A DNA stretch of 64,000 nt from Glycomyces sp. L485. GTDB lineage: Bacteria; Actinomycetota; Actinomycetes; Mycobacteriales; Micromonosporaceae. The stretch lies in assembly GCF_022548875.1 (NCBI RefSeq), contig NZ_JAKZEW010000019.1, positions 470-64,469 of the forward strand. Reading direction: 5' to 3'. A program made the position numbers and the translations under genes. Below, in pieces: positions 1-64,000 of the stretch (position 1 is its first letter; each line of letters opens with the position of its first letter). A model generated the notes under the pieces. The model did no database searches and was not told where the DNA came from. It saw only the letters and a program-made list of their open reading frames with translations.

Positions 1-594
1 TGAACACCACGCCCGAGCGGCCCAAGCCTCCACATCGGCCGCACCGAACCGGCATCCCCTCACAGCCCCCGAACCCGCAGACACAGCCACAGCCACCGAT
101 ACCGCGACCGCCACAGCCCCGCCACATCCGCCTAACCGGGCCGCGCGAGAGTCCCGCTCCTGCTCCCCACGACCAACCTCCGTGGCCGACAATGCACCCC
201 CGGCCCCACAGCTCCTCATCGCCGATACGCCTGAAGTCCGACCAAAAAGCACGAGCGAGCCGACGACCTCGGCCCTCCCATCCCGCTACCTCGTCATCGC
301 TGCCGCTCTTGGCGCAGGAGAACCATCCAGTCCACTGCTCTCGCCCGCGCACGCGCGGCCATTGCCGGACTCCTCAGGCGCAGCCCTCCAACCACCGCCG
401 ACACATCCTCTGCTGCTCCCCGCCCACGACCTCCGTGGCCGACAACTCGCCCCCGACCTCTACTCAGCTCCTTCGTCGCTGACACGTCTGAAGCCGGGCT
501 GAGGAGCACCAGTGAGTTGAAGAGACCAGACCGCTGAATCAGCAGCTCCTATGCGGTCACGGTCTGCCGCCCGGCCGGGGCGGGTGCGCGACCG
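1..594. other. Left edge without a convincing gene
   Basis: I see no supportable gene here. The short open frames are proline, serine and arginine rich, have no recognisable motif or good ribosome binding site, and are what C-rich DNA gives by chance. The one structure present is a diverged direct repeat, listed separately. The stretch lies downstream of the stop codon of the minus-strand MmcQ/YjbR gene. It could be decayed coding sequence or the edge of a repeat family that continues outside the window. Confidence 0.5.
161..500. repeat. Diverged direct repeat, two copies about 255 bp apart
   Basis: Copy A (about 161-240) and copy B (about 414-496) share the order tgctcccc, an exact ctccgtggccgacaa (178-192 and 431-445), then cagctcct, a tcgctga/tcgccga block and ctgaag. 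The offset drifts from 253 to 257 bp, so small indels separate the copies. The matching blocks fall in different reading frames relative to stops, which argues against a conserved protein repeat. The origin is unknown. Confidence 0.55.
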
Positions 595-942
595 TCAATT
601 GCTCGAAGCCTCGTAGGCCCTGCGGACCCGGACGGGGGCCTTGAGGAGCCAGGCGTCCTCCACCAGATCCTCCAACTGCTGACGATCGACCAGTTCGAGG
701 TCGACCAGGATCATTCCGTACCCGTCGTAGTGTGGCGTCGTGTAGAACGCCTTGTCGCCCGAGGCCAACAGCGCGGCCTTCTCGCCCGGATCGCACACGA
801 TCGCCAGTCCGCCCTCGGCCTCGGTGCGCAGCCGCGCGAAGAACTTGCCCTTGACTTTCAACGATGGTGTCTGCCAGCTCGTGGTCTCCTCGACCTCCGG
901 AAACCGCTGTGCGATCGCCACGACGTCGTCCCATGTCGGCAT
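595..942 (-). CDS. MmcQ/YjbR (DUF419) family protein
   Basis: The product is 115 aa with the family's typical size and layout: an N-terminal helix with WDDVVAIAQRFPEVEE, then TPSLKVKGKFFARL, a CDPGEKAALL segment, FYTTPHYDGYGMILVDL, and a basic C-terminal helix. The family adopts a small double-wing-like fold and probably binds DNA or nucleotides, but its biochemical role is not settled. I chose the ATG at 942 because the family sequence begins there and AAGGGAG lies upstream on the minus strand. The frame stays open further upstream, but those residues overlap the next gene and look like shadow sequence. It is the last gene of a minus-strand series. Confidence 0.85.
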   Translation of the reverse strand: MPTWDDVVAIAQRFPEVEETTSWQTPSLKVKGKFFARLRTEAEGGLAIVCDPGEKAALLASGDKAFYTTPHYDGYGMILVDLELVDRQQLEDLVEDAWLLKAPVRVRRAYEASSN

Positions 943-995
943 CTGGAAGCTCCCTTCTTCGCCTCCATGGTCCCGCGGGCCTGTGACAACCGAGC

Positions 996-1253
996 TCAGA
1001 TCGTGCCGATGTACTCCTGGACGGCGGCGTTCGCGGCCGTCAGCGACTGCATGGCCTCCTCGGCCTTCTCTCGCGCCTGCTGGTACAGCCCGATGGCCTC
1101 GCCGGGCTTGTCGTGGGAGCTGTCCTGGGCGGCGCTCGCCGTCGTCCCCGCCGCCTCTTCGGCCTTGGACATGAGTTCGCGCGCGACGCGGGAGGCCTCT
1201 TCGCCGTGCTCGACGGCTTGCTGCAGTTGGGCCTTGGCATCGGAGATCGACAT
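996..1253 (-). CDS. Small alpha-helical coiled-coil protein, hypothetical
   Basis: The product is 85 aa, rich in Ala, Glu and Gln, with heptad-like spacing (ISDAKAQLQQAVEH, then EKAEEAMQSLTAANAAVQEYI) on both sides of a polar centre (TASAAQDSSHDK). It has no signal peptide, membrane segment or cysteine, so it is probably a cytoplasmic helical hairpin. Similar short helical proteins of unknown function are common in actinomycetes. The coding frame is the cleanest of the overlapping options here: it starts with ATG and its composition is normal for a protein. It lies 44 bp downstream of the next minus-strand gene and may share its transcript. No function can be assigned. Confidence 0.6.
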   Translation of the reverse strand: MSISDAKAQLQQAVEHGEEASRVARELMSKAEEAAGTTASAAQDSSHDKPGEAIGLYQQAREKAEEAMQSLTAANAAVQEYIGTI

Positions 1254-1297
1254 CGCCCGAGCCTAATCCGAGAGCGGTGTCGCGACCGGACGCCACG

Positions 1298-1792
1298 CTA
1301 GGGATTGATCCACTCTGCGATGGTGATCAGGCTCGCTGCCGAGACTCCGAGGACCGCCAGGGTCACCACCGCCGCGGCCAGGAGGCGCAGGGGCATCTGG
1401 GTCCAGTCCGGGCCGAGCTGGCGGCGCTGGACGGGCATGCTCCGAGAACTCGACGGGCCGGGCTGACTCTCGGCCGCTGGGACCCGCTCGGGCCCCGGCT
1501 TCGGCGTGATGCGGGGGAGGAGCTGCGTGTCGCCCTTCGGGCGCTTCGCCCCAGGGTCTTTGATGTGATCGATCTGGACGGTCAGGCCGCTCACCTCGCC
1601 GCGTTGGCTGTCGCCGAGGCGGGTGGAGCCGCCGGCGTCGCCACCCATGCGCCGCAGGCTCGAGTCCGTGGCGATGTCGATCTGCACCGTCCGGAACTCA
1701 CCGGTGCCGCGGACGCCGTCGCCGACCTCCGGCAGTTCACCCGTCGTCGGATGCGACGGGTCCCCGTAGCTCGGGCCCCACCCGTGGCTCAT
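1298..1792 (-). CDS. Hypothetical protein with C-terminal membrane anchor
   Basis: The product is 164 aa. Residues 1 to about 125 are soluble and rich in Gly, Pro and Asp. They contain two similar segments, RTVQIDIATDSSLRRMGGD and LTVQIDHIKDPGAKRPKGD, suggesting an internal duplication. A single hydrophobic helix (LRLLAAAVVTLAVLGVSAASLI) ends about six residues before the C-terminus, so the protein looks tail-anchored with its bulk in the cytoplasm. There is no signal peptide. It starts 8 bp after the DUF305 gene and is probably cotranscribed with it and the DUF3105 gene, which are both exported or membrane-bound. I do not recognise the family. Confidence 0.65.
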   Translation of the reverse strand: MSHGWGPSYGDPSHPTTGELPEVGDGVRGTGEFRTVQIDIATDSSLRRMGGDAGGSTRLGDSQRGEVSGLTVQIDHIKDPGAKRPKGDTQLLPRITPKPGPERVPAAESQPGPSSSRSMPVQRRQLGPDWTQMPLRLLAAAVVTLAVLGVSAASLITIAEWINP

Positions 1793-1800
1793 GCCGGTCC

Positions 1801-2424
1801 CTACTCCTCGCCCCTGTCGCTCATGATGCGGTCCAGGTGGCCTTCCATGTTGCCGATCTCGCCTTGCTGCACGATGACCATCCGCTGCGCCGCCTCGGCG
1901 ACGTCCTCGTGGTCGGTCAGGTCGAGCACGGTCTCGGCCATGTCGATCCCGCCGATGTGGTGGCGGATCATCAACTCGGCGAACATGATGTCGGCCTCGG
2001 CACCGGTGAGGGTTCTGAACTCGGCCATCTGCTCGGCCGTGGCCACGCCCGGCATCAGACCGCCGGTCTCCTCGAGGTCGTGGACGTGCTCGTCACCGGC
2101 CCACGCCATCGGCTCACTGCTGCTGAGCTGGACGCCCCAATCGCGCAGCCACGACCGCATCATTCCGATCTCGGCGCTCTGCGCGGTGACGATGTCGTAG
2201 GCGATCGCGCGCATCGTCTCGTCCTCGCCGGCCTTCCACTCGTGCATCGCCATGTCGACGGCCTGCTGGTGGTGGGTCTGCATGTCGCGGGCGAAGCCGG
2301 CCTCCGGGGAGTCGTTGGCGGGCGTCGACGTGGCCGACACCCAGCCGACTGCGAACCCGGCGGCGAGCATCAGCGCCGCCGTGACCGCGACCAGGACAGC
2401 GGGCCTCTGCCACAGGCGACTCAT
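1801..2424 (-). CDS. DUF305 family exported protein
   Basis: The product is 207 aa. An N-terminal hydrophobic segment (about residues 8-30) is an uncleaved anchor or signal peptide, so the rest is extracytoplasmic. The body holds the two halves of the DUF305 ferritin-like helical fold, each with the family's paired histidines: MQTHHQQAVDMA in the first and MIRHHIGGIDMA in the second. Methionines are abundant in both halves, and copper or other metal binding has been proposed for the family but not proved. It lies 6 bp downstream of a DUF3105 gene, a pairing common in actinomycetes that supports a shared envelope role. Confidence 0.88.
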   Translation of the reverse strand: MSRLWQRPAVLVAVTAALMLAAGFAVGWVSATSTPANDSPEAGFARDMQTHHQQAVDMAMHEWKAGEDETMRAIAYDIVTAQSAEIGMMRSWLRDWGVQLSSSEPMAWAGDEHVHDLEETGGLMPGVATAEQMAEFRTLTGAEADIMFAELMIRHHIGGIDMAETVLDLTDHEDVAEAAQRMVIVQQGEIGNMEGHLDRIMSDRGEE

Positions 2425-2430
2425 CCGGAT

Positions 2431-3276
2431 CTAGCCCTCTCCTTCGGAGTCGGCGGTCTCCATCTCCTCGAGCAGCGCCGTCATCTCCTCTTCGCTCATC
2501 TCAGTCTCGCCCCCGGCGGCGTCGGCGGTCGTGGTCGACACGCCGTTCCCGCAAGTCGCGTTCATCTCGGCGAGGTTGTCGCCGTTCTGGATGTAGTGGT
2601 TGAGGTACTCGTCGATCTTCGGGTCGTCCACGTCGTCGGTCTGGTACTGGTTGCCCCACGACTGGAGCGAGACGGCGACGCCCTGGCTCGGGTAGGGGCT
2701 CATGAAGCTGTAGTTGCGGCCGGAGATCTTCCCGGACAGCGTGGCGGCCTGGTCCTCGTCGACGAGTTCGGGGTCGTAGGTGAGCCACACGGCGCCGTGT
2801 TCGAGGGAGTGGACGGCGTTGCCGTCGACGATCGGGGCGTTGTAGACCGTGCCCTCGCAGTTCTGCCAGTTGCCGAGGTGGTTGCCGCCGGCGGGCGGGG
2901 TCAACTCGTACGTGGGGTTGGTGCCGTCCCACGCCGGGTCGCTGTCGACGTGCGTCTGCTGCACCACCCACGGGTGTTCGAGGTCCTCCTCGGTGACCTC
3001 GCCGTCGTCGAGCGCCTCGGACACGGTCGAGTAGTTCTCGTACTCGCCGTAGAAGTTGGTCACGCCCTCGGGCGCCTGGCTGCGGTCCCAGACGACGAAC
3101 GCGGCAGCCACGATCAGACCGATCGCGACCACGCCGACGCCGGAGAAGGTGAGGATGAGCCCCCACGGCTTCGGTTGCCGCACTTGGACGGCGGGGCCCT
3201 TGCGGCCCGCGTTCTTCGCGGACTTCGAGCCCGAGCCCTTGCCGGACTTCGAGGAGTTCTGCTTCTTAGGTGCCAT
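2431..3276 (-). CDS. DUF3105 family membrane-anchored protein
   Basis: The product is 281 aa. A Lys/Ser-rich cytoplasmic head (about 1-45) is followed by one transmembrane helix (about 46-67) and a DUF3105 extracytoplasmic domain with the conserved blocks HPWVVQQ, PPAGGNH, VHSLEHGAVWLTYDP and SPYPSQGVAVSLQSWG, then an acidic tail. The His-containing motifs are typical of the family, whose function is unknown. It heads a tight minus-strand run with DUF305 and the tail-anchored protein. A second DUF3105 gene lies 150 bp upstream and is very similar in both DNA and protein, so this is a tandem duplication. The paralogue differs in being a lipoprotein. Confidence 0.87.
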   Translation of the reverse strand: MAPKKQNSSKSGKGSGSKSAKNAGRKGPAVQVRQPKPWGLILTFSGVGVVAIGLIVAAAFVVWDRSQAPEGVTNFYGEYENYSTVSEALDDGEVTEEDLEHPWVVQQTHVDSDPAWDGTNPTYELTPPAGGNHLGNWQNCEGTVYNAPIVDGNAVHSLEHGAVWLTYDPELVDEDQAATLSGKISGRNYSFMSPYPSQGVAVSLQSWGNQYQTDDVDDPKIDEYLNHYIQNGDNLAEMNATCGNGVSTTTADAAGGETEMSEEEMTALLEEMETADSEGEG

Positions 3277-3426
3277 ATCGCGCGGAGAGCCTTATTCGTC
3301 GACTTCTGGATGATTGTGGCCGCAGCGCCGGGAACAGACCCAGTGATGCATGCTCGCGTACGCCACCATACCCGGTCGACCTTTTGCACCGTGTCGGAGA
3401 GAGGCTTACGACACTCCGGCGGGGTC

Positions 3427-4095
3427 TCACTCGGCGAGCGTGGCGAGTCCGCCCGAGCAGGTCGCCATCGTCTCGGGGTTGAACGCCTCATTGAGGATGT
3501 ACACGTCGAGGTAGTCGTCGATCTTCGGGTCTTCGGCGTCGTCGGTCTGGTACCGGTTGCCCCACGACTGGAGCGAGACGGCGACGCCCTGGCCCGGGTA
3601 GGGGCTCATGAGGCTGTAGTCGCGCCCTGAGATCTTCTCCGACAGCGCGGCCACCTGCGGCGCGTCGACCAGTTCGGGGTCGTAGGTGAGCCACACGGCG
3701 CCGTGTTCGAGGGAGTGGACGGCGTTGCCGTCGACGATCGGCCCGTCGTAGACCGCGCCGTCGCAGGTCTGCCACGCGCTCAGGTGGTCGCCCCCGGCGG
3801 GCGGGGTCATCTCGTACACCGGGGGCTCGCCGTCCCAGCCGGCGGAAGCGTCGACGTGGTCCTGCTGCACCACCCACGGGTGTTCGAGGTCCTCCTCGGC
3901 GACCTCGCCGTCCCGGATCGCCGCGGTCACGGTCGCGTAGTCGCCGAATTCACCGTAGAAGTTCTCCACGCCCTCGACCTCGGACTGAGTGGTCGCGAGC
4001 TCCGGATCCTCCGAGCCGGACCCGTCGGTGCTGCATCCGGCAGCGATGAGGGCGGTGCCGGCGAGGGCGGCGAAGCGGGTGCGGGCGGTGGTCAT
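3427..4095 (-). CDS. DUF3105 family lipoprotein
   Basis: The product is 222 aa from the ATG at 4095. That start gives a compact lipoprotein signal peptide ending in a LIAAGC lipobox with Cys at about residue 21. A longer frame from 4167 would place 24 extra residues before the signal and is less likely. The mature domain repeats the DUF3105 motifs of the neighbouring gene (HPWVVQQ, PPAGGDH, VHSLEHGAVWLTYDP, SPYPGQGVAVSLQSWG). It is therefore a lipid-anchored paralogue of a membrane-anchored protein. It is transcribed divergently from argS. Confidence 0.86.
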   Translation of the reverse strand: MTTARTRFAALAGTALIAAGCSTDGSGSEDPELATTQSEVEGVENFYGEFGDYATVTAAIRDGEVAEEDLEHPWVVQQDHVDASAGWDGEPPVYEMTPPAGGDHLSAWQTCDGAVYDGPIVDGNAVHSLEHGAVWLTYDPELVDAPQVAALSEKISGRDYSLMSPYPGQGVAVSLQSWGNRYQTDDAEDPKIDDYLDVYILNEAFNPETMATCSGGLATLAE

Positions 4096-4191
4096 ACCTG
4101 GAGGCCTTCCGTACGGTGCCGGGACAGCCCGGAGCTTACCGCGCGAGGCCACAAGGGCGTTTATCACTCGCAGGGCCGGAACGAGGGCGTC

Positions 4192-4206
4192 TACGATTGC
4201 GTGGTG
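4192..4206 (+). promoter_or_regulatory. argS -10 box placed for a leaderless transcript
   Basis: TACGAT at 4192-4197 matches TANNNT and ends 6 nt before the GTG at 4204 (a second GTG is at 4201). There is no purine-rich ribosome binding site immediately upstream. Transcription starting at or near the GTG would give a leaderless argS mRNA. No convincing -35 was seen. Confidence 0.55.
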
Positions 4207-5853
4207 ACTCCTGAGACGCTCGCAGAGAAAGTGCTGTCCGCCACGCGCGCCGCGTTCGAGGCCCTAGGGCTCGACGCCGCCGCCCTGCCCGCCGTGACCG
4301 CCGTGGAGCGACCCCGGAACCCCGAGCACGGGGACTACGCCTCCACGATCGCGCTCCAGGTGGCCAAGAAGGTCGGCGCCAACCCGCGAACGCTGGCTCA
4401 GGAGATCGCCGGCCGCCTCGCCGACGTAGACGGTGTCGCCGCGGTCGACATCGCCGGTCCCGGCTTCATGAACATCACCCTCGACGCGGCCTCCGCCGGC
4501 GAGATCGCCCGGCAGATCGCTGCCGCCGGCACCGCCTACGGCTACAACGACTCCATGGAGGGCCGGCACGTCAACCTGGAGTTCGTCTCGGCGAACCCGA
4601 CCGGCCCGGTCCACGCCGGCGGCACCCGCTGGGCCGCCGTCGGCGACGCGCTGGCCAGGATCATGCGCGCCTCTGGCGCCAAAGTGATCTCCGAGTACTA
4701 CTTCAACGACGCCGGCGCCCAGATCGACCGCTTCGCCGCCTCGCTGCTCGCCAGCGCCAAGGGCGAGCCGGCGCCCGATGACGGCTACGGCGGCGCCTAC
4801 ATCGACGAGATCGCCCAGAAAGTGCTCGAACGGCAGCCCGGCGCGCTGGAGTCCGACGACCCGCGGGAGGTCTTCCGGGTCGAGGGCGTCGATCTGATGT
4901 TCGCCGAGATCAAGGCGACTCTCACGGACTTCGGCACCCACTTCGACGTGTACTTCAACGAGAAGGACCTCCACGACAAGGGCGAGCTCGACGTCGCTGT
5001 GGAGCGGCTGGCCGGCCAGGGCCACGTGTTCGAGGCCGACGGGGCGACCTGGCTTCGCACCACCGAGTTCGGCGACGACAAGGACCGGGTGATCAAGCGC
5101 TCCGACGGCTCCTGGACGTATTTCGCCGCGGACTGCGCCTACTACCTGGACAAGCGCGAGCGCGGTTTCGACAAGCTCGTGCTCATGCTGGGGGCGGACC
5201 ACCACGGCTACATCGGCCGGATGCAGGCCATGAGCCGGGCGTTCGGCGACGAGCCGGGCACGCTGGAGATCCTCATCGGGCAGATGGTGAACCTGCTGCG
5301 GGACGGCAAGCCGGTGCGCATGTCGAAGCGGGCCGGTACCGTGGTGACGCTCAACGACATCGTCGACGCCATCGGCATCGACGCCACGCGGTACGCGCTC
5401 ACCCGCTTCTCCGCGGACTCCTCGATCGACCTCGATATCGAGCTGTGGACCAAGCACGGGAACGACAACCCGGTCTACTACGTGCAGTACGCGCACGCCC
5501 GCATCGCCGGGGTGCTGCGCAACGCCGCCGAGCTCGAGATCGACAAGGGCGACGCCTACGACGCCTCGCTGCTCTCGCACCCGCGCGAGAACGACCTGCT
5601 CAAGGCCCTCGCCGAGTTCCCGTCGGTGGTCGCGTCCGCGGCCGAGCTGCGCGAGCCGCACCGGATCGCCCGCTACGCCGAGGACCTCGCCGGGGCCTAC
5701 CACCGCTTCTACACCGACTGCCGGGTGCTGCCGCGCGCCGGCGAGGAGTTCTCCGAGACCGGACGGGCCCGACTGTGGCTGGTCGACGCCACCCGCGTCG
5801 TCCTCGCCAACGCCCTCGGCCTGCTCGGCGTCACGGCCCCGGAGCGCATGTGA
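4204..5853 (+). CDS. argS: Arginyl-tRNA synthetase
   Basis: The product is 549 aa, the usual length. It attaches arginine to tRNA-Arg. The order is an N-terminal add1 tRNA-binding domain, a class I catalytic core with the HIGH-like motif as SANPTGPVHAGGTR (about 128-141), the KMSK equivalent RMSKRAG (about 370-376), and an all-helical DALR anticodon domain ending in the family's LLGVTAPERM tail. The frame stays open far upstream, but homology and length place the start at the GTG at 4204. The last codon overlaps the lysA start by one base, so the two genes are translationally coupled. argS-lysA-hom-thrC-thrB is a common actinomycete operon. Confidence 0.97.
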   Translation: MTPETLAEKVLSATRAAFEALGLDAAALPAVTAVERPRNPEHGDYASTIALQVAKKVGANPRTLAQEIAGRLADVDGVAAVDIAGPGFMNITLDAASAGEIARQIAAAGTAYGYNDSMEGRHVNLEFVSANPTGPVHAGGTRWAAVGDALARIMRASGAKVISEYYFNDAGAQIDRFAASLLASAKGEPAPDDGYGGAYIDEIAQKVLERQPGALESDDPREVFRVEGVDLMFAEIKATLTDFGTHFDVYFNEKDLHDKGELDVAVERLAGQGHVFEADGATWLRTTEFGDDKDRVIKRSDGSWTYFAADCAYYLDKRERGFDKLVLMLGADHHGYIGRMQAMSRAFGDEPGTLEILIGQMVNLLRDGKPVRMSKRAGTVVTLNDIVDAIGIDATRYALTRFSADSSIDLDIELWTKHGNDNPVYYVQYAHARIAGVLRNAAELEIDKGDAYDASLLSHPRENDLLKALAEFPSVVASAAELREPHRIARYAEDLAGAYHRFYTDCRVLPRAGEEFSETGRARLWLVDATRVVLANALGLLGVTAPERM

Positions 5854-7250
5854 TGCGCATCCACGAAGCCGGCGCGATGCACGGCGACTTCTCCGCCCTG
5901 AGCCCTGCCTGGCTGGGTGTGCCCGACGACGTCAACGCCCTGCTCCCGCAGCTGTGGGCCTCCGGCGTCGAACGCTCCGACGAGGGCGTCCTGCACATCG
6001 GCGGCCTCAGCGTCGATGAGCTCGCCACCGAGTTCGGCACGCCCGCCTACGTCCTCGACGAGGACGACTTCCGGGCGCGCTGCCGCGCCTGGGCCGAGGC
6101 CTTTCCCGACGCCGACGTGTACTACGCCTCGAAGGCCTTCTGCTCCAAGGCGGTCTTGCGGGCCGCCGCGGAGGAGGGCCTGATGGTCGACGTCTGCACC
6201 GCCGGCGAACTGGCCGTGGCCCTCGCCGCCGGGGTCGAGCCGAACCGCCTGGGCTACCACGGCAACAACAAGTCGCAGAGCGAGCTGCGCCGGGCCGTCG
6301 AGCTTGGCGTCGGCCGCATCGTCGCCGACTCCTACACCGAGATCGAGCGCATCGGCGCGATCGCGGCCGAGCTCGGCACCAGGCCGCACGTGATGATCCG
6401 CGTCAACGTCGGCGTCGAGGCCCACACCCACGAGTACATCGCCACCGCCCACGAGGACCAGAAGTTCGGGTTCTCACTTGCCGACGGTGACGCCTACGAG
6501 GCCGCGCGGCGCGTCGCCGCGTCGCCGGACTTGTACCTGGCCGGCCTGCACTCCCACATCGGCTCCCAGATCTTCGACACCTCGGCGTTCGAGGTCTCGG
6601 CCGCGCGGCTGGTCCGCCTGTTCGCGAAGCTCCAGGCCGAGATCGACGAGCCGATGGGCGACCTCGACCTCGGCGGTGGTTTCGGCATGGCCTACACCAG
6701 CCAGGACGACCCGCAGCCGCCGTCGGACATCGCCGCATCGCTCGGCAAGATCGTCCAGGCCGAATGCGATGCCGCCGGCATCGGCGCCCCGCGCCTGTCG
6801 ATCGAGCCCGGCCGCACCCTCATCGGCCCGGCCGTGTTCACCCTCTACGAGGTCGGCACCGTCAAGCCCGTCATGCTCTCGCAGGGCGCCTCGCGCCTGT
6901 ACGTGTCGGTCGACGGCGGAATGAGCGACAACATCCGCCCGGCGCTGTACGACGCCTCCTACTCGGCCACGCTCGCCTCGCGGTCCTCTTCGGCAGCCCC
7001 GGCCCTCGCCCGAGTAGTGGGAAAGCATTGCGAAGCCGGCGACATTGTTGTTAAAGATGAGTTCCTACCCGCCGACGTCGCCCCGGGCGACCTGCTCGCC
7101 GTACCGGGCACCGGCGCCTACTGCCGGTCCATGGGCTCGAATTACAACCACGTGCCCCGCCCGCCCGTCGTCGCCGTCCGCGGAGGCCAGGCCAGAGTGA
7201 TCCTCGCCCGTGAAACGGTCGACGACCTCTTGCGCCTCGACGTCGGCTAG
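5853..7250 (+). CDS. lysA: Diaminopimelate decarboxylase
   Basis: The product is 465 aa. It removes CO2 from meso-diaminopimelate to give lysine, using PLP. The alanine-racemase-like barrel has the PLP lysine in YYASKAF (Lys about 94), the histidine motif LHSHIGSQ, the phosphate-binding GGGFGMAY and the substrate-binding EPGRTLIG. A C-terminal beta domain carries the GAYCRSMGSNYN segment. The ATG overlaps the argS stop by one base. The N-terminal extension of about 50 residues before the barrel is normal for actinobacterial LysA. It lies upstream of hom, so both branches from aspartate semialdehyde are regulated together. Confidence 0.97.
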   Translation: MRIHEAGAMHGDFSALSPAWLGVPDDVNALLPQLWASGVERSDEGVLHIGGLSVDELATEFGTPAYVLDEDDFRARCRAWAEAFPDADVYYASKAFCSKAVLRAAAEEGLMVDVCTAGELAVALAAGVEPNRLGYHGNNKSQSELRRAVELGVGRIVADSYTEIERIGAIAAELGTRPHVMIRVNVGVEAHTHEYIATAHEDQKFGFSLADGDAYEAARRVAASPDLYLAGLHSHIGSQIFDTSAFEVSAARLVRLFAKLQAEIDEPMGDLDLGGGFGMAYTSQDDPQPPSDIAASLGKIVQAECDAAGIGAPRLSIEPGRTLIGPAVFTLYEVGTVKPVMLSQGASRLYVSVDGGMSDNIRPALYDASYSATLASRSSSAAPALARVVGKHCEAGDIVVKDEFLPADVAPGDLLAVPGTGAYCRSMGSNYNHVPRPPVVAVRGGQARVILARETVDDLLRLDVG

Positions 7251-7275
7251 AACCAACCGGAAAGGTAAACAGCGA

Positions 7276-8553
7276 ATGAAACTCGCGCTACTCGGATGCG
7301 GCACCGTCGGCAGTGAAGTCGTGCGCCTCATGCGAACGCGCGGGGAGGAGCTGGCGGCCAGGGTCGGCGAGAAGGTCGAGATCGCCGGCATCGCCGTCCG
7401 CCGCGCCGACCGCGACCGCTCGCACCTGCCGGTCGACCAGTCGCTGTTCACCACCGACGCGCTCGGCCTGATCAAGCGCGACGACGTCGACATCGTCGTC
7501 GAAGTCGCCGGCGGCATCGAACCGGCCCGCGGCTGGATCACCACCGCACTCGGCGAAGGCAAGTCCGTCGTCACCGCCAACAAGGCGCTGCTCGCCGAGG
7601 ACATGCCGGCGCTGGCCGCCTCCGCGAAGGCCGGCGGCGCCGACCTGTACTACGAGGCCGCCGCCGCGGCGGCGATCCCGCTCATGCGCCCGCTGCGCGA
7701 GTCGCTGCACGGCGACAAGATCATCCGCGTCCTCGGCATCGTCAACGGCACCACGAACTACATCTGCACGCAGATGTCGCAGACCGGCGCGAGCTTCACC
7801 GAGGCGCTCGCCGAGGCGACCGAGCTCGGATACGCCGAGGCCGATCCGACCGCCGACGTCGACGGCTACGACGCCGCCGCCAAGGCCGCGCTCATCGCCT
7901 CGCTCGCCTTCCACACGCACGTCGACCTCTCCGAGGTCTACCGCGAGGGCATCACCGCCGTCAGCCCCGCCGACATCGCCTCGGCCGCCGCCGAGGGCCG
8001 CGTCGTCAAGCCGCTGTGCATCGCGACCCGCGAGGAGGACGGCGTCTCCGTGCGCGTCCACCCCGCGATGATCCCCGCGACCCACCCGCTCGCCAACGTC
8101 AACGGCGCCTACAACGCCGTGTTCGTCGAGGCCGAGTCGGCCGGGCGGCTCATGTTCTACGGTGCGGGAGCCGGAGGGACCGAGACGGCCTCGGCCGTGC
8201 TCGGCGATATCGTGGCCGTGGCGCGCAACAAGCGCGGCGGGATCACGGCGTTTCCTCCGGAGGCCGCTTATTCGGACCTGCCGGTGAAACACATCGGTGA
8301 GGCCCGCACCCGCTACCACGTCAGTCTCGACGTCGTCGACGAGCCGGGCGTGCTCGCCCGCGTGGCGGCGACCTTCGCCCACCACGGGGTCAGCCTCGCG
8401 ACCGTCCACCAGTCGGGCAGGGGCGACGAAGCCCAGCTCGTGGTCGTCACCCACATCGCCGCCGACGGGCAGCTGTCGGACACCGTAGAGGAACTGTCGC
8501 AGTTGACGTCGGTCCACCAGGTCACCAGCGTCATGCGCGTCGAAGGAGAATAG
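7276..8553 (+). CDS. hom: Homoserine dehydrogenase
   Basis: The product is 425 aa. It reduces aspartate semialdehyde to homoserine with NAD(P)H. A Rossmann motif GCGTVGSEV opens the protein, followed by VTANKALLAE, the catalytic-domain NGTTNYICTQM and the ATELGYAEADPTADVDG signature. A C-terminal ACT domain (about 345-425, starting LDVVDEPGVLARVA) suggests feedback control by an amino acid, threonine in characterised actinobacterial enzymes. The start at ATG 7276 has a GGAAAGG ribosome binding site; an upstream in-frame ATG would overlap lysA. The next gene, thrC, follows after 6 bp. Confidence 0.97.
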   Translation: MKLALLGCGTVGSEVVRLMRTRGEELAARVGEKVEIAGIAVRRADRDRSHLPVDQSLFTTDALGLIKRDDVDIVVEVAGGIEPARGWITTALGEGKSVVTANKALLAEDMPALAASAKAGGADLYYEAAAAAAIPLMRPLRESLHGDKIIRVLGIVNGTTNYICTQMSQTGASFTEALAEATELGYAEADPTADVDGYDAAAKAALIASLAFHTHVDLSEVYREGITAVSPADIASAAAEGRVVKPLCIATREEDGVSVRVHPAMIPATHPLANVNGAYNAVFVEAESAGRLMFYGAGAGGTETASAVLGDIVAVARNKRGGITAFPPEAAYSDLPVKHIGEARTRYHVSLDVVDEPGVLARVAATFAHHGVSLATVHQSGRGDEAQLVVVTHIAADGQLSDTVEELSQLTSVHQVTSVMRVEGE

Positions 8554-8559
8554 GACGAC

Positions 8560-9630
8560 ATGTCCCCGTCTGCAATGCGCCCGGGGTGGCGCGGCCTCAT
8601 CGAGGAATTCCGGGATCGGCTCCCGGTCACCGACGCCACCCCCGTAGTGACGCTCCAAGAGGGAGGGACGCCGTTGCTGCCCGCCCCGGTCATCTCCGAG
8701 AAGACCGGCTGCGACGTCTACCTCAAGATCGAGGGCCTCAACCCGACCGGCTCCTTCAAGGACCGCGGCATGACCATGGCCGTCTCCAAAGCCGTCGAGG
8801 AGGGCTCCAAGGCCGTCATCTGCGCCTCGACCGGCAACACGTCGGCCTCGGCCGCCGCCTACGCGGCCCGCGCGGGGATCACCTGCGCCGTGCTCGTCCC
8901 AGCCGGGAAGATCGCCCTCGGCAAGCTCGCGCAGGCCCTGGTCCACGGCGCGAAACTGCTCCAGCTCGAAGGCAATTTCGACGACTGCCTGACCATCGCG
9001 GACAAGCTCTCCCAGGACTACCCGGTCACGCTGGTCAACCACATCAACCCGAACCGGATCCAGGGGCAGAAGACCGCCGCGTTCGAGGTCGCCGCCGTCC
9101 TCGGCGACGCCCCCGACATCCACTGCCTCCCGGTCGGCAACGCCGGGAACATCACCGCCTACTGGCTGGGCTACAACGAAGACCGCGAGGCCGGGAACGT
9201 CACCAAGCTGCCCCGGATGCTCGGCGTCCAGGCCGCCGGCGCCGCCCCCATCGTGAACGGCCACGTCGTCGAGCACCCGCAGACCATCGCCACCGCCATC
9301 CGCATCGGCAACCCCGCGTCGTGGACCAGGGCACTCGACGCCGAGAAGGAGTCGGGCGGCAGGATCATCGCCGCCACCGACCGCGAGATCCACGCCGCCT
9401 ACATGCTCCTGGCCCGCAGCGAAGGCGTCTTCGTCGAGCTCGCCAGCGCCGCCAGCGTCGCCGGCCTGCTCAAGCAGGCCGAGGCCGGATGGCTCGACAA
9501 AGGCCAGACGGTGGTCTGCACCGTGACCGGCAACGGACTCAAGGACCCCGACTGGGCCGTGTCCACCGCGCCGCAGCCGCTGACCGTCCCGGTGGACGTC
9601 GTCCAGACCGCGACCGCATTGGGACTGTAG
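8560..9630 (+). CDS. thrC: Threonine synthase
   Basis: The product is 356 aa. It converts O-phosphohomoserine to threonine with PLP, the last step of the pathway. The fold-type II core shows the PLP lysine in [10 protein letters not shown] (Lys about 67), the substrate loop [18 protein letters not shown], and the glycine-rich PVGNAGNIT phosphate-binding segment. The length of about 355 aa is that of the short bacterial class. It begins 6 bp after hom. A long open frame on the same strand overlaps it out of frame but is arginine/proline shadow sequence. Confidence 0.96.
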
Positions 9631-9683
9631 TGGTGGAGCAGAACGACCGCAATGTCGCTCGGGGGCGGGAGACGGGTGGGACC

Positions 9684-10601
9684 ATGAGACGGGCAGCGTC
9701 CGTGCGGGTTCCGGCGACCTCCGCCAACCTCGGGCCCGGCTTCGACTCGCTCGGCCTCGCCCTCGAACTGTTCGACGAGGTGACCGCCGCGACGACGGCG
9801 TCCGGCGTCGCAGTCGAAGTGGAGGGTGAAGGCGAAGGGACCGTCGCCTCCGACGAGCGCCACCTGGTCGCCGCCGCCATGCTGCGCACCTTCGAGACGC
9901 TCGGTGTCAAGGCGCCGGGCCTGCACCTGAAGTGCCGCAACCGCATCCCGCATGCGCGCGGCCTCGGCTCCTCCTCAGCGGCGATCGTCGCCGGGATCAT
10001 GCTCGCGGACGAACTCGCCGGGACCGGCATGCCCACGGCCGACAAGCTCGCGCTGGCCAGCGAGATCGAGGGCCACCCCGACAATGTGGCGCCGTGCCTG
10101 CTGGGCGGCTTCACCATCGCTTACACCACTGAGGACGGCGCGCAGGCGGTCGGTCTCGATCCTTCGCCGCGGCTCCGCCCGTGGGCGTTCGTCCCGTCGC
10201 AGAAGGGGCTGACCGCCGCCGCGCGGGCGGCCCTGCCGGAACAGGTCACGTACGCCGACGCGGTCTTCAACCTTTCCCGTGCCGCGCTCCTGGTCGACGC
10301 GGTCACGCGCACGCCCTCGCGGCTGTTCGACGCCACCGACGACCGGCTCCACCAGTCCTACCGGGCGAGCGGGATGCCGGAGAGCATGCACTTGTTGAGG
10401 GAGCTGCGCTCCGCCGGGATAGCGGCCGCGGTGTCGGGGGCGGGGCCGACCGTCATCGCCCTGAGCGTCGAGGGCGGTCCCGTACCGCACGAGGCCGCGG
10501 GGTTCACGGCCATGAAGCTCAGCGTCGCCGACGGTGCGGCCATAGTTCCCACCAGCGCAAACTCTGCCTCGCAGGCGTCGCCGGGGTCTAAGGGCAAGTG
10601 A
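9684..10601 (+). CDS. thrB: Homoserine kinase
   Basis: The product is 305 aa. It phosphorylates homoserine to O-phosphohomoserine using ATP. The GHMP kinase motifs are present: an N-terminal PATSANLGPGFDSLGLAL, the phosphate loop PHARGLGSSSAAIVAG (about 92-107), and a C-terminal AAVSGAGPTVIAL. I chose ATG 9684 because VRVPATSANLGPGFD must lie near the N-terminus and GGGTGGG precedes it. It closes the hom-thrC-thrB block. Downstream lies the long rho leader with its own promoter, so the amino acid operon probably ends here, although I see no strong terminator. Confidence 0.96.
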   Translation: MRRAASVRVPATSANLGPGFDSLGLALELFDEVTAATTASGVAVEVEGEGEGTVASDERHLVAAAMLRTFETLGVKAPGLHLKCRNRIPHARGLGSSSAAIVAGIMLADELAGTGMPTADKLALASEIEGHPDNVAPCLLGGFTIAYTTEDGAQAVGLDPSPRLRPWAFVPSQKGLTAAARAALPEQVTYADAVFNLSRAALLVDAVTRTPSRLFDATDDRLHQSYRASGMPESMHLLRELRSAGIAAAVSGAGPTVIALSVEGGPVPHEAAGFTAMKLSVADGAAIVPTSANSASQASPGSKGK

Positions 10602-10613
10602 TCTTCGGGTCCG

Positions 10614-10643
10614 TTGGTGATATCGGTCCGCGTGCGCTACTAT
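10614..10643 (+). promoter_or_regulatory. Predicted rho promoter
   Basis: TTGGTG (10614-10619) and TACTAT (10638-10643) are separated by 18 bp, a good match to a housekeeping sigma promoter. Transcription would start near 10650, about 495 nt before the rho start codon. Confidence 0.6.
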
Positions 10644-11144
10644 TCCCCGTAGACGACCACCCGGTGTCGTGACTGCTCGAAGCCTTGATTATGCTTGTAG
10701 TCACAACAGCTGCGGCGCATCCAGCGCACGCCTGATCTCTTGTTTGGGTCATCACCCTCAATCATGGATTTGTGACTTTGCATAGCTCTAGCGTGACATG
10801 GCACAGTTCAGACTTCGCATCCGTGAAGTTCCGCGTGTGGCGTTGGGGCCTCGGCTCCGGCGAGTATCGCAATCACGTTTCGCACCGTGCGCGTCGATCA
10901 TCAATCGCGGGCTGTCGAGTCGCAGGCCCAGATGCTCCATCGGAGCAGGGAACGTCTGCTCAGCCGACTGTCCCAGGGTGTACCCAGGACCAGCTGTTGC
11001 ATTACAACCACCGCGCCCATCTGAGAGCGCGCGGTGGGCGAAGCGATGGCGGGACGCAAACCAGAACATCGGCATTGCGGCTATTTGAAAGACGCGGAAA
11101 CTCCTCGAATTCGATTCGAAGTTCTCCGCCAGGGAAGGAATCCA
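10644..11144 (+). other. Long rho 5' leader, no supportable gene
   Basis: The region of about 500 bp holds no gene I can support. Open frames at 10772-11182 and 10798-11088 lack motifs and good start signals. Its composition is less GC-biased than the flanking genes. A strong stem (11008-11016 pairing with 11029-11037, 9 perfect pairs, 12-nt loop) lies about 110 nt before rho and has no T-run after it, so it looks like a leader structure rather than an intrinsic terminator. Long leaders used for autogenous Rho-dependent attenuation are known for rho in other bacteria. That role here is inference. Confidence 0.5.
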
Positions 11145-13115
11145 TTGAGCGACACCACCGGCACGACGTCGGACCGGAATAGCAGTGCGGCGTCGGCTCC
11201 GGGCACACTCCCGGAGACCAAGAAGCGTCGCCGGGCAGGAACCGGTTTGGCCTCTATGCTGATGCCCGAGCTCCAGCAGATGGCGCAATCGCTCGGCATC
11301 ACCGGCGTTGGCCGGATGCGCAAGAGCGAACTGATCGCGGCCATCCAGACGAAGCAGGCTGACGGCTCGGAGTCCGGCGGTGCCAGCGCAGAACAGGAGG
11401 CCCCGCCAGTGCCTGACTCCGAACGAACACCGACCACAGAGGTCACGTCGACCGCCGTCGACGCCGCCCCGACCGAGAGCGCGACCAGCGACTCCGACGA
11501 GGGCGCCGCCGAAGGCGCCGACGCCAAGAGCGGCGGCTCCGTCCGCCGCGCCACTCGCCCCGCAGGGCCGCCGCAGCCGCGGCGCCGACAGGGCCAGGGC
11601 GTGGCCCGCGAAATCGCCGACGGCGAACGCGACGCCGCTCCCGCAGAAGCCAAGAAGACCACCGCGCCCGCCGCCGAAGAGTCCGAGGAGGACCGCCCGG
11701 TCCGGCGCCGCCGGGTCCGCGGAGGCGAGCGAAGCGAGCAGTCCGAGCCCCGCGCCGAGCGCCGCTCCGAGGAGACCGAGACGATCGAGCGCGAAGACCG
11801 CGCCGAGCGCCGCGGCGACCAGCGAGGCGACCAGCGCGACGACTCCGGCGACGGCAACCGCCGCCGCAAGCGCCGCGACCGCTCCGACCGTCGCCGCTCC
11901 AGCGGCAACAACCGCGGGAACGAGGACTTCGAGCGCGGAGGCGGCCAGAACGACGAGCAGCTCGTGCCCGTCGGCGGCATCCTCGACATCCTCGACAACT
12001 ACGCGTTCATCCGCACCACCGGCTACCTGGCCGGCCCGGACGACGTCTACGTGTCGATGTCGCAGGTCCGCAAGCACAGGCTCCGCCGCGGCGACGCCAT
12101 CACCGGTGCGGTCAAACCCAGCCGCGGAGGCAACGACGAGGGCAACGGGCAGGGCGGCGGCAAGCAGCGCCGCGAGAAGTACAACCCGCTCGTCCGCCTC
12201 GACACCGTCAACGGCATGAGCCCCGACGACGCCAAGAACCGCGACGACTTCTACAAGCTCACGCCGCTGTACCCGCAGGAGCGCCTGCGCCTGGAGACCG
12301 AGCCGAACGCGATCACCTGCCGGGTCATCGACCTGGTGGCACCGATCGGCAAGGGCCAGCGGGCCCTCATCGTCTCCCCGCCCAAGGCCGGCAAGACGAT
12401 GGTGCTCCAGGCGATCGCGAACGCGATCACCACGAACAACCCGGAGTGCCACCTGATGGTGGTCCTGGCCGACGAGCGGCCCGAAGAGGTCACCGACATG
12501 CAGCGCTCGGTCAAGGGCGAGGTCATCGCCTCGACCTTCGACCGCCCGCCGTCGGACCACACCACCGTCGCCGAACTCGCGATCGAGCGCGCCAAGCGCC
12601 TGGTCGAACTCGGCCACGACGTGGTCGTCCTTCTCGACTCGATCACCCGACTGGGCCGGGCGTACAACAACGCCTCCCCGGCCTCGGGCCGGATCCTGTC
12701 GGGAGGCATCGACTCCACCGCGCTCTACCCGCCGAAACGGTTCCTGGGTGCGGCCCGGAACATCGAGCACGGCGGCTCGTTGACGATCCTCGGCACCGCG
12801 CTGGTCGAGACCGGCTCCATGGGCGACACGGTCATCTTCGAGGAGTTCAAGGGCACCGGCAACGCCGAGCTCAAGCTCGACCGCAAGATCGCCGAGAAGC
12901 GCACCTGGCCGGCCATCGACGTCCACCAGTCGAGCACCCGCAAGGACGAGCTCATGATGAGCCCCGAGGAGCAGGCCGTCATGCTGAAGCTCCGCCGGGT
13001 CCTGTCCTCGCTGGAGCCCCAGCAGGCCATCGACCTGCTCATCGACCGGCTCAAGAAGACGCAGACGAACGCCGAGTTCCTGATGTCGATCGTCAAGACG
13101 ACGCCCGGGGACTAG
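11145..13115 (+). CDS. rho: Transcription termination factor Rho
   Basis: The product is 656 aa, far longer than the 420 aa E. coli Rho, because actinobacterial Rho carries a large charged insert. The order is a Rho N-terminal helical domain (about 25-70, LASMLMPELQQMAQSLGI), a low-complexity Arg/Asp/Glu-rich insert (about 75-270), a CSD-type RNA-binding domain (GGILDILDNYAFIRTTGYLAGPDDVYVS read in parts), and the RecA-like motor with Walker A PPKAGKTMVL (about 412) and the LLDSITRL segment. It acts as a hexameric RNA-dependent ATPase that ends transcription. The TTG at 11145 is chosen because GGGAAGGAA lies 6 nt upstream and homologues start at this SDTT-like sequence. Confidence 0.96.
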   Translation: MSDTTGTTSDRNSSAASAPGTLPETKKRRRAGTGLASMLMPELQQMAQSLGITGVGRMRKSELIAAIQTKQADGSESGGASAEQEAPPVPDSERTPTTEVTSTAVDAAPTESATSDSDEGAAEGADAKSGGSVRRATRPAGPPQPRRRQGQGVAREIADGERDAAPAEAKKTTAPAAEESEEDRPVRRRRVRGGERSEQSEPRAERRSEETETIEREDRAERRGDQRGDQRDDSGDGNRRRKRRDRSDRRRSSGNNRGNEDFERGGGQNDEQLVPVGGILDILDNYAFIRTTGYLAGPDDVYVSMSQVRKHRLRRGDAITGAVKPSRGGNDEGNGQGGGKQRREKYNPLVRLDTVNGMSPDDAKNRDDFYKLTPLYPQERLRLETEPNAITCRVIDLVAPIGKGQRALIVSPPKAGKTMVLQAIANAITTNNPECHLMVVLADERPEEVTDMQRSVKGEVIASTFDRPPSDHTTVAELAIERAKRLVELGHDVVVLLDSITRLGRAYNNASPASGRILSGGIDSTALYPPKRFLGAARNIEHGGSLTILGTALVETGSMGDTVIFEEFKGTGNAELKLDRKIAEKRTWPAIDVHQSSTRKDELMMSPEEQAVMLKLRRVLSSLEPQQAIDLLIDRLKKTQTNAEFLMSIVKTTPGD

Positions 13116-13125
13116 CGCGGCCGTT

Positions 13126-13160
13126 CCGTGAGGCCGCTCTGGTTGAGAGCGGCCTCACGG
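13126..13160 (+). terminator. rho terminator overlapping rpmE promoter
   Basis: A perfect 15-bp stem (13126-13140 with 13146-13160) has the 5-nt loop ggttg and sits 10 bp after the rho stop. The sequence after it is cctaaaattgtg rather than a T-run. TAAAAT at 13163-13168 is a good -10 box for the following rpmE gene, so terminator and promoter share this stretch. Confidence 0.65.
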
Positions 13161-13207
13161 CCTAAAATTGTGTGTCGGTGCGCCGCCGGGCGCGCCTGTT
13201 GCCAAGT

Positions 13208-13265
13208 GCCTCGAGTGTCGAGGCCTGATGCGGTACCGGTTCACGGTCCGAGCTCGCTCGGACCG
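13208..13265 (+). promoter_or_regulatory. Structured rpmE leader, candidate L31 autoregulatory RNA
   Basis: Two hairpins precede rpmE. The first is 13208-13214 paired with 13218-13224 around a gtg loop; the second is 13244-13252 paired with 13257-13265 around a ctcg loop. Both are perfectly paired, and the second ends 16 nt before the GAAAGGGAAG ribosome binding site. Ribosomal protein leaders upstream of L31 genes have been described in Actinobacteria. Whether this one matches that RNA family needs a covariance-model search. Confidence 0.45.
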
Positions 13266-13292
13266 ACCCGGCGACCGAGAGAAAGGGAAGCA

Positions 13293-13523
13293 ATGAAGCA
13301 GGGCATCCACCCTGAATACGCCGTCACGGAGGTGACCTGCTCCTGCGGGAACAGCTTCACCACCCGCTCGACGGCGACCAGCGGCAAGATCCAGGCTGCG
13401 ACGTGCAACAAGTGCCACCCGTTCTACACGGGCAAGCAGCGCATCCTCGACACCGGCGGTCGCGTGGCCAAGTTCAAGGCCCGCTACGCCAAGGCGCAGG
13501 AGAAGACCCAGGCCGGCAAGTAG
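13293..13523 (+). CDS. rpmE: 50S ribosomal protein L31, zinc-binding type
   Basis: The product is 76 aa, normal for L31. It is a large-subunit protein at the central protuberance that helps bridge the subunits. The Cys-rich form is present: TCSCGN near residue 16 and [10 protein letters not shown] near residue 37, the CxC...CxxC set that holds zinc. ATG 13293 follows a strong AAAGGGAAG site. Genomes with this C+ form often also have a C- paralogue used in zinc starvation; none is in this window. It has its own promoter and terminator. Confidence 0.97.
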
Positions 13524-13527
13524 CTTC

Positions 13528-13572
13528 AGCGCGCAGCGCCCGTGCCCGAGGCACGGGCGCTGCGCGCTTTTT
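13528..13572 (+). terminator. Intrinsic terminator after rpmE
   Basis: A perfect 18-bp stem (13528-13545 with 13551-13568) with a ccgag loop, followed by five T (13568-13572). It begins 4 bp after the rpmE stop codon and isolates rpmE from prfA. Confidence 0.93.
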
Positions 13573-13610
13573 GTCCGCTGAACCACCGGCCTGCTCTTCG
13601 AAGGGACCAC

Positions 13611-14702
13611 ATGTCTACCGCCGCTGACAACCGCCTGGCCTCGCTCCTCGCCGAGTACCACGACCTCGAGGCGCAGATGGGCGACCCCGCCCTGCACGCC
13701 GACCCGGCCCAGGCCAAGCGCGTCGGCCGCCGCTACGCCGAGCTCACCCCGGTCGCCAAGACCGCCGTCGAGATCGCGAGCGCCAAGGACGACCTGGAGA
13801 CCGCCGCCGAGCTCGCCGGCGAGGACGCCGAGTTCGCCGAAGAGGCCGAGCGCCTCCGCAAGACGATTCCCGAGCTGGAGTCCAAGCTCGCCGAGCTGAT
13901 GATCCCGCGCGACCCCGACGACTCCAAAGACGTCATCATCGAGATCAAGGCCGGTGCAGGCGGCGAGGAGTCGGGCCTGTTCGCGGGCGACCTCATGCGC
14001 ATGTACCTGCGCTACTTCGAACGCCGTGGCTGGGCCGTCGAGACCCTGGAGATGGTGCCGACCGACCTCGGCGGCATCAAGGACTCCTCGATCGCGGTGC
14101 GCACCAAGGGAGCCCCCGAAGGCGGCAACGGGGTGTGGTCCCGCATGAAGTTCGAGGGCGGCGTCCACCGCGTCCAGCGCGTCCCGGTCACCGAGTCCCA
14201 GGGGCGCGTCCACACCTCGGCCGCGGCCGTCGTCGTCATGCCCGAGGCCGAAGAGGTCGACGTCGAGCTCAACATGAACGACGTCCGCGTCGACGTCTAC
14301 CGCTCCTCCGGTCCCGGCGGGCAGTCGGTCAACACCACCGACTCGGCCGTCCGCCTCACCCACGAGCCCACCGGCATCGTCGTCACCTCGCAGAACGAGA
14401 AGAGCCAGCTCCAGAACAAGGAGGCCGCGCTCCGAGTCCTGCGCGCCCGCCTGCTCGCCAAGCAGCAGGAGGAGGCCGACGCCGCCGCGGGCGAGGCCCG
14501 CCGTTCGCAGGTGCGCACCGCCGACCGTTCCGAGCGGATCCGCACCTACAACTTCCCGCAGAACCGGCTCACCGACCACCGGATCGGCTTCACCGCCTAC
14601 AACCTCGACCACGTGATGGAAGGCGAGCTCGACGAGGTCCTCGACGCCCTCGCCACCGCAGACCGGGCCGAGCGCATGGCCGGCGGAGATGACAAGCACT
14701 AA
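13611..14702 (+). CDS. prfA: Peptide chain release factor 1
   Basis: The product is 363 aa. It reads UAA and UAG stop codons and triggers peptide release. Domain order is the helical domain 1 (about 1-100), the codon-recognition domain with the PxT-type tripeptide in [14 protein letters not shown] (about 191-204), which marks RF1 rather than RF2, and the catalytic [10 protein letters not shown] loop (GGQ about 236-238) whose Gln is methylated by PrmC. The start at ATG 13611 follows GAAGGGACC. Its last 14 bases overlap prmC, so factor and modifying enzyme are translationally coupled. Confidence 0.97.
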
Positions 14703-15531
14703 CTGGTCCACGGCCGTCGCCGAAGCCGCCGGGAGGCTCGCCGCCGCCGGCGTCCCCTCGCCGCGCGTCGACGCCGAACTGCTCGCCGCCCACGTCTCCG
14801 GGCTGCGCCGCGGGCAGCTGCTCACCGCCGGCGCCCCGGCAGAGACGGAACTGACCGCGTTCGACTCACTCGTCGCCAGGCGCTGCACCCGCGAGCCGCT
14901 CCAGCACCTGACCGGCTCGGCCGCGTTCCGCTACGCCGAGCTGGCCGTCGGCCCCGGTGTGTTCGTGCCCAGGCCCGAGACCGAGCTGCTCGTGGACTGG
15001 GCCCTGGACCACCTTCCCGAAGGCGCCACCGTCATCGACGCCTGCTCCGGGTCGGGCGCGATCGCCCGGTCCATCGCCACCGAGCGCCCCGACTCCAAGG
15101 TGTGGGCCGTGGAGGCCGACCCCGACGCCTTCGAATGGATGGAGTCGAACCTCGCCGGCACCGGCGCGAACCCCGTCCTCGCCGACGCCGTCGCAAGAGG
15201 CACCCTCGCCGAACTCGACGGGCTGGTCGACCTCGTCGTGGCCAACCCGCCGTACGTCCCGATGGACATCGAGGTCGCCCCTGAAGTCGAGTTCGACCCC
15301 TCCGGAGCGGTCTACGCCGACGCCGCGGGCCTCGCGGTCATCCAACCGCTCGCGCTGCGCGCGGCGCGCTGGCTCAGGCCCGGCGGCTGGTACGGCTTCG
15401 AGCACGACGACACTCATGGCCGGGCCGCCCCAGAGATCCTGCGGGTGTCGGGCTTCACCGACGTCGCCGACCACGAGGACCTGGCGGGGCGCGCGCGCTT
15501 CGCCACAGGACGGATAGAGTTGTCGCCGTGA
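14689..15531 (+). CDS. prmC: Release factor glutamine methyltransferase
   Basis: The product is 280 aa. It methylates the Gln of the GGQ motif in release factors using S-adenosylmethionine. An N-terminal helical domain (about 1-75) precedes the Rossmann methyltransferase with the SAM motif [10 protein letters not shown] and the catalytic NPPYVP (about 186-191), the hallmark of amide N-methylation in this family. [13 protein letters not shown], conserved in PrmC, is also present. The ATG lies inside the prfA 3' end and the stop overlaps the next start as GTGA. Confidence 0.95.
15515..15530 (+). promoter_or_regulatory. -10 box for a leaderless sua5 transcript
   Basis: TAGAGT (15515-15520) inside the last codons of prmC is followed by 7 nt and the GTG start at 15528. 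This gives a possible internal leaderless promoter in addition to read-through from prfA-prmC. Confidence 0.4.
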
Positions 15532-16250
15532 GGCTGTTCAACTGCAGGAAGATCAAAGACCGCGCCACCGGGCTCAAGTCCGCCACGCGTGCCGTCAACG
15601 GCGGCAAACTCGTCGTGCTCCCGACCGACACCGTCTACGGAATCGGATGCGACGCCTTCTCCCATACCGCTGTGCGGGCGCTGCTCGCCGCGAAGGGCCG
15701 AGGGCGCGACATGGCCCCGCCGGTGCTCATCGGGTCCAAGCGAGCCCTCGACGGGATCGCCTCGAACATCTCCGATTCGGCCAAGGAGATCATCGAGGCG
15801 TTCTGGCCCGGACCGCTCACCGTCGTCGTCCCCTACACGCCGACCCTGACCTGGGACCTCGGCGACACCGACGGGACCGTGGCGGTGCGCATGCCGCTGC
15901 ACCCGCTCGCGCTCGAACTGCTCAAGGAGACCGGCCCGATGGCCGTCTCCTCGGCCAACAAGACCGGGCTGCCTCCCGCCGAGACCGCGGCCGACGCCAA
16001 GACCCAGCTCGGTTCGGACGTCACCGTCTACCTGGAGGCCGGCCCCTCCGATGACAACCGGCCGTCGACCATCGTCGACTGCGTCGCCGACCCGCCGCAG
16101 GTCCTGCGCGAGGGGGCCCTGACCGTCGAGCAGATCCGCAAGATCGTGCCCGACGTGCTCGACGCCGACGGCTACGGCCCCGGCGAGCGCCCCGAAGACC
16201 AGGAGACCGAGGACGAGTCCGCCGAGGAACCCGAGGAAGCGCAGGCATGA
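15528..16250 (+). CDS. L-threonylcarbamoyladenylate synthase (Sua5/YciO/YrdC family)
   Basis: The product is 240 aa. It makes threonylcarbamoyl-AMP from threonine, bicarbonate and ATP, the first step of the t6A37 tRNA modification. The YrdC domain spans about 10-205 with LPTDTVYGIGCDA, the KGR...PVLIGS segment, FWPGPLTVV and RMPLHPLALELL, plus SSANKTG. The C-terminal 35 residues are acidic and lack the separate Sua5 domain of longer relatives, so this is the short TsaC-like form. The GTG start overlaps the prmC stop. Confidence 0.93.
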   Translation: MRLFNCRKIKDRATGLKSATRAVNGGKLVVLPTDTVYGIGCDAFSHTAVRALLAAKGRGRDMAPPVLIGSKRALDGIASNISDSAKEIIEAFWPGPLTVVVPYTPTLTWDLGDTDGTVAVRMPLHPLALELLKETGPMAVSSANKTGLPPAETAADAKTQLGSDVTVYLEAGPSDDNRPSTIVDCVADPPQVLREGALTVEQIRKIVPDVLDADGYGPGERPEDQETEDESAEEPEEAQA

Positions 16251-16795
16251 GCGCGCCCTTCTCGGTCCTGCACGTCTGCACCGGCAACATCTGCCGGTCG
16301 CCGATGTCCGAGCGCATCCTCGACGGGCTCACCGGCGATGACGTGTTCAATCACGGTGCCGGGATCTCCAGCTTCCACGACGGCGATCCGATGCAGGCGA
16401 ACTCCGCCCGCGAACTCGACGAGCGCGGCTTCGAATCCGACGGCCACCGCGCCCGCCACATCGAGCGCGAGCACGTGGAGTCCTCGGACCTGATCCTCGT
16501 CGCCACGGTCGGGCACCTGGACTACATCGCCGACCGCTTCCCCGAATCGGTCGACAAGACCTTCCTGGTCCGCCAGTTCGGGGCCATCGCCGCCGCCACG
16601 GCAGCCGAGCTGCCCGACGGCGACGCGGTCACCAGGGGCAAGGCCCTGGTCGCCACCGCCGCCAAGCGACGCGGAGACTACTCCGAGACCGACCTGTCCG
16701 ACCCCTGGGGCCTGGGCCGCGCGGTCTACTCCCAGATCGCCGACCAGCTCGAGGACGCCCTCGAACCCGTCGCCGACGCCCTGGACGCATCGTGA
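16247..16795 (+). CDS. Low-molecular-weight protein-tyrosine phosphatase
   Basis: The product is 182 aa. It hydrolyses phosphotyrosine through a cysteinyl-phosphate intermediate. The P-loop is HVCTGNICRSP with the C(X)5R signature at Cys11-Arg17, and the general acid loop is DLSDPWG (about 150-156). It overlaps sua5 by 4 bp and the next gene by 4 bp. In other actinomycetes this position, between sua5 and the ATP synthase operon, also holds a phosphatase. No partner kinase is next to it, and the Wzz-like protein at 36250-37878 has lost its kinase motifs, so its substrate is open. Confidence 0.93.
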   Translation: MSAPFSVLHVCTGNICRSPMSERILDGLTGDDVFNHGAGISSFHDGDPMQANSARELDERGFESDGHRARHIEREHVESSDLILVATVGHLDYIADRFPESVDKTFLVRQFGAIAAATAAELPDGDAVTRGKALVATAAKRRGDYSETDLSDPWGLGRAVYSQIADQLEDALEPVADALDAS

Positions 16796-17193
16796 AGACG
16801 GCCCGCGGATTCCTGAAACCGTGCTTCGCCGCAGCGGGGATCGCGGTGGTGCTCGCCGCCTTCATAGGCCTCCTCGTCGACGGCCCGGCGGCCGCCGGGG
16901 GAGCGGCCGCCGGAGTCGCCCTCGCCTCACTCGGCTTCGCCGCATCGGTGTGGGCCGTCGCAGGGGCCGAAAAGATTGACTTCCGTCTCACTTTGCCCGT
17001 GGCTTTGGTCACGTACACGGTCAAACTGACGGTGTTCGCCATTGCACTGTGGGCGGTCAAATCCACGGGCTGGGATGTGGTGTGGCCGATGGCCGTCGGC
17101 ATCATCGGCGGTGCAATTGTATGGCTCACGACACAGGGAATCTGGCTATACAGGGCGAAAATCCCCTATATCGAACTCAGCGATCGCACCTGA
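16792..17193 (+). CDS. AtpI-like integral membrane protein
   Basis: The product is 133 aa with four hydrophobic segments (about 10-30, 37-57, 68-90 and 98-118). Size, topology and place before the ATP synthase genes match the poorly conserved AtpI/hypothetical membrane proteins that precede atpB in actinomycetes, which help assemble the c-ring in some bacteria. There is no diagnostic motif, so the call rests on context and topology. The GTG start overlaps the phosphatase stop as GTGA. A 111-bp gap with a probable promoter separates it from atpZ. Confidence 0.6.
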   Translation: MKTARGFLKPCFAAAGIAVVLAAFIGLLVDGPAAAGGAAAGVALASLGFAASVWAVAGAEKIDFRLTLPVALVTYTVKLTVFAIALWAVKSTGWDVVWPMAVGIIGGAIVWLTTQGIWLYRAKIPYIELSDRT

Positions 17194-17288
17194 AGCGCTT
17201 GTGCCGCTTGTTTCGTTGAGGTTGACAAACGCGCACGAACGCTGCTTGCCTCGTCCGGCCCGGCGCTCGCTTCCCGCGCAGGTCCTGT

Positions 17289-17307
17289 TAGAGTTCACCC
17301 CGACATG
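17289..17307 (+). promoter_or_regulatory. Predicted ATP synthase operon promoter
   Basis: TAGAGT at 17289-17294 is followed by 10 nt and the atpZ ATG at 17305. The mRNA would have a leader of only a few bases. A good TTGACA at 17222-17227 lies too far upstream to pair with it, and no matching -10 for that box was found. Confidence 0.45.
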
Positions 17308-17541
17308 GCCGACAAGAAATCCCCCGATGACAAACCTCAGCCCGACGGTTCAGAAATGGGTTGGCGTGCTCTGGGTTATCTCTTGTCCGGGATCATCTTC
17401 TGGGGTGGTCTCGGCTATCTGGTCGACCTGTGGCTCGGACTGCCCAAAGTCGGGCTCCTGGTAGGGATGCTTGTCGGTGCTGCAGCAGGTATGTACCTGC
17501 TGATCAAGCAGATGTCGAAGTTATTGACCGACACTGACTGA
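17305..17541 (+). CDS. atpZ: AtpZ/AtpI family ATP synthase accessory protein
   Basis: The product is 78 aa with two transmembrane helices (about 23-43 and 48-68). The conserved GYLLSGIIFWGGLGYLVD and the G-rich second helix are typical of AtpZ/AtpI proteins. These are small membrane proteins linked to Fo assembly or cation handling and usually precede atpB. The N-terminal 18 residues are charged and cytoplasmic. The gene ends 13 bp before atpB and is probably the first gene of the operon transcript. AtpI is the main alternative name. Confidence 0.8.
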   Translation: MADKKSPDDKPQPDGSEMGWRALGYLLSGIIFWGGLGYLVDLWLGLPKVGLLVGMLVGAAAGMYLLIKQMSKLLTDTD

Positions 17542-17554
17542 GAGGCGTGACTCG

Positions 17555-18367
17555 GTGACCGACTCAGCCATGGTGCTGGCCGCAGAAGAGAGCCACTTTC
17601 CCCCCGGGATCGGCAGTTTCGACTTTCGAGACTGGTTCACGGGTCTGAGCGAGACCGCTCTCGCCAACGTGTTCACGACGATCACTTTCGCCGTCTGGCT
17701 CACCGTCGCCGTGCTCATCGTGTTCTTCCTGTGGGCCTACCGAAAGCCTCGGATCGTGCCCACCAAGCGGCAGTGGCTCGCCGAATCCGCTTACGGCTTC
17801 ATCCGCAACACGGTCGCCATCGACCTGCTCGGCAAGCAGACCGGGGTGCGTTTCGCGCCCTATCTCGCGACGCTGTTCTTCTTCATCCTGATCATGAACT
17901 TCTGGGCCATCGTGCCCGGCGTCCAGATCTCCCCGAACGCGCACATCGCCTTCCCCGCGACTCTGGGCGTCATCTCCTGGTTGATCTACAACTACGTAGG
18001 CATCAAGAAGCACGGTTTCGTCGGCTACATGAAGATGACCTGCGTGCCGCCTGGAGCGCCGTGGTTCATCTACCCGCTGCTGATCCCGATCGAGTTCCTC
18101 CAGAACATCATCCTGCGCCCGGTCACCCTGGCCCTGCGACTGTTCGCGAACATGTTCGCCGGCCACCTCATCCTGCTGGTGTTCATCCTCGGCGGTTTCG
18201 AACTGCTGAACTCCGAGAACATCTTCATCCAGGGCCTGTCTGTCTTCTCGTTCGCCATGGGCATCGCCATGACGCTGTTCGAGCTCATCGTCATCCTGCT
18301 GCAGGCCTACGTCTTCACCCTGCTGACCGGCATGTACATCCAGGGATCCCTCGCGGACGAGCACTAG
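17555..18367 (+). CDS. atpB: F1Fo ATP synthase subunit a
   Basis: The product is 270 aa with five to six membrane helices. Subunit a forms the proton half-channels next to the c-ring. The essential arginine lies in PVTLALRLFANMFAGH (about 190-205), and the C-terminal helix has ELIVILLQAYVFTLLT, both family hallmarks. The GTG at 17555 was chosen because the longer reading would enter the atpZ region, and GAGAGGCG precedes it. It is followed by a 98-bp gap before atpE, which can accommodate a translation signal or an RNA processing site. Confidence 0.96.
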   Translation: MTDSAMVLAAEESHFPPGIGSFDFRDWFTGLSETALANVFTTITFAVWLTVAVLIVFFLWAYRKPRIVPTKRQWLAESAYGFIRNTVAIDLLGKQTGVRFAPYLATLFFFILIMNFWAIVPGVQISPNAHIAFPATLGVISWLIYNYVGIKKHGFVGYMKMTCVPPGAPWFIYPLLIPIEFLQNIILRPVTLALRLFANMFAGHLILLVFILGGFELLNSENIFIQGLSVFSFAMGIAMTLFELIVILLQAYVFTLLTGMYIQGSLADEH

Positions 18368-18465
18368 GAGACCGTCGCTCTTCGCCCCCGAATTACCAGT
18401 TTTCGAATTGAACAACATCGTGCGCGTGACGGACACGCCACGCTGACACCTAGGAGAAAAACGCC

Positions 18466-18669
18466 ATGGAAGGCACTCTCAACGTCGTCGGATACGGCCT
18501 CGCTGCGATCGGCCCCGGTATCGGTGTCGCCCTGATCTTCGCCGCGTGGATCACCGCCACTGCCCGTCAGCCCGAGTCGGCCGGTATCACCCGCCCGATG
18601 CTGTTCATGGGCTTCGCGCTGGTCGAGGTTCTGGCCCTGTTCGGCCTGGTCCTCGCCTTCGCCCTTTAA
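18466..18669 (+). CDS. atpE: F1Fo ATP synthase subunit c
   Basis: The product is 67 aa, slightly shorter than the 75-81 aa usual in actinobacteria. Two membrane helices are joined by the polar loop ARQPE (34-38), which contacts the central stalk. Glu54 in FALVEVLALFG is the proton carrier. Glycines pack the first helix (GYGLAAIGPGIGVAL). No extra sodium-binding residues are evident, so proton coupling is expected. A TAGGAGAAAAACGCC sequence gives a strong ribosome binding site, in line with the high stoichiometry of c subunits. Confidence 0.97.
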   Translation: MEGTLNVVGYGLAAIGPGIGVALIFAAWITATARQPESAGITRPMLFMGFALVEVLALFGLVLAFAL

Positions 18670-18687
18670 CCCACAAACGGAGCGATC

Positions 18688-19230
18688 ATGATTCAAGCCG
18701 CCGAAGGAGGGTCGGGAATTCTCTTCCCGATCTGGCAAGAGATCGTCGTAGGTGCGATCGCCTTCGGTCTGCTGTGCTTCGTGCTCATGAAGTTCGTCTT
18801 CCCCCGCATGGAGAAGACCTTCGAAGCACGAGTCGACGCGATCGAAGGTGGCATCGAGCGAGCTGAGCGGGCCCAAGAAGAGGCCAACCAGACGCTCGAG
18901 GAGTACCGCCGCAAGTTGGCAGGCGCCCAGGAAGAGGCCGCGGCCATCCGTGACGAGGCCCGTGCCGACGCCATCGCGGCCAAGGAGGAGATCCTCGTCT
19001 CCGCCCGAGAAGAGGCCAACCGCATCATCGCGGCCGGTCATGCCCAGGTCGAGGCCTCGCGCCAGCAGCTCGTCCGCGAGCTGCGCAGCGACGTCGGCAA
19101 CCTGGCGGTCGACCTGGCCGGGAAGATCATCGGCCAGCGACTGGCAGGCGACGCCTCGACCGAGCAGACCGTCGACCAGTTCCTCGCGCAACTGACCGAC
19201 GACACTGCTGAAGCGAGCGGAGCACGCTGA
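18688..19230 (+). CDS. atpF: F1Fo ATP synthase subunit b
   Basis: The product is 180 aa. One N-terminal membrane helix (about 18-40) is followed by a long charged helix of Glu/Ala/Arg heptads (about 45-155) that dimerises to form the peripheral stalk holding F1 to Fo. The segment RIIAAGHAQVEASRQ and the C-terminal AVDLAGKIIGQRLA contact subunit delta in known structures. It is not fused to delta, unlike in mycobacteria. Its stop overlaps the atpH ATG by one base. Confidence 0.95.
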   Translation: MIQAAEGGSGILFPIWQEIVVGAIAFGLLCFVLMKFVFPRMEKTFEARVDAIEGGIERAERAQEEANQTLEEYRRKLAGAQEEAAAIRDEARADAIAAKEEILVSAREEANRIIAAGHAQVEASRQQLVRELRSDVGNLAVDLAGKIIGQRLAGDASTEQTVDQFLAQLTDDTAEASGAR

Positions 19231-20051
19231 TGTCGACGACTGGACGCGAAAGCATCGAGGCCGGCCGCGAGATCCTGGAGGCGTTCGCCTCGGGGGCCAC
19301 GGCCGAGCAGCTCACCGAGTGCGGCGATCAGCTGCTTGACGTGACGCGGTTCCTCGTCGACCAGCCTCGGCTGCGTCGCGCCCTGTCCGACCCGTCCCGT
19401 GAGGCGGACGACCGGGAGGGCCTGGTGCGGCGACTGCTCGCCGGCCAGGTCGACGCGGCCGCGACCGACATAGTGGCCGAGCTGGTGAAGGGCCGCTGGG
19501 GCTCCACCTCCGAGCTCGTAGACGGATGCGAGGCCCTCGCCGTCAAGGCGCTGCTCGCGGCCGGAGCGAAGGAGGGCACCCTCGCCGACATCGAAGACCA
19601 GCTGTTCCGATTCGGGCGCCTGGTTGACGGTGACGCCGATCTGTCGTCAGTATTGGACTCGACCGGATCCGACCCCAAGGGTCGGGCCATCCTGGTCGAG
19701 CGCCTGCTCGACGGGAAGGCCGAACCGGTGACGGTCAAGCTTGCCGCCGCCGCGTGCTACGGCATCGGCGGACGCGGCTTCCACGCGTCGCTGGCCCATC
19801 TCGTCGAGTCCGCAGCCGCGGCGCGCGACGAGGCCGTGGCCTACGTGACCGTGGCCAAGCCGCTCGACGAGTCCGGTGAGCGCAAGCTCGCCGCCAAGCT
19901 CAGCCTCGTCTACGGTCGCCCCGTCGGTGTCAAGATCACCGTCGACCCGGCGATCGTCGGAGGCATCCGGGTGCAAGTCGGCTCGGACCTGTGGGACGGA
20001 ACCGTCTCACGCCGACTCGACGAAGCCCGCCACGCCTTGGCCGGACGCTGA
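19230..20051 (+). CDS. atpH: F1Fo ATP synthase subunit delta
   Basis: The product is 273 aa, the long form found in actinobacteria (others are about 180 aa). The N-terminal 90 residues are helical, and the OSCP/delta domain fills the rest, ending in the conserved KITVDPAIVGGIRVQVGSDLWDGTV segment split over the C-terminus. Delta caps the F1 head and binds subunit b. The extra helical N-terminus is usual in this phylum. The gene is coupled to atpF and lies 42 bp before atpA. Confidence 0.94.
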   Translation: MSTTGRESIEAGREILEAFASGATAEQLTECGDQLLDVTRFLVDQPRLRRALSDPSREADDREGLVRRLLAGQVDAAATDIVAELVKGRWGSTSELVDGCEALAVKALLAAGAKEGTLADIEDQLFRFGRLVDGDADLSSVLDSTGSDPKGRAILVERLLDGKAEPVTVKLAAAACYGIGGRGFHASLAHLVESAAAARDEAVAYVTVAKPLDESGERKLAAKLSLVYGRPVGVKITVDPAIVGGIRVQVGSDLWDGTVSRRLDEARHALAGR

Positions 20052-20093
20052 GATCCAGCCGGTAATGCTGAAAGAAGGAAGGTAAACGTTCAG

Positions 20094-21728
20094 ATGGCTG
20101 AATTGACCATCTCCTCCGACGAGATTCGTAGTGCGCTCGACGACTACGTCTCGTCGTACCGGCCGGAGATCTCGCGTGAAGAGGTCGGTACCGTCACCAG
20201 CGCAGGCGACGGCATCGCCATCGTCGAGGGCCTGCCCTCGGCCATGGCCAACGAGCTGCTCGAGTTCGAGGGCGGCGTGATGGGCCTGGCCCTGAACCTC
20301 GACGTCCGCGAGATCGGCGCCGTCCTGTTGGGCGACCCGGTCAAGGTCGCCGAGGGCCAGTCCGTCAAGCGAACCGGCAAGGTCCTGTCCGTGCCGGTCG
20401 GCGACAAGTTCCTCGGCCGCGTCGTCGACGCGCTGGGCAACCCGATCGACGACCTGGGCGAGATCGAGGCCGAGGGTGAGCGCGAGCTCGAACTCCAGGC
20501 CCCCAACGTCATCAACCGCCAGTCGGTGTCCGAGCCGGTCGAGACCGGCATCAAGGCCATCGACTCGATGACCCCCATCGGCCGCGGCCAGCGCCAGCTG
20601 ATCATCGGCGACCGCAAGACCGGAAAGACCCAGGTCTGCATCGACACGATCATCAACCAGCGCGCCAACTGGGAGTCCGGTGACCCGAAGAAGCAGCTTC
20701 GCTGCATCTACGTGGCCGTCGGCCAGAAGGGCTCGACCGTCGCCGGCATCAAGGCGATGCTCGAAGCCCACGGCGCGATGGAGTACACCACCATCGTCAC
20801 GGCGAACGCCGACGAGCCCGCCGGCCTGAAGTACCTGGCGCCCTACACCGGTTCGGCCATCGGCCAGCACTGGATGTACGGCGGCAAGCACGTCCTCATC
20901 GTCTTCGACGACCTGTCGAAGCAGGCCGAGGCATACCGCACCGTGTCGCTGCTGCTGCGCCGCCCGCCGGGCCGCGAGGCCTTCCCGGGCGACGTGTTCT
21001 ACCTGCACTCCCGCTTGCTGGAGCGCTGCGCGAAGCTCTCCGACGACCTCGGCGGCGGGTCTCTCACGGGCCTGCCGATCATCGAGACCAAGGCCGGCGA
21101 CATCTCGCAGTTCATCCCGACCAACGTCATCTCCATCACCGACGGCCAGGTGTACCTCGAAGAGGGCCTGTTCAACTCGGGTGTGCGTCCGGCCATCAAC
21201 GTCGGTACCTCGGTCTCCCGTGTCGGTGGCGCCGCGCAGACCAAGGGCATGCGATCGGTCGCGGGTTCGCTGCGACTCGACCTTGCCCAGTACCGCGAGC
21301 TGGAGGCCTTCGCGGCCTTCGCCTCCGACCTCGACGCGGCCTCCAAGGCGCAGCTCGAACGCGGTCTGCGCATGGTGGAGCTGCTCAAGCAGGGCGTGGC
21401 CGAGCCGTTCCCGATGGGGGAGGAGACCATCTCCATCTGGGCCGGCACCGCCGGTGAGCTCGACGACATCCCGGTGGGCGAGGTCCGCCGCTTCGAGGTC
21501 GAGTTCCTGTCCTACATGAGGGCCAACCACGCCGACGTCATCGCCACCCTCGGCGAGGGCAAGACCAAGGTCACCGGCGACATCGAGCAGAGCCTGAAGA
21601 GCGCCATCGCCAAGTTCAAGAAGATGTTCAAGGCCGCGGCCGACGGCATCGTCGTGAACGAGGAGCCCGAGGACGCGCTCGAAGGCGAAGTCGACGTCGA
21701 GACCGTCAAGCGCGTCAAGAAGGGTTAG
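20094..21728 (+). CDS. atpA: F1Fo ATP synthase subunit alpha
   Basis: The product is 544 aa. This is the non-catalytic nucleotide-binding subunit of the F1 hexamer. It has the N-terminal beta barrel, the P-loop GDRKTGKT (about 172-179), the alpha-specific [24 protein letters not shown] stretch split around the Walker B DD, the arginine-finger region [12 protein letters not shown] and a helical C-terminal domain. A charged C-terminal extension of about 30 residues follows, as in other actinobacterial alpha subunits. AGAAGGAAGG just upstream is a strong ribosome binding site. Confidence 0.97.
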
Positions 21729-21730
21729 CC

Positions 21731-24099
<2,369 letters not shown>

Positions 24100-24123
24100 C
24101 CCTTCCTGCGACGTTCCGACCGT

Positions 24124-24153
24124 GGCCCCCGACCTCGTATGAGGCCGGGGGCC
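24124..24153 (+). terminator. Hairpin terminator after atpD
   Basis: The 13-nt arms 24124-24136 and 24141-24153 pair with one mismatch around a gtat loop, 25 bp after the atpD stop. There is no T-run. It marks the end of the ATP synthase transcript where atpC would be expected. Confidence 0.65.
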
Positions 24154-24345
24154 GCGGCGTATCCGCACACGCCGAACGCGGAGTGAGCGCGGTTGTGGAC
24201 GACCTGGTCGCGAAACGGGTCTCCTTGCAGCATTACCTCAGAGCGCATGTGTCGGCGGCACTGAGGCGAGCACGGCAGCTCGCTGCTGAAACGCGCTGCG
24301 GCGTATTCGAGGGCGTGTCGCACCTCTGCGGGGCCCTCCGGTTGC

Positions 24346-24360
24346 TAGCCTCGGTCGATG
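24346..24360 (+). promoter_or_regulatory. -10 box for a leaderless sulfotransferase transcript
   Basis: TAGCCT (24346-24351) lies 6 nt before the ATG at 24358. No ribosome binding site is present. It would start the two-gene plus-strand unit at the left end of the polysaccharide locus. Confidence 0.45.
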
Positions 24361-25527
24361 GGCGAAAAACCTGAACCGTCCCATTCCGAACGCTATATCC
24401 GATCCTTTCCCCCTGCAACGAGAGTCGTGCATGTCGGTCCGCATAAGACCGGTACGACGGCGCTCCAGGGGGCTCTCCACGCGGCCCGCGGCCGCCTCGC
24501 CGAGCACGGGGTGTGGCTGCCGAGCCCGTCTCGCAACCCGGTCGAGGAGATCAAGGAGGGCGTGCGGCCCCGGCCGGACGACCCGGATCGGGGCCGGTGG
24601 CGCCGACTCGTCGAGGCCGTGGCGCAGACCGGCGAGCGGATCGGGGTGATCAGCAGCGAGTTCTTCGCCGACGCTGAAGCGGAAGGCTGCCGCCGGGTCG
24701 TCGACGACCTCGGCGGCCCGGACGTGCACATAGTCGTCACCTTGAGGCCGCTCGCGAAGATCCTGCCCTCCCAGTGGCAGCAGCACGTCCAGAGCGGCAT
24801 GTCCACCCACTACGAGCCATGGCTCGAGGCGCTGTTCGAACCGGATCCGACCGACCGCGCGGCCTTGGCGTTCTGGCACCGCCACCGCCACGACCGCTTC
24901 GTCGAGCGCTGGGCCGAGGCCGCTGGAGAGGATCGCGTCACCGTTCTCGTCGTCGACGATCGAGAACGCGACCGGCTCCTGCTCGACTTCGCAGCCCTTC
25001 TCGGCCTGCCCGAGGGAACGCTCCGGCCCGCGAAGGGTGCGGGGAACCGGTCCTTGACCGCCGCCGAGATCGAGATCGTGCGCCATTGCGCCGAGGCCAG
25101 CGAGAAGCGCGGATGGCATCTGTCGGACTTCCGCAAGTACGTCCGCTACGGCGTGGTGCCCCGCCTCAAGACCGGCCGAACCCCGCCGCCCGAGGAGGCC
25201 CGGATCGCCACGCCCGCCTGGGCCGTCGCCCGGGCCGCCGAGATCGGCTCGTCCATGGCCGAGCGGATCACCGAAACCGGCGTCCGCGTCATCGGCGACC
25301 TCGACCTCCTCGCCGGCAAGCACGTCGAGTCCGCCGAAGCCGGCGAGCACCGCCTCGACCCGTCCGTGACCGCCCAGGCCATCCTCAGCTGCATGTCGGT
25401 CGTCTTGCGCGACGGCGAAGCCGCGGCGGCCGCCGCGGCCGAAGTCGAGCGTGCCCGTTCCCAGTCGATCCTCCGGACCGTCTCGCAACGCGCGCGGGGA
25501 CGCTTGGCTCGCAACCGCAACCGGTGA
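24358..25527 (+). CDS. Sulfotransferase 1, PAPS-dependent type
   Basis: The product is 389 aa. The 5'-phosphosulfate loop HVGPHKTGTTALQ (about 25-37) at the N-terminus is the PAPS-binding signature of a sulfotransferase-like family common in polysaccharide loci. A second typical element is the VTLRPLAKILPSQWQQ segment (about 126-141), resembling the 3'-phosphate site. No membrane helix or signal is seen, so it acts in the cytoplasm, probably on a lipid-linked sugar or nucleotide-sugar acceptor. The C-terminal 40 residues are Ala/Arg rich. It lies 7 bp before an acyltransferase gene, so the two probably modify the same polymer. The acceptor is unknown. Confidence 0.78.
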   Translation: MGEKPEPSHSERYIRSFPPATRVVHVGPHKTGTTALQGALHAARGRLAEHGVWLPSPSRNPVEEIKEGVRPRPDDPDRGRWRRLVEAVAQTGERIGVISSEFFADAEAEGCRRVVDDLGGPDVHIVVTLRPLAKILPSQWQQHVQSGMSTHYEPWLEALFEPDPTDRAALAFWHRHRHDRFVERWAEAAGEDRVTVLVVDDRERDRLLLDFAALLGLPEGTLRPAKGAGNRSLTAAEIEIVRHCAEASEKRGWHLSDFRKYVRYGVVPRLKTGRTPPPEEARIATPAWAVARAAEIGSSMAERITETGVRVIGDLDLLAGKHVESAEAGEHRLDPSVTAQAILSCMSVVLRDGEAAAAAAAEVERARSQSILRTVSQRARGRLARNRNR

Positions 25528-25534
25528 GGTACCG

Positions 25535-27646
25535 ATGACCAGCGCATCCACCGCACAGGTCGCCGGGCCACCGGCCCAGCGCGCCTCGACGCCCACGCCC
25601 CGCTCGAAGGCCAGGTCCGCGTTCCGGCCCGACATCGAGGGCCTGCGCGCCATCGCCGTCGGCCTCGTCGTCCTCGGCCACGCGGGCTTCCCGGGGCTCG
25701 ACGGCGGCTACGTCGGTGTCGATGTCTTCTTCGTGATCTCCGGCTTCCTCATCACCTCCCTGCTGCTGCGCGAGCTCGCCGGCACCGGCCGCATATCCGT
25801 GGCCGGCTTCTACGCCCGCCGCGCCACGCGATTGCTGCCGATGGCCGCCACCGTCACCGTCGCCACCCTCGTCGCCTCCTGGCTGTGGCTCGCCCCCACC
25901 AGGTTCGCCTCCATCGCGGGCGACGCTGCGGCCGGCGCCCTGTACTTCGTGAACTACCGACTCGCCGCCGAAGGCACCGAATACCTCAACGCCGACGAGG
26001 CGCCGTCCCCGTTCCAGCACTACTGGTCGCTCGCGGTCGAGGAGCAGTTCTACCTCGTCTGGCCGCTGCTGCTCCTCTCCGTCGGCCTCATGCTGCGCAG
26101 GAGCCCCGAGCTCATCCGCGACGGACTGACCGTCGCACTGCTGTTCATTCTCGGCACCACGTTTGCCGCCAGTGCCGTACTCTCCGACCACGAACCGGTC
26201 TGGTCCTACTTCGGCCTCCACACCCGAGGCTGGGAGCTCGCGATCGGCGCGCTGGTCGCCCTCGGGGGCGCGGCCTGCGCGCGCATACCGCACGCGCTCG
26301 CCGCCGCGCTCATGTGGGGTGGCCTGGCCGCGATCGTGTGGTCGGCCTTCACCTTCGACGCGGGCACCGTCTTCCCCGGCACCGCCGCGGCCGTGCCGGT
26401 GCTCGGCACCGCCGCCGTCATCGCCGGCGGCTGCGTCGCCCCCAAGGCCGGGGCGGGCGGGATGCTCGCGCTGCCCGGCTTTCAGGTCCTCGGGCGGCTC
26501 TCCTACGGCTTGTACCTGTGGCACTGGCCGATCCTCATGATCGGCCCCGAGGCACTGGGCGCGGAACCGACCGTCCGCCTCAACCTCGTGCTCGTCGCCG
26601 CCGCACTCGGCATCACCGCCGTCACCCACGAGGTCGTCGAGAACCCCGTGCGATTCTCGTCCTGGCTCAAGCGCCGCGCCTGGCGCGGCGTGGGACTCGG
26701 AGTCGCGCTCACGGCCGTCTCGGCCTCTGCCGCGCTCGCAGCGACCTCTCTGTTCGCGCCGCGAGCCGAGGGCACCGGCGAAGCGGTCCAGACCCCCGAG
26801 ATCGACACCGTCGCCGAGCTGGGCGAGCTCGTCCGCGAGTCGGCCACCATCACCGAGGCGCCCTCGAACCTGACCCCGACGCCCTTGGACGCCAAGGGCG
26901 ACACGTCGAAGATCTACGGGAGCGGCTGCCACGCCGTCCTCGAAGTCGTCGAGTTCGAGCCGTGCGTCTTCGGCGAGGAGGGGAGCGGCACCGAGATCGT
27001 CCTCTTCGGGGACTCCCACGCCGCCTCGTGGTTCCCGACTCTGGAGATCCTCGCCGACGAGCACGGCTGGAAGCTCACCTCCTACACCAAGAGCGGCTGC
27101 CCGGCGCCGATGATCGCCAAGAACGCCGCCGACATCGGCGGGCGCTACTTCCAGTGCGAGGAGTGGCGCGAGCGGACGATCGAACGGATCGTCGAGGAGC
27201 GCCCGGAGATGATCGTGGTCGGCTCCAGCGAGAACAACAATCCGATCACCGACGGGCTCAGCGCCGACGAGACCTGGATCGAAGGCTGGAAGCAGACCCT
27301 GGAGCGGTTGAACGGGAGCGGCGCCGAGGTCGTGCTGCCGTCCAACCCGCCGAAGTTCACCCAGAGCGTCCCCGACTGCGTCTCGGCCAACCTCGCCGAC
27401 CTCACCGTCTGCGGCGGCCCGACCGACCTGGTAGTCCGCCATCGCGAACGCGAGCAGCAGGTCCTGGAGGAGGCGGAGCGGCTGGGCGTCCACACGATCG
27501 ACGTCACCGACTGGTTCTGCGCCGACGGGTTCTGCCCCGTCGTGGTGGGCAACATGATCACCCACCGCGACTCGCACCACTTCAACGTCACCTACGGCGA
27601 GTTCCTCGCACCGGTCCTCGACGCGGAGCTGCCCGACATCGACTAA
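25535..27646 (+). CDS. OafA-type membrane O-acyltransferase with SGNH domain
   Basis: The product is 703 aa from ATG 25535 (GGTGAGGT upstream). The N-terminal acyltransferase-3 domain (about 30-390) has ten or so membrane helices with the signature RPDIEGLRAIAVGLVVLGHAG, VGVDVFFVISGFLIT, and FYARRATRLLP, plus WSLAVEEQFYLVWP. After a last helix (about 395) an extracytoplasmic SGNH hydrolase-like domain follows, with FGDSHAASW (about 490) and the C-terminal HRDSHHFN block holding the Asp/His pair. Such fusions transfer acetyl or similar groups to surface glycans such as O-antigen. It probably O-acylates the polysaccharide made by this locus. It converges on the GT2 gene with a 20-bp gap. Confidence 0.9.
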   Translation: MTSASTAQVAGPPAQRASTPTPRSKARSAFRPDIEGLRAIAVGLVVLGHAGFPGLDGGYVGVDVFFVISGFLITSLLLRELAGTGRISVAGFYARRATRLLPMAATVTVATLVASWLWLAPTRFASIAGDAAAGALYFVNYRLAAEGTEYLNADEAPSPFQHYWSLAVEEQFYLVWPLLLLSVGLMLRRSPELIRDGLTVALLFILGTTFAASAVLSDHEPVWSYFGLHTRGWELAIGALVALGGAACARIPHALAAALMWGGLAAIVWSAFTFDAGTVFPGTAAAVPVLGTAAVIAGGCVAPKAGAGGMLALPGFQVLGRLSYGLYLWHWPILMIGPEALGAEPTVRLNLVLVAAALGITAVTHEVVENPVRFSSWLKRRAWRGVGLGVALTAVSASAALAATSLFAPRAEGTGEAVQTPEIDTVAELGELVRESATITEAPSNLTPTPLDAKGDTSKIYGSGCHAVLEVVEFEPCVFGEEGSGTEIVLFGDSHAASWFPTLEILADEHGWKLTSYTKSGCPAPMIAKNAADIGGRYFQCEEWRERTIERIVEERPEMIVVGSSENNNPITDGLSADETWIEGWKQTLERLNGSGAEVVLPSNPPKFTQSVPDCVSANLADLTVCGGPTDLVVRHREREQQVLEEAERLGVHTIDVTDWFCADGFCPVVVGNMITHRDSHHFNVTYGEFLAPVLDAELPDID

Positions 27647-27666
27647 GTCGACGTCGACCGGGTTGA

Positions 27667-28605
27667 TCAGATGCCGCGCCCGCGCCGGTGCAGGGCGGCC
27701 ATCACGGTCGGGACGCCGACGACGCCGGCCGCCGCCGCGGCGGCGACGGCCGCTCTGGGCTCGCTCGGGTTCGACTTGGTCGCCTTGAGCGCCCAGCGCA
27801 GAGCCTCCTTGCGGTCGCCGATGGCGGCGTGCCAGCAGGCGATCTGGCCGTAGACGCGGGCGGCGCCCTCGGGGCTGCCGTGGATCTCCGGGTGGCGTTC
27901 GAGGATCCACCGCAGCGAGGAGATCTTGGTGTCCCAGCGCGCCTCGAAGTGCGAACCGGCCCAGTTGATGAGCGCGAACGGGGTGTCGACGTGCGCGATC
28001 GGGCGGCGTCTGGCCGCCCGCAGCAGCATGTCCCAGTCCTCGTTCTGGCTGCCTGGGGCGTCCTCGGCGACCAGGCCGAGCCCGCCCAGGAGGGCCGAGC
28101 GGCGGAATACGAACGTCGAGGAGTGCAGCATCATCATCCGCGAACGCAGCAGGTCGACGTGCCGGACCGTGGACTGTCCGGCGAATCGGGCGTTGCGCCG
28201 CCCCCGGTAGTCGACCTCGATCGCGGTAGTGCACATCTCGGCTTCGGTGCCGAGGGCCGCGACCTGCGCGGGCAGCTTGCCGGGGAGCCATTCGTCGTCG
28301 TCGTCGAGGAACGCGACGAGGTCGGTCCCGAGCGCGGTGATCCCGGTGTTGCGGGCCCCTGCGAGGCCGGGCGTGCGCTCGTTCTTGACCACGCGCACCG
28401 GGCGCTTGCCAGTCGCGACGGAGCTTGCGGAGTCACGGGCCCCCTCGGCGGCGATCGACTCGTCGGGCTTGGCGCGGTCGAAGACGACGACGACCTCGAC
28501 GTGACCGGGGTAGAACTGGGTGAGCACCGAGCGGAGCGCCTCGCGCACCTGCCTGGGCCGATCGTGTGTCGGGATGACGACCCCGATCGAAGGCCACTCA
28601 CTCAC
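27667..28605 (-). CDS. GT2 family glycosyltransferase
   Basis: The product is 312 aa. A GT-A fold starts at once (SIGVVIPTHDRPRQVREALRSV), with the nucleotide-sugar site LAGARNTGI and the metal-binding FLDDDDEW (DDDDE about 101-105). A conserved acidic NEDWDMLLRA segment marks the acceptor side. It transfers a sugar from a nucleotide donor to a growing glycan in the cytoplasm; donor and linkage cannot be read from sequence. The GTG start overlaps the upstream sulfotransferase 2 stop by 8 bp. The C-terminal 30 residues are Ala/Arg rich with one weak hydrophobic stretch. Confidence 0.88.
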   Translation of the reverse strand: MSEWPSIGVVIPTHDRPRQVREALRSVLTQFYPGHVEVVVVFDRAKPDESIAAEGARDSASSVATGKRPVRVVKNERTPGLAGARNTGITALGTDLVAFLDDDDEWLPGKLPAQVAALGTEAEMCTTAIEVDYRGRRNARFAGQSTVRHVDLLRSRMMMLHSSTFVFRRSALLGGLGLVAEDAPGSQNEDWDMLLRAARRRPIAHVDTPFALINWAGSHFEARWDTKISSLRWILERHPEIHGSPEGAARVYGQIACWHAAIGDRKEALRWALKATKSNPSEPRAAVAAAAAAGVVGVPTVMAALHRRGRGI

Positions 28606-29623
28606 CGGCGGTCACCTCTTTCGGCTCGGGGACCAGTGTCTCTTCGTTCAGGTAGCCGTATCGGCCCAGCAGCGGGCGCGTCAGCGTCGACACCATGCGG
28701 CGGGTGCCGTCGGGCATATCGTCAGTCCACGCCTCGTCGGGCCGAATCGGTATGCGCCCCACGGTGAACCGCATCGGGTTCCCGGCAGCCGAGTGGCTCG
28801 GGCCGAGATCGGCCCAGCCGTCGCCGATGAAGTTGAGGTCGGATTCGACCAGGTCGAGGTCGCAGAACCGCGCCAGTGACGCGATGACCTTGCGGGGGCG
28901 CTGGATGATCCGCTCGTAACGGACTCGCCGCACCGGCACGCCGCGCCGGGCGAGCAGGCTGAACGCGGCGTTCTGCGCGTTCCACAGCATCGCGGCCTTG
29001 GCGGGGGAGTAGCGGGTCATCTGGTCGCCGGTGGGCGACTCGGGGCGCCGCACCTGCTTCGTCCAGGAGTAGGCCACGCCCCGCGAGTCGCGCACGACGT
29101 GCAGGACCCGCAGGTCGATGTTCGGCGACCAGCGCAGGCAGTAGGCCAGCGAGGCGTGCTTGGACGAGTCCACCACCACGCGGGCGTTCGTGTCCGCCGC
29201 GGCGGCCTGGTAGACCTTCTCGAAGTAGGAGACGTACTCGCGCACCAGCTGGTGCTGGGCGGGTGCGATCCTCTTCGCCGCGAGCGCCGGAATGTGCCGG
29301 GTTCTGTCTATGGTGGCCTTCAAGGCGCCGAGGCGCTCCACGTCCACCGAATCCCAGGACCCGAAGGCGGCCGCGCCGATCCGCTGCCAGAACTCGCAGT
29401 AGGAGAACGTGGCCCCGCAGGCGCACATCTCGTTGCCGAGCAGGTCCCGCTCCCACAGGTGAGTGATCTCGCCTAGCGGCATCACGCCGGGCAGCTGCCC
29501 CAGCAGCCGCTCTAGGAGCGTCGTGCCGCTGCGGCCCAGGCCTCCGATGAACACCACCTTGACGGGGTTATCGGACTGCTCGGCCGTATCGGCGATCTTG
29601 ACGCTCACTGATGCCACTCCCAC
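28598..29623 (-). CDS. Sulfotransferase 2, Cys-rich type
   Basis: The product is 341 aa. The PAPS loop is FIGGLGRSGTTLLERLL (about 25-41). A second PAPS contact lies in LHVVRDSRGVAYSW (about 174-187). The segment GNEMCACGATFSYCEFW, with three cysteines before FW, is typical of an actinobacterial sulfotransferase subfamily. The protein is cytoplasmic by sequence. The start is uncertain: GTG 29623 gives the longest form, while GTG 29608 has a better spaced GGGAGTGG. It is cotranscribed with the GT2 gene and diverges from the WecG-like gene. It differs clearly from the other two sulfotransferases of the locus, so they probably sulfate different positions. Confidence 0.82.
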   Translation of the reverse strand: MGVASVSVKIADTAEQSDNPVKVVFIGGLGRSGTTLLERLLGQLPGVMPLGEITHLWERDLLGNEMCACGATFSYCEFWQRIGAAAFGSWDSVDVERLGALKATIDRTRHIPALAAKRIAPAQHQLVREYVSYFEKVYQAAAADTNARVVVDSSKHASLAYCLRWSPNIDLRVLHVVRDSRGVAYSWTKQVRRPESPTGDQMTRYSPAKAAMLWNAQNAAFSLLARRGVPVRRVRYERIIQRPRKVIASLARFCDLDLVESDLNFIGDGWADLGPSHSAAGNPMRFTVGRIPIRPDEAWTDDMPDGTRRMVSTLTRPLLGRYGYLNEETLVPEPKEVTAGE

Positions 29624-29653
29624 TTCTGCTCGATCGCGATTCCCTGTGTGTCG

Positions 29654-29659
29654 GTATAA
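29654..29659 (-). promoter_or_regulatory. -10 box of the sulfotransferase 2 - GT2 unit
   Basis: On the minus strand TTATAC lies about 30 nt upstream of the sulfotransferase 2 start, giving a short conventional leader. The region also serves the divergent WecG-like gene. Confidence 0.4.
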
Positions 29660-29725
29660 CGACTCTGGGTGGGGTCGAGGACACGCCCTGAAGTGAAAAA
29701 ACCCGGAAAAAGCCGCCGGGGCGCT

Positions 29726-29742
29726 TACCGTCTGATGGCATG
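29726..29742 (+). promoter_or_regulatory. -10 box for a leaderless wecG-like transcript
   Basis: TACCGT (29726-29731) ends 8 nt before the ATG at 29740, with no ribosome binding site between them. Confidence 0.4.
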
Positions 29743-30561
29743 GAGCGGTTTGACCCTTCGCGGCGCGGTGAGTCCGACAATGCGGTCGTGACTCGGATCC
29801 GGCTGGGCGGCATCGGCATCGACCCGGTGAGTGAACGGCAGGCGGTCGAGCGGGTGCTCGCGGCGATCGAAATCGGATGCGGCGGGCAGGTCGTGACTCC
29901 GAACGTGGACATCCTGGCCGCCGCCAGGCGCAGCCGCGAGCTGCGGACCATCATCGAGGACTCCGACCTCGTCGTCGCCGACGGAGCCCCGCTCGTGTGG
30001 GCCTCCAGAGTGGCCGCAACGCCGCTGCCCGAGCGCGTCGCCGGCTCGGACCTGGTGTGGAGCCTCTCGGAGGCGGCCGCGACGCGCGGTCTGCGGATCG
30101 CGCTGCTCGGCGGCACCCCCGACGGGACCGCCCGGCCCACCGAGCGCGCCGCCGAGATCCTCGAAACCCGATACCCGGGCCTCAAGGTCGTCGGGGCGTG
30201 GTGCCCGCCGATGGGCTTCGACCGCGACGAGACGCACTGGCGGGCCCTGGTCGACCGCTTCGAAGCCGCCGCACCGGACCTGGTCTATGTCGGCCTCGGC
30301 TTCCCCAAGCAGGAGCACGTCATAGCGCGCCTGCGGACGGTCGCCCCGCGAGCCTGGTTCCTCGGCTGCGGGGCGAGCATCGACTTCATCGCCGGATTCC
30401 GGCGCCGCGCCCCCGAGTGGATGCGGCGAACCGGCACCGAATGGCTGTTCCGGCTCGCCTCCGAACCGCGCAGGCTCGCCCGGCGCTACCTCCTCGACGA
30501 CGTCCCCGAGGCGCTCAGGCTCCTCGCGTCCGCCGTCGCGGCGCGACGGCGGCATCACTGA
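29740..30561 (+). CDS. WecG/TagA/CpsF family glycosyltransferase (GT26)
   Basis: The product is 273 aa. The family motifs are in order: VVTPNVDILAAARR (about 51-64), ADGAPLVWASR (about 80-90), IALLGGTPDGTA, VYVGLGFPKQE (about 182-192) and LGCGASIDFIAG, then RRAPEWMRRTGTEWLFRL. Known members transfer N-acetylmannosamine (TagA), its uronic acid (WecG) or other sugars to an undecaprenyl-diphosphate-linked sugar at the membrane. It therefore probably adds the second sugar of the repeat unit. No polyisoprenyl-phosphate sugar transferase is present in the window, so the first sugar must be loaded by an enzyme encoded elsewhere. Confidence 0.92.
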   Translation: MERFDPSRRGESDNAVVTRIRLGGIGIDPVSERQAVERVLAAIEIGCGGQVVTPNVDILAAARRSRELRTIIEDSDLVVADGAPLVWASRVAATPLPERVAGSDLVWSLSEAAATRGLRIALLGGTPDGTARPTERAAEILETRYPGLKVVGAWCPPMGFDRDETHWRALVDRFEAAAPDLVYVGLGFPKQEHVIARLRTVAPRAWFLGCGASIDFIAGFRRRAPEWMRRTGTEWLFRLASEPRRLARRYLLDDVPEALRLLASAVAARRRHH

Positions 30562-30562
30562 T

Positions 30563-31294
30563 TCAGCGCCGGCGGGCGACGTAGACGACGTCCGTGCACC
30601 GCTTCGACATCGGCGAGGCCAGAAGGCCGTCGGTCGCCTTCGCGAACCACGCGACCGGCGCGCGATAGCAGCCTCGCGTGAACAGCGTGAAGCCCTGCAC
30701 GCCGACCAGCTCGTACCGGTGCCGGTCGAACAGTGCCCGCATCTCGGCGTGCGACAGCTCCTGGAACCACGTCGAGGCGTCCAGCCGGCCGAACGTCTTG
30801 CGCAGGTGGCGCAGCGAAGCGGCATTGCCGTGGTTCTCGACCAGCAGCAGCCCCGCGTCGGCATCGGGCAGAGCCGCCGAGGCGAACTCCATCAGTTGGT
30901 CCCGCAGGGCCTCGTCCACATTGAGCACGAAGCGGAACGCGGTCACCAGCGCCGGGCGGCCCGGCGACGCGGCGGGTGCCGCGCCGCCCGGTCCGACCAG
31001 GTGCGCGTACCCCGGCGTGCCCAGCTCGCGGCCCTTCGCCAGCATCGCCTCCGACGTGTCATAGCCGTGCGAGACCTCCACCAGGCCCGACAGCATCCGC
31101 GCCACCCGCCCGGTGCCGCAGGCGAAGTCGTGGTGCACCGGCGGCACCCCGAACGCGGTCGGCACGAAGCCGCGGAGCCAGCCCGTCTGGCGTGAACTCA
31201 CGATCGACGAGAACGTCCCGGGCGCATAAGTGTCCTCGGCGTACTTCTCGACCGCGTTCGGGTCCTGGAAGACCTCGGTGTAGTTGGCAGCCAC
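30563..31294 (-). CDS. Class I SAM-dependent methyltransferase
   Basis: The product is 243 aa. SAM motif I is HDFACGTGRVARML (about 55-68), followed by the acidic motif II position in GYDTSEAMLAKG and a motif IV-like ALVTAFRFVLNVDE. The N-terminal YTEVFQDPNAVEKYAEDTY stretch resembles sugar and small-molecule methyltransferases. It probably O-methylates the glycan or a precursor. GTG 31294 has GGGGGA six bases upstream. It is the last gene of the six-gene minus-strand unit beginning with the Wzz-like gene and meets the WecG-like gene tail to tail. Confidence 0.85.
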   Translation of the reverse strand: MAANYTEVFQDPNAVEKYAEDTYAPGTFSSIVSSRQTGWLRGFVPTAFGVPPVHHDFACGTGRVARMLSGLVEVSHGYDTSEAMLAKGRELGTPGYAHLVGPGGAAPAASPGRPALVTAFRFVLNVDEALRDQLMEFASAALPDADAGLLLVENHGNAASLRHLRKTFGRLDASTWFQELSHAEMRALFDRHRYELVGVQGFTLFTRGCYRAPVAWFAKATDGLLASPMSKRCTDVVYVARRR

Positions 31295-31318
31295 GAATAT
31301 CCCCCAAATCGGAAGGTG

Positions 31319-32791
31319 TTAGATCCTGTGCCGGTGGCGCATCAGCGCCACCGCCCACGCGACGCCCGCCGCCGCGAGCGCTACCAGCGCCCACGCCCCG
31401 CCGAGCCCGCTGAACGCGAGCGGCAGCGCCCCGAAACCGAGCCCGGTCGCCGCCAGCGCCCGCCTTGTCAACGCGCCGAACGGATGGAGTCCGTAGGTCC
31501 GCCACAGCTGCGTGAGTGGAATCAGATTATTCACCAGAACGGCCGCCGACCACGCGATCGCCGCGCCGACGACGCCGAGGGAAGGAATCAGCACCAGGTT
31601 CAACGCCACGTTGAACGCCAGAGAGATCGTCACGTCGGCCAATTGCCAGGCGGTCCTGCCGGCCATCGCCAGCATCGAGTCGACCACCCCGCACGCCGCG
31701 CTGACCATCATGGCGGGCACCAGGATCCACACGACCGTACGCGCATCCTCGGTGGCGTACTCGCCGCCGAACAGCCGCAGATACCACTCGGCGCCGAGCC
31801 CCACCGCGAGGTACACCGGCCAGGTGAGCGCCACGATCCACGCCGTCGACTCCTGGTAGAGCCGCCGGGCCGACAGCGCCTCCCCGGCCGCCATGGCGGC
31901 GGCGGCACGCGGCTGCACCGCCTGCCCGACCGCCCCGGAGGCCAGCTGCCCGACGATGACGAACCTGGTCGCCACGGTGTACACCGCCGCCGGGCCGAGC
32001 CCGGCGAGCGCGGCGACCAGGATGATGTCGAGCCGCTGGAGCCCGATCTGGGCGACCCCCGCGACGGCCCTCGGCGCTGTGAAGCCCCAGAACGCGCGCG
32101 CGTCCACCCGGTCCGGGAACCCCGGGTCGCCGGAGGAGTGGTGCCGCCACAGGTACCACCCGGCGGCCACCGCGGCCGGCAGGTACGGCAGCGCCCACGC
32201 GGCCGTCACCGCCAGGACCGAGGCCGAACCGGTCGCCGCGATCACCCCGAGCGCCGCGAGCTGCGCCAGCGTGCGGCCGAGCTTGTCGATGAGGACCGTC
32301 GGACCCATGCGCCGGTACCCGCGCGTGGCCGCCAGCAGCGCCTCCAGGGCCACCGATGCGGGAATGAAGCATGCTACGAGCCGCACCAGCTCCGGGCGCG
32401 CGAACATCGGCGCCGCGGCGAACAGCCCGGCGGCCGCGGCAGCCGAGGCGATCGCCGCAGGCCACAGGCTCGTCCGCAGCACCGATCCGATCGCCGCTTC
32501 CCGGCCGGCCCTGCGCAGCCGGGCCACCCAGTACACCAGCCCCGTCGGCGTCCCCAAGCGCGCCAGAGCGACGACGAGGAGGAACACTGAGGTCACCGCG
32601 AAGAACGCACCGGCCTCGGCCGGCGAGAGCGCCACGGCCACCAGCCAGGTGACCGCGAGACCGCCGCCTCCGGCGACGGCCGCGCCGACGAGGTTCACCA
32701 GTCCGCCGCGCGCGGTGCCGCGCAGCTCGGATCCGTCCGGCTGGGTCTTCGCCGTTGTCAGCGCCGCCAACTCGGCGTCCTGCCCAGCCAC
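31319..32791 (-). CDS. Wzx-type polysaccharide flippase
   Basis: The product is 490 aa with about 13-14 membrane helices and few charged residues between them, the layout of the MOP/oligosaccharide flippase superfamily. The first helix pair (GLVNLVGAAVAGGGGLAVTWLVAVAL) and RLGTPTGLVYWVARL match the polysaccharide biosynthesis protein family. It would move lipid-linked oligosaccharide repeat units across the membrane before polymerisation. The GTG start lies 34 bp inside the sulfotransferase 3 gene, so the two are coupled. Confidence 0.88.
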   Translation of the reverse strand: MAGQDAELAALTTAKTQPDGSELRGTARGGLVNLVGAAVAGGGGLAVTWLVAVALSPAEAGAFFAVTSVFLLVVALARLGTPTGLVYWVARLRRAGREAAIGSVLRTSLWPAAIASAAAAAGLFAAAPMFARPELVRLVACFIPASVALEALLAATRGYRRMGPTVLIDKLGRTLAQLAALGVIAATGSASVLAVTAAWALPYLPAAVAAGWYLWRHHSSGDPGFPDRVDARAFWGFTAPRAVAGVAQIGLQRLDIILVAALAGLGPAAVYTVATRFVIVGQLASGAVGQAVQPRAAAAMAAGEALSARRLYQESTAWIVALTWPVYLAVGLGAEWYLRLFGGEYATEDARTVVWILVPAMMVSAACGVVDSMLAMAGRTAWQLADVTISLAFNVALNLVLIPSLGVVGAAIAWSAAVLVNNLIPLTQLWRTYGLHPFGALTRRALAATGLGFGALPLAFSGLGGAWALVALAAAGVAWAVALMRHRHRI

Positions 32792-33642
32792 TCGGCGAGC
32801 CGCGCGTCGTAAGGCTCATAGTGGTCGGTCAGGCGCCGACGCAGCGCCGGCGACATCGGCGAGGGCCGTCCGCGGGCGTTGTGCCGGGCGAACGCGAACT
32901 CGCCGAGCCACGGCAGTCCCAGGAAGCGCAGGACACGCTCGAAGACGTCCTCGGGCCTGGTGAAGAACTCCCCGGAGTCGAGCACGAGGACCCGGTCGCG
33001 GCCCACCGCTTGCGCGAGCGGCTCCAGGTAGTCCGTGTAGCGCCCGCGCGCGACATAGGCGTGGTGCTGGTGGTCGAAGCTGTAGTGGGCCGGGTCGATC
33101 CGCAGACGCTGCTCGGCGCCGAGCAGCCGCCCGGGCTCGGCCTCGACGGCCGCCTCGAAGTCGGCGATGTCGTCGAAGTCGCGCGCCACCTCGTGCGCGT
33201 GGTGCGACCAGGCCCGCTCGACCGGGTCGCGGACGAGCACGATGACCTTGACACCGGGCAGGTCGCGGGCGAAGCGCCGTGCCGCCAGAGGGTGGTACAG
33301 GTAGTACGGGCTCGACTCGAACCCGACGGGCGCGAGGCCGGTGTGGTCGGCGATCCTGCGCGCGACGGCCTTGGTGGGGAAATGCGCCCGGTACCAGGCC
33401 AGGCCCCGCTCATACGCGGTGTCGAAGTAGTGGACGCCCTTGTGGCACACGGGCTTGAGGATCGCCGGGTGCTGCGCGAGCGCGCGGTACAGCGAGGTGG
33501 TGCCGCAGCGCTGGCCGCCGCAGACCAGCAGGCCCGGCAGGATCCGCGACGACGACGTCAGGAGCCCGAAGGTCCTGGTGGAGTGGCCGACGACGGCCTT
33601 GACGGGAGTCGGCACGCGCTCCCGCAGCGATCGCTCGCTCAA
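32758..33642 (-). CDS. Sulfotransferase 3, heparan/NodH-like
   Basis: The product is 294 aa. The PAPS 5'-loop is GGQRCGTTSLYRALAQHP (about 42-59), the 3'-phosphate site VLVRDPVERAWSHHAHE (about 125-141), and SSPYYLYHP between them is the conserved loop of the Sulfotransfer_1 domain as in heparan-sulfate N-deacetylase/sulfotransferases. The catalytic-side KGVHYFD matches the lysine/His region of that group. It is cytoplasmic by sequence. The TTG start has AGGAG eight bases upstream. Being within the export/polymerisation operon, it probably sulfates the repeat unit before flipping. Confidence 0.88.
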   Translation of the reverse strand: MSERSLRERVPTPVKAVVGHSTRTFGLLTSSSRILPGLLVCGGQRCGTTSLYRALAQHPAILKPVCHKGVHYFDTAYERGLAWYRAHFPTKAVARRIADHTGLAPVGFESSPYYLYHPLAARRFARDLPGVKVIVLVRDPVERAWSHHAHEVARDFDDIADFEAAVEAEPGRLLGAEQRLRIDPAHYSFDHQHHAYVARGRYTDYLEPLAQAVGRDRVLVLDSGEFFTRPEDVFERVLRFLGLPWLGEFAFARHNARGRPSPMSPALRRRLTDHYEPYDARLAEWLGRTPSWRR

Positions 33643-33668
33643 TCGTTGCTCCTAACAGTCCGCAGTAG

Positions 33669-34877
33669 TCAGACATCGCGCTGCCGTGCTATGTGTCGCA
33701 GTAGTGTCGGCAGCAGCCACCGGCCCAGCGCCCCGAGCGAGGCTCCGGCCTGCTCGGCCTGGTCGCCCATGTAGCGGACCGCGAGGTCGACCAGGTACAG
33801 CAGTGTCGTCGGCTCCGACTCAGAGGGAGTGACGCCCATGGGGGACAGCACGGCCGAGGAGTTCGCGGCGAGCAGCAGCACCGCCGTGGTCGGGTCGACC
33901 TGGTGGGTGACGATGTCGTCCTGGAGCCGGTAGTGGACGGCGTCGAAGCCGAACGGCACGCCGGTCTCGAACCGCTCCAGGTCCCACAGGTAGATCACGT
34001 CGGCCGCCTCGCAGGTGTTCCACGGCGACCAGTCGCCGTGCCAGGCTCCGAAGGTCAGCTCGATCGTCGCGTACCGGTCGAGCAGCGTCGTTCCGGCGGC
34101 CACGAGCGTGTCGGCCTCGGTGTCGCCGCGCTGCGCGAGCAGCTTGAGGCGGGTGCGCAGTCGGTGCGCGTAGTCCGACTCGCCGAGCGGTGAGCGCACG
34201 GTGCCTGCCACCGCGGCCAGTTCGCTCATGGCCTCGATGCGGCGCGTCTCGCCGCACTCGATCGGCTGGGTCCAGGCGGGGAGCGCCGAGGTGACCATGA
34301 GGTTGTGGCCGCGCCAGGTGCCCGAGTGCAGTAGGCGAGGGACGCGCAGGCGCCGCAGGTCCCAGTACTCGCTGAGCCGGCGGGTCGCGGCCGTCTCGGC
34401 CTCCACGAGCTCCCTGGTGAGCTGGTTGACGCCGAGCTTGGCGAACGCGACGGTGCGGGCGTCGCCGTCGAGGATCTGGAGCACCGGTTTGCGGTTCGCC
34501 CTCGCAGGTCCGATGTGGATGCTGATATGCACATCGTGGCCGAGGACCGCGCTGAGATGGTCGTCGATGCCCTCGGCGGCCGAGACCTCGATGCGGTGGG
34601 GCAGCAGGAGCCGGTCGAGGCCCAGGCGCAGCGCCCACACCGCGGCGTCGCGCTTGGCGCGGGCGGCCCTGGCGGCGGGCCGGGAGTACCTGGCGAGGGC
34701 CCCGGCGGCGACCTTCCTGGTGGCGGCCGGGATGAGCACGCGGGGCTTGCGCCGGTTGGGCACCACGATGTACGGGCGCGTCTCCTCTCCGGACTCCGGG
34801 TAGAGCTGGCCGACCACCTCGGCCAGGTAGGTGGCGCGCCGACGCAGGTCGTCGGCGGTCTGCAGGGCTCTGCTCAT
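33669..34877 (-). CDS. Protein-kinase-fold (APH-like) phosphotransferase
   Basis: The product is 402 aa from ATG 34877 (CGGAG upstream). The C-terminal part has the phosphotransferase motifs of the aminoglycoside/choline kinase fold: catalytic loop AWHGDWSPWNTC (about 277-288) and the metal-binding IYLWDLERFE (about 293-302). Before that, GDARTVAFAKLGVN resembles the ATP-site lysine strand. The first 150 residues are basic and unusual. No membrane helix is seen. Placed between the ligase-like and sulfotransferase 3 genes, it may phosphorylate a sugar, a lipid carrier or a glycan acceptor. The substrate cannot be inferred, and similar genes occur in other actinomycete polysaccharide loci. Confidence 0.75.
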   Translation of the reverse strand: MSRALQTADDLRRRATYLAEVVGQLYPESGEETRPYIVVPNRRKPRVLIPAATRKVAAGALARYSRPAARAARAKRDAAVWALRLGLDRLLLPHRIEVSAAEGIDDHLSAVLGHDVHISIHIGPARANRKPVLQILDGDARTVAFAKLGVNQLTRELVEAETAATRRLSEYWDLRRLRVPRLLHSGTWRGHNLMVTSALPAWTQPIECGETRRIEAMSELAAVAGTVRSPLGESDYAHRLRTRLKLLAQRGDTEADTLVAAGTTLLDRYATIELTFGAWHGDWSPWNTCEAADVIYLWDLERFETGVPFGFDAVHYRLQDDIVTHQVDPTTAVLLLAANSSAVLSPMGVTPSESEPTTLLYLVDLAVRYMGDQAEQAGASLGALGRWLLPTLLRHIARQRDV

Positions 34878-34879
34878 GG

Positions 34880-36253
34880 CTACTCCGTACTCGTTCGCAA
34901 GGGCACTGGTATTCGGTTGGCGGCGAGGAGCACGTAACTGAGGAGCGTGAACAGCAGGGGGGTGACCAGGGCGTTGTAGTAGAACATCGAGAGCATCGAC
35001 AGGCCTATGACCGCCGACCCGGCGATCCCGACCGCCGAGTGGTCCGACCGGAAACGCCACAGCACGGCCAGGGTGAAGCCGAGGTAGGCGATGGTCCCGG
35101 CGACGCCGTGGGCGAACAGGACCTGCCACAGTTGGCCGTTGCCGCCGAGGGTGCGGCCCCCGCAGCGCGGGCATTCGGGCGTGGGGCCCACGGCGATGGA
35201 CTCCCCCGAGCCGAGGGTCTTGCGGGTCGAGCCGAAGCCGAGGACCGGCGAGTGGCTGAGGACGAGCTCGGCGGCCCGCTCGGAGGAGAAGGCGCGGCCG
35301 TCGTCGGAGTGGCCGTTGTCGAGCCGCGTCTGTGCGACCGTACCCAGCGGTGTGAGCGCCACGAGCAGGAGCGCGGCGCAGCCGGCTCCGGCGAGCGAGG
35401 CCATCCCCGCCGGTCGCCCCGATATGAGCAGCCGCAGTGCCGCGAAGACCGCGATGGCGGCCAGGCCCAGCCACAGGCCCCGGTTCATCGAGTACACGGC
35501 CGGGACCAGCGAGACGGCGAGCAGCACCGTGGCCGCGACGCGCCAGCGCTTGCGCAGCGGCAGGCAGAACGCGGCGACGGCGAGCCACACCAAGGTGATG
35601 GCGAAGTTGTTGCCCCAGGTGTTGGTGTAGCCCCAGGGCGCGGCCGGGCGCGGCGTCTCGTACCCGAGGAAGTCCATGGTCTGCGCGGCCGCGGGGTGGA
35701 CCAGCGACTGGACGAAGCCGTCGGCGGCCACCGACTTCGGAAGCAGCGCCTCGACCGGCGAGGTGTATTCGAAGCCGCCGGCGAAGGTGCCGAGCAGACC
35801 CCCGGCCACCGTGACGGTGAACAGCCACGCCAGCAGCCGGATGAGCCGCTCCCGCGGATAGCGGCCCTCGGCGACGAGGTTGTAGGCCCACAGCGCGATG
35901 AGCGTGAGGCAGCAGTAGAAGCCGAGCCGGAACGTCGCACCGGGCAGGTTGGAGAACCAGGAGCCCGCGACGGTGCCGGGCGGGTCGACCCCGAGGTTGG
36001 CGACGCTGAGCGTGACGGTCAGCAGGAACAGCAGCCACCATCCGAAGGCGGGCGGCACGGCGATCGACCTGCGCCGTAGCAGGCGCACCGCGCCCACGGA
36101 GGCTACGAACGGGATGGCCAGGATTCCCATGCCCAGGGCCCACCACAGTGGATAGGCGGCGAGCAGCCATGTCAGGGCCGCTCCCTCGGGCGCGGTTTCG
36201 GCGGGGGACCGTCTGGAGGCGCGGGCGGCCCGCGCCGCTTCGGTGAGGGTCAT
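34880..36253 (-). CDS. O-antigen ligase/polymerase-like membrane protein
   Basis: The product is 457 aa from ATG 36253, which overlaps the Wzz-like gene by 4 bp. There are about 11-12 membrane helices and one large extracytoplasmic loop between the late helices (about residues 300-375), the layout of the WaaL/Wzy superfamily. That loop holds LSHSPVLGFGSTRKT, which resembles the H..PhG.G motif of the O-antigen ligase domain, and a CPRCGG knuckle-like pair unusual for the family. It would join repeat units or attach the polymer to an acceptor outside the membrane. Wzy and WaaL roles cannot be separated by sequence. Confidence 0.82.
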   Translation of the reverse strand: MTLTEAARAARASRRSPAETAPEGAALTWLLAAYPLWWALGMGILAIPFVASVGAVRLLRRRSIAVPPAFGWWLLFLLTVTLSVANLGVDPPGTVAGSWFSNLPGATFRLGFYCCLTLIALWAYNLVAEGRYPRERLIRLLAWLFTVTVAGGLLGTFAGGFEYTSPVEALLPKSVAADGFVQSLVHPAAAQTMDFLGYETPRPAAPWGYTNTWGNNFAITLVWLAVAAFCLPLRKRWRVAATVLLAVSLVPAVYSMNRGLWLGLAAIAVFAALRLLISGRPAGMASLAGAGCAALLLVALTPLGTVAQTRLDNGHSDDGRAFSSERAAELVLSHSPVLGFGSTRKTLGSGESIAVGPTPECPRCGGRTLGGNGQLWQVLFAHGVAGTIAYLGFTLAVLWRFRSDHSAVGIAGSAVIGLSMLSMFYYNALVTPLLFTLLSYVLLAANRIPVPLRTSTE

Positions 36254-37878
36254 CGCGTCTCTGCCGGCTGCGAGTGGTCGGCCGATTCGGCAACGGCGTC
36301 CAGCGTCTCGGTGGGAGTCTCGTCGGCCGAGGGCTTCCGCGCTCGCGGGGGGGCCTCGCCGCGCGGGCCCGGCATCGGCACGTTGTTCATGGGCCCCAGG
36401 ACGCTCGGCAGCAGGGCCGCGCCGAGCAGCGGGGTGTCGATCTGGCGCATCGCCGTGGCGGCGGCCGCGGTCTCCGCGATCGTGTCGCGGCGGGCCTGGA
36501 CGGCGAGGATGACGGCGTCGGCGTGGGCGGCGAGCAACTGTGCGTCGGCGGAGCACGACAGCGGCGGGGCGTCGACGACGACGAAGCGCCCGGCCTCGGC
36601 GAGCTTGGTGAACGTCTCGGCGGCTGCCTCGCTGGTGGGCCCGGTGGCCCGTGCGGCCGCACCGGGGCCGACGATCGTCAGGGTCGGCTGTCTCGGCGCG
36701 GACTGCATGGTCTCGGGCAGGTCGATCCGCCCCGACCACACGTCGGCCAGGCCGGGAACCGATTCGGTGCCGAACAGCTCCGGCAGGCCCACGGTGGTGC
36801 TCGGGTTGGCGGCGACGGCGGTGACGCGGTCGCCGGCTCGGGCCATCGCGGTCGCGAGGTTGGCGGCGACGACGCTGGCGGCCGGGCCGGGCGCGACGCC
36901 GGCCACGACCACGATGCGTTGGGCGCCGGTGAGCTGGGAGGAGATGACGTTGCGCATCTGCGAGAAGACCCGCCCGCCGGGGCTGTAGGCGCCGAAGACC
37001 TCGCGGTGTTGGATCTTCGCCGAGGCGGGCATCGAGCCGAGGACGTCGAGTTCGCACCGCTCGACCAGGTCGACCGGGTAGGAGACGCGCCGGGCGAGGC
37101 GGTGCCGCGCCCAGGCGAGCATGAGGCCGAGCGGCAGGCCCGCGCCGAGGGCGGCGGCGATGTTGAGGATCGCGTTCGGGGAGACCGGGGAGTCGGGGGT
37201 GGTGGGCTGGTTGATGATGCGCCCGGGCGTGATCGTTCCCCGCTCGGCCTCGAGTGCAGCGATCTCGGACTCCATCTCGCCTGCCCGGCCGGTCAGGGTG
37301 TCGAGACTGGACTCGATGGCATTGCCGTCCTCATACGGGCCGAGTGAGGCCAGTTCTCCCTCCAGGCGGTCGATCTCGGAGTTGACGGTGTCGAGTCCCG
37401 TCTGCGTTGCGGTGATCGCGTTCTCGATCGAGGCGGTGGCGCCGCCGAGCCGGTGGTCGAGGTAGGCGTCGCTGAAGGCGATCGTGCCGGCCTTGGCCCG
37501 GCCGGGGTCGTCGGCGCGGAAACTGATCTCCAGCACCGAAGTGTTGGGCGGCACCGAGACCGAGACCTGCTTCGCCAGTTCGGAGGTGGCCGGGGCCGAC
37601 AGCCGTTCCGCGGCCGCCTGGGCGACCTCGGTGGACAGGACGAGTTGCGCTTCGGTATCGAGGTTGACCTGCCCGGGCGTCCTGGCTCCGGCGACGTCCG
37701 CGTCGGTGGCGGTGGGCATCACCAGGACCGAGGCCGTGGACTCGTAGACCTTGTCGGTGGCGACGGTGTAGCCGATTCCGGCGGTGATCGCGGCGGCGAC
37801 CGTGCCGACGATGAGCCACCAGGAGCGGCGGGCGATGGTGCCGTAGTCGGCGAGCGTGCGGGCGGCGGGGGTCCTCAA
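36250..37878 (-). CDS. Wzz-like chain-length regulator with degenerate tyrosine-kinase domain
   Basis: The product is 542 aa from the TTG at 37878, where GAGAAAGG is well spaced; TTG 37926 would add 16 residues. The N-terminal Wzz domain spans membrane helix 1 (about 20-40), a periplasmic-type domain with coiled coil, and membrane helix 2 (about 240-262, after a PxxP-like segment NQPTTPDSPVSP). A cytoplasmic BY-kinase-like P-loop domain follows, but its Walker A reads AGVAPGPAAS with no GKS/T, the Walker A' acidic residue is missing (VTAVAANPS), and there is no C-terminal tyrosine cluster. The Walker B FVVVDAPP survives. It probably controls polymer length without kinase activity. It is the first gene of the six-gene minus operon. 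Confidence 0.85.
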   Translation of the reverse strand: MRTPAARTLADYGTIARRSWWLIVGTVAAAITAGIGYTVATDKVYESTASVLVMPTATDADVAGARTPGQVNLDTEAQLVLSTEVAQAAAERLSAPATSELAKQVSVSVPPNTSVLEISFRADDPGRAKAGTIAFSDAYLDHRLGGATASIENAITATQTGLDTVNSEIDRLEGELASLGPYEDGNAIESSLDTLTGRAGEMESEIAALEAERGTITPGRIINQPTTPDSPVSPNAILNIAAALGAGLPLGLMLAWARHRLARRVSYPVDLVERCELDVLGSMPASAKIQHREVFGAYSPGGRVFSQMRNVISSQLTGAQRIVVVAGVAPGPAASVVAANLATAMARAGDRVTAVAANPSTTVGLPELFGTESVPGLADVWSGRIDLPETMQSAPRQPTLTIVGPGAAARATGPTSEAAAETFTKLAEAGRFVVVDAPPLSCSADAQLLAAHADAVILAVQARRDTIAETAAAATAMRQIDTPLLGAALLPSVLGPMNNVPMPGPRGEAPPRARKPSADETPTETLDAVAESADHSQPAETR

Positions 37879-37921
37879 CGCGAATGCCTTTCTCGTTCTT
37901 GGGCTCTCGCTCAAGTAACGA

Positions 37922-38005
37922 GTCAACGCGCCGGAAGGTGACGGGCTGCGGCATCCGTCCGGAAAGTATCACCGGTACGAGGGGATTGTTGTGTCAACGC
38001 GCCGG
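37922..38005. promoter_or_regulatory. Paired operator-like repeats in the wzz/glycosidase divergent region
   Basis: GTCAACGCGCCGG occurs exactly at 37922-37934 and 37993-38005, 71 bp apart in direct orientation. Both copies continue to a TGAC (GTCA-N13-TGAC and GTCA-N12-TGAC), so each is also a loose inverted repeat. They sit between the minus-strand polysaccharide operon and the plus-strand glycosidase gene, a likely site for a shared regulator. TTGACA on the minus strand overlaps the second copy. Confidence 0.5.
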
Positions 38006-38073
38006 TAATGACCATCTCATTCGTTATCATGTGGATTCGCGGCAGTTCGAGCAAGAATCACAAAGGACTGAAG

Positions 38074-39768
38074 ATGAGCAAGTGGAACGCGCGGCCCGGG
38101 CTGCCGCTGAGGACGGGGCGAGGTCTCGTCACGCTCCTGGCCGGCGTCCCGCTGGTGCTGGCGGGCTTCATCATCGGCTACGGAGTCGGCGTCGACCACG
38201 AGCGCACCACCCGTACCGTGCCGGCCTGGGAACAGGAGCAGCACGGGGCCGCCGACCACGAGCCGGTCGCCGCCTCCTTCACCGCCACCGACGTCGACGG
38301 TCCCGCCCCGGCCGACCCGGCCGCGCTGCCCGTCGGCAACAGCACCGGACTCGGCATCGCCGTCACCCACCTCCAGTTCGCCCTCGACGAGTCCACAGTG
38401 AATCCCGACCACACGGCCGAGCTGCGCCTGCCGGTCCTCCTCCCGCCCGACAGCGAGGCGATGATGATCGAGGTCTCCTCGGTCCAACCCGTCTCGTGCC
38501 TGTGCGGGCTCACCGCCTCCTCCGCCCCGCCCTACGGACGCGTATGGGACACCGCCGTCGTCGACTCCGCCACCACTGAAGTCGTCTTCGACGTCACCGG
38601 AGCGATCGACGCCCCCGGGCGCTACGGCTTCGCGGTCACCACGCCCGACCGCGACGCCTACCTCGAATTCGAAGGCGGCCGGATCGACGGCGAAGGGCCG
38701 AAGCTGCGCACCGTCTCGGCACCGGGGGCGCCGCCGAGCCACACCGGCGAGCCGACCCCGGCCGACGACCCGAGCAGCGCCGAACCCGGCCCCCTCACCC
38801 CCGAGGCCGGGCAGGCCGAGGACACCCTCGGGACCTGCTCCGCCGGCGACAAGCTCATCCCCACCTGCGGAGCGCTCGTCGGCGCCGCGGCCGGCGCCCA
38901 CACCAACCGCCCCAAAGAGCAGGCCTTCCTCGAATTCGAGCAGGACGCCGGGCGCACCCAGCACATCTACCACGCCTACGAACGCGCCGACGGGAAACTC
39001 TTCCCCACCCGCGAGCAGATCGCGCTCGCGAACGACCCGGACCACCCCAGGACCCTGTTCATCAACTGGAAGCCCCGCATGGCCGACTGGGCCGCGATCG
39101 CCGCAGGCGACCCCGAGGTCGACGCCTACCTCACCCGCCTGGCCGACCACATCAAGGCCAACTTCGACAAGCCGTTCTTCTTCACCGTCCACCACGAGCC
39201 CGAGAACGATGTCATCGACCGGCCCGGCTCGGGCATGGAGCCCGGCGACTACGCCGACATGTACCGCTACGTCGTGACCTTCCTGCGCGACCAGGGCGTC
39301 GACAACCTCGTCACCGTCATGAACTACATGGGCTACCTCAAATGGGTCGACATGCCCTGGCACGACCAGCTCTATCCCGGCGAGGACGTCGTCGACTGGA
39401 TCGGCCTGTCCGGCTACGGCCAGTCCCTCTCGGACGACGGCCACTCCGACTTCACCGAGATCGTCGACCAGACCAATGACGGCTCCTGGCCCGGCTTCTA
39501 CCACTGGGTGGGCCGGCACCACCCGGACAAGCCGATGATGCTCGCCGAATGGGGCGTCTTCCGCCAGCAGGCCTACCCGCACCACCAGGAGACCGTGTTC
39601 AAAGCCGCCGCCGAGCAGCTCGCGCACTACCCGCGGCTGAAGGCGATCGTCTACTTCTCCTCGCCGGACGCCGAGGGCCGCGACTCCGAGATCAGCACCG
39701 ACGCCGACGCCCATGCTGCCTACCGCGAGCTCATGGCCTCACACCACTTCGACGTCGCCCTCGAATAA
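38074..39768 (+). CDS. Secreted clan GH-A glycoside hydrolase, GH26-like
   Basis: The product is 564 aa from ATG 38074 (AAAGGA upstream). An N-terminal signal anchor (about 13-37) is followed by a beta-rich region with two cysteines (SCLCGL, to about 230), a Pro/Glu linker, and a catalytic barrel (about 270-560). The barrel shows TVHHEPEND (acid/base Glu about 391) and MLAEWGVF (nucleophile Glu about 492), spaced as in GH26 and other clan A families. It probably cuts a beta-linked polysaccharide outside the cell; here it may trim or release the polymer made by the locus, as glycanases in exopolysaccharide loci do. Its 3' end overlaps mpg tail to tail by 30 bp. Confidence 0.72.
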   Translation: MSKWNARPGLPLRTGRGLVTLLAGVPLVLAGFIIGYGVGVDHERTTRTVPAWEQEQHGAADHEPVAASFTATDVDGPAPADPAALPVGNSTGLGIAVTHLQFALDESTVNPDHTAELRLPVLLPPDSEAMMIEVSSVQPVSCLCGLTASSAPPYGRVWDTAVVDSATTEVVFDVTGAIDAPGRYGFAVTTPDRDAYLEFEGGRIDGEGPKLRTVSAPGAPPSHTGEPTPADDPSSAEPGPLTPEAGQAEDTLGTCSAGDKLIPTCGALVGAAAGAHTNRPKEQAFLEFEQDAGRTQHIYHAYERADGKLFPTREQIALANDPDHPRTLFINWKPRMADWAAIAAGDPEVDAYLTRLADHIKANFDKPFFFTVHHEPENDVIDRPGSGMEPGDYADMYRYVVTFLRDQGVDNLVTVMNYMGYLKWVDMPWHDQLYPGEDVVDWIGLSGYGQSLSDDGHSDFTEIVDQTNDGSWPGFYHWVGRHHPDKPMMLAEWGVFRQQAYPHHQETVFKAAAEQLAHYPRLKAIVYFSSPDAEGRDSEISTDADAHAAYRELMASHHFDVALE

Positions 39769-40338
39769 GGCCGCGGGAGCCTTCGGATGGCGCCTGTACG
39801 GCGAGACGAAGCCGTCCCCGGCGATCCAGAACCGCCACGGCACCTCAGCGGCCCTCGAGATCCCCGTCCGCGGCCCCACCTGCACCGCGAACTCCCGCTC
39901 ACCGGGCTCGACCGCGCCGACCATGTCGGCGCCGTCGTCGCCGCGGTCCCAACCCATCGCCTGCGCCAGCCGCGCCGGACCCCGCGCCAGATCCCGGAAC
40001 GGAACCCGCGCCCCGCGTCTCGCCCGCGCCGCCTCGACGCCGTCGACGACTTCCCCTGCACGCAGCAGCACCGCCGCCCCCGCGCCGTCGGCGCCGCAGG
40101 TCAGGTTGGCGCAGAAGTGCATCCCGTAGGTGAAGTAGACGTAGAGGTGCCCGGCCGGGCCGAACATGACCGCCGTGCGGGCGGTGCGCCCCCGGAACGA
40201 ATGCGACGCCGGGTCGTCCTCCCGATATGCCTCGACCTCGGTCAGCCGCAGCGTGACCCCGTTCGCGGTGATCAGGCGGCCCAGCAGCTCCGGCGCCACC
40301 AGTACCGGATCGCGTGCGAAGAACGACCGCTCGGTCAT
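39739..40338 (-). CDS. mpg: 3-methyladenine DNA glycosylase (AAG/MPG family)
   Basis: The product is 199 aa. It removes alkylated and deaminated purines from DNA. The family signature is complete: LLGRLI...LRLTEVEAYREDDPASHSFRG (catalytic Glu in TEVEAY, about 35), FGPAGHLYVYFTYGMHFCANL (about 59-79, Tyr/His lesion-pocket residues), VLLRAGEVVDG, and the LARGPARLAQAMG basic segment. It is the third gene of a minus-strand trio with 4-bp overlaps (RAM domain, DUF3515, mpg) and marks the return to core genes after the polysaccharide locus. Confidence 0.95.
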   Translation of the reverse strand: MTERSFFARDPVLVAPELLGRLITANGVTLRLTEVEAYREDDPASHSFRGRTARTAVMFGPAGHLYVYFTYGMHFCANLTCGADGAGAAVLLRAGEVVDGVEAARARRGARVPFRDLARGPARLAQAMGWDRGDDGADMVGAVEPGEREFAVQVGPRTGISRAAEVPWRFWIAGDGFVSPYRRHPKAPAALFEGDVEVV

Positions 40339-40889
40339 GAGCAGTTGGCAGGGGCTTCACCGGTCGCCGGCACCTTGTCGGCGATCGTCGGCGACAGCCC
40401 GTTGAGAACGTCCGCCGGCTGCTCGTGCTCGGCCGGCACGGTCACACCCACCGGCACCCGGCGGTCCACGGTCACCCACTCGGTGCCGTCCCCGTCCTCC
40501 TCGGTGTACCAGCACACGCCGTTCATCAGATAGATCGGAGCGGTCGGCGCGACCTCCACCGACTCGACCCCGCACGTCACCACCACGGCCGGATCGCCGT
40601 ACGCCAGCACGAACTCCGAGGCGTGCTCGCCGCCCTCGACCGGCCGCGCCGGGAGACCGGCGGCGCTCTCGGGCGCCGTCGCCGTCAACGCCAGGCACAC
40701 CACCGCGTCATCGCCAGACAACTGCGGCACCGCGACGCTCACCGGCGACAGGTCCTCGTCGAACCGCGAGTCGTCCGCCGAGGGCGCGATGAGGTCGAAC
40801 ACCGCGATGCCCGCAAAGACCGCGACCGGAACCGCCACCGCCGTGGCCACCAGGGCCGGAAGCTTCGACTTCCCCACGGGATCCCTCAC
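40335..40889 (-). CDS. DUF3515 family membrane-anchored protein
   Basis: The product is 184 aa. One N-terminal helix (about 10-32, LVATAVAVPVAVFAGIAVFDLI) anchors an extracytoplasmic domain with VPQLSG, VCLALTATAP, VVTCGVESVEVAPTAPIYLMNGVCWY (quoted in part) and a final NCS. Its cysteines could form disulfides. The family is restricted to Actinobacteria, is found next to thiL and has no proven function. The GTG start overlaps the RAM-domain gene by 4 bp. Confidence 0.85.
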   Translation of the reverse strand: MRDPVGKSKLPALVATAVAVPVAVFAGIAVFDLIAPSADDSRFDEDLSPVSVAVPQLSGDDAVVCLALTATAPESAAGLPARPVEGGEHASEFVLAYGDPAVVVTCGVESVEVAPTAPIYLMNGVCWYTEEDGDGTEWVTVDRRVPVGVTVPAEHEQPADVLNGLSPTIADKVPATGEAPANCS

Positions 40890-41119
40890 AAGTGCAGAAT
40901 CGAACAGGTCAGCGTGCGGGTAATGCCCGACACCCGCTGGACTCTACTCACCACGGCCGCCCCCAGCAGATCCACGGTGGCGGCCTCGGTGAGGATCACC
41001 ACGTCATAGGGGCCGGTCACGGTGTCCACCCGCACCACGCCGTCGATCTTCGACACGGCGCCGGACACCTCGTGGGCCATCCCGACCTCAGTCTGGACGA
41101 GAATGTACGCCTGCACCAT
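40886..41119 (-). CDS. Stand-alone Lrp/AsnC RAM-domain protein
   Basis: The product is 77 aa from ATG 41119, chosen because GGGAGA lies 8 nt upstream; a start 5 codons earlier is possible. It is the ligand-binding RAM (ACT-like) half of Lrp/AsnC regulators with no DNA-binding helix-turn-helix: MVQAYILVQTEVG, then VSKIDGVVRVDTVTGPYDVVI and VSRVQRVSGITRTLTCSI. Such proteins form decameric rings that bind amino acids and may modulate partner regulators. It leads the trio with DUF3515 and mpg and diverges from thiL. Confidence 0.88.
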   Translation of the reverse strand: MVQAYILVQTEVGMAHEVSGAVSKIDGVVRVDTVTGPYDVVILTEAATVDLLGAAVVSRVQRVSGITRTLTCSILHL

Positions 41120-41262
41120 CGACAGGTCTCCCAACGCTCACGGGCCACCCGGCCCGGCGGCCGGAAAGCGACACCGGCGGGCCTGACCGGCTCCCGATCG
41201 CCGTTGAGCGAAGATTACGCAGTGATCTGTGCACCGTCAACTGCCCGAGACTGGAAGAAACC

Positions 41263-42216
41263 GTGAGCGAAACCGTCGCCGAGGTCGGCGAGTTCAGACT
41301 GATCGAGCGCTTCACCAGGCACTTCACCGCCACCGACGCGGTCGAGCTCGGCCCCGGCGACGACGCCGCCGTCGTCACCGCCCCCGACGGCCGGGTCGTC
41401 GCCTGCACCGACATGCTCGTCGACGGCCGCCACTTCCGCCGCGACTGGTGCTCCTCGGCCGACGTCGGCCACCGCGCCGCCGCCGCCAACTTCGCCGACA
41501 TCGCCGCCATGGGCGCCAAGCCGACCGCGCTCCTCGCCGCCGTCTCGGCCCCGCAGGACACCCCCGCCGAATGGCTCGAAGGCCTCGCCTCGGGCCTGGC
41601 CGCCGAGGCCGCGAGCGTCGGCGCGGCAGTCATCGGCGGCGACACCACCCGCGGCGATCAGCTCACCGTCACCGTCACCGCCCTCGGCGACCTCGAAGGC
41701 CGTGCGCCGGTCACCAGGGCCGGGGCACGGCCGGGAGACGTGATCGCGCTGGCCGGGAAGGTCGGCTGGTCCGCCGCCGGGCTGCTGGTCCTCTCGCGTG
41801 GCTTCCGTTCGCCCGGGGCGCTCGTCGGCGCCTACCGCAGGCCGCAGCCGCCGTACGCGGCCGGGCGCGACGCGGCGCTCATGGGCGCCGACGCCATGAT
41901 CGACATCTCCGACGGTCTCCTCGCGGACCTCGGGCACATGGCGTCCGCGTCCGGGGCGTCGATCGACGTGGACACCGGCGCGCTCGACGTCCCCGAGACG
42001 ATGGCCAACGCCGCCGAGGCGCTCGGCGCCGACTCGCTCACGTGGCTGCTGTCCGGAGGCGAGGATCACGCACTCGCCGCGGCGTTCCCGCCCGACGTGA
42101 TCCTGCCCGAGGGCTGGCGTCGCATCGGCGCCGTCGCCGAAGGCTCGGGCGTCACCGTGGACGGCCGCCGCTGGAGCGGCCCGATCGGCTGGGACCACTT
42201 TCGGGAGACCCAGTGA
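41263..42216 (+). CDS. thiL: Thiamine-monophosphate kinase
   Basis: The product is 317 aa. It phosphorylates thiamine monophosphate to the diphosphate cofactor. The PurM-like ATP-binding fold shows GPGDDAAVV (about 30-38), DMLVDGRHFR (about 50-59), ANFADIAAMGAKPTALL, VIGGDTTRGD, and the C-terminal AMIDISDGLLADLGH and SGGEDHAL. The GTG at 41263 has GGAAGAAA upstream. It ends 14 bp before a hairpin that also terminates rpmB on the other strand. No other thiamine gene is nearby and no TPP riboswitch was seen. Confidence 0.95.
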   Translation: MSETVAEVGEFRLIERFTRHFTATDAVELGPGDDAAVVTAPDGRVVACTDMLVDGRHFRRDWCSSADVGHRAAAANFADIAAMGAKPTALLAAVSAPQDTPAEWLEGLASGLAAEAASVGAAVIGGDTTRGDQLTVTVTALGDLEGRAPVTRAGARPGDVIALAGKVGWSAAGLLVLSRGFRSPGALVGAYRRPQPPYAAGRDAALMGADAMIDISDGLLADLGHMASASGASIDVDTGALDVPETMANAAEALGADSLTWLLSGGEDHALAAAFPPDVILPEGWRRIGAVAEGSGVTVDGRRWSGPIGWDHFRETQ

Positions 42217-42230
42217 TCGGGCACGACAAA

Positions 42231-42257
42231 ACGCCGCCGGGGACTCCCCGGCGGCGT
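42231..42257. terminator. Bidirectional hairpin between thiL and rpmB
   Basis: A perfect 12-bp stem (42231-42242 with 42246-42257) with an act loop. On the minus strand it is followed by TTTTG, giving a proper intrinsic terminator for rpmB. On the plus strand it follows thiL by 14 bp but has no T-run. Confidence 0.85.
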
Positions 42258-42278
42258 GAAGCCTGATTGCCTGTGGCC

Positions 42279-42470
42279 TTAGCGGGTCACCTTGTTGGCC
42301 TTGAGGCACGAGGTGCAGACCTTGGCGCGGCGCTTGTTGTCACCGGAGCCAGTCGCGATGCGAACGGTCTGCAGGTTCGGGTTCCAACGACGCTTGGTCT
42401 TCTTGTGGGACCACGGCACGTTGTTGCCGAAGCCCGGGCGCTTGCCGCAGACTTCACACACGCTCGACAT
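42279..42470 (-). CDS. rpmB: 50S ribosomal protein L28, zinc-binding type
   Basis: The product is 63 aa, a usual length for the actinobacterial form. CEVCGKRPGFGNNV at the N-terminus and CTSCLKANK at the C-terminus supply the two CxxC pairs of the C+ type that bind zinc. The basic centre HKKTKRRWNPNLQ binds 23S rRNA. A TAGAAT -10 box on the minus strand (42530-42535) and AGGAG close to the ATG mark an independent transcript with a leader of about 50 nt. A zinc-free paralogue may exist elsewhere. Confidence 0.97.
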   Translation of the reverse strand: MSSVCEVCGKRPGFGNNVPWSHKKTKRRWNPNLQTVRIATGSGDNKRRAKVCTSCLKANKVTR

Positions 42471-42529
42471 AATCCAAACTCCTGCGTTGACGTTTCAGCA
42501 ACCCACCCCCACGGCGGGCAACCCGGTAA

Positions 42530-42535
42530 TTCTAG
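42530..42535 (-). promoter_or_regulatory. rpmB -10 box
   Basis: TAGAAT on the minus strand, about 60 nt before the rpmB ATG. No strong -35 was recognised. Confidence 0.45.
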
Positions 42536-42742
42536 CGGACCTGCGAACCGGCGCCCCATCCAGGGCCGAGGGCCCGCGTCACAGCCCCGGAGGGCCGCGA
42601 ATCCGGCCGTGCGACCGAGACGATGCACTGTGGTGGCTGCCGCCGGTCGCTGTCTTCGGTCACTCTAGGCTTGGTGCAGATCCCGTAGGCTACCCACATA
42701 CAGTGATGTGCCGATGCCCATATTTTCTTTGGTGAGTCGATC

Positions 42743-43819
42743 ATGAGCAACACCCCGCAGCCCCCGGCCGACGGCTGGCAGCCGCCGCAGTCCCCGCCGG
42801 AGCCTCCGGTGTACCGGCCCAACGAGCAGCCTCCCACCGAGGAGCCGCCGCCGTGGTCGCCTGAGAGTCAGCGCGTGTCCCCGCCTCGGCCGCAGACGCC
42901 GGTGGAGGACGTCGACGGCACCGTGAAGTACGCCGGCGGGCCCGGCAGCCGGCCGCAGGCGCCGTTCGGGCCGCCTCCCGGGGTTCCCGTCTCGCCCTTC
43001 GACGCCCCGCCCCACCCGCACGGCGGCATGCCGCCGGTCTCCAGCGTGCCCGCCTCCGGCGTCCCGGTATCGGGCATGCCTCCGGCCTCGGGGATCCCGG
43101 TCTCGCCCGGTCAAGGGCAGTTCGGCCCCCAGGGAGGCCAGCTCGTTCCGGTCTCCGGCGCCACCGGCCCCGCCTGGGGCGGCGCCCAGCCGGGCCAGAT
43201 CCAGCGCAAGAAGAAGAGCGGCGGCAAGACGCCGTTGTGGATCCTGCTGGCGGGCATCGTGGTCATCGCCGCCGCGCTCGGGGTCGGCGGCTTCATCCTG
43301 TTCAACCCCGACCCGGGCGGCCCCGACGAGGAGCCGACCGCCACGATCGAGAGCAACGCGCCCGCCGAGCCGATGGCGGTGGGCGAGTCCACCGCCGGGC
43401 TCACCTTCGTCACCGACGGCGGGAACTGGGCCGAGGAACCGCAGTTCCCGAACGTCTTCACCGGCGCCTCCGGGATCGCGCTCGATGACGGCAGCGCCTC
43501 GGCGTTCGTCGGTTCGCTCGACCCCGCGGCACTCGGCGCCACAGGCGAGTCGACTCTGGACGACCTCGGGCCCGCGCTCGACGCGGCGCTCGCGGGGCAC
43601 CTCGGCGGCGAGCCCTCCGAGGCCGACGCCCAGACCTACTGGGTCGACGCCCACCCGGCGAAGTTCCGGACCTTCACCGTCGGCGAGACCACCGTGATCG
43701 CCGCGATCATCGAGCTCGAAGAGGGGTATGCGGGATTCGCCGGCTTCGCCACCGGCGACCAGGTCGAGACGATCGAGGCACTGGCCCGCACGCTCCAGTT
43801 CGGCGAGCCCGCGCTCTAG
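42743..43819 (+). CDS. Proline-rich membrane protein with extracytoplasmic domain
   Basis: The product is 358 aa. Residues 1-155 are a proline/glycine-rich, probably disordered cytoplasmic segment with short repeats (VPASGVPVSGMPPASGIPVS). A basic stretch KKKSGGK precedes one membrane helix (about 165-188), and the remaining 165 residues lie outside the membrane as a compact domain (ESTAGLTFVTDGG to TLQFGEPAL). This layout is frequent in actinomycete envelope proteins. I do not recognise the outer domain. It lies between rpmB and the FakA-like gene. A TACAGT box at 42699-42704 may be its -10. Confidence 0.75.
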   Translation: MSNTPQPPADGWQPPQSPPEPPVYRPNEQPPTEEPPPWSPESQRVSPPRPQTPVEDVDGTVKYAGGPGSRPQAPFGPPPGVPVSPFDAPPHPHGGMPPVSSVPASGVPVSGMPPASGIPVSPGQGQFGPQGGQLVPVSGATGPAWGGAQPGQIQRKKKSGGKTPLWILLAGIVVIAAALGVGGFILFNPDPGGPDEEPTATIESNAPAEPMAVGESTAGLTFVTDGGNWAEEPQFPNVFTGASGIALDDGSASAFVGSLDPAALGATGESTLDDLGPALDAALAGHLGGEPSEADAQTYWVDAHPAKFRTFTVGETTVIAAIIELEEGYAGFAGFATGDQVETIEALARTLQFGEPAL

Positions 43820-43860
43820 GTGGCACGACAGGAGCGGTACCGGTCGCTCCCGCGAGGGCG

Positions 43861-43877
43861 TATCCTCATGGCCCGTG
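43861..43877 (+). promoter_or_regulatory. -10 box for a leaderless fakA-like transcript
   Basis: TATCCT (43861-43866) ends 8 nt before the GTG at 43875, with no ribosome binding site between them. Confidence 0.4.
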
Positions 43878-45503
43878 GAAGACATCCGTGAGCACGGCCC
43901 TCAGTCCCTCGACGCCGACGCGATGCGACAGTGGGCGGCGCGTGGCGTCGACACGCTGACGCGCCACCGGCGCGCCGTCGACGAACTCAACGTGTTCCCG
44001 GTCGCCGACTCGGACACGGCGACGAACATGGTCGCGACACTCCAGGCCGCCTTCCAGGGGGCCACGCCGGACCTGCCGCTGCCCGCGCTGCTCGAGGAGG
44101 CCGCCGGACGTGCGCTGCTGTCGGCACGGGGGAACTCCGGGGTGATCCTCGCTCAGATGCTGCGTGGCCTGGCCGATGCGTGGACCGTCGAATCGGTCGA
44201 CGCGAAGGGCCTCGCCACCGGGCTGCGCTCGGCGACCGACGCCGCGACCGCCGCCGTCGCCGTCCCGACCGCCGGCACGATTCTGACCGTCGCCGAGGCC
44301 GCGTCCTCGGCCGCCGCCAAGGCCGCCCCGTTCGGACTGGTCTCGGCCGCCCGGGCCGCCGCCGAGGCCGCCGCCGAGGCGGTCGCCGCGACCCCGACTC
44401 AACTGCCCGCACTCGCCCGTGCGGGCGTCGTCGACGCAGGCGGGCTCGGCCTGGCTCTTCTGCTGGAGGCCCTGGTGGAGACGCTCACCGGCTCGACCTC
44501 GACCGGTGCCGTCGACCTGTTGGAGCGCCACCGCACCCGTCCGGCCGGCCCGGTCGAGGAGGTGCCGCGCGAGACCGGTTCGGAGGCCTACGACTACGAG
44601 GTCCAGTATCTGCTCGAATCCGAGGCCGAGGCCGCGGCCGGCCTGCGGCAGCGCCTCACCGAGCTGGGCGACTCGGTCGTCATCATCGGCTCGCGCGCGG
44701 CCAGGGCCGTCACCACGTTCAACGTCCACGTCCACGTCAACGACGTCGGCGCGGCCATCGAGGCCGGGATCGAGCACGGCCGGGTCCACCGGATCTCGGT
44801 CACCCGCTTCGACGACGCCTATTCACGACACCACCCCGCGGGCGGTTCCGTCGCCCCCCGCCACGCGGACTCGGGCGAACACTATTTCGCTCTCCAACGC
44901 GCCGTCGTCGCCGTCACCGCGCTGCCGCAGCTGCGGAGCCTTCTGGAGACGGAGGGCTGCCGGGTGGCGGCCTCCGGCGCCGTCGCCGATGTGCTGCTGG
45001 CCGTCCGCGCGGGCGGCGGCCCGAACGCGGTGGTGCTCACCGACGATCCGGCCGCGATCGACGCGGTCCGCGAGGCCGCGCACGAGGCCCGCGGCGACGG
45101 CTACCGCGTAGCGGTCATCCCAACCGGCTCGATCATGCAGAGCCTGGCCGCGTTCGCAGTCCACGACCCCGAGCGGCGCTTCGACGACGACGTCATCGCC
45201 ATGGCCGAGGCCGCCGCCTCCTGCCGTACCGGCGAGATCCGATTCGACGGCGGCAAGGTCTTCGGCCTGGTCGACGGCGACGTCGTCCACACCGGAACCG
45301 ACCCCGCCCTCGCGGCCGTCGACCTGGTCGACCGGCTCTGCTCGGCGGGCGCCGAACTCATCACGCTGATACCCGGCGCCGAGTCGGATCCGGAAACTGT
45401 CGCAGCCTTGGGCGATCATGTGGGGCAGGCGTGGCCACTGGTAGAGCTCCAGCAGCTGCCCGCCGGCCAAGAGCAACCGCTGATGCTGATAGGGGCCGAA
45501 TGA
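43875..45503 (+). CDS. DAK phosphatase-domain protein, FakA-like
   Basis: The product is 542 aa. The N-terminal DhaL-like ATP-binding domain (about 15-205) has NVFPVADSDTATNM (about 37-50), ARGNSGVILAQMLRG and GVVDAGGLGLALL. A middle DegV-partner domain and a C-terminal DAK1-like region (PTGSIMQSLAAFAV) complete the FakA/YloV architecture. FakA phosphorylates fatty acids bound by a FakB/DegV protein. The usual DGDTGTNM is DSDTATNM here: the metal-binding aspartates remain but both glycines changed. No fakB is in the window. The stop overlaps the recG ATG as ATGA. Confidence 0.88.
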   Translation: MEDIREHGPQSLDADAMRQWAARGVDTLTRHRRAVDELNVFPVADSDTATNMVATLQAAFQGATPDLPLPALLEEAAGRALLSARGNSGVILAQMLRGLADAWTVESVDAKGLATGLRSATDAATAAVAVPTAGTILTVAEAASSAAAKAAPFGLVSAARAAAEAAAEAVAATPTQLPALARAGVVDAGGLGLALLLEALVETLTGSTSTGAVDLLERHRTRPAGPVEEVPRETGSEAYDYEVQYLLESEAEAAAGLRQRLTELGDSVVIIGSRAARAVTTFNVHVHVNDVGAAIEAGIEHGRVHRISVTRFDDAYSRHHPAGGSVAPRHADSGEHYFALQRAVVAVTALPQLRSLLETEGCRVAASGAVADVLLAVRAGGGPNAVVLTDDPAAIDAVREAAHEARGDGYRVAVIPTGSIMQSLAAFAVHDPERRFDDDVIAMAEAAASCRTGEIRFDGGKVFGLVDGDVVHTGTDPALAAVDLVDRLCSAGAELITLIPGAESDPETVAALGDHVGQAWPLVELQQLPAGQEQPLMLIGAE

Positions 45504-47683
45504 CCGTCGATTTGGGAACCCGCCTGCGGGACGTGGTCGGCAAGGCCGCCGCCGCCGCGCTCGACAAGGGACTGGGACTCGAGACAGTCGGAGACCTCCT
45601 GGGCCACTACCCGTTCCGGTACGCCCAGCGCGGCGAGCAGACCGACCTGGGCTCCCTCCAGATCGGAGACGAGGTCACCGTCGTCGCCCAGGTCCGCGCC
45701 TCCACCACCCGGGAGCTGCCGCGCAAGCGACTGAAGGGCGGCAAGCTCGGGCCGAAGCGCCGGCTCACCGAGGTCGTCGTCGCAGACGAGTCCGGGCGCA
45801 CCCTCACGCTGACCTATTTCAACCAGCCCTGGCAGGACAAGACCCTCAGCCCCGGCCGCTGGGGCCTGTTCGCCGGGAAGGTCGGGCAGTTCCGCGGCCG
45901 ACTCCAGCTCACCTCGCCGCAGTACCAGCTGTTCGAAAGCGAGGACCCCGAGAGCACCGACGTCGTCGAAGAGTTCGCCGGCGCACTGGTGCCCGTCTAC
46001 CCGGCGACCGCCGAACTGCCCACCTGGAAGGTCGGCAAATGCGTGCAGAACGCCCTGAAGGTCGTCGCCGATCCCCCCGACCCGCTCCCGGCCGCGATCC
46101 GCTCACGCCAGAAGCTCATGGCCTACGCCGCCGCGCTCCACCAGATCCACCGGCCCGAGTCGTTCGAGTCTCTCGGCGCGGCCAAGAAGCGCCTGAAATG
46201 GCAGGAGGCACTGGTCATGCAGGCCGCCCTGGTACGCCGCAAGGTCGAGGCCGCCGTCGAGCCAGCCACGCCGCGCCCGAGGGGCGGGGCCGTCCTGGAG
46301 GCCTTCGACGCGGCGCTGCCGTTCGAACTCACCGCAGGTCAGCGCCTGGTGGGGGAGGAGATCGCCGCCGAGCTCGCCGGGGAGCACCCCATGCACCGGC
46401 TCCTCCAAGGCGACGTCGGCTCCGGCAAGACCCTCGTGGCGCTGCGAGCCATGCTCCAGGTCGTCGCCCACGGCGGCCAGGCCGCACTGCTCGCCCCCAC
46501 CGAGGTCCTCGCCGGGCAGCACCACCGCTCGATCGTCGAGATGCTCGGCGACCTCGCCCGCGGCGGCGAACTGGGCTCGCCTCCGGAGGCCACCCGTGTC
46601 GTGCTCTTGACCGGCTCGGCCACCGCCGCGCAGCGGCGCGCCACCCTCGAGGCCGTCGGCTCCGGCGAAGCCGGGATCGTCATCGGCACCCACGCGCTCC
46701 TCTACGAGGGCGTCGACTTCGCCGACCTCGGCCTGGTCGTCGTCGACGAGCAGCACCGCTTCGGCGTCGAGCAGCGCGACGTCTTGCGCGCCAAGGCCGA
46801 ACGCCCACCCCACACTCTGGTCATGACGGCCACGCCCATCCCCAGGACCGTCGCGATGACCGTCTACGGCGATCTGGAGACCAGCCGCCTCACCGAGCTC
46901 CCCGCCGGGCGCAGCCCCATCGCCACGCACGTCGTCCCCTACACCGACCAGCGCTGGATGTCCCGCGCCTGGGCGCGCGTCCGCGAAGAGGTCGCGTCCG
47001 GACGCCAGGCCTATGTCGTGTGCCCGAGGGTCGGCGGCGACGAGGCCGACGACAAGGGCGACGACGATCGGCGGCCCCCGCTCGCGGTCACCGAAATGAT
47101 CGAGGCTCTCCGGGGCGGCCGGCTCTACGGCCTGCGCCTCGGCCTCCTCCACGGCCGCCTCGACGCCGACGAGAAGGACCGCGTCATGCGCGCCTACGCC
47201 GCCGGCGACATCGACGTCCTCGTGGCCACCACCGTCATCGAGGTCGGCGTCAACGTCCCGAACGCCACCGCCATGGTCATCCTCGACGCCGAGCGCTTCG
47301 GCATGTCCCAGCTCCACCAGCTGCGCGGCCGGGTCGGCCGCGGCCACCACCCGGGCCTGTGCCTGCTGGTCAGCGAGGCCGCCGAGGGCACGCGCTCCCG
47401 TGATCGCCTCGACGCGGTCGCCTCCACCACCGACGGTTTCGCTCTGGCGGAGCTCGACTTGGAGCAGCGCCGTGAGGGCGACGTCCTCGGTGCGGTCCAG
47501 TCCGGTACGAAGTCGCACGTCAAACTCCTGTCGCTGCTGCGCGACGTCGACATCATCGAGGCGGCCAGGCGCGACGCGGTCGACCTGGTCGCCGCCGACC
47601 CGCGGATGCGCTCGGAGCCGGGCTTGGCAGCCCTCGTGGAAGACCTCGCCGCCGACCGGGGCGAGTATTTGGAGAAGGGCTGA
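45500..47683 (+). CDS. recG: ATP-dependent DNA helicase RecG
   Basis: The product is 727 aa. RecG rewinds and regresses stalled replication forks and processes recombination intermediates. An N-terminal wedge/OB domain (about 30-160, LGHYPFRYAQRGEQ, then VQFRGRLQLTSPQY) is followed by the helicase: Walker A LLQGDVGSGKTLVA (about 301-314), the GTHALLYEGV segment, VVDEQHRFGVEQR (DEQH about 416-419), MTATPIPRTVA, and a C-terminal helicase domain with TTVIEVGVNVPNAT and QLRGRVGRG. The C-terminal TRG region ends with VEDLAADRGEYL. It is translationally coupled to the FakA-like gene, a standard actinobacterial pair. Confidence 0.97.
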   Translation: MTVDLGTRLRDVVGKAAAAALDKGLGLETVGDLLGHYPFRYAQRGEQTDLGSLQIGDEVTVVAQVRASTTRELPRKRLKGGKLGPKRRLTEVVVADESGRTLTLTYFNQPWQDKTLSPGRWGLFAGKVGQFRGRLQLTSPQYQLFESEDPESTDVVEEFAGALVPVYPATAELPTWKVGKCVQNALKVVADPPDPLPAAIRSRQKLMAYAAALHQIHRPESFESLGAAKKRLKWQEALVMQAALVRRKVEAAVEPATPRPRGGAVLEAFDAALPFELTAGQRLVGEEIAAELAGEHPMHRLLQGDVGSGKTLVALRAMLQVVAHGGQAALLAPTEVLAGQHHRSIVEMLGDLARGGELGSPPEATRVVLLTGSATAAQRRATLEAVGSGEAGIVIGTHALLYEGVDFADLGLVVVDEQHRFGVEQRDVLRAKAERPPHTLVMTATPIPRTVAMTVYGDLETSRLTELPAGRSPIATHVVPYTDQRWMSRAWARVREEVASGRQAYVVCPRVGGDEADDKGDDDRRPPLAVTEMIEALRGGRLYGLRLGLLHGRLDADEKDRVMRAYAAGDIDVLVATTVIEVGVNVPNATAMVILDAERFGMSQLHQLRGRVGRGHHPGLCLLVSEAAEGTRSRDRLDAVASTTDGFALAELDLEQRREGDVLGAVQSGTKSHVKLLSLLRDVDIIEAARRDAVDLVAADPRMRSEPGLAALVEDLAADRGEYLEKG

Positions 47684-47698
47684 GCGGCACTTCTGCGT

Positions 47699-47716
47699 TA
47701 GAGTAGACATCCCATG
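47699..47716 (+). promoter_or_regulatory. rsmD -10 box, near-leaderless
   Basis: TAGAGT (47699-47704) lies 9 nt before the rsmD ATG at 47714, so the transcript would start within a few bases of the start codon. Confidence 0.4.
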
Positions 47717-48271
47717 ACTAGGATCATCGCCGGCGCCCTCAAAGGCCGCCGCCTCGCAACGCCTTCGGGGGACCGAACCAGGCCGACCTCGGACCGCGTC
47801 CGTGAGGCGCTGTTCAACTCGCTCGCTCCGGGAGGCGACCTCGAAGGACTCCGCTTCGCCGACCTCTACGCCGGGTCCGGCGCGGTCGGCATCGAGGCGG
47901 TCTCGCGCGGCGCCGAGCACGCCCTGTTCGTCGAGTCCCATGCGCTCACTGCGAAAGTGTTGCGCCGCAACATCGCCGAGCTCGGCGTCGCCGACGCGCA
48001 CGTGATCTGCGCCCCGGTCGAGAAGGCACTGGCCGACGAGCCCGACGAACCCTACGACGTCGTCTTCGCCGATCCCCCTTACGCCGTCACCGACACCGCG
48101 ATCGCCGCGATCCTCAATGCGCTGGTGGACAACCGATGGCTCGCCGAGGACGCCGACGTCGTGGTCGAACGGGGCGGGCGCGACGCGAGCGTGCCCTGGC
48201 CCGCGAAGATCGCACAAGACCGCGTCCGTCGCTACGGGACCACCGCTCTTTGCTACGGTCACGCCCTGTGA
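47714..48271 (+). CDS. rsmD: 16S rRNA (guanine966-N2)-methyltransferase
   Basis: The product is 185 aa. It methylates G966 of 16S rRNA in the small subunit. The N-terminus MTRIIAGALKGRRLATP is typical, followed by TRPTSDRVREALFNSL, SAM motif I FADLYAGSGAVGIEA (about 48-62) and the catalytic FADPPYAV (about 118-125). The stop overlaps the coaD GTG as GTGA. rsmD-coaD is a conserved bacterial pair. Confidence 0.95.
   Translation: MTRIIAGALKGRRLATPSGDRTRPTSDRVREALFNSLAPGGDLEGLRFADLYAGSGAVGIEAVSRGAEHALFVESHALTAKVLRRNIAELGVADAHVICAPVEKALADEPDEPYDVVFADPPYAVTDTAIAAILNALVDNRWLAEDADVVVERGGRDASVPWPAKIAQDRVRRYGTTALCYGHAL
48254..48270 (+). promoter_or_regulatory. -10 box for a leaderless coaD transcript
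   Basis: TACGGT (48254-48259) inside the 3' end of rsmD ends 8 nt before the coaD GTG at 48268. Confidence 0.4.
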
Positions 48272-48759
48272 AACCTGAAGCTCGGCACGCCGTCTGCCCT
48301 GGGTCCTTCGATCCGGTGACCTACGGACATCTCGATATCATCAGCCGCACCTCACAGCTGTACGATGAAGTGTGGGTCGCGGTCTTCCACAACGCCTCCA
48401 AGAACGCGGTGTTCTCGGTCGAGGAGCGTCTGGAACTTCTTCGCGAGACCACGTCGGACATGCCGAACGTCCGGGTGGCGTCCTTCAAGGGCCTCGTCGT
48501 CGACTTCTGCTCCGAGCACGGGGTCGGCGTCATCGTCAAGGGAGTTCGCGCCGTGTCGGACTTCGACTACGAACTTCAAATGGCCCAAATGAACTACGGA
48601 CTGGGGGGCGTTGAGACGGTGATGATGCCCACCAATCCGCTGTACTCTTTCCTTTCGTCCTCCATGGTCAAAGACGCGGCGAAGTGGGGCGGGGACATCT
48701 CCCCTCATGTTCCGGAAGTCGTCCAAAGGCGACTGGTGGAACGCATGCGTCAGGATTGA
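48268..48759 (+). CDS. coaD: Phosphopantetheine adenylyltransferase
   Basis: The product is 163 aa, a standard length. It joins ATP and 4'-phosphopantetheine to make dephospho-CoA, the penultimate step of CoA synthesis. The nucleotidyltransferase motif is CPGSFDPVTYGHLDII with TxGH at Thr18-His21. KGVRAVSDFDYELQMAQMN and the ISSTxVR-equivalent SSSMVKDAAKWGGD are conserved. The GTG at 48268 is fixed by homology; the longer frame runs back into rsmD. Confidence 0.96.
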   Translation: MKPEARHAVCPGSFDPVTYGHLDIISRTSQLYDEVWVAVFHNASKNAVFSVEERLELLRETTSDMPNVRVASFKGLVVDFCSEHGVGVIVKGVRAVSDFDYELQMAQMNYGLGGVETVMMPTNPLYSFLSSSMVKDAAKWGGDISPHVPEVVQRRLVERMRQD

Positions 48760-48783
48760 CCCCAATTCCACCTTCTGATACGG

Positions 48784-48798
48784 GACAATAGCCCCATG
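48784..48798 (+). promoter_or_regulatory. -10 box for a leaderless sepIVA transcript
   Basis: GACAAT (48784-48789) ends 6 nt before the ATG at 48796. No ribosome binding site is present. Confidence 0.4.
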
Positions 48799-49335
48799 AC
48801 GGATATTGACGGGAGCAAATCGGTGGGTTCGCTCGACAGGATCGAAGAGATCATCGCCTATGTGGAGGCGGCCAAGGCCGTCCCGATGTCCCGAAGCTGC
48901 AAGATCGATCGCGCCGAGCTCATCGCGATGCTGGAAGAGCTCCAAGCGGATCTGCCGACCGACATGCGCCGCGCCGAGGCCATGCTCCAGGAACGCGACA
49001 AGATCATCGAGGCCGGCGAACGCGAGGCCGAACGGATCATCTCCGAGGGCGAGGCCGAGCACGCCAGGCTCGTCTCGCGGCACGAGGTGACGGTCTCGGC
49101 CGAGCACGAGGGCAACCGGATCATCGGCGAAGCCCGAGGGGAAGCGCAGCGGCTGCGCGACGAGGTCGACGAGTACGTCGACACGACGCTCGCGAACTTC
49201 GAGCAGTTCCTGCACCGCGCCCTGTCCGGCGTCGAACGGGGCCGCGACAAGATGCACACCCTGCGCGAGATCGGCTCGTTCGCGCCACAGCAGCAGGAGG
49301 ACGTCGAAGAGGAGAAGCCGCTCCCGCAGTTCTAG
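48796..49335 (+). CDS. sepIVA: SepIVA-like DivIVA-family coiled-coil protein
   Basis: The product is 179 aa. The N-terminal part (SLDRIEEIIAYVEAAKAVPMSRSCKIDRAEL, quoted in part) and a long Glu/Arg/Ala coiled coil (about 50-150) match the small DivIVA-domain proteins of Actinobacteria. The mycobacterial member, SepIVA, is needed for septation and sits beside the DUF177, rnc, mutM, smc and ftsY genes, the same neighbourhood as here. Such proteins are often misnamed ATP synthase b subunits because of the coiled coil, but there is no membrane helix. The start ATG 48796 fits the leaderless promoter. Confidence 0.83.
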   Translation: MTDIDGSKSVGSLDRIEEIIAYVEAAKAVPMSRSCKIDRAELIAMLEELQADLPTDMRRAEAMLQERDKIIEAGEREAERIISEGEAEHARLVSRHEVTVSAEHEGNRIIGEARGEAQRLRDEVDEYVDTTLANFEQFLHRALSGVERGRDKMHTLREIGSFAPQQQEDVEEEKPLPQF

Positions 49336-49345
49336 CACGGCCTGG

Positions 49346-49398
49346 TTGGAGCGGTCTTCAGAGCTGAGGTAGCATTGTCGGTCGGCCTCGATCGAGGC
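49346..49398 (+). promoter_or_regulatory. Promoter and palindrome before DUF177-rpmF
   Basis: TTGGAG (49346-49351) and TAGCAT (49370-49375) are 18 bp apart. A perfect 14-bp palindrome, GCCTCGATCGAGGC, lies at 49385-49398, right at or just after the predicted start of transcription. It could be an operator or the first hairpin of a ribosomal protein leader. Confidence 0.5.
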
Positions 49399-49430
49399 GC
49401 ACCTCCCTACCGAAGGACTGCCGTTCACCC

Positions 49431-50006
49431 ATGACCAGCAGCGCTCTGAATCCCGCTTCTCCCATGGTGGTCGACACCATGGAGCTCGGGCGCAGTGCCG
49501 GCGCGACCATGCAGGTCGCGCGCGAGGTCGGCGCCCCTGAGGCGCTCGGGCTCGACGTGTTCAAGGTCCCGGAGTCGTCCCCGCTGTCCATCGACCTCAC
49601 CCTCACCGCCGTCAGTGAAGGCGTCCTGGCTAACGGCGAGGTCGAGGCCTCGGCCGAGGGGGAGTGTGCGAGGTGCCTCGCACCGATCGAGGACACCCTC
49701 AGGGTGCAGGTGCAGGAGCTGTACGCTTATGAAGGCTCCGCCACCGAAGAGACCACTGACGCCGACGAGATTTTGCGGCTCCAGGGGGATCTTCTCGATC
49801 TGGAGCCCGCGGTTCGGGACGCGCTGGTGCTGGCAATGCCGGTCACCCCGCTGTGCCGGCCCGACTGCCCGGGGCTGTGCGCCGAATGCGGCGTCCCCTG
49901 GGACGAGCTGCCCGACGACCACCGTCACGAGACGGTGGACCCGCGTTGGGCGGCCTTGGACAAGTTGCGGATCGTCGACGCCGATGGCGACGACGGCCGG
50001 AAGTAG
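49431..50006 (+). CDS. DUF177 (YceD) family protein
   Basis: The product is 191 aa. The DUF177 domain has the two Cys pairs typical of many members: CARCLAP (about 77-83) and CRPDCPGLCAECG (about 142-154), which could bind zinc, followed by VDPRWAALDKL. YceD is genetically linked to rpmF in most bacteria and affects 23S rRNA accumulation in some; the exact role is unsettled. The start is uncertain: ATG 49431 has GAAGGA rather far upstream, and an in-frame ATG lies at residue 12. rpmF follows after 27 bp. Confidence 0.9.
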   Translation: MTSSALNPASPMVVDTMELGRSAGATMQVAREVGAPEALGLDVFKVPESSPLSIDLTLTAVSEGVLANGEVEASAEGECARCLAPIEDTLRVQVQELYAYEGSATEETTDADEILRLQGDLLDLEPAVRDALVLAMPVTPLCRPDCPGLCAECGVPWDELPDDHRHETVDPRWAALDKLRIVDADGDDGRK

Positions 50007-50033
50007 CACAGCGCAACAGTATGGAGATCTAAA

Positions 50034-50207
50034 GTGGCTGTCCCGAAGCGTCGTATGTCGCGCAGCAACACCCGGCACCGCCGGTCGCAGTGGAAGGCTG
50101 CGCCGGTGCGTCTGGTCGAGTGCCCGCAGTGCCACGCCCAGAAGCGCGGCCACCAGGTCTGCGAAGTCTGCGGCACGTACAAGGGCCGCCAGGTCCTCGA
50201 GGCCTAA
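50034..50207 (+). CDS. rpmF: 50S ribosomal protein L32, zinc-binding type
   Basis: The product is 57 aa. The N-terminus [19 protein letters not shown] is the L32 signature, and [18 protein letters not shown] supplies the four-cysteine zinc ribbon. It binds the large subunit near the peptide exit region. The GTG at 50034 follows ATGGAGATCTAAA. It is probably expressed from the promoter before the DUF177 gene. Together with rpmE and rpmB it makes three zinc-type ribosomal proteins in the window. Confidence 0.97.
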
Positions 50208-50219
50208 GACCTCCTGTCT

Positions 50220-50936
50220 ATGGGCGACAAGGCAGTACAACATTTCGAAGCGGTGTTCGGGGTTGATGACATCGACCCCGAACTGCTTCGCCTCGCCCTG
50301 ACCCACCGTTCCTACGCCTACGAGCACGGCGGCATTCCCACCAACGAGCGCCTCGAGTTCCTCGGGGACTCGGTGCTCAGCCTGGTGGTGACCACCGCGC
50401 TCTACCAGACCCATCCCGAGCTGCCCGAAGGCCAGCTCGCGAGGCTGCGGGCGTCGGTCGTGAACATGAAGGCGCTGGCCACGGTCGCGCGCCGCATGGG
50501 CGACGGTGGGATCGGCCCGCACCTGTACCTCGGCAAAGGCGAGGAGTCCTCGGGCGGGCGGAACAAGAACTCGATTCTGGCCGACGCCGTCGAGGCGCTC
50601 CTCGGAGCGGTCTACCTTCAGTACGGCATCGAGATCGCCAAGGGCGTCGTCCACCGGTTCTTCGACCCGCTCATGGAGCGCGCCGCCGGGCAGGGCGCCG
50701 CCCTGGACTGGAAGACCAGCCTCCAGGAGCTCACCGCCGACTCCGGACTCGGCGTCCCCGAGTACCGGATCACCGAGTCCGGCCCCGACCACGCCAAGGA
50801 GTTCACCGCCTGGGCCGTCGTGGCCGGCGAGGAGTTCGGCGAGGGCACCGGCGGCTCGAAGAAGGACGCCGAGCAGATCGCCGCCGAACTGGCCTGGCGG
50901 GTGCTTTCCGAACGCCTCGGCGTCAAGCAGCGCTAA
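50220..50936 (+). CDS. rnc: Ribonuclease III
   Basis: The product is 238 aa. It cuts double-stranded RNA in rRNA and mRNA processing. The catalytic signature [13 protein letters not shown] (about 42-54) and the second metal site in [14 protein letters not shown] (about 118-131) are intact. A C-terminal double-stranded RNA-binding domain (about 160-232) has [10 protein letters not shown] and [18 protein letters not shown]. It starts 12 bp after rpmF, with CTCCTGTCT rather than a clear purine-rich site, so coupling with rpmF translation is likely. mutM, usually next on the same strand, is inverted here. Confidence 0.96.
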
Positions 50937-50971
50937 TCTGCGGCTCGCGGGCTTCGCCGAGAGCGGTGACC

Positions 50972-51802
50972 TCACCGCTGGCAGTTCGGGCAGTAGTGCG
51001 CCGAGCGGTCCCCGATGACCTCGCGGCGGATCGCCGTGCCGCAGTGTCGGCACGGCTGCCCGGCCCTGCCGTAGACGGCCAGTTTCCGTGAGAAGTATCC
51101 CGACTCGCCGTTGACCCGCACGTACAGCGCGTCGAACGACGTCCCGCCGGAATCGAGGGCGTCCTCCAGCACGACTCGGACGTGGCCGAGCAGTTCGAGG
51201 GCCTTGCGCTGGGAGATCCGCTCGCCGAGACGCCGACCGCGAATACCCGCGCGCCAGAGTGCCTCGTCGGCGTAGATGTTCCCGACACCGCTGATCCAGC
51301 CCTGGTCGAGCAGCGCCTTCTTCACTTCGATGCGCCGCGACCGCAGGCGTGCCGCGCACTGCGCCGCGTCGAACTCGGGCTCGAACACGTCCGGTGCGAT
51401 GTGGCTGAGCGTCGTCGGGACATGCCCGTCGAACTCGGCGATCTCCAGGAAGCCGAACGTGCGCTGGTCGACGAACCACAGCTCGCGCTCGTCCTCGAAA
51501 CGCAGCAGCGCCCGCAGGTGCTTGTGCGGCGTGACTCCAGGTGCTCTGACGAGGAACTGGCCGCTCATGCCCAAGTGGCACACCAGGGCCCGGCCGTCAT
51601 CGAGGGTGAGCCACATGAACTTCCCGCGCCGGCCGCTGCCGGTGATGACCTGACCTTCCAGGCTCGCGGCGAAGTCCTCCGCGCCCGCCGGGTGCCGCCG
51701 CACCGTCCTGGGGTTGTAGACCGCGACCGCGCTGATGCGCCCGCCTCGGAAGGCCGCGTCGACCCCGCGGCGGATCGTCTCGACTTCGGGAAGCTCCGGC
51801 AC
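50972..51802 (-). CDS. mutM: Formamidopyrimidine-DNA glycosylase
   Basis: The product is 276 aa. It removes 8-oxoguanine and formamidopyrimidines and cleaves the abasic site. The N-terminal Pro-Glu (PELPEVETIRRG) provides the catalytic Pro1 after Met removal and Glu2, and the lysine is in GRRGKFMWL (about Lys60). The H2TH segment ISGVGNIYADEALWRAGI and the C-terminal zinc finger CRHCG...YCPNCQR are complete. The start is GTG 51802. The gene faces rnc tail to tail with a 35-bp gap. It lies 26 bp downstream of the LuxR-type gene and may be cotranscribed with it. Confidence 0.96.
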   Translation of the reverse strand: MPELPEVETIRRGVDAAFRGGRISAVAVYNPRTVRRHPAGAEDFAASLEGQVITGSGRRGKFMWLTLDDGRALVCHLGMSGQFLVRAPGVTPHKHLRALLRFEDERELWFVDQRTFGFLEIAEFDGHVPTTLSHIAPDVFEPEFDAAQCAARLRSRRIEVKKALLDQGWISGVGNIYADEALWRAGIRGRRLGERISQRKALELLGHVRVVLEDALDSGGTSFDALYVRVNGESGYFSRKLAVYGRAGQPCRHCGTAIRREVIGDRSAHYCPNCQR

Positions 51803-51814
51803 CGCCCCAGTATG
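51800..51814 (-). promoter_or_regulatory. -10 box for a leaderless mutM transcript
   Basis: On the minus strand CATACT (51809-51814 in plus coordinates) ends 6 nt before the mutM GTG. It would allow expression independent of the upstream regulator gene. Confidence 0.35.
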
Positions 51815-51828
51815 GGTGCCGTGCGTTA

Positions 51829-52467
51829 CTAGCTCATCTGCGGGTGCTTCTCGCGCACCGGATCCAGGCCGTAGTTGATCGCGAAGGCGATCGCGGCGAG
51901 CCGGGAGTTCACGCCGAGCTTGCCGAGCACGTTCTGGACATGTGAGCGGACCGTCGAGACCGACACGCCCATGGCGTCGGCCATGTGGCTGGTGGCCTCG
52001 CCGCGGACGATGCGCCGCAGCACGTCGTCCTCGCGCGGCGTGAGGTGGTGGGCGAGCTCGTGGGCGTCCTGGTCGCCGAGCAGCGGCGCGGGCTGGAGGG
52101 CGGCCCGCAGGAGCTGCGGATCGTAGTACGGGGGACTGGCGAGCCCCTGGTCGATAGCGTTGAGCAGGTCCTTCGGCAGGATGTGGGTGCTCGCGATGCC
52201 CGCCGCCGAGACCGAGACGGCCTTGCGCAGGACCGAACCGTCGTCGCGGTCGGTGATGAGGAACACCGGCCGTTCGCAGTCGGTGAGGACCCTGTTCCTG
52301 GAGACCGCCTCCAAGGCGACCAAGCAGCAGTCGGCCTGCCCTTCCGCGGTGAGCGCCTTGGCGCTCTTGGCCTCGATCACGATGTCGCCTCGGCGGTGGA
52401 GCAGCGGTCGGATGCTGGCTGAGAACACCTGATTGGGGTCGTACAGCATTACACGCACGGTTGGCAC
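51829..52467 (-). CDS. LuxR-family regulator with degenerate receiver domain
   Basis: The product is 212 aa. The N-terminal 120 residues resemble a response-regulator receiver (VRVMLYDPNQVFSASIRPLL, then ADCCLVALEAV), but the strand that should end in the phosphorylated aspartate reads LVALEA, with Ala in its place. Only one of the usual acidic pair remains near the N-terminus. The C-terminal NarL-type helix-turn-helix (about 143-200) is intact: LTPREDDVLRRIVRGE, then MGVSVSTVRSHVQNVLGKLGVNSR. It is therefore probably a phosphorylation-independent DNA-binding protein. The GTG start has AAGGA five bases upstream. Its targets are unknown, and mutM is immediately downstream. Confidence 0.85.
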   Translation of the reverse strand: MPTVRVMLYDPNQVFSASIRPLLHRRGDIVIEAKSAKALTAEGQADCCLVALEAVSRNRVLTDCERPVFLITDRDDGSVLRKAVSVSAAGIASTHILPKDLLNAIDQGLASPPYYDPQLLRAALQPAPLLGDQDAHELAHHLTPREDDVLRRIVRGEATSHMADAMGVSVSTVRSHVQNVLGKLGVNSRLAAIAFAINYGLDPVREKHPQMS

Positions 52468-52646
52468 CTCGTCCTTCAGGTTTTTGGTCGCCTCCCCAGT
52501 CGCGCGCCCGTTCAGGCGGCTATATCAGAATGACCGGTTGTAATCGCCGAGTCCAGGCTTGAGTCAGATGGCCGACACAAGCGGGTATCTGCGTCTCCCA
52601 GCTGCGATAATGCGGGGCCGGTCCGGTACTGGCGGTAAGGGGCGCG

Positions 52647-53381
52647 CTAGCCGAAGTTCTGCACCCAGTACGGGGTTCCGTCGCGGTCGGCGATGCCGAT
52701 GCCGATGACGTCGTAGTCGCAGTTGAGGATGTTGGCGCGGTGGCCCTCGGAGTTCATCCAGCCCTCCATGACGGAGGCGACGTCGGGGTAGCCGGCGGCG
52801 ATGTTCTCGCCGACTCCGCCGTTGAAGCCCTGCTCGGCGGCGCGTTCGGAAGGGTTGCGCCCGTCGAGGGAGATGTGGTCGAAGTAGTCGTTGACGGCCA
52901 TGTCCTCGGCGTGGAGGCGCGAGGCGGTGTCGAGGAGCGAGTTGCGCTCCAGCGCGCCGCAGCCGGCCGCTGAGCGCTCGTCGTTGACGGCGTCGACCAG
53001 CGCCTGATCGCGGGTGCGGTCCGGCTCGGGTTCAGGCTCGTCGGGGCCGTCGTCCGGCTCCGGATCGGGCTGAGGTTCCTCTTCCTCCGCCTCCTGTTCC
53101 GACGGGGCCTCGGTCGTGGGGGTCTCCTGCTCCTCGGCCTCTTGGGGCTGGATCGAGGTGTCGCCTATCTGCAGGTCGGGCCGAGGGGTGTCGGCGGGTG
53201 CCTGGACGGTCCGGGCGGTCTGGGAGTCCCCGTCGGGGGCGGCGGTCTGTTCGAGTGGCGACCCGAGCGCCCACAGTGAAGTGGCGATCGTGCTGAATCC
53301 GAAGGCCAGGAGGATCGCGAGGAACATCCGGCGGCGGTTCTCGGCGGGGTTGCGATGACGCCCGCCCCTGACTCGACTCAT
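52647..53381 (-). CDS. Membrane-anchored CAP/SCP-domain protein
   Basis: The product is 244 aa. A basic N-terminus and one hydrophobic segment (about 20-40) act as signal or anchor. An acidic Pro/Glu linker (about 75-122, with PDPEPDDGPDEPEPEPD) leads to a CAP domain (about 126-244) with AVNDERSAAGCGALERN, ASRLHAEDMA, DYFDHISLDGRNPSERA, GENIAAGYPD and WMNSEGHRANILN. The CAP histidine/glutamate cavity residues are present. Bacterial CAP proteins are secreted and of uncertain function. The linker suggests that the domain extends through the cell wall. Confidence 0.9.
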   Translation of the reverse strand: MSRVRGGRHRNPAENRRRMFLAILLAFGFSTIATSLWALGSPLEQTAAPDGDSQTARTVQAPADTPRPDLQIGDTSIQPQEAEEQETPTTEAPSEQEAEEEEPQPDPEPDDGPDEPEPEPDRTRDQALVDAVNDERSAAGCGALERNSLLDTASRLHAEDMAVNDYFDHISLDGRNPSERAAEQGFNGGVGENIAAGYPDVASVMEGWMNSEGHRANILNCDYDVIGIGIADRDGTPYWVQNFG

Positions 53382-53695
53382 GGGGGTGCAGCAGCCTCGT
53401 TACGGGGAGTTACATGAGGTATCTTCCGTTTTGTCAGGACCCTATCAGGCGCGAGGGCGCTGCCGGGCCCCGAGGTGTGACCCCCGTCCAATCCAAGGGG
53501 CAAAGCCTGTGTAAAGCTTGACGAGAACCGCCGAAGAGGCGGATGATGTTCAGTGACGGCCAGCGTTCATGAGCCGTACTTCATGGTCAGGCTTGGGCAA
53601 TCGGCTCAAGTCCCAAAAATACACTCAGGTAGATGCGACGTTATTTATGGTGCGTACACCACCGTCACCAAACGACGCGATCGCAAGGAGAAACT
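53382..53695. other. Intergenic region with a promoter for the 62-aa protein
   Basis: The 314-bp gap between divergent genes holds no gene I can support. TTGACG (53518-53523) and GATGAT (53542-53547) with an 18-bp spacer form a plausible promoter for the downstream small gene. An imperfect inverted repeat (gcttgggc...ggctcaag, about 53589-53609) lies between this promoter and the gene. The section 53600-53660 is unusually AT-rich for this genome. Confidence 0.4.
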
Positions 53696-53884
53696 ATGGC
53701 GAAAGCCCTCTACGGCCACATCGGTCAGGCGCCGAGCAAGCGACTGATGGAAGAAGTGGTCCAGCTACGCGCGCGAGTACGCAACCTCGAGACCGAACTC
53801 GCCGAGCTGCGCGCTCGCGAGAACGAGGTTCAACACGACGAAGCCGAGGAGTTGATGCGGCTGTCAGAGCCCGCGTTGACTTAG
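53696..53884 (+). CDS. Small coiled-coil protein upstream of smc
   Basis: The product is 62 aa from ATG 53696 with an excellent AAGGAG site 7 nt upstream. The first 15 residues (MAKALYGHIGQAPSK) are followed by one amphipathic coiled coil (VVQLRARVRNLETELAELRAREN) and an acidic tail. No signal or cysteine is present. Similar short proteins occur in other actinomycetes and are uncharacterised. A hairpin follows, so it is probably a single-gene transcript. No function can be given. Its place immediately before smc may be chance. Confidence 0.75.
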   Translation: MAKALYGHIGQAPSKRLMEEVVQLRARVRNLETELAELRARENEVQHDEAEELMRLSEPALT

Positions 53885-53909
53885 CGTCACTCGCACCACG
53901 GAAACACCA

Positions 53910-53938
53910 GCGCGCCAGCTGCACGACAGCCGGCGCGC
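53910..53938 (+). terminator. Hairpin after the 62-aa protein gene
   Basis: The arms gcgcgccagctg (53910-53921) and cagccggcgcgc (53927-53938) pair with one A-C mismatch around cacga. The following attgtcgtg is only weakly T-rich, so termination may be partial. Confidence 0.55.
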
Positions 53939-53990
53939 ATTGTCGTGTCCGGGGCGGTTCGATATGCCCGTTCCCGTCGGGACGGCCTTG

Positions 53991-53996
53991 TAGTCT
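53991..53996 (+). promoter_or_regulatory. Candidate smc -10 box
   Basis: TAGTCT lies about 44 nt before the smc TTG, giving a leader of roughly 37 nt. No convincing -35 is seen. Confidence 0.35.
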
Positions 53997-54039
53997 AGGA
54001 CCGACCCAGCCACGCAGACCCGCGCCTCGGAGTTGACCG

Positions 54040-57000
54040 TTGTACCTCAAGAGCCTGACGCTGAAGGGCTTCAAGTCCTTCGCCTCGGCCACGACCCTGC
54101 GGTTCGAACCCGGCATCACCTGCGTCGTCGGCCCCAACGGTTCCGGCAAGTCCAATGTCGTCGACGCCATCGCCTGGGTCCTCGGCGAGCAGGGCGCGAA
54201 GTCACTGCGCGGCGGCAAGATGGAAGACGTCATCTTCGCCGGCACCACCGGCCGCCCCGCCCTCGGCCGCGCCGAGGTCACCCTCACCATCGACAACTCC
54301 GACGGCGCCATCCCCATCGACTACACCGAAGTCTCGATCACCCGCCGCATGTTCCGCTCCGGCGAGGGCGAATACGAGATCAACGGCGACCGCTGCCGCC
54401 TCCTCGACGTCCAGGACCTCCTCTCCGACGCCGGCATCGGCCGCGAGATGCACGTCCTGGTAGGCCAGGGAAAACTCGACTCCTACCTCCACGCCCGCCC
54501 CGAGGACCGCCGCTCCTTCATCGAAGAGGCCGCCGGCGTCCTCAAACACCGCAAGCGCAAAGAGAAGGCCCTGCGCAAACTCGAAGGCATGCAGGGCAAC
54601 CTCGACCGCCTGGGAGACCTCACCTCCGAGCTGCGCCGCCAGCTCAAACCCCTCGGACGCCAGGCCGAACTCGCCCGCCGCGCACAGACCATCCAGATGG
54701 ACCTGCGCGAGGCCCGCCTGCGCCTGCTCGCCGACGACCTCCACAGTCTCCGCACGAACATCGCCAAGGACCTCGCCGACGAAGAGGCCCTCAAGGAGCG
54801 CAAGGCCGTCCTCGGCGAAGAGCACGAGCGCCTCGCGGCCCAGATCGGCGAGCTCGAGACCGCCCACGCCGCCGACAAGCCGCGCCTCGCCCGCCTCCAG
54901 GAGACCTGGTACCGCCTCCAGGCCGTCGCCGAGCGCCTGCGATCCACCGCCCAACTCGCCGCCGAGCGCCGCCGCTACCTCTCAGAGGACTCGAGCGACG
55001 ACCGCGCCGGACGGGACCCCGACGTCCTGGAGACCGAGGCCCAGCGCATCCGCGAACAGGAGATCGAGCTGCGCGAGGGCATCGCCGAGGACTCCGAACG
55101 CCTCGCGAGCGCCGTCGAGGCCCGCGAGCAGACCGAGGAGTCGCTCGCCGAAGCCGAGCAGCGCATCGTCGGCGCCGTCAAGGCCGCCGCAGAACGCCGC
55201 GAGAACCTCGCCAAGCTCCGCGGCCGCGTCGACTCCCTGCACACCCGCACCGCGGCCGCCGACGAAGAGCTCGAACGCGCCTCCGTCGCCCTCGCCGAAG
55301 CCAGGGAACGCGCCGAAGCCGCCGCCGAAGCGGTCGCCGAGGCCGAGGCCGAAGGCGAAGCGGTCGAGGCGGACGCCGACCTCGACGAGCGGACGGCCGC
55401 CGCGAAGACCCGCGTCGCCGCCGCCAAGGCCGAGGTCGACCGGCTCGCCGAGGCCGAGCGCACCGCCGACCGCGAGGCCTCCCAGTGGACCGCCCGCGAG
55501 GAGGCCCTCGCCGTCGGCCTGCGCCGCAAGGACGGCGCCGCCGCCCTCCTCTCCCGCGACCAGACCCTCCCCGGTCTGCTCGGTTCCGTCGCCGCCCTGC
55601 TCACCGTAGAACCCGGCTATGAGGCGGTCCTCGCCGCCGCGCTCGGCCGCCTGGCCGACGCCATCGCCGTCACCGACGCCGCCAGCGCCGCCGCCGCCCT
55701 CCAGATCCTCCGCGACGAGGACGGGGGCCAGACCGGATTCCTCATCGCCGGCGCCGCCTCGCACGTCCAGGTCCCGCCGAGCTTCAAGGCCGTCGCCGAC
55801 ACCGTCTCGGCCCCCGCCGACCTCGCCGGAACCGTCCGATCGGTCCTCGCCGGCATGGTCGTCGCCGACGACCTCGACGCCGCCCGCGCCATCGTCGCCG
55901 CCCACCCCGAGCTGACCGCCGTCACCCGCGACGGCGACGTCCTCGGCGCCTCCACCGCCCACGGCGGCTCGGCGAAGGCCCAGTCCTACATCGAGATCCA
56001 GGCCGCCGTCGACGAGGCCCGCGACCGCAAGATCGCCGCCGAGTCGCTCGCCTCGGACCTGCGCGAACAGCTCGACGAAGCCCGTGACGCGCTCGGCGAG
56101 GCCGAGACCGCCGCCGACGAGGTCCGCGCCGCCAGGCGCCAGGCCGAAGCCGCCCACAACGCCGTCCACCGCCGCCTCGCCGAACTCGGCGCCGCGGCCC
56201 GCGGCGCCGAGGCCGAGGTAGCCCGCCTCGCCCAGAGCAAGGAGCGCGCCACGCGCGCCCGCGAGGCCGACACCGCCGGCCTGGCCGACCTCGAAGCGCA
56301 GCTCGAAGCGCTCGAAGCCGAGCCCGAGGTCGAAGAGCCGTCCACCGACGAACGCGACGCGTTCGCCCGCGAACTGGAAGCGGCCCGCCAGAACGAGATG
56401 GAGACACGCCTGGCCGTCCGCACCGCCGAAGAGCGCGCCTCGGCGCTGGCGGGCCGCGCCGACGCTCTGGCCCGCCAAGCTCAGTCAGAGCGCGCCGCCC
56501 GCGCCCGCGCCGAGGCCCGGCGTGCCGCCCGCGCCCGCGGCGCCGCCGTCGCAGCGCTCGTCGCCGAGGCCGCCGAGACCACGGGCGTCCAGATCACCGA
56601 CTCCCTCGAAGCCGCCGCCATCGAACGCGACCGCATCGCCGCCGAGCAGGCCCGACGCGAGGCCGCGCTCGCCGAAGTGCGAGAGCGCGCGAACACCACC
56701 GCCGCAGAGCTCGAACGCATCACGTCGGCGGCCCACCGAGACGAGGTCGCCCGCGCAGAGCAGCGCCTGCGCATCGAGCAGCTCGAAGAGAAAGCCGGCG
56801 CCGACTACGGCGTCGACATCGAGACGCTCCTGGCCGAGTACGGGCCTGAGCGGCCGGTCCCGCCCAGCGCCGAGGACGTCGCCAAGGCCGAGGGCCAGGG
56901 AAAGCCCGAGCCCGAGCCGGTCCCGTTCGACCGGGCCGTCATGGAGAAGCGCGCCGCCCGCGGCGAGCGCGAGCTCAAGCTCCTCGGCAAGGTCAACCCC

Positions 57001-57585
57001 CTGGCCCTGGAGGAGTTCGCCGCACTCGAAGAGCGCTACAAGTTCCTCAACGAGCAGCTCGAAGACGTCAAGAGGACCCGCGCCGACCTCCACACCGTGG
57101 TCAAGGAGGTCGACGACCGCATCCAGAGCGTCTTCGCCGAGGCCTACGCCGACACCGCCCGCGAGTTCGAGCACGTGTTCCAGACCGTCTTCCCCGGCGG
57201 GGAGGGCCGGCTCGTCCTCACCGACCCCGAGAACCTGCTGGAGACCGGCGTCGAGGTCGAGGCCAGGCCCCCGGGCAAGAAGGTCAAGCGGCTCTCGCTG
57301 CTGTCGGGCGGCGAGCGGTCGCTGACGGCGCTGGCGCTGCTGTGCGCGATCTTCCGTGCGCGTCCCAGCCCGTTCTACCTCATGGACGAGGTCGAGGCCG
57401 CTCTCGACGACGTCAACCTCCAGCGGCTGCTGAACCTGCTCAGGCAGTTGCAGGAGAACTCGCAGCTGCTGGTCATCACGCACCAGAAGCGCACGATGGA
57501 GATCGGCGACGCCCTCTACGGCGTGACGATGCGGTCGGGAGTGACCCAGGTGATCTCGCAGAAGTTCATCAGGGAAGAGGCCTGA
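54040..57585 (+). CDS. smc: Chromosome segregation protein SMC
   Basis: The product is 1181 aa, full length. It is the condensin ATPase that compacts and segregates the chromosome with ScpA/ScpB. The N-terminal head starts MYLKSLTLKGFKSFA with Walker A GPNGSGKSNVVDAIAWVLGE (about 31-50). Coiled coil (about 165-500) leads to the hinge (about 505-660, LPGLLGSVAALL to TAHGGSAK). The return coil is rich in Ala/Glu/Arg, and the C-terminal head has LSGGERSLTALALL (about 1088-1101) and YLMDEVEAALDDVN. The TTG start is placed by homology and a GGAG seven bases upstream. Confidence 0.97.
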   Translation: MYLKSLTLKGFKSFASATTLRFEPGITCVVGPNGSGKSNVVDAIAWVLGEQGAKSLRGGKMEDVIFAGTTGRPALGRAEVTLTIDNSDGAIPIDYTEVSITRRMFRSGEGEYEINGDRCRLLDVQDLLSDAGIGREMHVLVGQGKLDSYLHARPEDRRSFIEEAAGVLKHRKRKEKALRKLEGMQGNLDRLGDLTSELRRQLKPLGRQAELARRAQTIQMDLREARLRLLADDLHSLRTNIAKDLADEEALKERKAVLGEEHERLAAQIGELETAHAADKPRLARLQETWYRLQAVAERLRSTAQLAAERRRYLSEDSSDDRAGRDPDVLETEAQRIREQEIELREGIAEDSERLASAVEAREQTEESLAEAEQRIVGAVKAAAERRENLAKLRGRVDSLHTRTAAADEELERASVALAEARERAEAAAEAVAEAEAEGEAVEADADLDERTAAAKTRVAAAKAEVDRLAEAERTADREASQWTAREEALAVGLRRKDGAAALLSRDQTLPGLLGSVAALLTVEPGYEAVLAAALGRLADAIAVTDAASAAAALQILRDEDGGQTGFLIAGAASHVQVPPSFKAVADTVSAPADLAGTVRSVLAGMVVADDLDAARAIVAAHPELTAVTRDGDVLGASTAHGGSAKAQSYIEIQAAVDEARDRKIAAESLASDLREQLDEARDALGEAETAADEVRAARRQAEAAHNAVHRRLAELGAAARGAEAEVARLAQSKERATRAREADTAGLADLEAQLEALEAEPEVEEPSTDERDAFARELEAARQNEMETRLAVRTAEERASALAGRADALARQAQSERAARARAEARRAARARGAAVAALVAEAAETTGVQITDSLEAAAIERDRIAAEQARREAALAEVRERANTTAAELERITSAAHRDEVARAEQRLRIEQLEEKAGADYGVDIETLLAEYGPERPVPPSAEDVAKAEGQGKPEPEPVPFDRAVMEKRAARGERELKLLGKVNPLALEEFAALEERYKFLNEQLEDVKRTRADLHTVVKEVDDRIQSVFAEAYADTAREFEHVFQTVFPGGEGRLVLTDPENLLETGVEVEARPPGKKVKRLSLLSGGERSLTALALLCAIFRARPSPFYLMDEVEAALDDVNLQRLLNLLRQLQENSQLLVITHQKRTMEIGDALYGVTMRSGVTQVISQKFIREEA

Positions 57586-57637
57586 GGACGGGTCGGTACA
57601 GTGGTGGAGCACTGGAGACTTCCCGGAAGGTGAAATC

Positions 57638-58738
57638 GTGGACAACCTGTGGATCTGGCTGGTGGCCGCCCTCGTCTTGGTGGCGGCTGTGGTCGGCGGC
57701 GTGCTGCTCGCGCGCCGGTCCCGCCCGTCGGCGATCGAGGCGGAGGAGCCCGCCGAACCGCAGGTGGAAGCCGAGCCCGAGCGGCCGTCGATCGAGACCC
57801 CCGAACCGACGGCCGGGCGGCTGGTGCGGCTGCGCTCGCGCCTGTCCCGCTCCAACAGCACCCTCGGCAAGGGCCTGCTGGCGCTGCTGGCCAGCGACAA
57901 GCTCGACGACGAGGTCTGGGAAGAGGTCGAGGACACGCTCCTGGGCGCCGACGTCGGCGTCACCGACACGACCCAGATCGTCGAGCACCTCCGCGAGCGC
58001 GTCAAGGTCCTCGGCACCCGCACCCCGGCCGAGGTGCGCGCGCTGCTGACCGAGGAGCTCTCCGCCGCGCTCGAACCGGATCTGGACCGGAGCCTCGCGA
58101 CCGTCTCACCGTCGGGCGAGGGACCTGCGACGGTCATGGTGGTCGGCGTCAACGGCTCGGGCAAGACCACCACCTGCGGCAAGATCGCCCGGGTCCTCAT
58201 CGCCGACGGCCATTCGGTGATCATGGGCGCCGCCGACACGTTCCGCGCCGCGGCCGCCGAGCAGTTGGAGACGTGGGGGAGCCGTGTGGGCGCCAAGGTG
58301 ATCCGCCGCGGTGAGGGCGCCGACCCCGCCTCGGTCGCCTTCGACGCCGTCAAGGCCGGCTCCGACGAGGGCACGGACGTCGTCCTGGTCGACACCGCCG
58401 GGCGCCTCCAGAACAAGACCGGCCTGATGGACGAGCTCGGCAAGGTCAAGCGCGTGATCGAGAAGCAGGGCCCGGTCGCCGAGACGCTGCTGGTCCTCGA
58501 CGCGACGACCGGCCAGAACGGGCTCCAGCAGGCGAAGGTGTTCGGCGAGGTCTGCCAGATCACCGGCGTCGTGCTCACCAAGCTCGACGGGACCGCCAAG
58601 GGCGGGATCGTCATCGCGGTTCAGCGGCAGTTGAGGGTACCGGTTAAGCTGGTCGGACTCGGGGAAGGTCCGGATGACCTGGCCCCGTTCCAGGTAGAAG
58701 AGTTCGTCGACGCGATCGTCGATGGCGCCGACGGCTGA
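57638..58738 (+). CDS. ftsY: Signal recognition particle receptor FtsY
   Basis: The product is 366 aa. It docks SRP-ribosome complexes at the membrane. It begins with one membrane helix (about 4-24), as in other actinobacterial FtsY proteins, then a short acidic A region (about 30-60), and the NG domain with GTPase motif VVGVNGSGKTTTCGKIA (about 168-184), DTFRAAAAEQLETW, VDTAGRLQNKTGLMDEL and TKLDGTAKGG, ending GLGEGPDDLAPF. The GTG at 57638 has GGAAGG eight bases upstream. smc-ftsY is a conserved neighbour pair. Confidence 0.96.
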   Translation: MDNLWIWLVAALVLVAAVVGGVLLARRSRPSAIEAEEPAEPQVEAEPERPSIETPEPTAGRLVRLRSRLSRSNSTLGKGLLALLASDKLDDEVWEEVEDTLLGADVGVTDTTQIVEHLRERVKVLGTRTPAEVRALLTEELSAALEPDLDRSLATVSPSGEGPATVMVVGVNGSGKTTTCGKIARVLIADGHSVIMGAADTFRAAAAEQLETWGSRVGAKVIRRGEGADPASVAFDAVKAGSDEGTDVVLVDTAGRLQNKTGLMDELGKVKRVIEKQGPVAETLLVLDATTGQNGLQQAKVFGEVCQITGVVLTKLDGTAKGGIVIAVQRQLRVPVKLVGLGEGPDDLAPFQVEEFVDAIVDGADG

Positions 58739-58765
58739 TTCAGAACACGGGCACAGCGGGGACCG

Positions 58766-59554
58766 GTGAGCCAAGACGAGATTCCGCTTATTGGCGGTAA
58801 CACCAGCACAGTGGTCCGATTGGGGGACACGGTCCGGCGCAATACCGGCCCGTGGACGCCCGCGGTCCACGCCCTGCTGCGGCATCTGGAGCAGGCCGGT
58901 TTCACCGGTGCGCCCAGGCCGCTCGGGATCGACGAGCACGACCGCGAGGTCCTGTCGTTCGTGGAGGGCGAGCCGGGCAAGTACCCGCTCGCTCCGCACT
59001 GGACGACCGACGAGACGCTCACCGCGGTGGCGAAGATGCTGCGGATGTTCCACGACGCCCAGTACGGCTTCCGGCCCCAGCCGGGGGCGACATGGCGCTC
59101 GTTCGGGCCACCGCCGCCGGACACCGAGGTCATCTGCCACCACGACGCCGCGCCCCACAACGTGGTCTGGAGGCCCGACGGGACGCTGTCCCTCATCGAC
59201 TTCGACCTCGCCAGCCCCGGCTCGCGGATCTACGACGTGGCGTACGCGGCCTGGACGTGGGTGCCGGTCTTCACCGACCGGGACTCGATGACGCTGGGCT
59301 GGAAGAAGCCCGACCGTCCCAGGCGCCTGCGCCTGTTCGCCGACGCCTACGGGCTGTCGGGCAGGGACCGCGAGCGGTTCATCAAGGTCATCCGCAAACG
59401 GATCGTGGACCACATCGAGGGGATCAGGCGCATGGCCCAGGCCGGCGACCCGACCTTCGAGCGGATCGTGCAGAAGGGCCATCTGCGTCGGCCCGCGCGC
59501 GACCTGCGTCTGCTCGACGCCGAGCGCTACAGGTTGGACGAGGCGCTGCGCTGA
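58766..59554 (+). CDS. Aminoglycoside phosphotransferase-like kinase
   Basis: The product is 262 aa. Kinase-fold motifs are the catalytic loop CHHDAAPHNVVW (about 130-141) and the metal-binding LIDFDLASPGSRIYDVA (about 147-163). LSFVEGEPG and MLRMFHDAQ fit the hinge and helix C-terminal to the ATP site. The family phosphorylates small alcohols and sometimes antibiotics, so resistance should not be assumed. The Gly-rich N-terminal strand GGNTSTVVRLGDTVRR may hold the nucleotide. GTG 58766 is 27 bp after ftsY, so it may be read through from ftsY. Confidence 0.83.
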   Translation: MSQDEIPLIGGNTSTVVRLGDTVRRNTGPWTPAVHALLRHLEQAGFTGAPRPLGIDEHDREVLSFVEGEPGKYPLAPHWTTDETLTAVAKMLRMFHDAQYGFRPQPGATWRSFGPPPPDTEVICHHDAAPHNVVWRPDGTLSLIDFDLASPGSRIYDVAYAAWTWVPVFTDRDSMTLGWKKPDRPRRLRLFADAYGLSGRDRERFIKVIRKRIVDHIEGIRRMAQAGDPTFERIVQKGHLRRPARDLRLLDAERYRLDEALR

Positions 59555-59952
59555 TCCGCTGCGCCTGTGCGATGTCGCGGCGAGGGCCCGCCGACGAGCC
59601 GGGAGCCGACGGTGCCCTCGCCGCTGATCCTTGCGTCTCCTGCTCCGCCGATCGGAGCGCCACAAGAGCTGGAGCGCTCCCAATTCGATCGGCAGGACAT
59701 TCGGGGAGTCGGAGTCCGCGCTGTGGGTTCTCGAAGGGTTTTGAGGGATTTGATAGTGAACATACCTTGTGAGCGCTTGCCTGTCAATACATCGGCTCAC
59801 ATCAATACACAAGGCCAACTGGTCAGCATATACGCCGCCCCGGAGTCAGACTCCGGACGAATTCATCATTCTGTAAGACCGCCTACCGGGGTCCCGACCG
59901 GATCCTCGCAGGATGATGGGGGCAGAAGCGACCCCCTGAAAGGAACGAACCG
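59555..59952 (+). promoter_or_regulatory. Regulatory region with dyads before the thioredoxin-like gene
   Basis: The gap of about 400 bp holds no gene I can support; an open frame at 59567-59956 has no motif. TTGAGG (59741-59746) and TACCTT (59763-59768), 16 bp apart, form a promoter. Around its start lie nested inverted repeats: CCTTGTG (59765-59771) with CACAAGG (59808-59814), and GTGAGC (59769-59774) with GCTCAC (59795-59800). TCAATACA is repeated at 59784-59791 and 59802-59809. A perfect dyad CCGGAGTC-A-GACTCCGG is at 59840-59856. These look like binding sites of at least one repressor or activator. Confidence 0.5.
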
Positions 59953-60540
59953 TTGAAACGCACTGCGATCGGCATCGCCGCGACCGGACTGGCCGCGGCC
60001 CTCGCGATGAGCGCCTGCGGCTCCGACGAGGAGCCCACCGACGAGGAGCCAACGAGCGAGGAGGCGACGGCCGAGGAGACGACCGACGAGGCGGCCCCGG
60101 AGACCGCCGAGGAGGACAAGGCCGTCCCCGAACTCCTCGACTTCACCGCCACCACCGTCGACGGTGAGGAGTTCGAGGGAGCCTCCCTGGTCGGCGACCC
60201 GACCGTCTTGTGGTTCTGGGAGCACGACTGCCCGATCTGCCAGAGTCAGGGACCGGCCGTCGCCGACCTGTACGACGAGTTCGGCGACCGGATCGACATC
60301 GTCGGCGTCTCCGGCGCCGGCATCTACGCCGCCAGCAGCGCCGACGACCGCGAGGGCTTCGTTGAGCAGACCGGCACCGGCGACGCCTTCCACATCGAGG
60401 ACCAGGACTACGAGCTGCGCAACGCCTTCGGCATAGTCAGCCAGAGCACCTTCGTCGTTCTCGACGGCGAAGGCGAGGTCGTCGAGAGCGGCTCGCTCAG
60501 CGAAGACGACCTCAACGACGCCGTCGAAGACCTCGTCTGA
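59953..60540 (+). CDS. Thioredoxin-like (TlpA/AhpC-type) lipoprotein
   Basis: The product is 195 aa. A lipoprotein signal ends at Cys22 (AMSAC), followed by an acidic linker of Glu/Thr repeats (about 24-57) and a thioredoxin fold (about 60-195) with WFWEHDCPICQSQGP, in which CPIC at 93-96 is the redox pair. The cis-proline position usual in thioredoxins is not obvious, SQSTFVVLD taking its place. It probably reduces or oxidises extracytoplasmic thiols. It converges on a CcdA-type gene that could supply electrons. The TTG start has AAAGGA nine bases upstream. Confidence 0.87.
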   Translation: MKRTAIGIAATGLAAALAMSACGSDEEPTDEEPTSEEATAEETTDEAAPETAEEDKAVPELLDFTATTVDGEEFEGASLVGDPTVLWFWEHDCPICQSQGPAVADLYDEFGDRIDIVGVSGAGIYAASSADDREGFVEQTGTGDAFHIEDQDYELRNAFGIVSQSTFVVLDGEGEVVESGSLSEDDLNDAVEDLV

Positions 60541-60548
60541 CCGAGGCC

Positions 60549-60573
60549 CGGGCCCCGGCGGAGCCGGGGCCCG
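60549..60573. terminator. Bidirectional terminator hairpin
   Basis: An 11-bp perfect stem (60549-60559 with 60563-60573) with a gga loop in the 36-bp gap between the two convergent genes. It has no T-run on either side. Confidence 0.7.
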
Positions 60574-60576
60574 CTC

Positions 60577-61353
60577 TCATCTCCCGAACACCGACTTCAC
60601 CAGCTCCTCCAGGAACCGCTGCACCGACAGCGCGCCCTCGATCACCGGGTCCGACGGGTCGCCACCGCCAAGGACCCGCAGATCCCACCAGCCGTAGTAG
60701 GCGACGTACAGCCCGGCCGCCAGCAGCAGCACCCCCACCACCCGCATGACCTTAGGGAACTGGCGCTTGAGCCACACGATGAGCCCCTCGCGCGCCAGCG
60801 CGATCGCCAGTGACACCACGCCTATCACGATCGTCATCCCGAGCGCGTAGGCCAGGAACATCGCCGTTCCGCCGAGCACCGACGTCGACCGGAACGTCTG
60901 CGCCACCAGCGCCAGGAACGGCGCGATGGTGCACGACAGCGAGGCGAGGGCGAAGAACAGGCCGAACAGCGTCATCGAACCGAGCGAGCGTTTGACCTCC
61001 CGCCCGCCGAGCTTGGGCATGAACGTCGGCAGGCCGCGCCCGAGCAGCAGCCACACACCGGCGAGCGCGACGGCGGCGCCGACGACGATGGTCACCCACG
61101 GCAGGAAGCCGGTGATGCCGACCGCCGCGGTGGACACGAGCAGACCGAAGGCGCCGAAGACGGTCACGAAGCCGATGGTCATCGCGACGGTGAACAGGCC
61201 GGCGCGGCCCAGGGCCCGCCACCGCGAGACGTCCTCGTCGGCCTCGCCGGTGATGAGGAAACCGGCGTAGACCGGGAGGAGTGCGAATCCGCACGGGTTC
61301 ACCGCGGCCACGGCCCCGGCGATGAGCGCGAACGCGAAGGGGAGATCCTGCAT
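60577..61353 (-). CDS. ccdA: CcdA/DsbD-type membrane electron transporter
   Basis: The product is 258 aa from ATG 61353. About six or seven membrane helices carry the family's two cysteines: VNPCGFALLPVYAGF in helix 1 and SLSCTIAPFLALV in a central helix. These pass electrons from cytoplasmic thioredoxin to extracytoplasmic thiol proteins, as in cytochrome c maturation or DsbD. The neighbouring CPIC lipoprotein is a natural partner, although the two genes converge. Several in-frame codons upstream exist, but the family begins at this point. No cytochrome c assembly genes are in the window. Confidence 0.9.
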   Translation of the reverse strand: MQDLPFAFALIAGAVAAVNPCGFALLPVYAGFLITGEADEDVSRWRALGRAGLFTVAMTIGFVTVFGAFGLLVSTAAVGITGFLPWVTIVVGAAVALAGVWLLLGRGLPTFMPKLGGREVKRSLGSMTLFGLFFALASLSCTIAPFLALVAQTFRSTSVLGGTAMFLAYALGMTIVIGVVSLAIALAREGLIVWLKRQFPKVMRVVGVLLLAAGLYVAYYGWWDLRVLGGGDPSDPVIEGALSVQRFLEELVKSVFGR

Positions 61354-61421
61354 GCTACGAGTCTGCCCGCCGGAGTCGGTCGGCAATGCGTGCCAGCTCA
61401 CATAGCGGCCTTACAGAGCGC

Positions 61422-62690
61422 TTAACTTGCCGTCCACCGCAGTTCGTGGGACGCGAGGGCGCCGTACGGAGTGAGCGCGGCGAGATCCGCCCGGTGCTCG
61501 CCCGGGGTGAGGTCCAGCTCCCATCCCACGTTCGGGCCCACGCGTTTCGCGGGGTGGGCCGCCGCGCCCACCATCGTGCCGCCGACGGCGTACGGGTGCG
61601 TCGGCACCACTCGCACCGCGGGGGCGCCGTCGAGCGAGGTCACCGCGACGGCGATGTCCGACAGGCGCGGGTAGGCGTCCGAGGCGTCGTGCAGGAGCCG
61701 CTCGGTCTCGACGACGTATGAGCCCTGGAAGGTCGGCACGAAGCCCTTCGGCGCCCAGGCGGCACCGGTGACCGACGCGTGCCGGAAGTACGCGAACCAC
61801 AGCTCCACGTCCTCGACCCCGTCCCGGGGGCCGATGCTCACGGGCCTGGCCGGCCGCTCCCTCGCCTGGAGCTGGGGCAGACTCAGCGGCCGGGCGTCCT
61901 CGTCGACCCAGTAGGAGCCGTGCTGGCCGTCGAGCAGGACCCACGCGTCGAGGTCGTCGATCCAGGCCTCGGTCACGGCGTGGCCCTTCCCGACGCCGTC
62001 GTGGTAGTCGCCGCGCCGCAGGTCTGCGCGCCTGGCCGGGATGCGCAGCGCGTTCAGGCTCTGGGCGAGCACGATGGAGTATTCGACGCAGCTGTAGCGT
62101 GCGCCGTTCGCGACCTGTTCGAGGATGTCCACCGAGTCCCCGGCGTTGATGCGGGCGTTGGCGTGGCGCCAGAGCCCGTTCGTCCACGCCAGCACTGCGC
62201 GGGCTGTGTCCCAGGCGCCGGCGGTCGGGGACGGCAGGCGCCTCCTCAGCTGCGCCTCCCGGTGGCTCGCGACGGTCTCCAGCCGCAGCGGCGCCGTCAG
62301 GCCCGGCTCGGGCCAGGCGGTGATGCGCAGCGGCGGTCCGGGAGTGTTGGCGCGGGCGCGCTCCAGGACCGCGTCCCAGTCCTCGTCGCGGCCGAAGGCG
62401 CGCGACAGCTCCGGCTCGAACAGGTCGACCTGGTGGAAGCCCTTCTCGATGGCCTCGTCGAGCCGGTCGCGTGCCGAGGGCAGACCGACCTTGTGGGCCG
62501 CGATCGCCAGGCTCGGCGCCCACAGGTCACGCCAGAACTCGGCGTCGGCCCGCAGGCTCTTCTCCAAGTCGAGCAGCGTCCACCACCGCCCGCCGCGCAT
62601 GGCGTCCTGCGCGATGGTCCGGACGCGGGCGATCTTGGCCGGTCTGGGTGAATTTCCGGCTCGCTGGCTTCTCCGAGGAGGCGCACTCAT
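61422..62690 (-). CDS. Transglutaminase-fold protein
   Basis: The product is 422 aa from ATG 62690, consistent with a TAGGCT box 7 nt upstream. The papain-like triad of the transglutaminase superfamily is visible: Cys in ARYSCVEYSIVLAQ (about 196), His in GKGHAVTEAWIDD (about 239) and Asp in WVLLDGQHG (about 254). The first 60 residues are basic, and the C-terminal 120 form a beta-rich extension ending TPYGALASHELRWTAS. No signal peptide is seen. Bacterial members are proteases or amidases of varied use; no substrate can be named. It diverges from DUF5302. Confidence 0.82.
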   Translation of the reverse strand: MSAPPRRSQRAGNSPRPAKIARVRTIAQDAMRGGRWWTLLDLEKSLRADAEFWRDLWAPSLAIAAHKVGLPSARDRLDEAIEKGFHQVDLFEPELSRAFGRDEDWDAVLERARANTPGPPLRITAWPEPGLTAPLRLETVASHREAQLRRRLPSPTAGAWDTARAVLAWTNGLWRHANARINAGDSVDILEQVANGARYSCVEYSIVLAQSLNALRIPARRADLRRGDYHDGVGKGHAVTEAWIDDLDAWVLLDGQHGSYWVDEDARPLSLPQLQARERPARPVSIGPRDGVEDVELWFAYFRHASVTGAAWAPKGFVPTFQGSYVVETERLLHDASDAYPRLSDIAVAVTSLDGAPAVRVVPTHPYAVGGTMVGAAAHPAKRVGPNVGWELDLTPGEHRADLAALTPYGALASHELRWTAS

Positions 62691-62697
62691 GGCTATG

Positions 62698-62726
62698 AGC
62701 CTAGTCACCGAAGCGCCGACCGCAAA
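62698..62726 (-). promoter_or_regulatory. Promoter of the transglutaminase gene, leaderless
   Basis: On the minus strand TAGGCT (62698-62703) ends 7 nt before the ATG, and a TTTGCG -35-like box (62721-62726) is 17 bp further upstream. Confidence 0.5.
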
Positions 62727-62731
62727 CACGC

Positions 62732-62760
62732 TTGTGCGGGGAGGGTCGTGCCGCTAGAGT
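62732..62760 (+). promoter_or_regulatory. Promoter of the DUF5302 transcript
   Basis: TTGTGC (62732-62737) and TAGAGT (62755-62760) are 17 bp apart, one of the best promoter matches in the window. Transcription would start near 62767, at an ATG that opens a three-codon frame. Confidence 0.6.
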
Positions 62761-62767
62761 GATCGGC

Positions 62768-62890
62768 ATGATCCTTTAGATGAGATTCGGCCGCCGATCG
62801 TCCCGGCCGCGTCGTACGCGCCTTCCCGGCCGCTCTGTACGGCGACTGAGCGCTCCGTTCTTTCTCGACGTTGAGCCTCGTTCCATCTAG
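62768..62890 (+). other. Two possible upstream small ORFs in the DUF5302 leader
   Basis: An ATG at 62768, 7 nt after the -10 box, opens ATG-ATC-CTT-TAG. Directly next to its stop, the ATG at 62780 opens a frame of 36 codons to 62890, rich in Arg and Ser. A ribosome starting on a leaderless message would translate Met-Ile-Leu and stop one base before the next ATG. Whether either is translated is unknown. Confidence 0.35.
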
Positions 62891-62930
62891 TGCTCGCGTC
62901 ACTCCGTCTCGACCCGCGAAGGGGATCCAC

Positions 62931-63128
62931 ATGACCACCGAATCACCCGAATCGACCGAACCAGAAGAAGCCGCCGAGCCGCTCAACCGCGAGCAGCGGC
63001 GGGCGCTCGCCCGCGGCAAGAAGGGCGCCGCGGGCAAGAAGCCCATCGGCTCCAAGAAGTCGAAGATCCGCTCGCAGCTGCCGAACGGCGGAGTGGGGAA
63101 GTTCCAGCTTCCCACCAAGAACGGCTGA
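62931..63128 (+). CDS. DUF5302 family small protein
   Basis: The product is 65 aa. An acidic N-terminus (TTESPESTEPEEAAEP) is followed by a strongly basic centre (NREQRRALARGKKGAAGKKPIGSKKSK, quoted in part) and the C-terminal GVGKFQLPTKNG. This acid-basic layout and the ending match the actinobacterial DUF5302 family, whose function is unknown; the basic part suggests nucleic acid or ribosome binding. ATG 62931 has GAAGGGGA six bases upstream. A strong terminator follows. Confidence 0.85.
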   Translation: MTTESPESTEPEEAAEPLNREQRRALARGKKGAAGKKPIGSKKSKIRSQLPNGGVGKFQLPTKNG

Positions 63129-63142
63129 TCGTCCACGGCAGA

Positions 63143-63185
63143 GCGGGCGGCGGGATCGATCCCGCCGCCCGCTTCGTCCGTTTTT
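63143..63185 (+). terminator. Terminator after DUF5302
   Basis: A 30-bp perfect palindrome (63143-63172), best drawn as a 13-bp stem with a tcga loop, then ttcgtccg and five T (63181-63185). The T-run is 8 nt from the stem, so the fit is good but not classical. Confidence 0.75.
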
Positions 63186-64000
63186 AAGCGGCTTCGCATG
63201 TCACCTCTGGAGAAGCGCCTCCGTTCGTGGCGGTGAAGCCGAAGACCTCGCGGCTCTGTCCGGAGGAGACGGCGCCGTTCCAGCCGACGTTCCCTGCGGA
63301 GACCGAGTTCCCAGTCTGCGTCAGCTCGGTGTTCCAGTGGCTCTGGACGGTCTGGCTACCGGGCCAGGTCCAGGTGAGCGTCCAGCCGCTGATGGCGCCT
63401 TGGTCGGCGGTGACGGTCACGTTGCCCTGCCAGCCGGAGCCCCAGTCGCTCACGACCTCGATGCTCGCCGAGCAGTCGCCTTCGGTCGGGTCACCGGTGG
63501 TGGGGTCGTCGGTCGGGCCGCCGGTGGTGGGGTCGTCGCTCGGGGCCGTGGTCGGGTCGGTCGGCTCGCCGCCGTCGTCGAACACCGAGGCGCGCTCGGC
63601 GGTGTTCTTGATGCCGTTCTGCGAGTTGAACACCCGCTCACCCCAGGAGGTCAGCTGGGCCGGGTCGAAGTTGACGACCTGGTCGAGGTGTTCATTGCCG
63701 CCGCTGTTGCCCGAGTAGGACCAGGCGATCCAGCCGATGCCGCGGGCCTGCGCCTCGTTTTGGATGGTCTCCCAGGCGACGGGCTCGCCCTGGTGCTCGT
63801 CGCCGTACTCGCCGACCATCAGCGGGAGGTTCTTGGCCGCGAAGGCGTCGAAGTAATCGCTGACGGTCTGGGGGGTGCCGTACACCTGGTACATGTGGAC
63901 CGAGAAGAGCGTGTTGGCGTCCTCGTCGGCGGCGAAGACCTGCTCGGCGTTGTCGAGCATGAGCTGCTCCCAGTCCTGGCCCCAGTTCGGGGCGTCGACG
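63184..64000 (-). CDS. GH5 glycanase with CBM2, 5' end outside the window
   Basis: The visible 272 codons are the C-terminal part of a secreted enzyme; the frame is open to 64000. The end of a GH5 barrel shows FSVHMYQVYG (His/Tyr of the active site), LPLMVGEYGDEHQ (nucleophile Glu) and IGWIAWSYSGN, a pattern close to GH5_8 beta-mannanases. A Thr/Asp/Pro linker repeating DDPTTG leads to a CBM2 domain of about 100 residues with paired cysteines (CSASIEV at its start, EVTCEAA at its end) and surface tryptophans, which binds cellulose-like polymers. The likely role is degradation of plant mannan or cellulose. Confidence 0.88.
   Translation of the reverse strand, partial: VDAPNWGQDWEQLMLDNAEQVFAADEDANTLFSVHMYQVYGTPQTVSDYFDAFAAKNLPLMVGEYGDEHQGEPVAWETIQNEAQARGIGWIAWSYSGNSGGNEHLDQVVNFDPAQLTSWGERVFNSQNGIKNTAERASVFDDGGEPTDPTTAPSDDPTTGGPTDDPTTGDPTEGDCSASIEVVSDWGSGWQGNVTVTADQGAISGWTLTWTWPGSQTVQSHWNTELTQTGNSVSAGNVGWNGAVSSGQSREVFGFTATNGGASPEVTCEAA

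Follow-up and report, generated by a model that had tools for sequence, protein, structure and literature searches.

A Glycomyces locus of the wps-1 type, probably for a sulfated exopolysaccharide, and its linkage to sulfate activation genes

The closest described relative of the locus analysed here is wps-1 (wpsA-wpsK) of Actinoplanes missouriensis, reported in a June 2026 paper as a putative sulfated exopolysaccharide cluster together with single-gene knock-outs (PMC13390465). According to the accessible parts of that paper, wps-1 is needed for normal sporangia; deletion of wpsH gave squashed sporangia, a phenotype resembling those of the wpsG, wpsJ and wpsK deletions, deletion of wpsB lowered spore release about tenfold with sporangia still normal-looking, wpsD was dispensable and wpsE partly so. 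Deletion of AMIS_7390, the adjacent ATP-sulfurylase/APS-kinase gene that is not induced together with wps-1, caused a severe defect described as unexpected. Its authors consider that the mutant defects could stem from trapped undecaprenyl intermediates and that sulfate on the polymer awaits verification, and the text found names no initiating transferase. PMC12691653 concerns other glycosidases, and its accessible part mentions neither sulfate nor GH26. Within the open-licence PMC literature, we found neither a measurement of sulfate on a wps-1-type polymer nor a paper on a sulfated polysaccharide from Glycomyces.

Two further systems bear comparison, one of them from Cobetia marina, a marine bacterium far from the actinomycetes. 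The capsule cluster of C. marina KMM 1449, whose sulfated polymer has been characterised, holds cysN/cysC, cysD and cysQ, so that the likeness lies in sulfate activation linked to glycan genes, but it uses an ABC-transporter route and a Kdo primer where the Glycomyces locus has Wzx/Wzy (PMC11766843, as excerpted). The xss cluster of Synechocystis 6803, which makes synechan, a polymer in which sulfate was found, shares with the Glycomyces locus Wzx/Wzy and two unlike sulfotransferases, whereas its eight glycosyltransferases, its XssS/R/Q regulators and its megaplasmid location set it apart; this likeness is one of description, not of sequence (PMC8205485, as excerpted).

The locus lies in a window of 64,000 nucleotides, between atpD (22672–24099, plus strand) on the left and a methylpurine-DNA glycosylase gene (39739–40338, minus strand; PF02245, 4.2e-59) on the right, both outside the system. 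Its source, Glycomyces, is a soil actinomycete. The gene atpC does not directly follow atpD; a genome profile search places its single PF02823 match on another contig. Parts were placed by our own gene calls and by Pfam/NCBIfam scans, and PAPS loops were taken from the translations. The first-pass annotation had described three PAPS-loop sulfotransferases in a Wzx/Wzy-type glycan locus, and this was borne out, with loops at about 24430, 29548 and 33516 and with every other part that it listed found in its place; profile matches support the GT2, the GT26, the MatE-type flippase, the Wzz, the AT3 and SGNH acyltransferase and the GH26. A flippase, a putative polymerase and a co-polymerase, parts of a Wzx/Wzy pathway, are all present. 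The 4.4-Mb genome contains nine PF13469 match rows, three (from two genes) at the locus and six elsewhere; given this distribution and the conservation across genera, the grouping of sulfotransferases here is more than chance. The locus is nevertheless two things, a conserved core (27667–39768) and an accessory pair consisting of one sulfotransferase (ST1) and the SGNH-acyltransferase.

The core shares its gene order with wps-1 as far as that is given in the accessible text of PMC13390465: GT2, sulfotransferase, GT26, methyltransferase, Wzx, sulfotransferase, kinase-like protein, Wzy and Wzz, a match drawn from the order as published and from other loci of Actinoplanes. Because of this match the idea of a sulfated exopolysaccharide is not new, and the earlier remark that such sulfation is rarely reported in an actinomycete needs correction. 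In wps-1, WpsD (DUF4262) and WpsE (GH26) lie between the GT26 and the methyltransferase, whereas the Glycomyces locus is without both and has no room for them (the GT26 gene ends at 30561 and the methyltransferase gene at 30563); since wpsD is dispensable and wpsE partly so, these two are not treated as defining the cluster type. Glycomyces keeps a distal GH26 that differs from WpsE, and three Glycomyces genomes add ST1 and the acyltransferase to the wps-1-type core. The ATP-sulfurylase/APS-kinase gene adjoins wps-1, outside wpsA-K, in contrast to Glycomyces, where 120–181 kb separate the APS-kinase gene from the core in the 13 congeners whose assemblies carry the two on a single contig.

All core genes are on the minus strand except those of the GT26 and the GH26. 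At the WpsA position is the GT2 glycosyltransferase (27667–28605; PF00535, 1.9e-22; 82–87% in congeners), followed by the sulfotransferase ST2 (28598–29608; WpsB position), whose match to PF13469 (Sulfotransfer_3) at 6.4e-14 passes the cut-off. Its loop, GGLGRSGTT, belongs to a motif GGxGRSG[T/S]T found in 34 of 34 rows, and VRDxRGVAYSW is conserved at over 90% per column. Next come the WecG/TagA/CpsF-family GT26 (29740–30561, plus strand; WpsC position; PF03808, 2.4e-54), the SAM methyltransferase-like protein (30563–31294; WpsF position), the Wzx-type flippase (31319–32791; WpsG position; MatE, 6.1e-8), with 10 TM-like segments by simple hydropathy, and the second core sulfotransferase, ST3 (32758–33615; WpsH position; PF13469 (Sulfotransfer_3), 4.4e-13, passing the cut-off; loop GGQRCGTTS). 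ST3 is like heparan sulfate 3-O- and N-sulfotransferases: its family profile matched the solved structures 3rnl at 4.4e-31 and HS 3-OST/NST at 5.6e-24 to 8.2e-20. The PAPS loops of ST2 and ST3 are conserved across the aligned rows, and both PAPS-binding motifs, the 5'-PSB loop and the 3'-PB motif, are present in these two and in ST1 (five rows).

Less can be read from profiles in the second half of the core. The kinase-fold protein (33669–34877; WpsI position) lies where expected but has no Pfam match of its own; the family is of APH type, with an APH match in 4 of 19 orthologues and with HGD, N, WD and E positions that do not vary among 19 aligned rows. Its profile matched nothing in the PDB, and a PADLOC scan of it, ST1 and ST2 gave no match. 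The placement of the O-antigen ligase/polymerase-like protein (34880–36253; WpsJ position) and of the methyltransferase likewise stands, with profile matches (Wzy_C, PF04932, 0.0013; PF13649, 4e-4) below the cut-off, so the Wzy assignment depends on position and on 10 TM-like segments. The Wzz-like co-polymerase (36250–37878; WpsK position; PF02706, 1.6e-6; eps_fam, 6.1e-15, under the cut-off) has an ATPase-like domain with GVAPGPAAS where a Walker A motif would lie; of 35 rows, the 28 displayed have no lysine at this place, and an active BY-kinase of the Wzc/CapB kind is rejected on this ground. The GH26-type glycosidase (38008–39768, plus strand; PF02156, 1.5e-5) has an N-terminal TM-like segment, and its nearest solved relative, Endoglucanase H (GH26; 6e-6), is weakly similar overall but aligns two Glu residues, presumably the catalytic ones.

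A search of related genomes, as the first-pass annotation had proposed, recovered the core in congeners and in many related genera. It is complete and collinear in 18 of 21 Glycomyces congeners, the other three being cut by contig ends; in those 18 full loci alignments at 57–92% cover the greater part of the core genes, and ST3 has no inner stop in any of the 21 congeners. Further loci, of Glycomyces and of other genera, were found through ST3, the best 80 of 557 being kept. Among these 80, all eight marker genes occur in 46 of the 53 full-length non-Glycomyces loci, and the methyltransferase in 36 of those 53 and in 17 of 17 full Glycomyces loci. Divergent related clusters without the GT26 occur in three genomes (G022, G024, G029), and a fourth (G031) has ST3 with or without Wzx.

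Genes for PAPS synthesis and for an initiating transferase are absent from the window (50 of its 60 predicted genes scanned), and the suggestion that the locus depends on genes elsewhere agrees with the genome, in which Bac_transf genes, a CysQ-like protein, CysD, CysN and one APS kinase, the only one found, lie outside the locus. The three Bac_transf genes are on contigs C6, C111 and C15. The copy on C6 (G000:C6), a PHPT (TIGR03025, 413 bits), lies upstream of cysQ-cysD-cysN, and from this linkage we infer that it is a candidate initiating sugar-phosphate transferase. Contigs C6, C147 and C119 are separate in the source assembly; in the 17 congeners with both on one contig, the cysQ-cysD-cysN block is 33–42 kb from the core. 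With a score of 76, the CysQ-like protein stays below its cut-off of 229, the APS-kinase fusion has a weakly matching sulfurylase part, and CysH carries the CC...CxxC motif of APS reductases. WecA-type initiation was rejected because the genome has only one PF00953 match, which we take to be MraY.

The same association recurs in other genera. In Streptosporangium, Nonomuraea and Acrocarpospora, the PHPT and sulfate-activation genes are in one cluster with the core. Six of the best 80 of 557 loci (L114, L119, L131, L133, L135, L148) hold the core and cysN-cysD-cysQ-PHPT within one 20-kb stretch, five of them with the APS-kinase fusion as well. Among the same 80, the ATP-sulfurylase/APS-kinase gene is inside 45 of 53 full-length non-Glycomyces loci and beside the core in 0 of 17 full Glycomyces loci; it lies no more than 20 kb from ST3 in 9 of 15 further non-Glycomyces core-positive genomes (0.11 expected). 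In the order members read, a PHPT occurs in the cysQ region of 15 of 15 core-positive and 0 of 13 core-negative genomes, a count that includes our choice, favourable to the rule, of treating G022, G024, G029 and G031 as core-negative; in five of the 13 (G038, G048, G050, G053, G056) cysQ is without nearby cysD/cysN. Core status needs seven changes on the cysQ tree and PHPT linkage goes along with them; four independent pairs remain on well-supported branches (p 0.125).

Across the class the association is looser. A PHPT lies in the cysQ stretch in 23 of 37 kinase-positive against 6 of 27 kinase-negative genomes, and in three of the 23 it is 5–6 kb off on the far side; the 14 without the link comprise all nine of family f37 together with G232, G066, G072, G225 and G248. 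The kinase-fold gene is within 25 kb of cysQ in 23 of 37 genomes, or 21 if the best kinase match per genome alone counts. Among 20 congener loci read, the PHPT is directly beside cysQ in 15, and the one followed up of the other five has it about 4 kb upstream. A strict rule that the core is present if and only if a PHPT is beside cysQ held in the 28 order members and broke down in the class sample; linkage of PHPT and cysQ goes with the core within the order, and at class level it does so only in part.

The locus is best read as encoding a sulfated exopolysaccharide assembled by Wzx/Wzy, and we put at about 0.75 the probability that Glycomyces has here its own form of a sulfated-glycan system of the wps-1 type, inherited among actinomycetes. 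What we observed, namely which genes are present, their conservation and motifs, and the genetic linkage of the core with PHPT and sulfate activation genes, suggests a scheme whose individual steps, their order, the sugars and the sulfate itself are deduced. The PHPT would prime undecaprenyl phosphate with a sugar-1-phosphate, on which the GT26 and GT2 would build a short repeat unit. ST2 and ST3 (and ST1 in three genomes) would sulfate it from PAPS, supplied by CysDN and the single APS kinase, with CysQ removing the by-product PAP, and the methyltransferase, possibly also the kinase-fold protein, would modify it further. Wzx would then flip the unit, Wzy and the Wzz-like protein would polymerise it outside, and the GH26 may trim or release the chain.

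The Wzx/Wzy machinery could instead make a polymer whilst the sulfotransferases, placed there incidentally, act on a glycolipid, a spore-wall polymer or a small molecule. The family to which a sulfotransferase belongs does not tell its acceptor, and rhizobial and mycobacterial sulfotransferases sulfate lipo-oligosaccharides (PMC8205485, as excerpted), but we consider this unlikely: ST2 and ST3 remain among glycan genes across genera, the closest solved structures to ST3 are a bacterial sulfotransferase of unstated acceptor and the heparan sulfate enzymes, and loss of wpsH resembles loss of wpsG, wpsJ or wpsK (PMC13390465, accessible part). It is less probable still that a sporangium-matrix system survives in Glycomyces as a dispensable relic, given the congener conservation described above, the intact ST3 genes and the motifs kept in ST2, ST3 and GH26. 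Catellatospora, Stackebrandtia and Nonomuraea, which are not known to form sporangia, have the core as well. What speaks for a relic is that sporangium phenotypes are the only functional data found (PMC13390465, accessible part). Another point in its favour is that Glycomyces bears spore chains and is not known to form sporangia.

The linkage of PHPT, cysQDN and core might also reflect a neighbourhood shared by descent in two families, with no functional coupling. This is improbable in our view, if the least so of these alternatives: the linkage is lineage-bound (20 of 21 in f1, the family of the window, plus f29; 0 of 9 in f37) and has only the four supported pairs behind it, but core-negative f1 members (G022, G024, G026, partly read, G029 and G031) keep cysQ-cysD-cysN without the PHPT, and two genomes of a single genus, G057 and G044, differ in core and PHPT linkage at once. 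What is new here is that linkage points to a candidate initiator and to a full PAPS cycle. Tentatively, and at somewhat less than even odds, the wps-1-type reading may extend to a dedicated sulfated-glycan system across spore-forming Actinomycetes, one that predates sporangia and does not depend on them. Two families would encode the initiating sugar transferase inside the sulfate-activation operon (PHPT-cysQ-cysD-cysN), so that the start of glycan assembly is coupled to the supply of PAPS and the disposal of PAP. Should APS be the substrate of CysH, the main use of PAPS would be to sulfate glycans; dedicated PAPS and the PHPT operon would, if real, account for the unexpected effect of deleting AMIS_7390 on sporangia, and the linkage predicts a common phenotype for wps, AMIS_7390, cysQ and PHPT mutants. 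Animals, algae, cyanobacteria and some marine bacteria are known to make sulfated polysaccharides (PMC13390465, PMC11766843, accessible parts), and a proven one from an actinomycete would be a new source.

The accessory pair is on the plus strand. ST1 (24358–25527), directly after atpD, is the weakest of the three sulfotransferases, its sole Pfam match being Sulfotransfer_4 at 0.047, below the cut-off, and it matched nothing in the PDB; its loop (HVGPHKTGTT in the window, HxGPxKTGTT overall) and a further motif, TLRxLxxIxPSxWQQ, do not vary among the five aligned rows (the window and four homologues). Homologues follow atpD in two other genomes (G002, G021), so that ST1 is at the locus in 3 of 22 Glycomyces genomes, which rules out the three sulfotransferases as one conserved unit; the core holds two. 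The AT3 acyltransferase fused to an SGNH domain (25535–27646; PF01757, 1.5e-27; PF19040, 1.4e-28) is OafA/SucT-like (268 bits against NCBIfam SucT, cut-off 1275) and may acylate the chain at the membrane; that the polymer is heavily sulfated and acylated is a conjecture. Among the 20 loci reaching that far, it occurs in the same three genomes as ST1, the loci outside the window being L050, with two copies, and L051.

Every part of the proposed exopolysaccharide locus was recovered in its place by gene calls, Pfam/NCBIfam scans and translations. The first-pass annotation had described one locus with three sulfotransferases; all three predicted PAPS-type enzymes (ST1-ST3) are present in the window, but the locus has two parts, a conserved core (27667-39768: GT2, ST2, GT26, methyltransferase, Wzx, ST3, kinase-fold protein, Wzy, Wzz and a distal GH26) and an accessory pair of ST1 (24358-25527, + strand) and an AT3-SGNH acyltransferase (25535-27646, + strand). 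The core is complete in 18 of the 21 other Glycomyces genomes sampled (congeners, including one MAG, G020) and is cut by contig ends in the remaining three (L026, L049, L054). ST1 lies directly 3' of atpD in the window, G. xiaoerkulensis and G. salinus, the same three genomes in which the AT3-SGNH gene occurs at the locus; ST1 matches were found in 5/61 genomes overall, with weaker relatives at other sites in G. tenuis, G. xiaoerkulensis and G009. Going by their names, G. salinus and perhaps G. xiaoerkulensis are of saline origin, and additional charge for saline habitats is our guess from these three cases.

The core has the gene order of wps-1, the wpsA-wpsK cluster of Actinoplanes missouriensis, a match judged by published gene order and by other Actinoplanes loci. 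According to Tezuka and Ohnishi 2026 (PMC13390465), the wps-1 polysaccharide is predicted to be sulfated, normal sporangium formation needs every wps-1 gene except wpsD (the wpsB mutant defect being seen by spore release only), and deletion of AMIS_7390, the neighbouring ATP-sulfurylase/APS-kinase gene, causes a severe defect, though this gene was not induced alongside wps-1. Glycomyces differs in having no space for WpsD/WpsE between GT26 and the methyltransferase (30561/30563), while the distal GH26 is retained; the window GH26 shares only ~22-27% identity with the GH26 encoded at the WpsE position in relatives, and mostly 41-53% with distal GH26s outside the genus. ST3 relatives are encoded on 557 stretches of a collection of named genomes, and among the 70 full-length loci from the best 80 of these, all eight markers scored (GT2, ST2, GT26, Wzx, ST3, kinase, Wzy, Wzz) occur in 17/17 Glycomyces and 46/53 other loci, the methyltransferase in 36 of the latter 53.

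Sulfate activation and chain initiation had been expected to depend on genes elsewhere, and the genome indeed encodes CysD, CysN, one APS kinase (a single match, within an ATP-sulfurylase-like fusion with a weak sulfurylase portion) and three Bac_transf proteins. One of the three, on contig C6 (TIGR03025, 413 bits), is a candidate initiating sugar-phosphate transferase (PHPT) and is directly upstream of genes for a CysQ-like phosphatase (TIGR01331, 76 bits, below the cut-off of 229), CysD and CysN. Of the 20 congener loci read, 15 likewise have the PHPT no more than 1.5 kb from cysQ and G001 has it ~4 kb upstream; in G004, G006, G014 and G016 it is not within that 1.5 kb. On one contig with ST3 are cysQ in 17/21 congeners (33-42 kb apart) and the APS kinase in 13 (120-181 kb apart). 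CysH (L157) carries CC and CxxC motifs, which we take to be those of APS reductases; its best NCBIfam name above cut-off is phosphoadenylyl-sulfate reductase, and it scores 208 against the APS-reductase model, below the cut-off of 235. We regard the availability of PAPS for sulfation as no more than a lead.

The gene set that Glycomyces carries in three pieces forms one cluster in Streptosporangium minutum (L114), S. canum (L119), two Nonomuraea (L133, L135) and Acrocarpospora phusangensis (L148), in the order APS-kinase fusion, GH26, Wzz, Wzy, kinase, ST3, Wzx, GT26, GT2, ST2, cysN, cysD, cysQ, PHPT. These five clusters gave no methyltransferase match, and Wzz was not detected in L133 and was also missed in L135 under a stricter score filter. 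Most of these genes are present in a MAG (L131), the APS-kinase fusion not being within the stretch, and no cys genes were found within the stretches of other Streptosporangium and Sphaerisporangium (L115, L136, L142, L143).

Linkage was compared across 39 non-congener members of the order, comprising 15 core-positive genomes, 13 core-negative genomes with the cysQ region read, ten without a cysQ match and one (G023) with cysQ split over two contigs. PHPT is in the cysQ region of 15/15 core-positive against 0/13 core-negative members (Fisher 2.7e-8, which ignores kinship), immediately upstream of cysQ in 13 of the 15 and ~3 and ~6 kb away in L210 and L192 respectively. A 31-genome cysQ tree requires seven changes in core presence, four of them forced by supported branches, and PHPT linkage changes alike; the supported branches give four pairs (sign test 0.125). 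Within 20 kb of ST3 are an APS-kinase gene in 9/15 core-positive members and cysQ in 5/15, with 0.11 expected for each. Divergent wps-like clusters in G022, G024 and G029 (L229, L230, L232) encode ST3 at 38-40%, kinase-fold protein, Wzx, Wzy and GT2; GT26 was not found in these clusters, nor PHPT in the cysQ regions of the three genomes, and they are possibly a second sulfated-glycan type.

Across the class, the kinase-fold gene occurs in 42/246 genomes (own included) and 22/96 genera. The cysQ regions were read for 37 of the 41 kinase-positive genomes besides our own (G024 belongs to the order set and three have no listed cysQ place) and for 27 kinase-negative genomes picked to cover many genera, some stretches ending at contig ends. 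PHPT is in the region in 23/37 kinase-positive against 6/27 kinase-negative genomes (Fisher 0.002), figures that contradict a strict rule tying the core to PHPT near cysQ. It is immediately upstream of cysQ on the same strand in 20/37 of the former and within ~1 kb upstream in 3/27 of the latter. The arrangement occurs in 20/21 genomes of family f29 and 0/9 of f37; the link is real but lineage-bound. In 23/37 genomes a kinase match and a cysQ are no more than 25 kb apart, counting a weaker second match for G189 and G292; with best matches only the figure is 21/37. In genomes of families f30 and f32 that lack the wps kinase gene (L301, L302, L305-L307), PHPT is at most a few kb from cysQ-cysD-cysN; these stretches are candidates for perhaps serving other sulfated polymers.

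Precedents are a Cobetia sulfated capsule cluster containing sulfate-activation genes (PMC11766843) and the synechan Wzx/Wzy cluster with two sulfotransferases (PMC8205485). The open-licence literature searched yielded no published account of the PHPT-cysQDN link, the one-piece cluster of Streptosporangium and kin, the three-sulfotransferase variant or a wps-type cluster in Glycomyces.

ST2 and ST3 are Pfam-grade sulfotransferases, while ST1 is recognised mainly by the loop and a second conserved motif. Against solved structures, the ST3 family profile gave hits to a bacterial sulfotransferase (3rnl, 4.4e-31) and to the 3-O- and N-sulfotransferases of heparan sulfate (5.6e-24 to 8.2e-20), and motifs of ST2, ST3 and GH26 are conserved in alignments of relatives. 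The ATPase-like domain of the Wzz-like protein (36250-37878) lacks the Walker A lysine, as do the orthologue rows displayed, which makes Wzc-like control through tyrosine autophosphorylation unlikely. Outside the locus, six more PF13469 matches, comparable in strength at 121-140 bits, are on contigs C33, C145, C15, C134, C18 and C127.

Gene calls, with names inferred from Pfam families, place rho, prfA, prmC, tsaC and an atp operon on the left side of the locus; on its right are DNA-glycosylase-, thiL-, fakA-, recG-, rnc-, smc- and ftsY-type genes. Directly after atpD (24099-24358), atpC (epsilon) is absent; the break is occupied by the core. The sole PF02823 match of the genome (4.4 Mb, 151 contigs) is on contig C110 (L065:9433-9738, - strand), and tblastn with this protein gave no match in the other loci searched (L027-L064 and L071-L093, only some of which reach atpD). 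In a 3.5-Mb relative (L028), the core is inverted relative to atpD.
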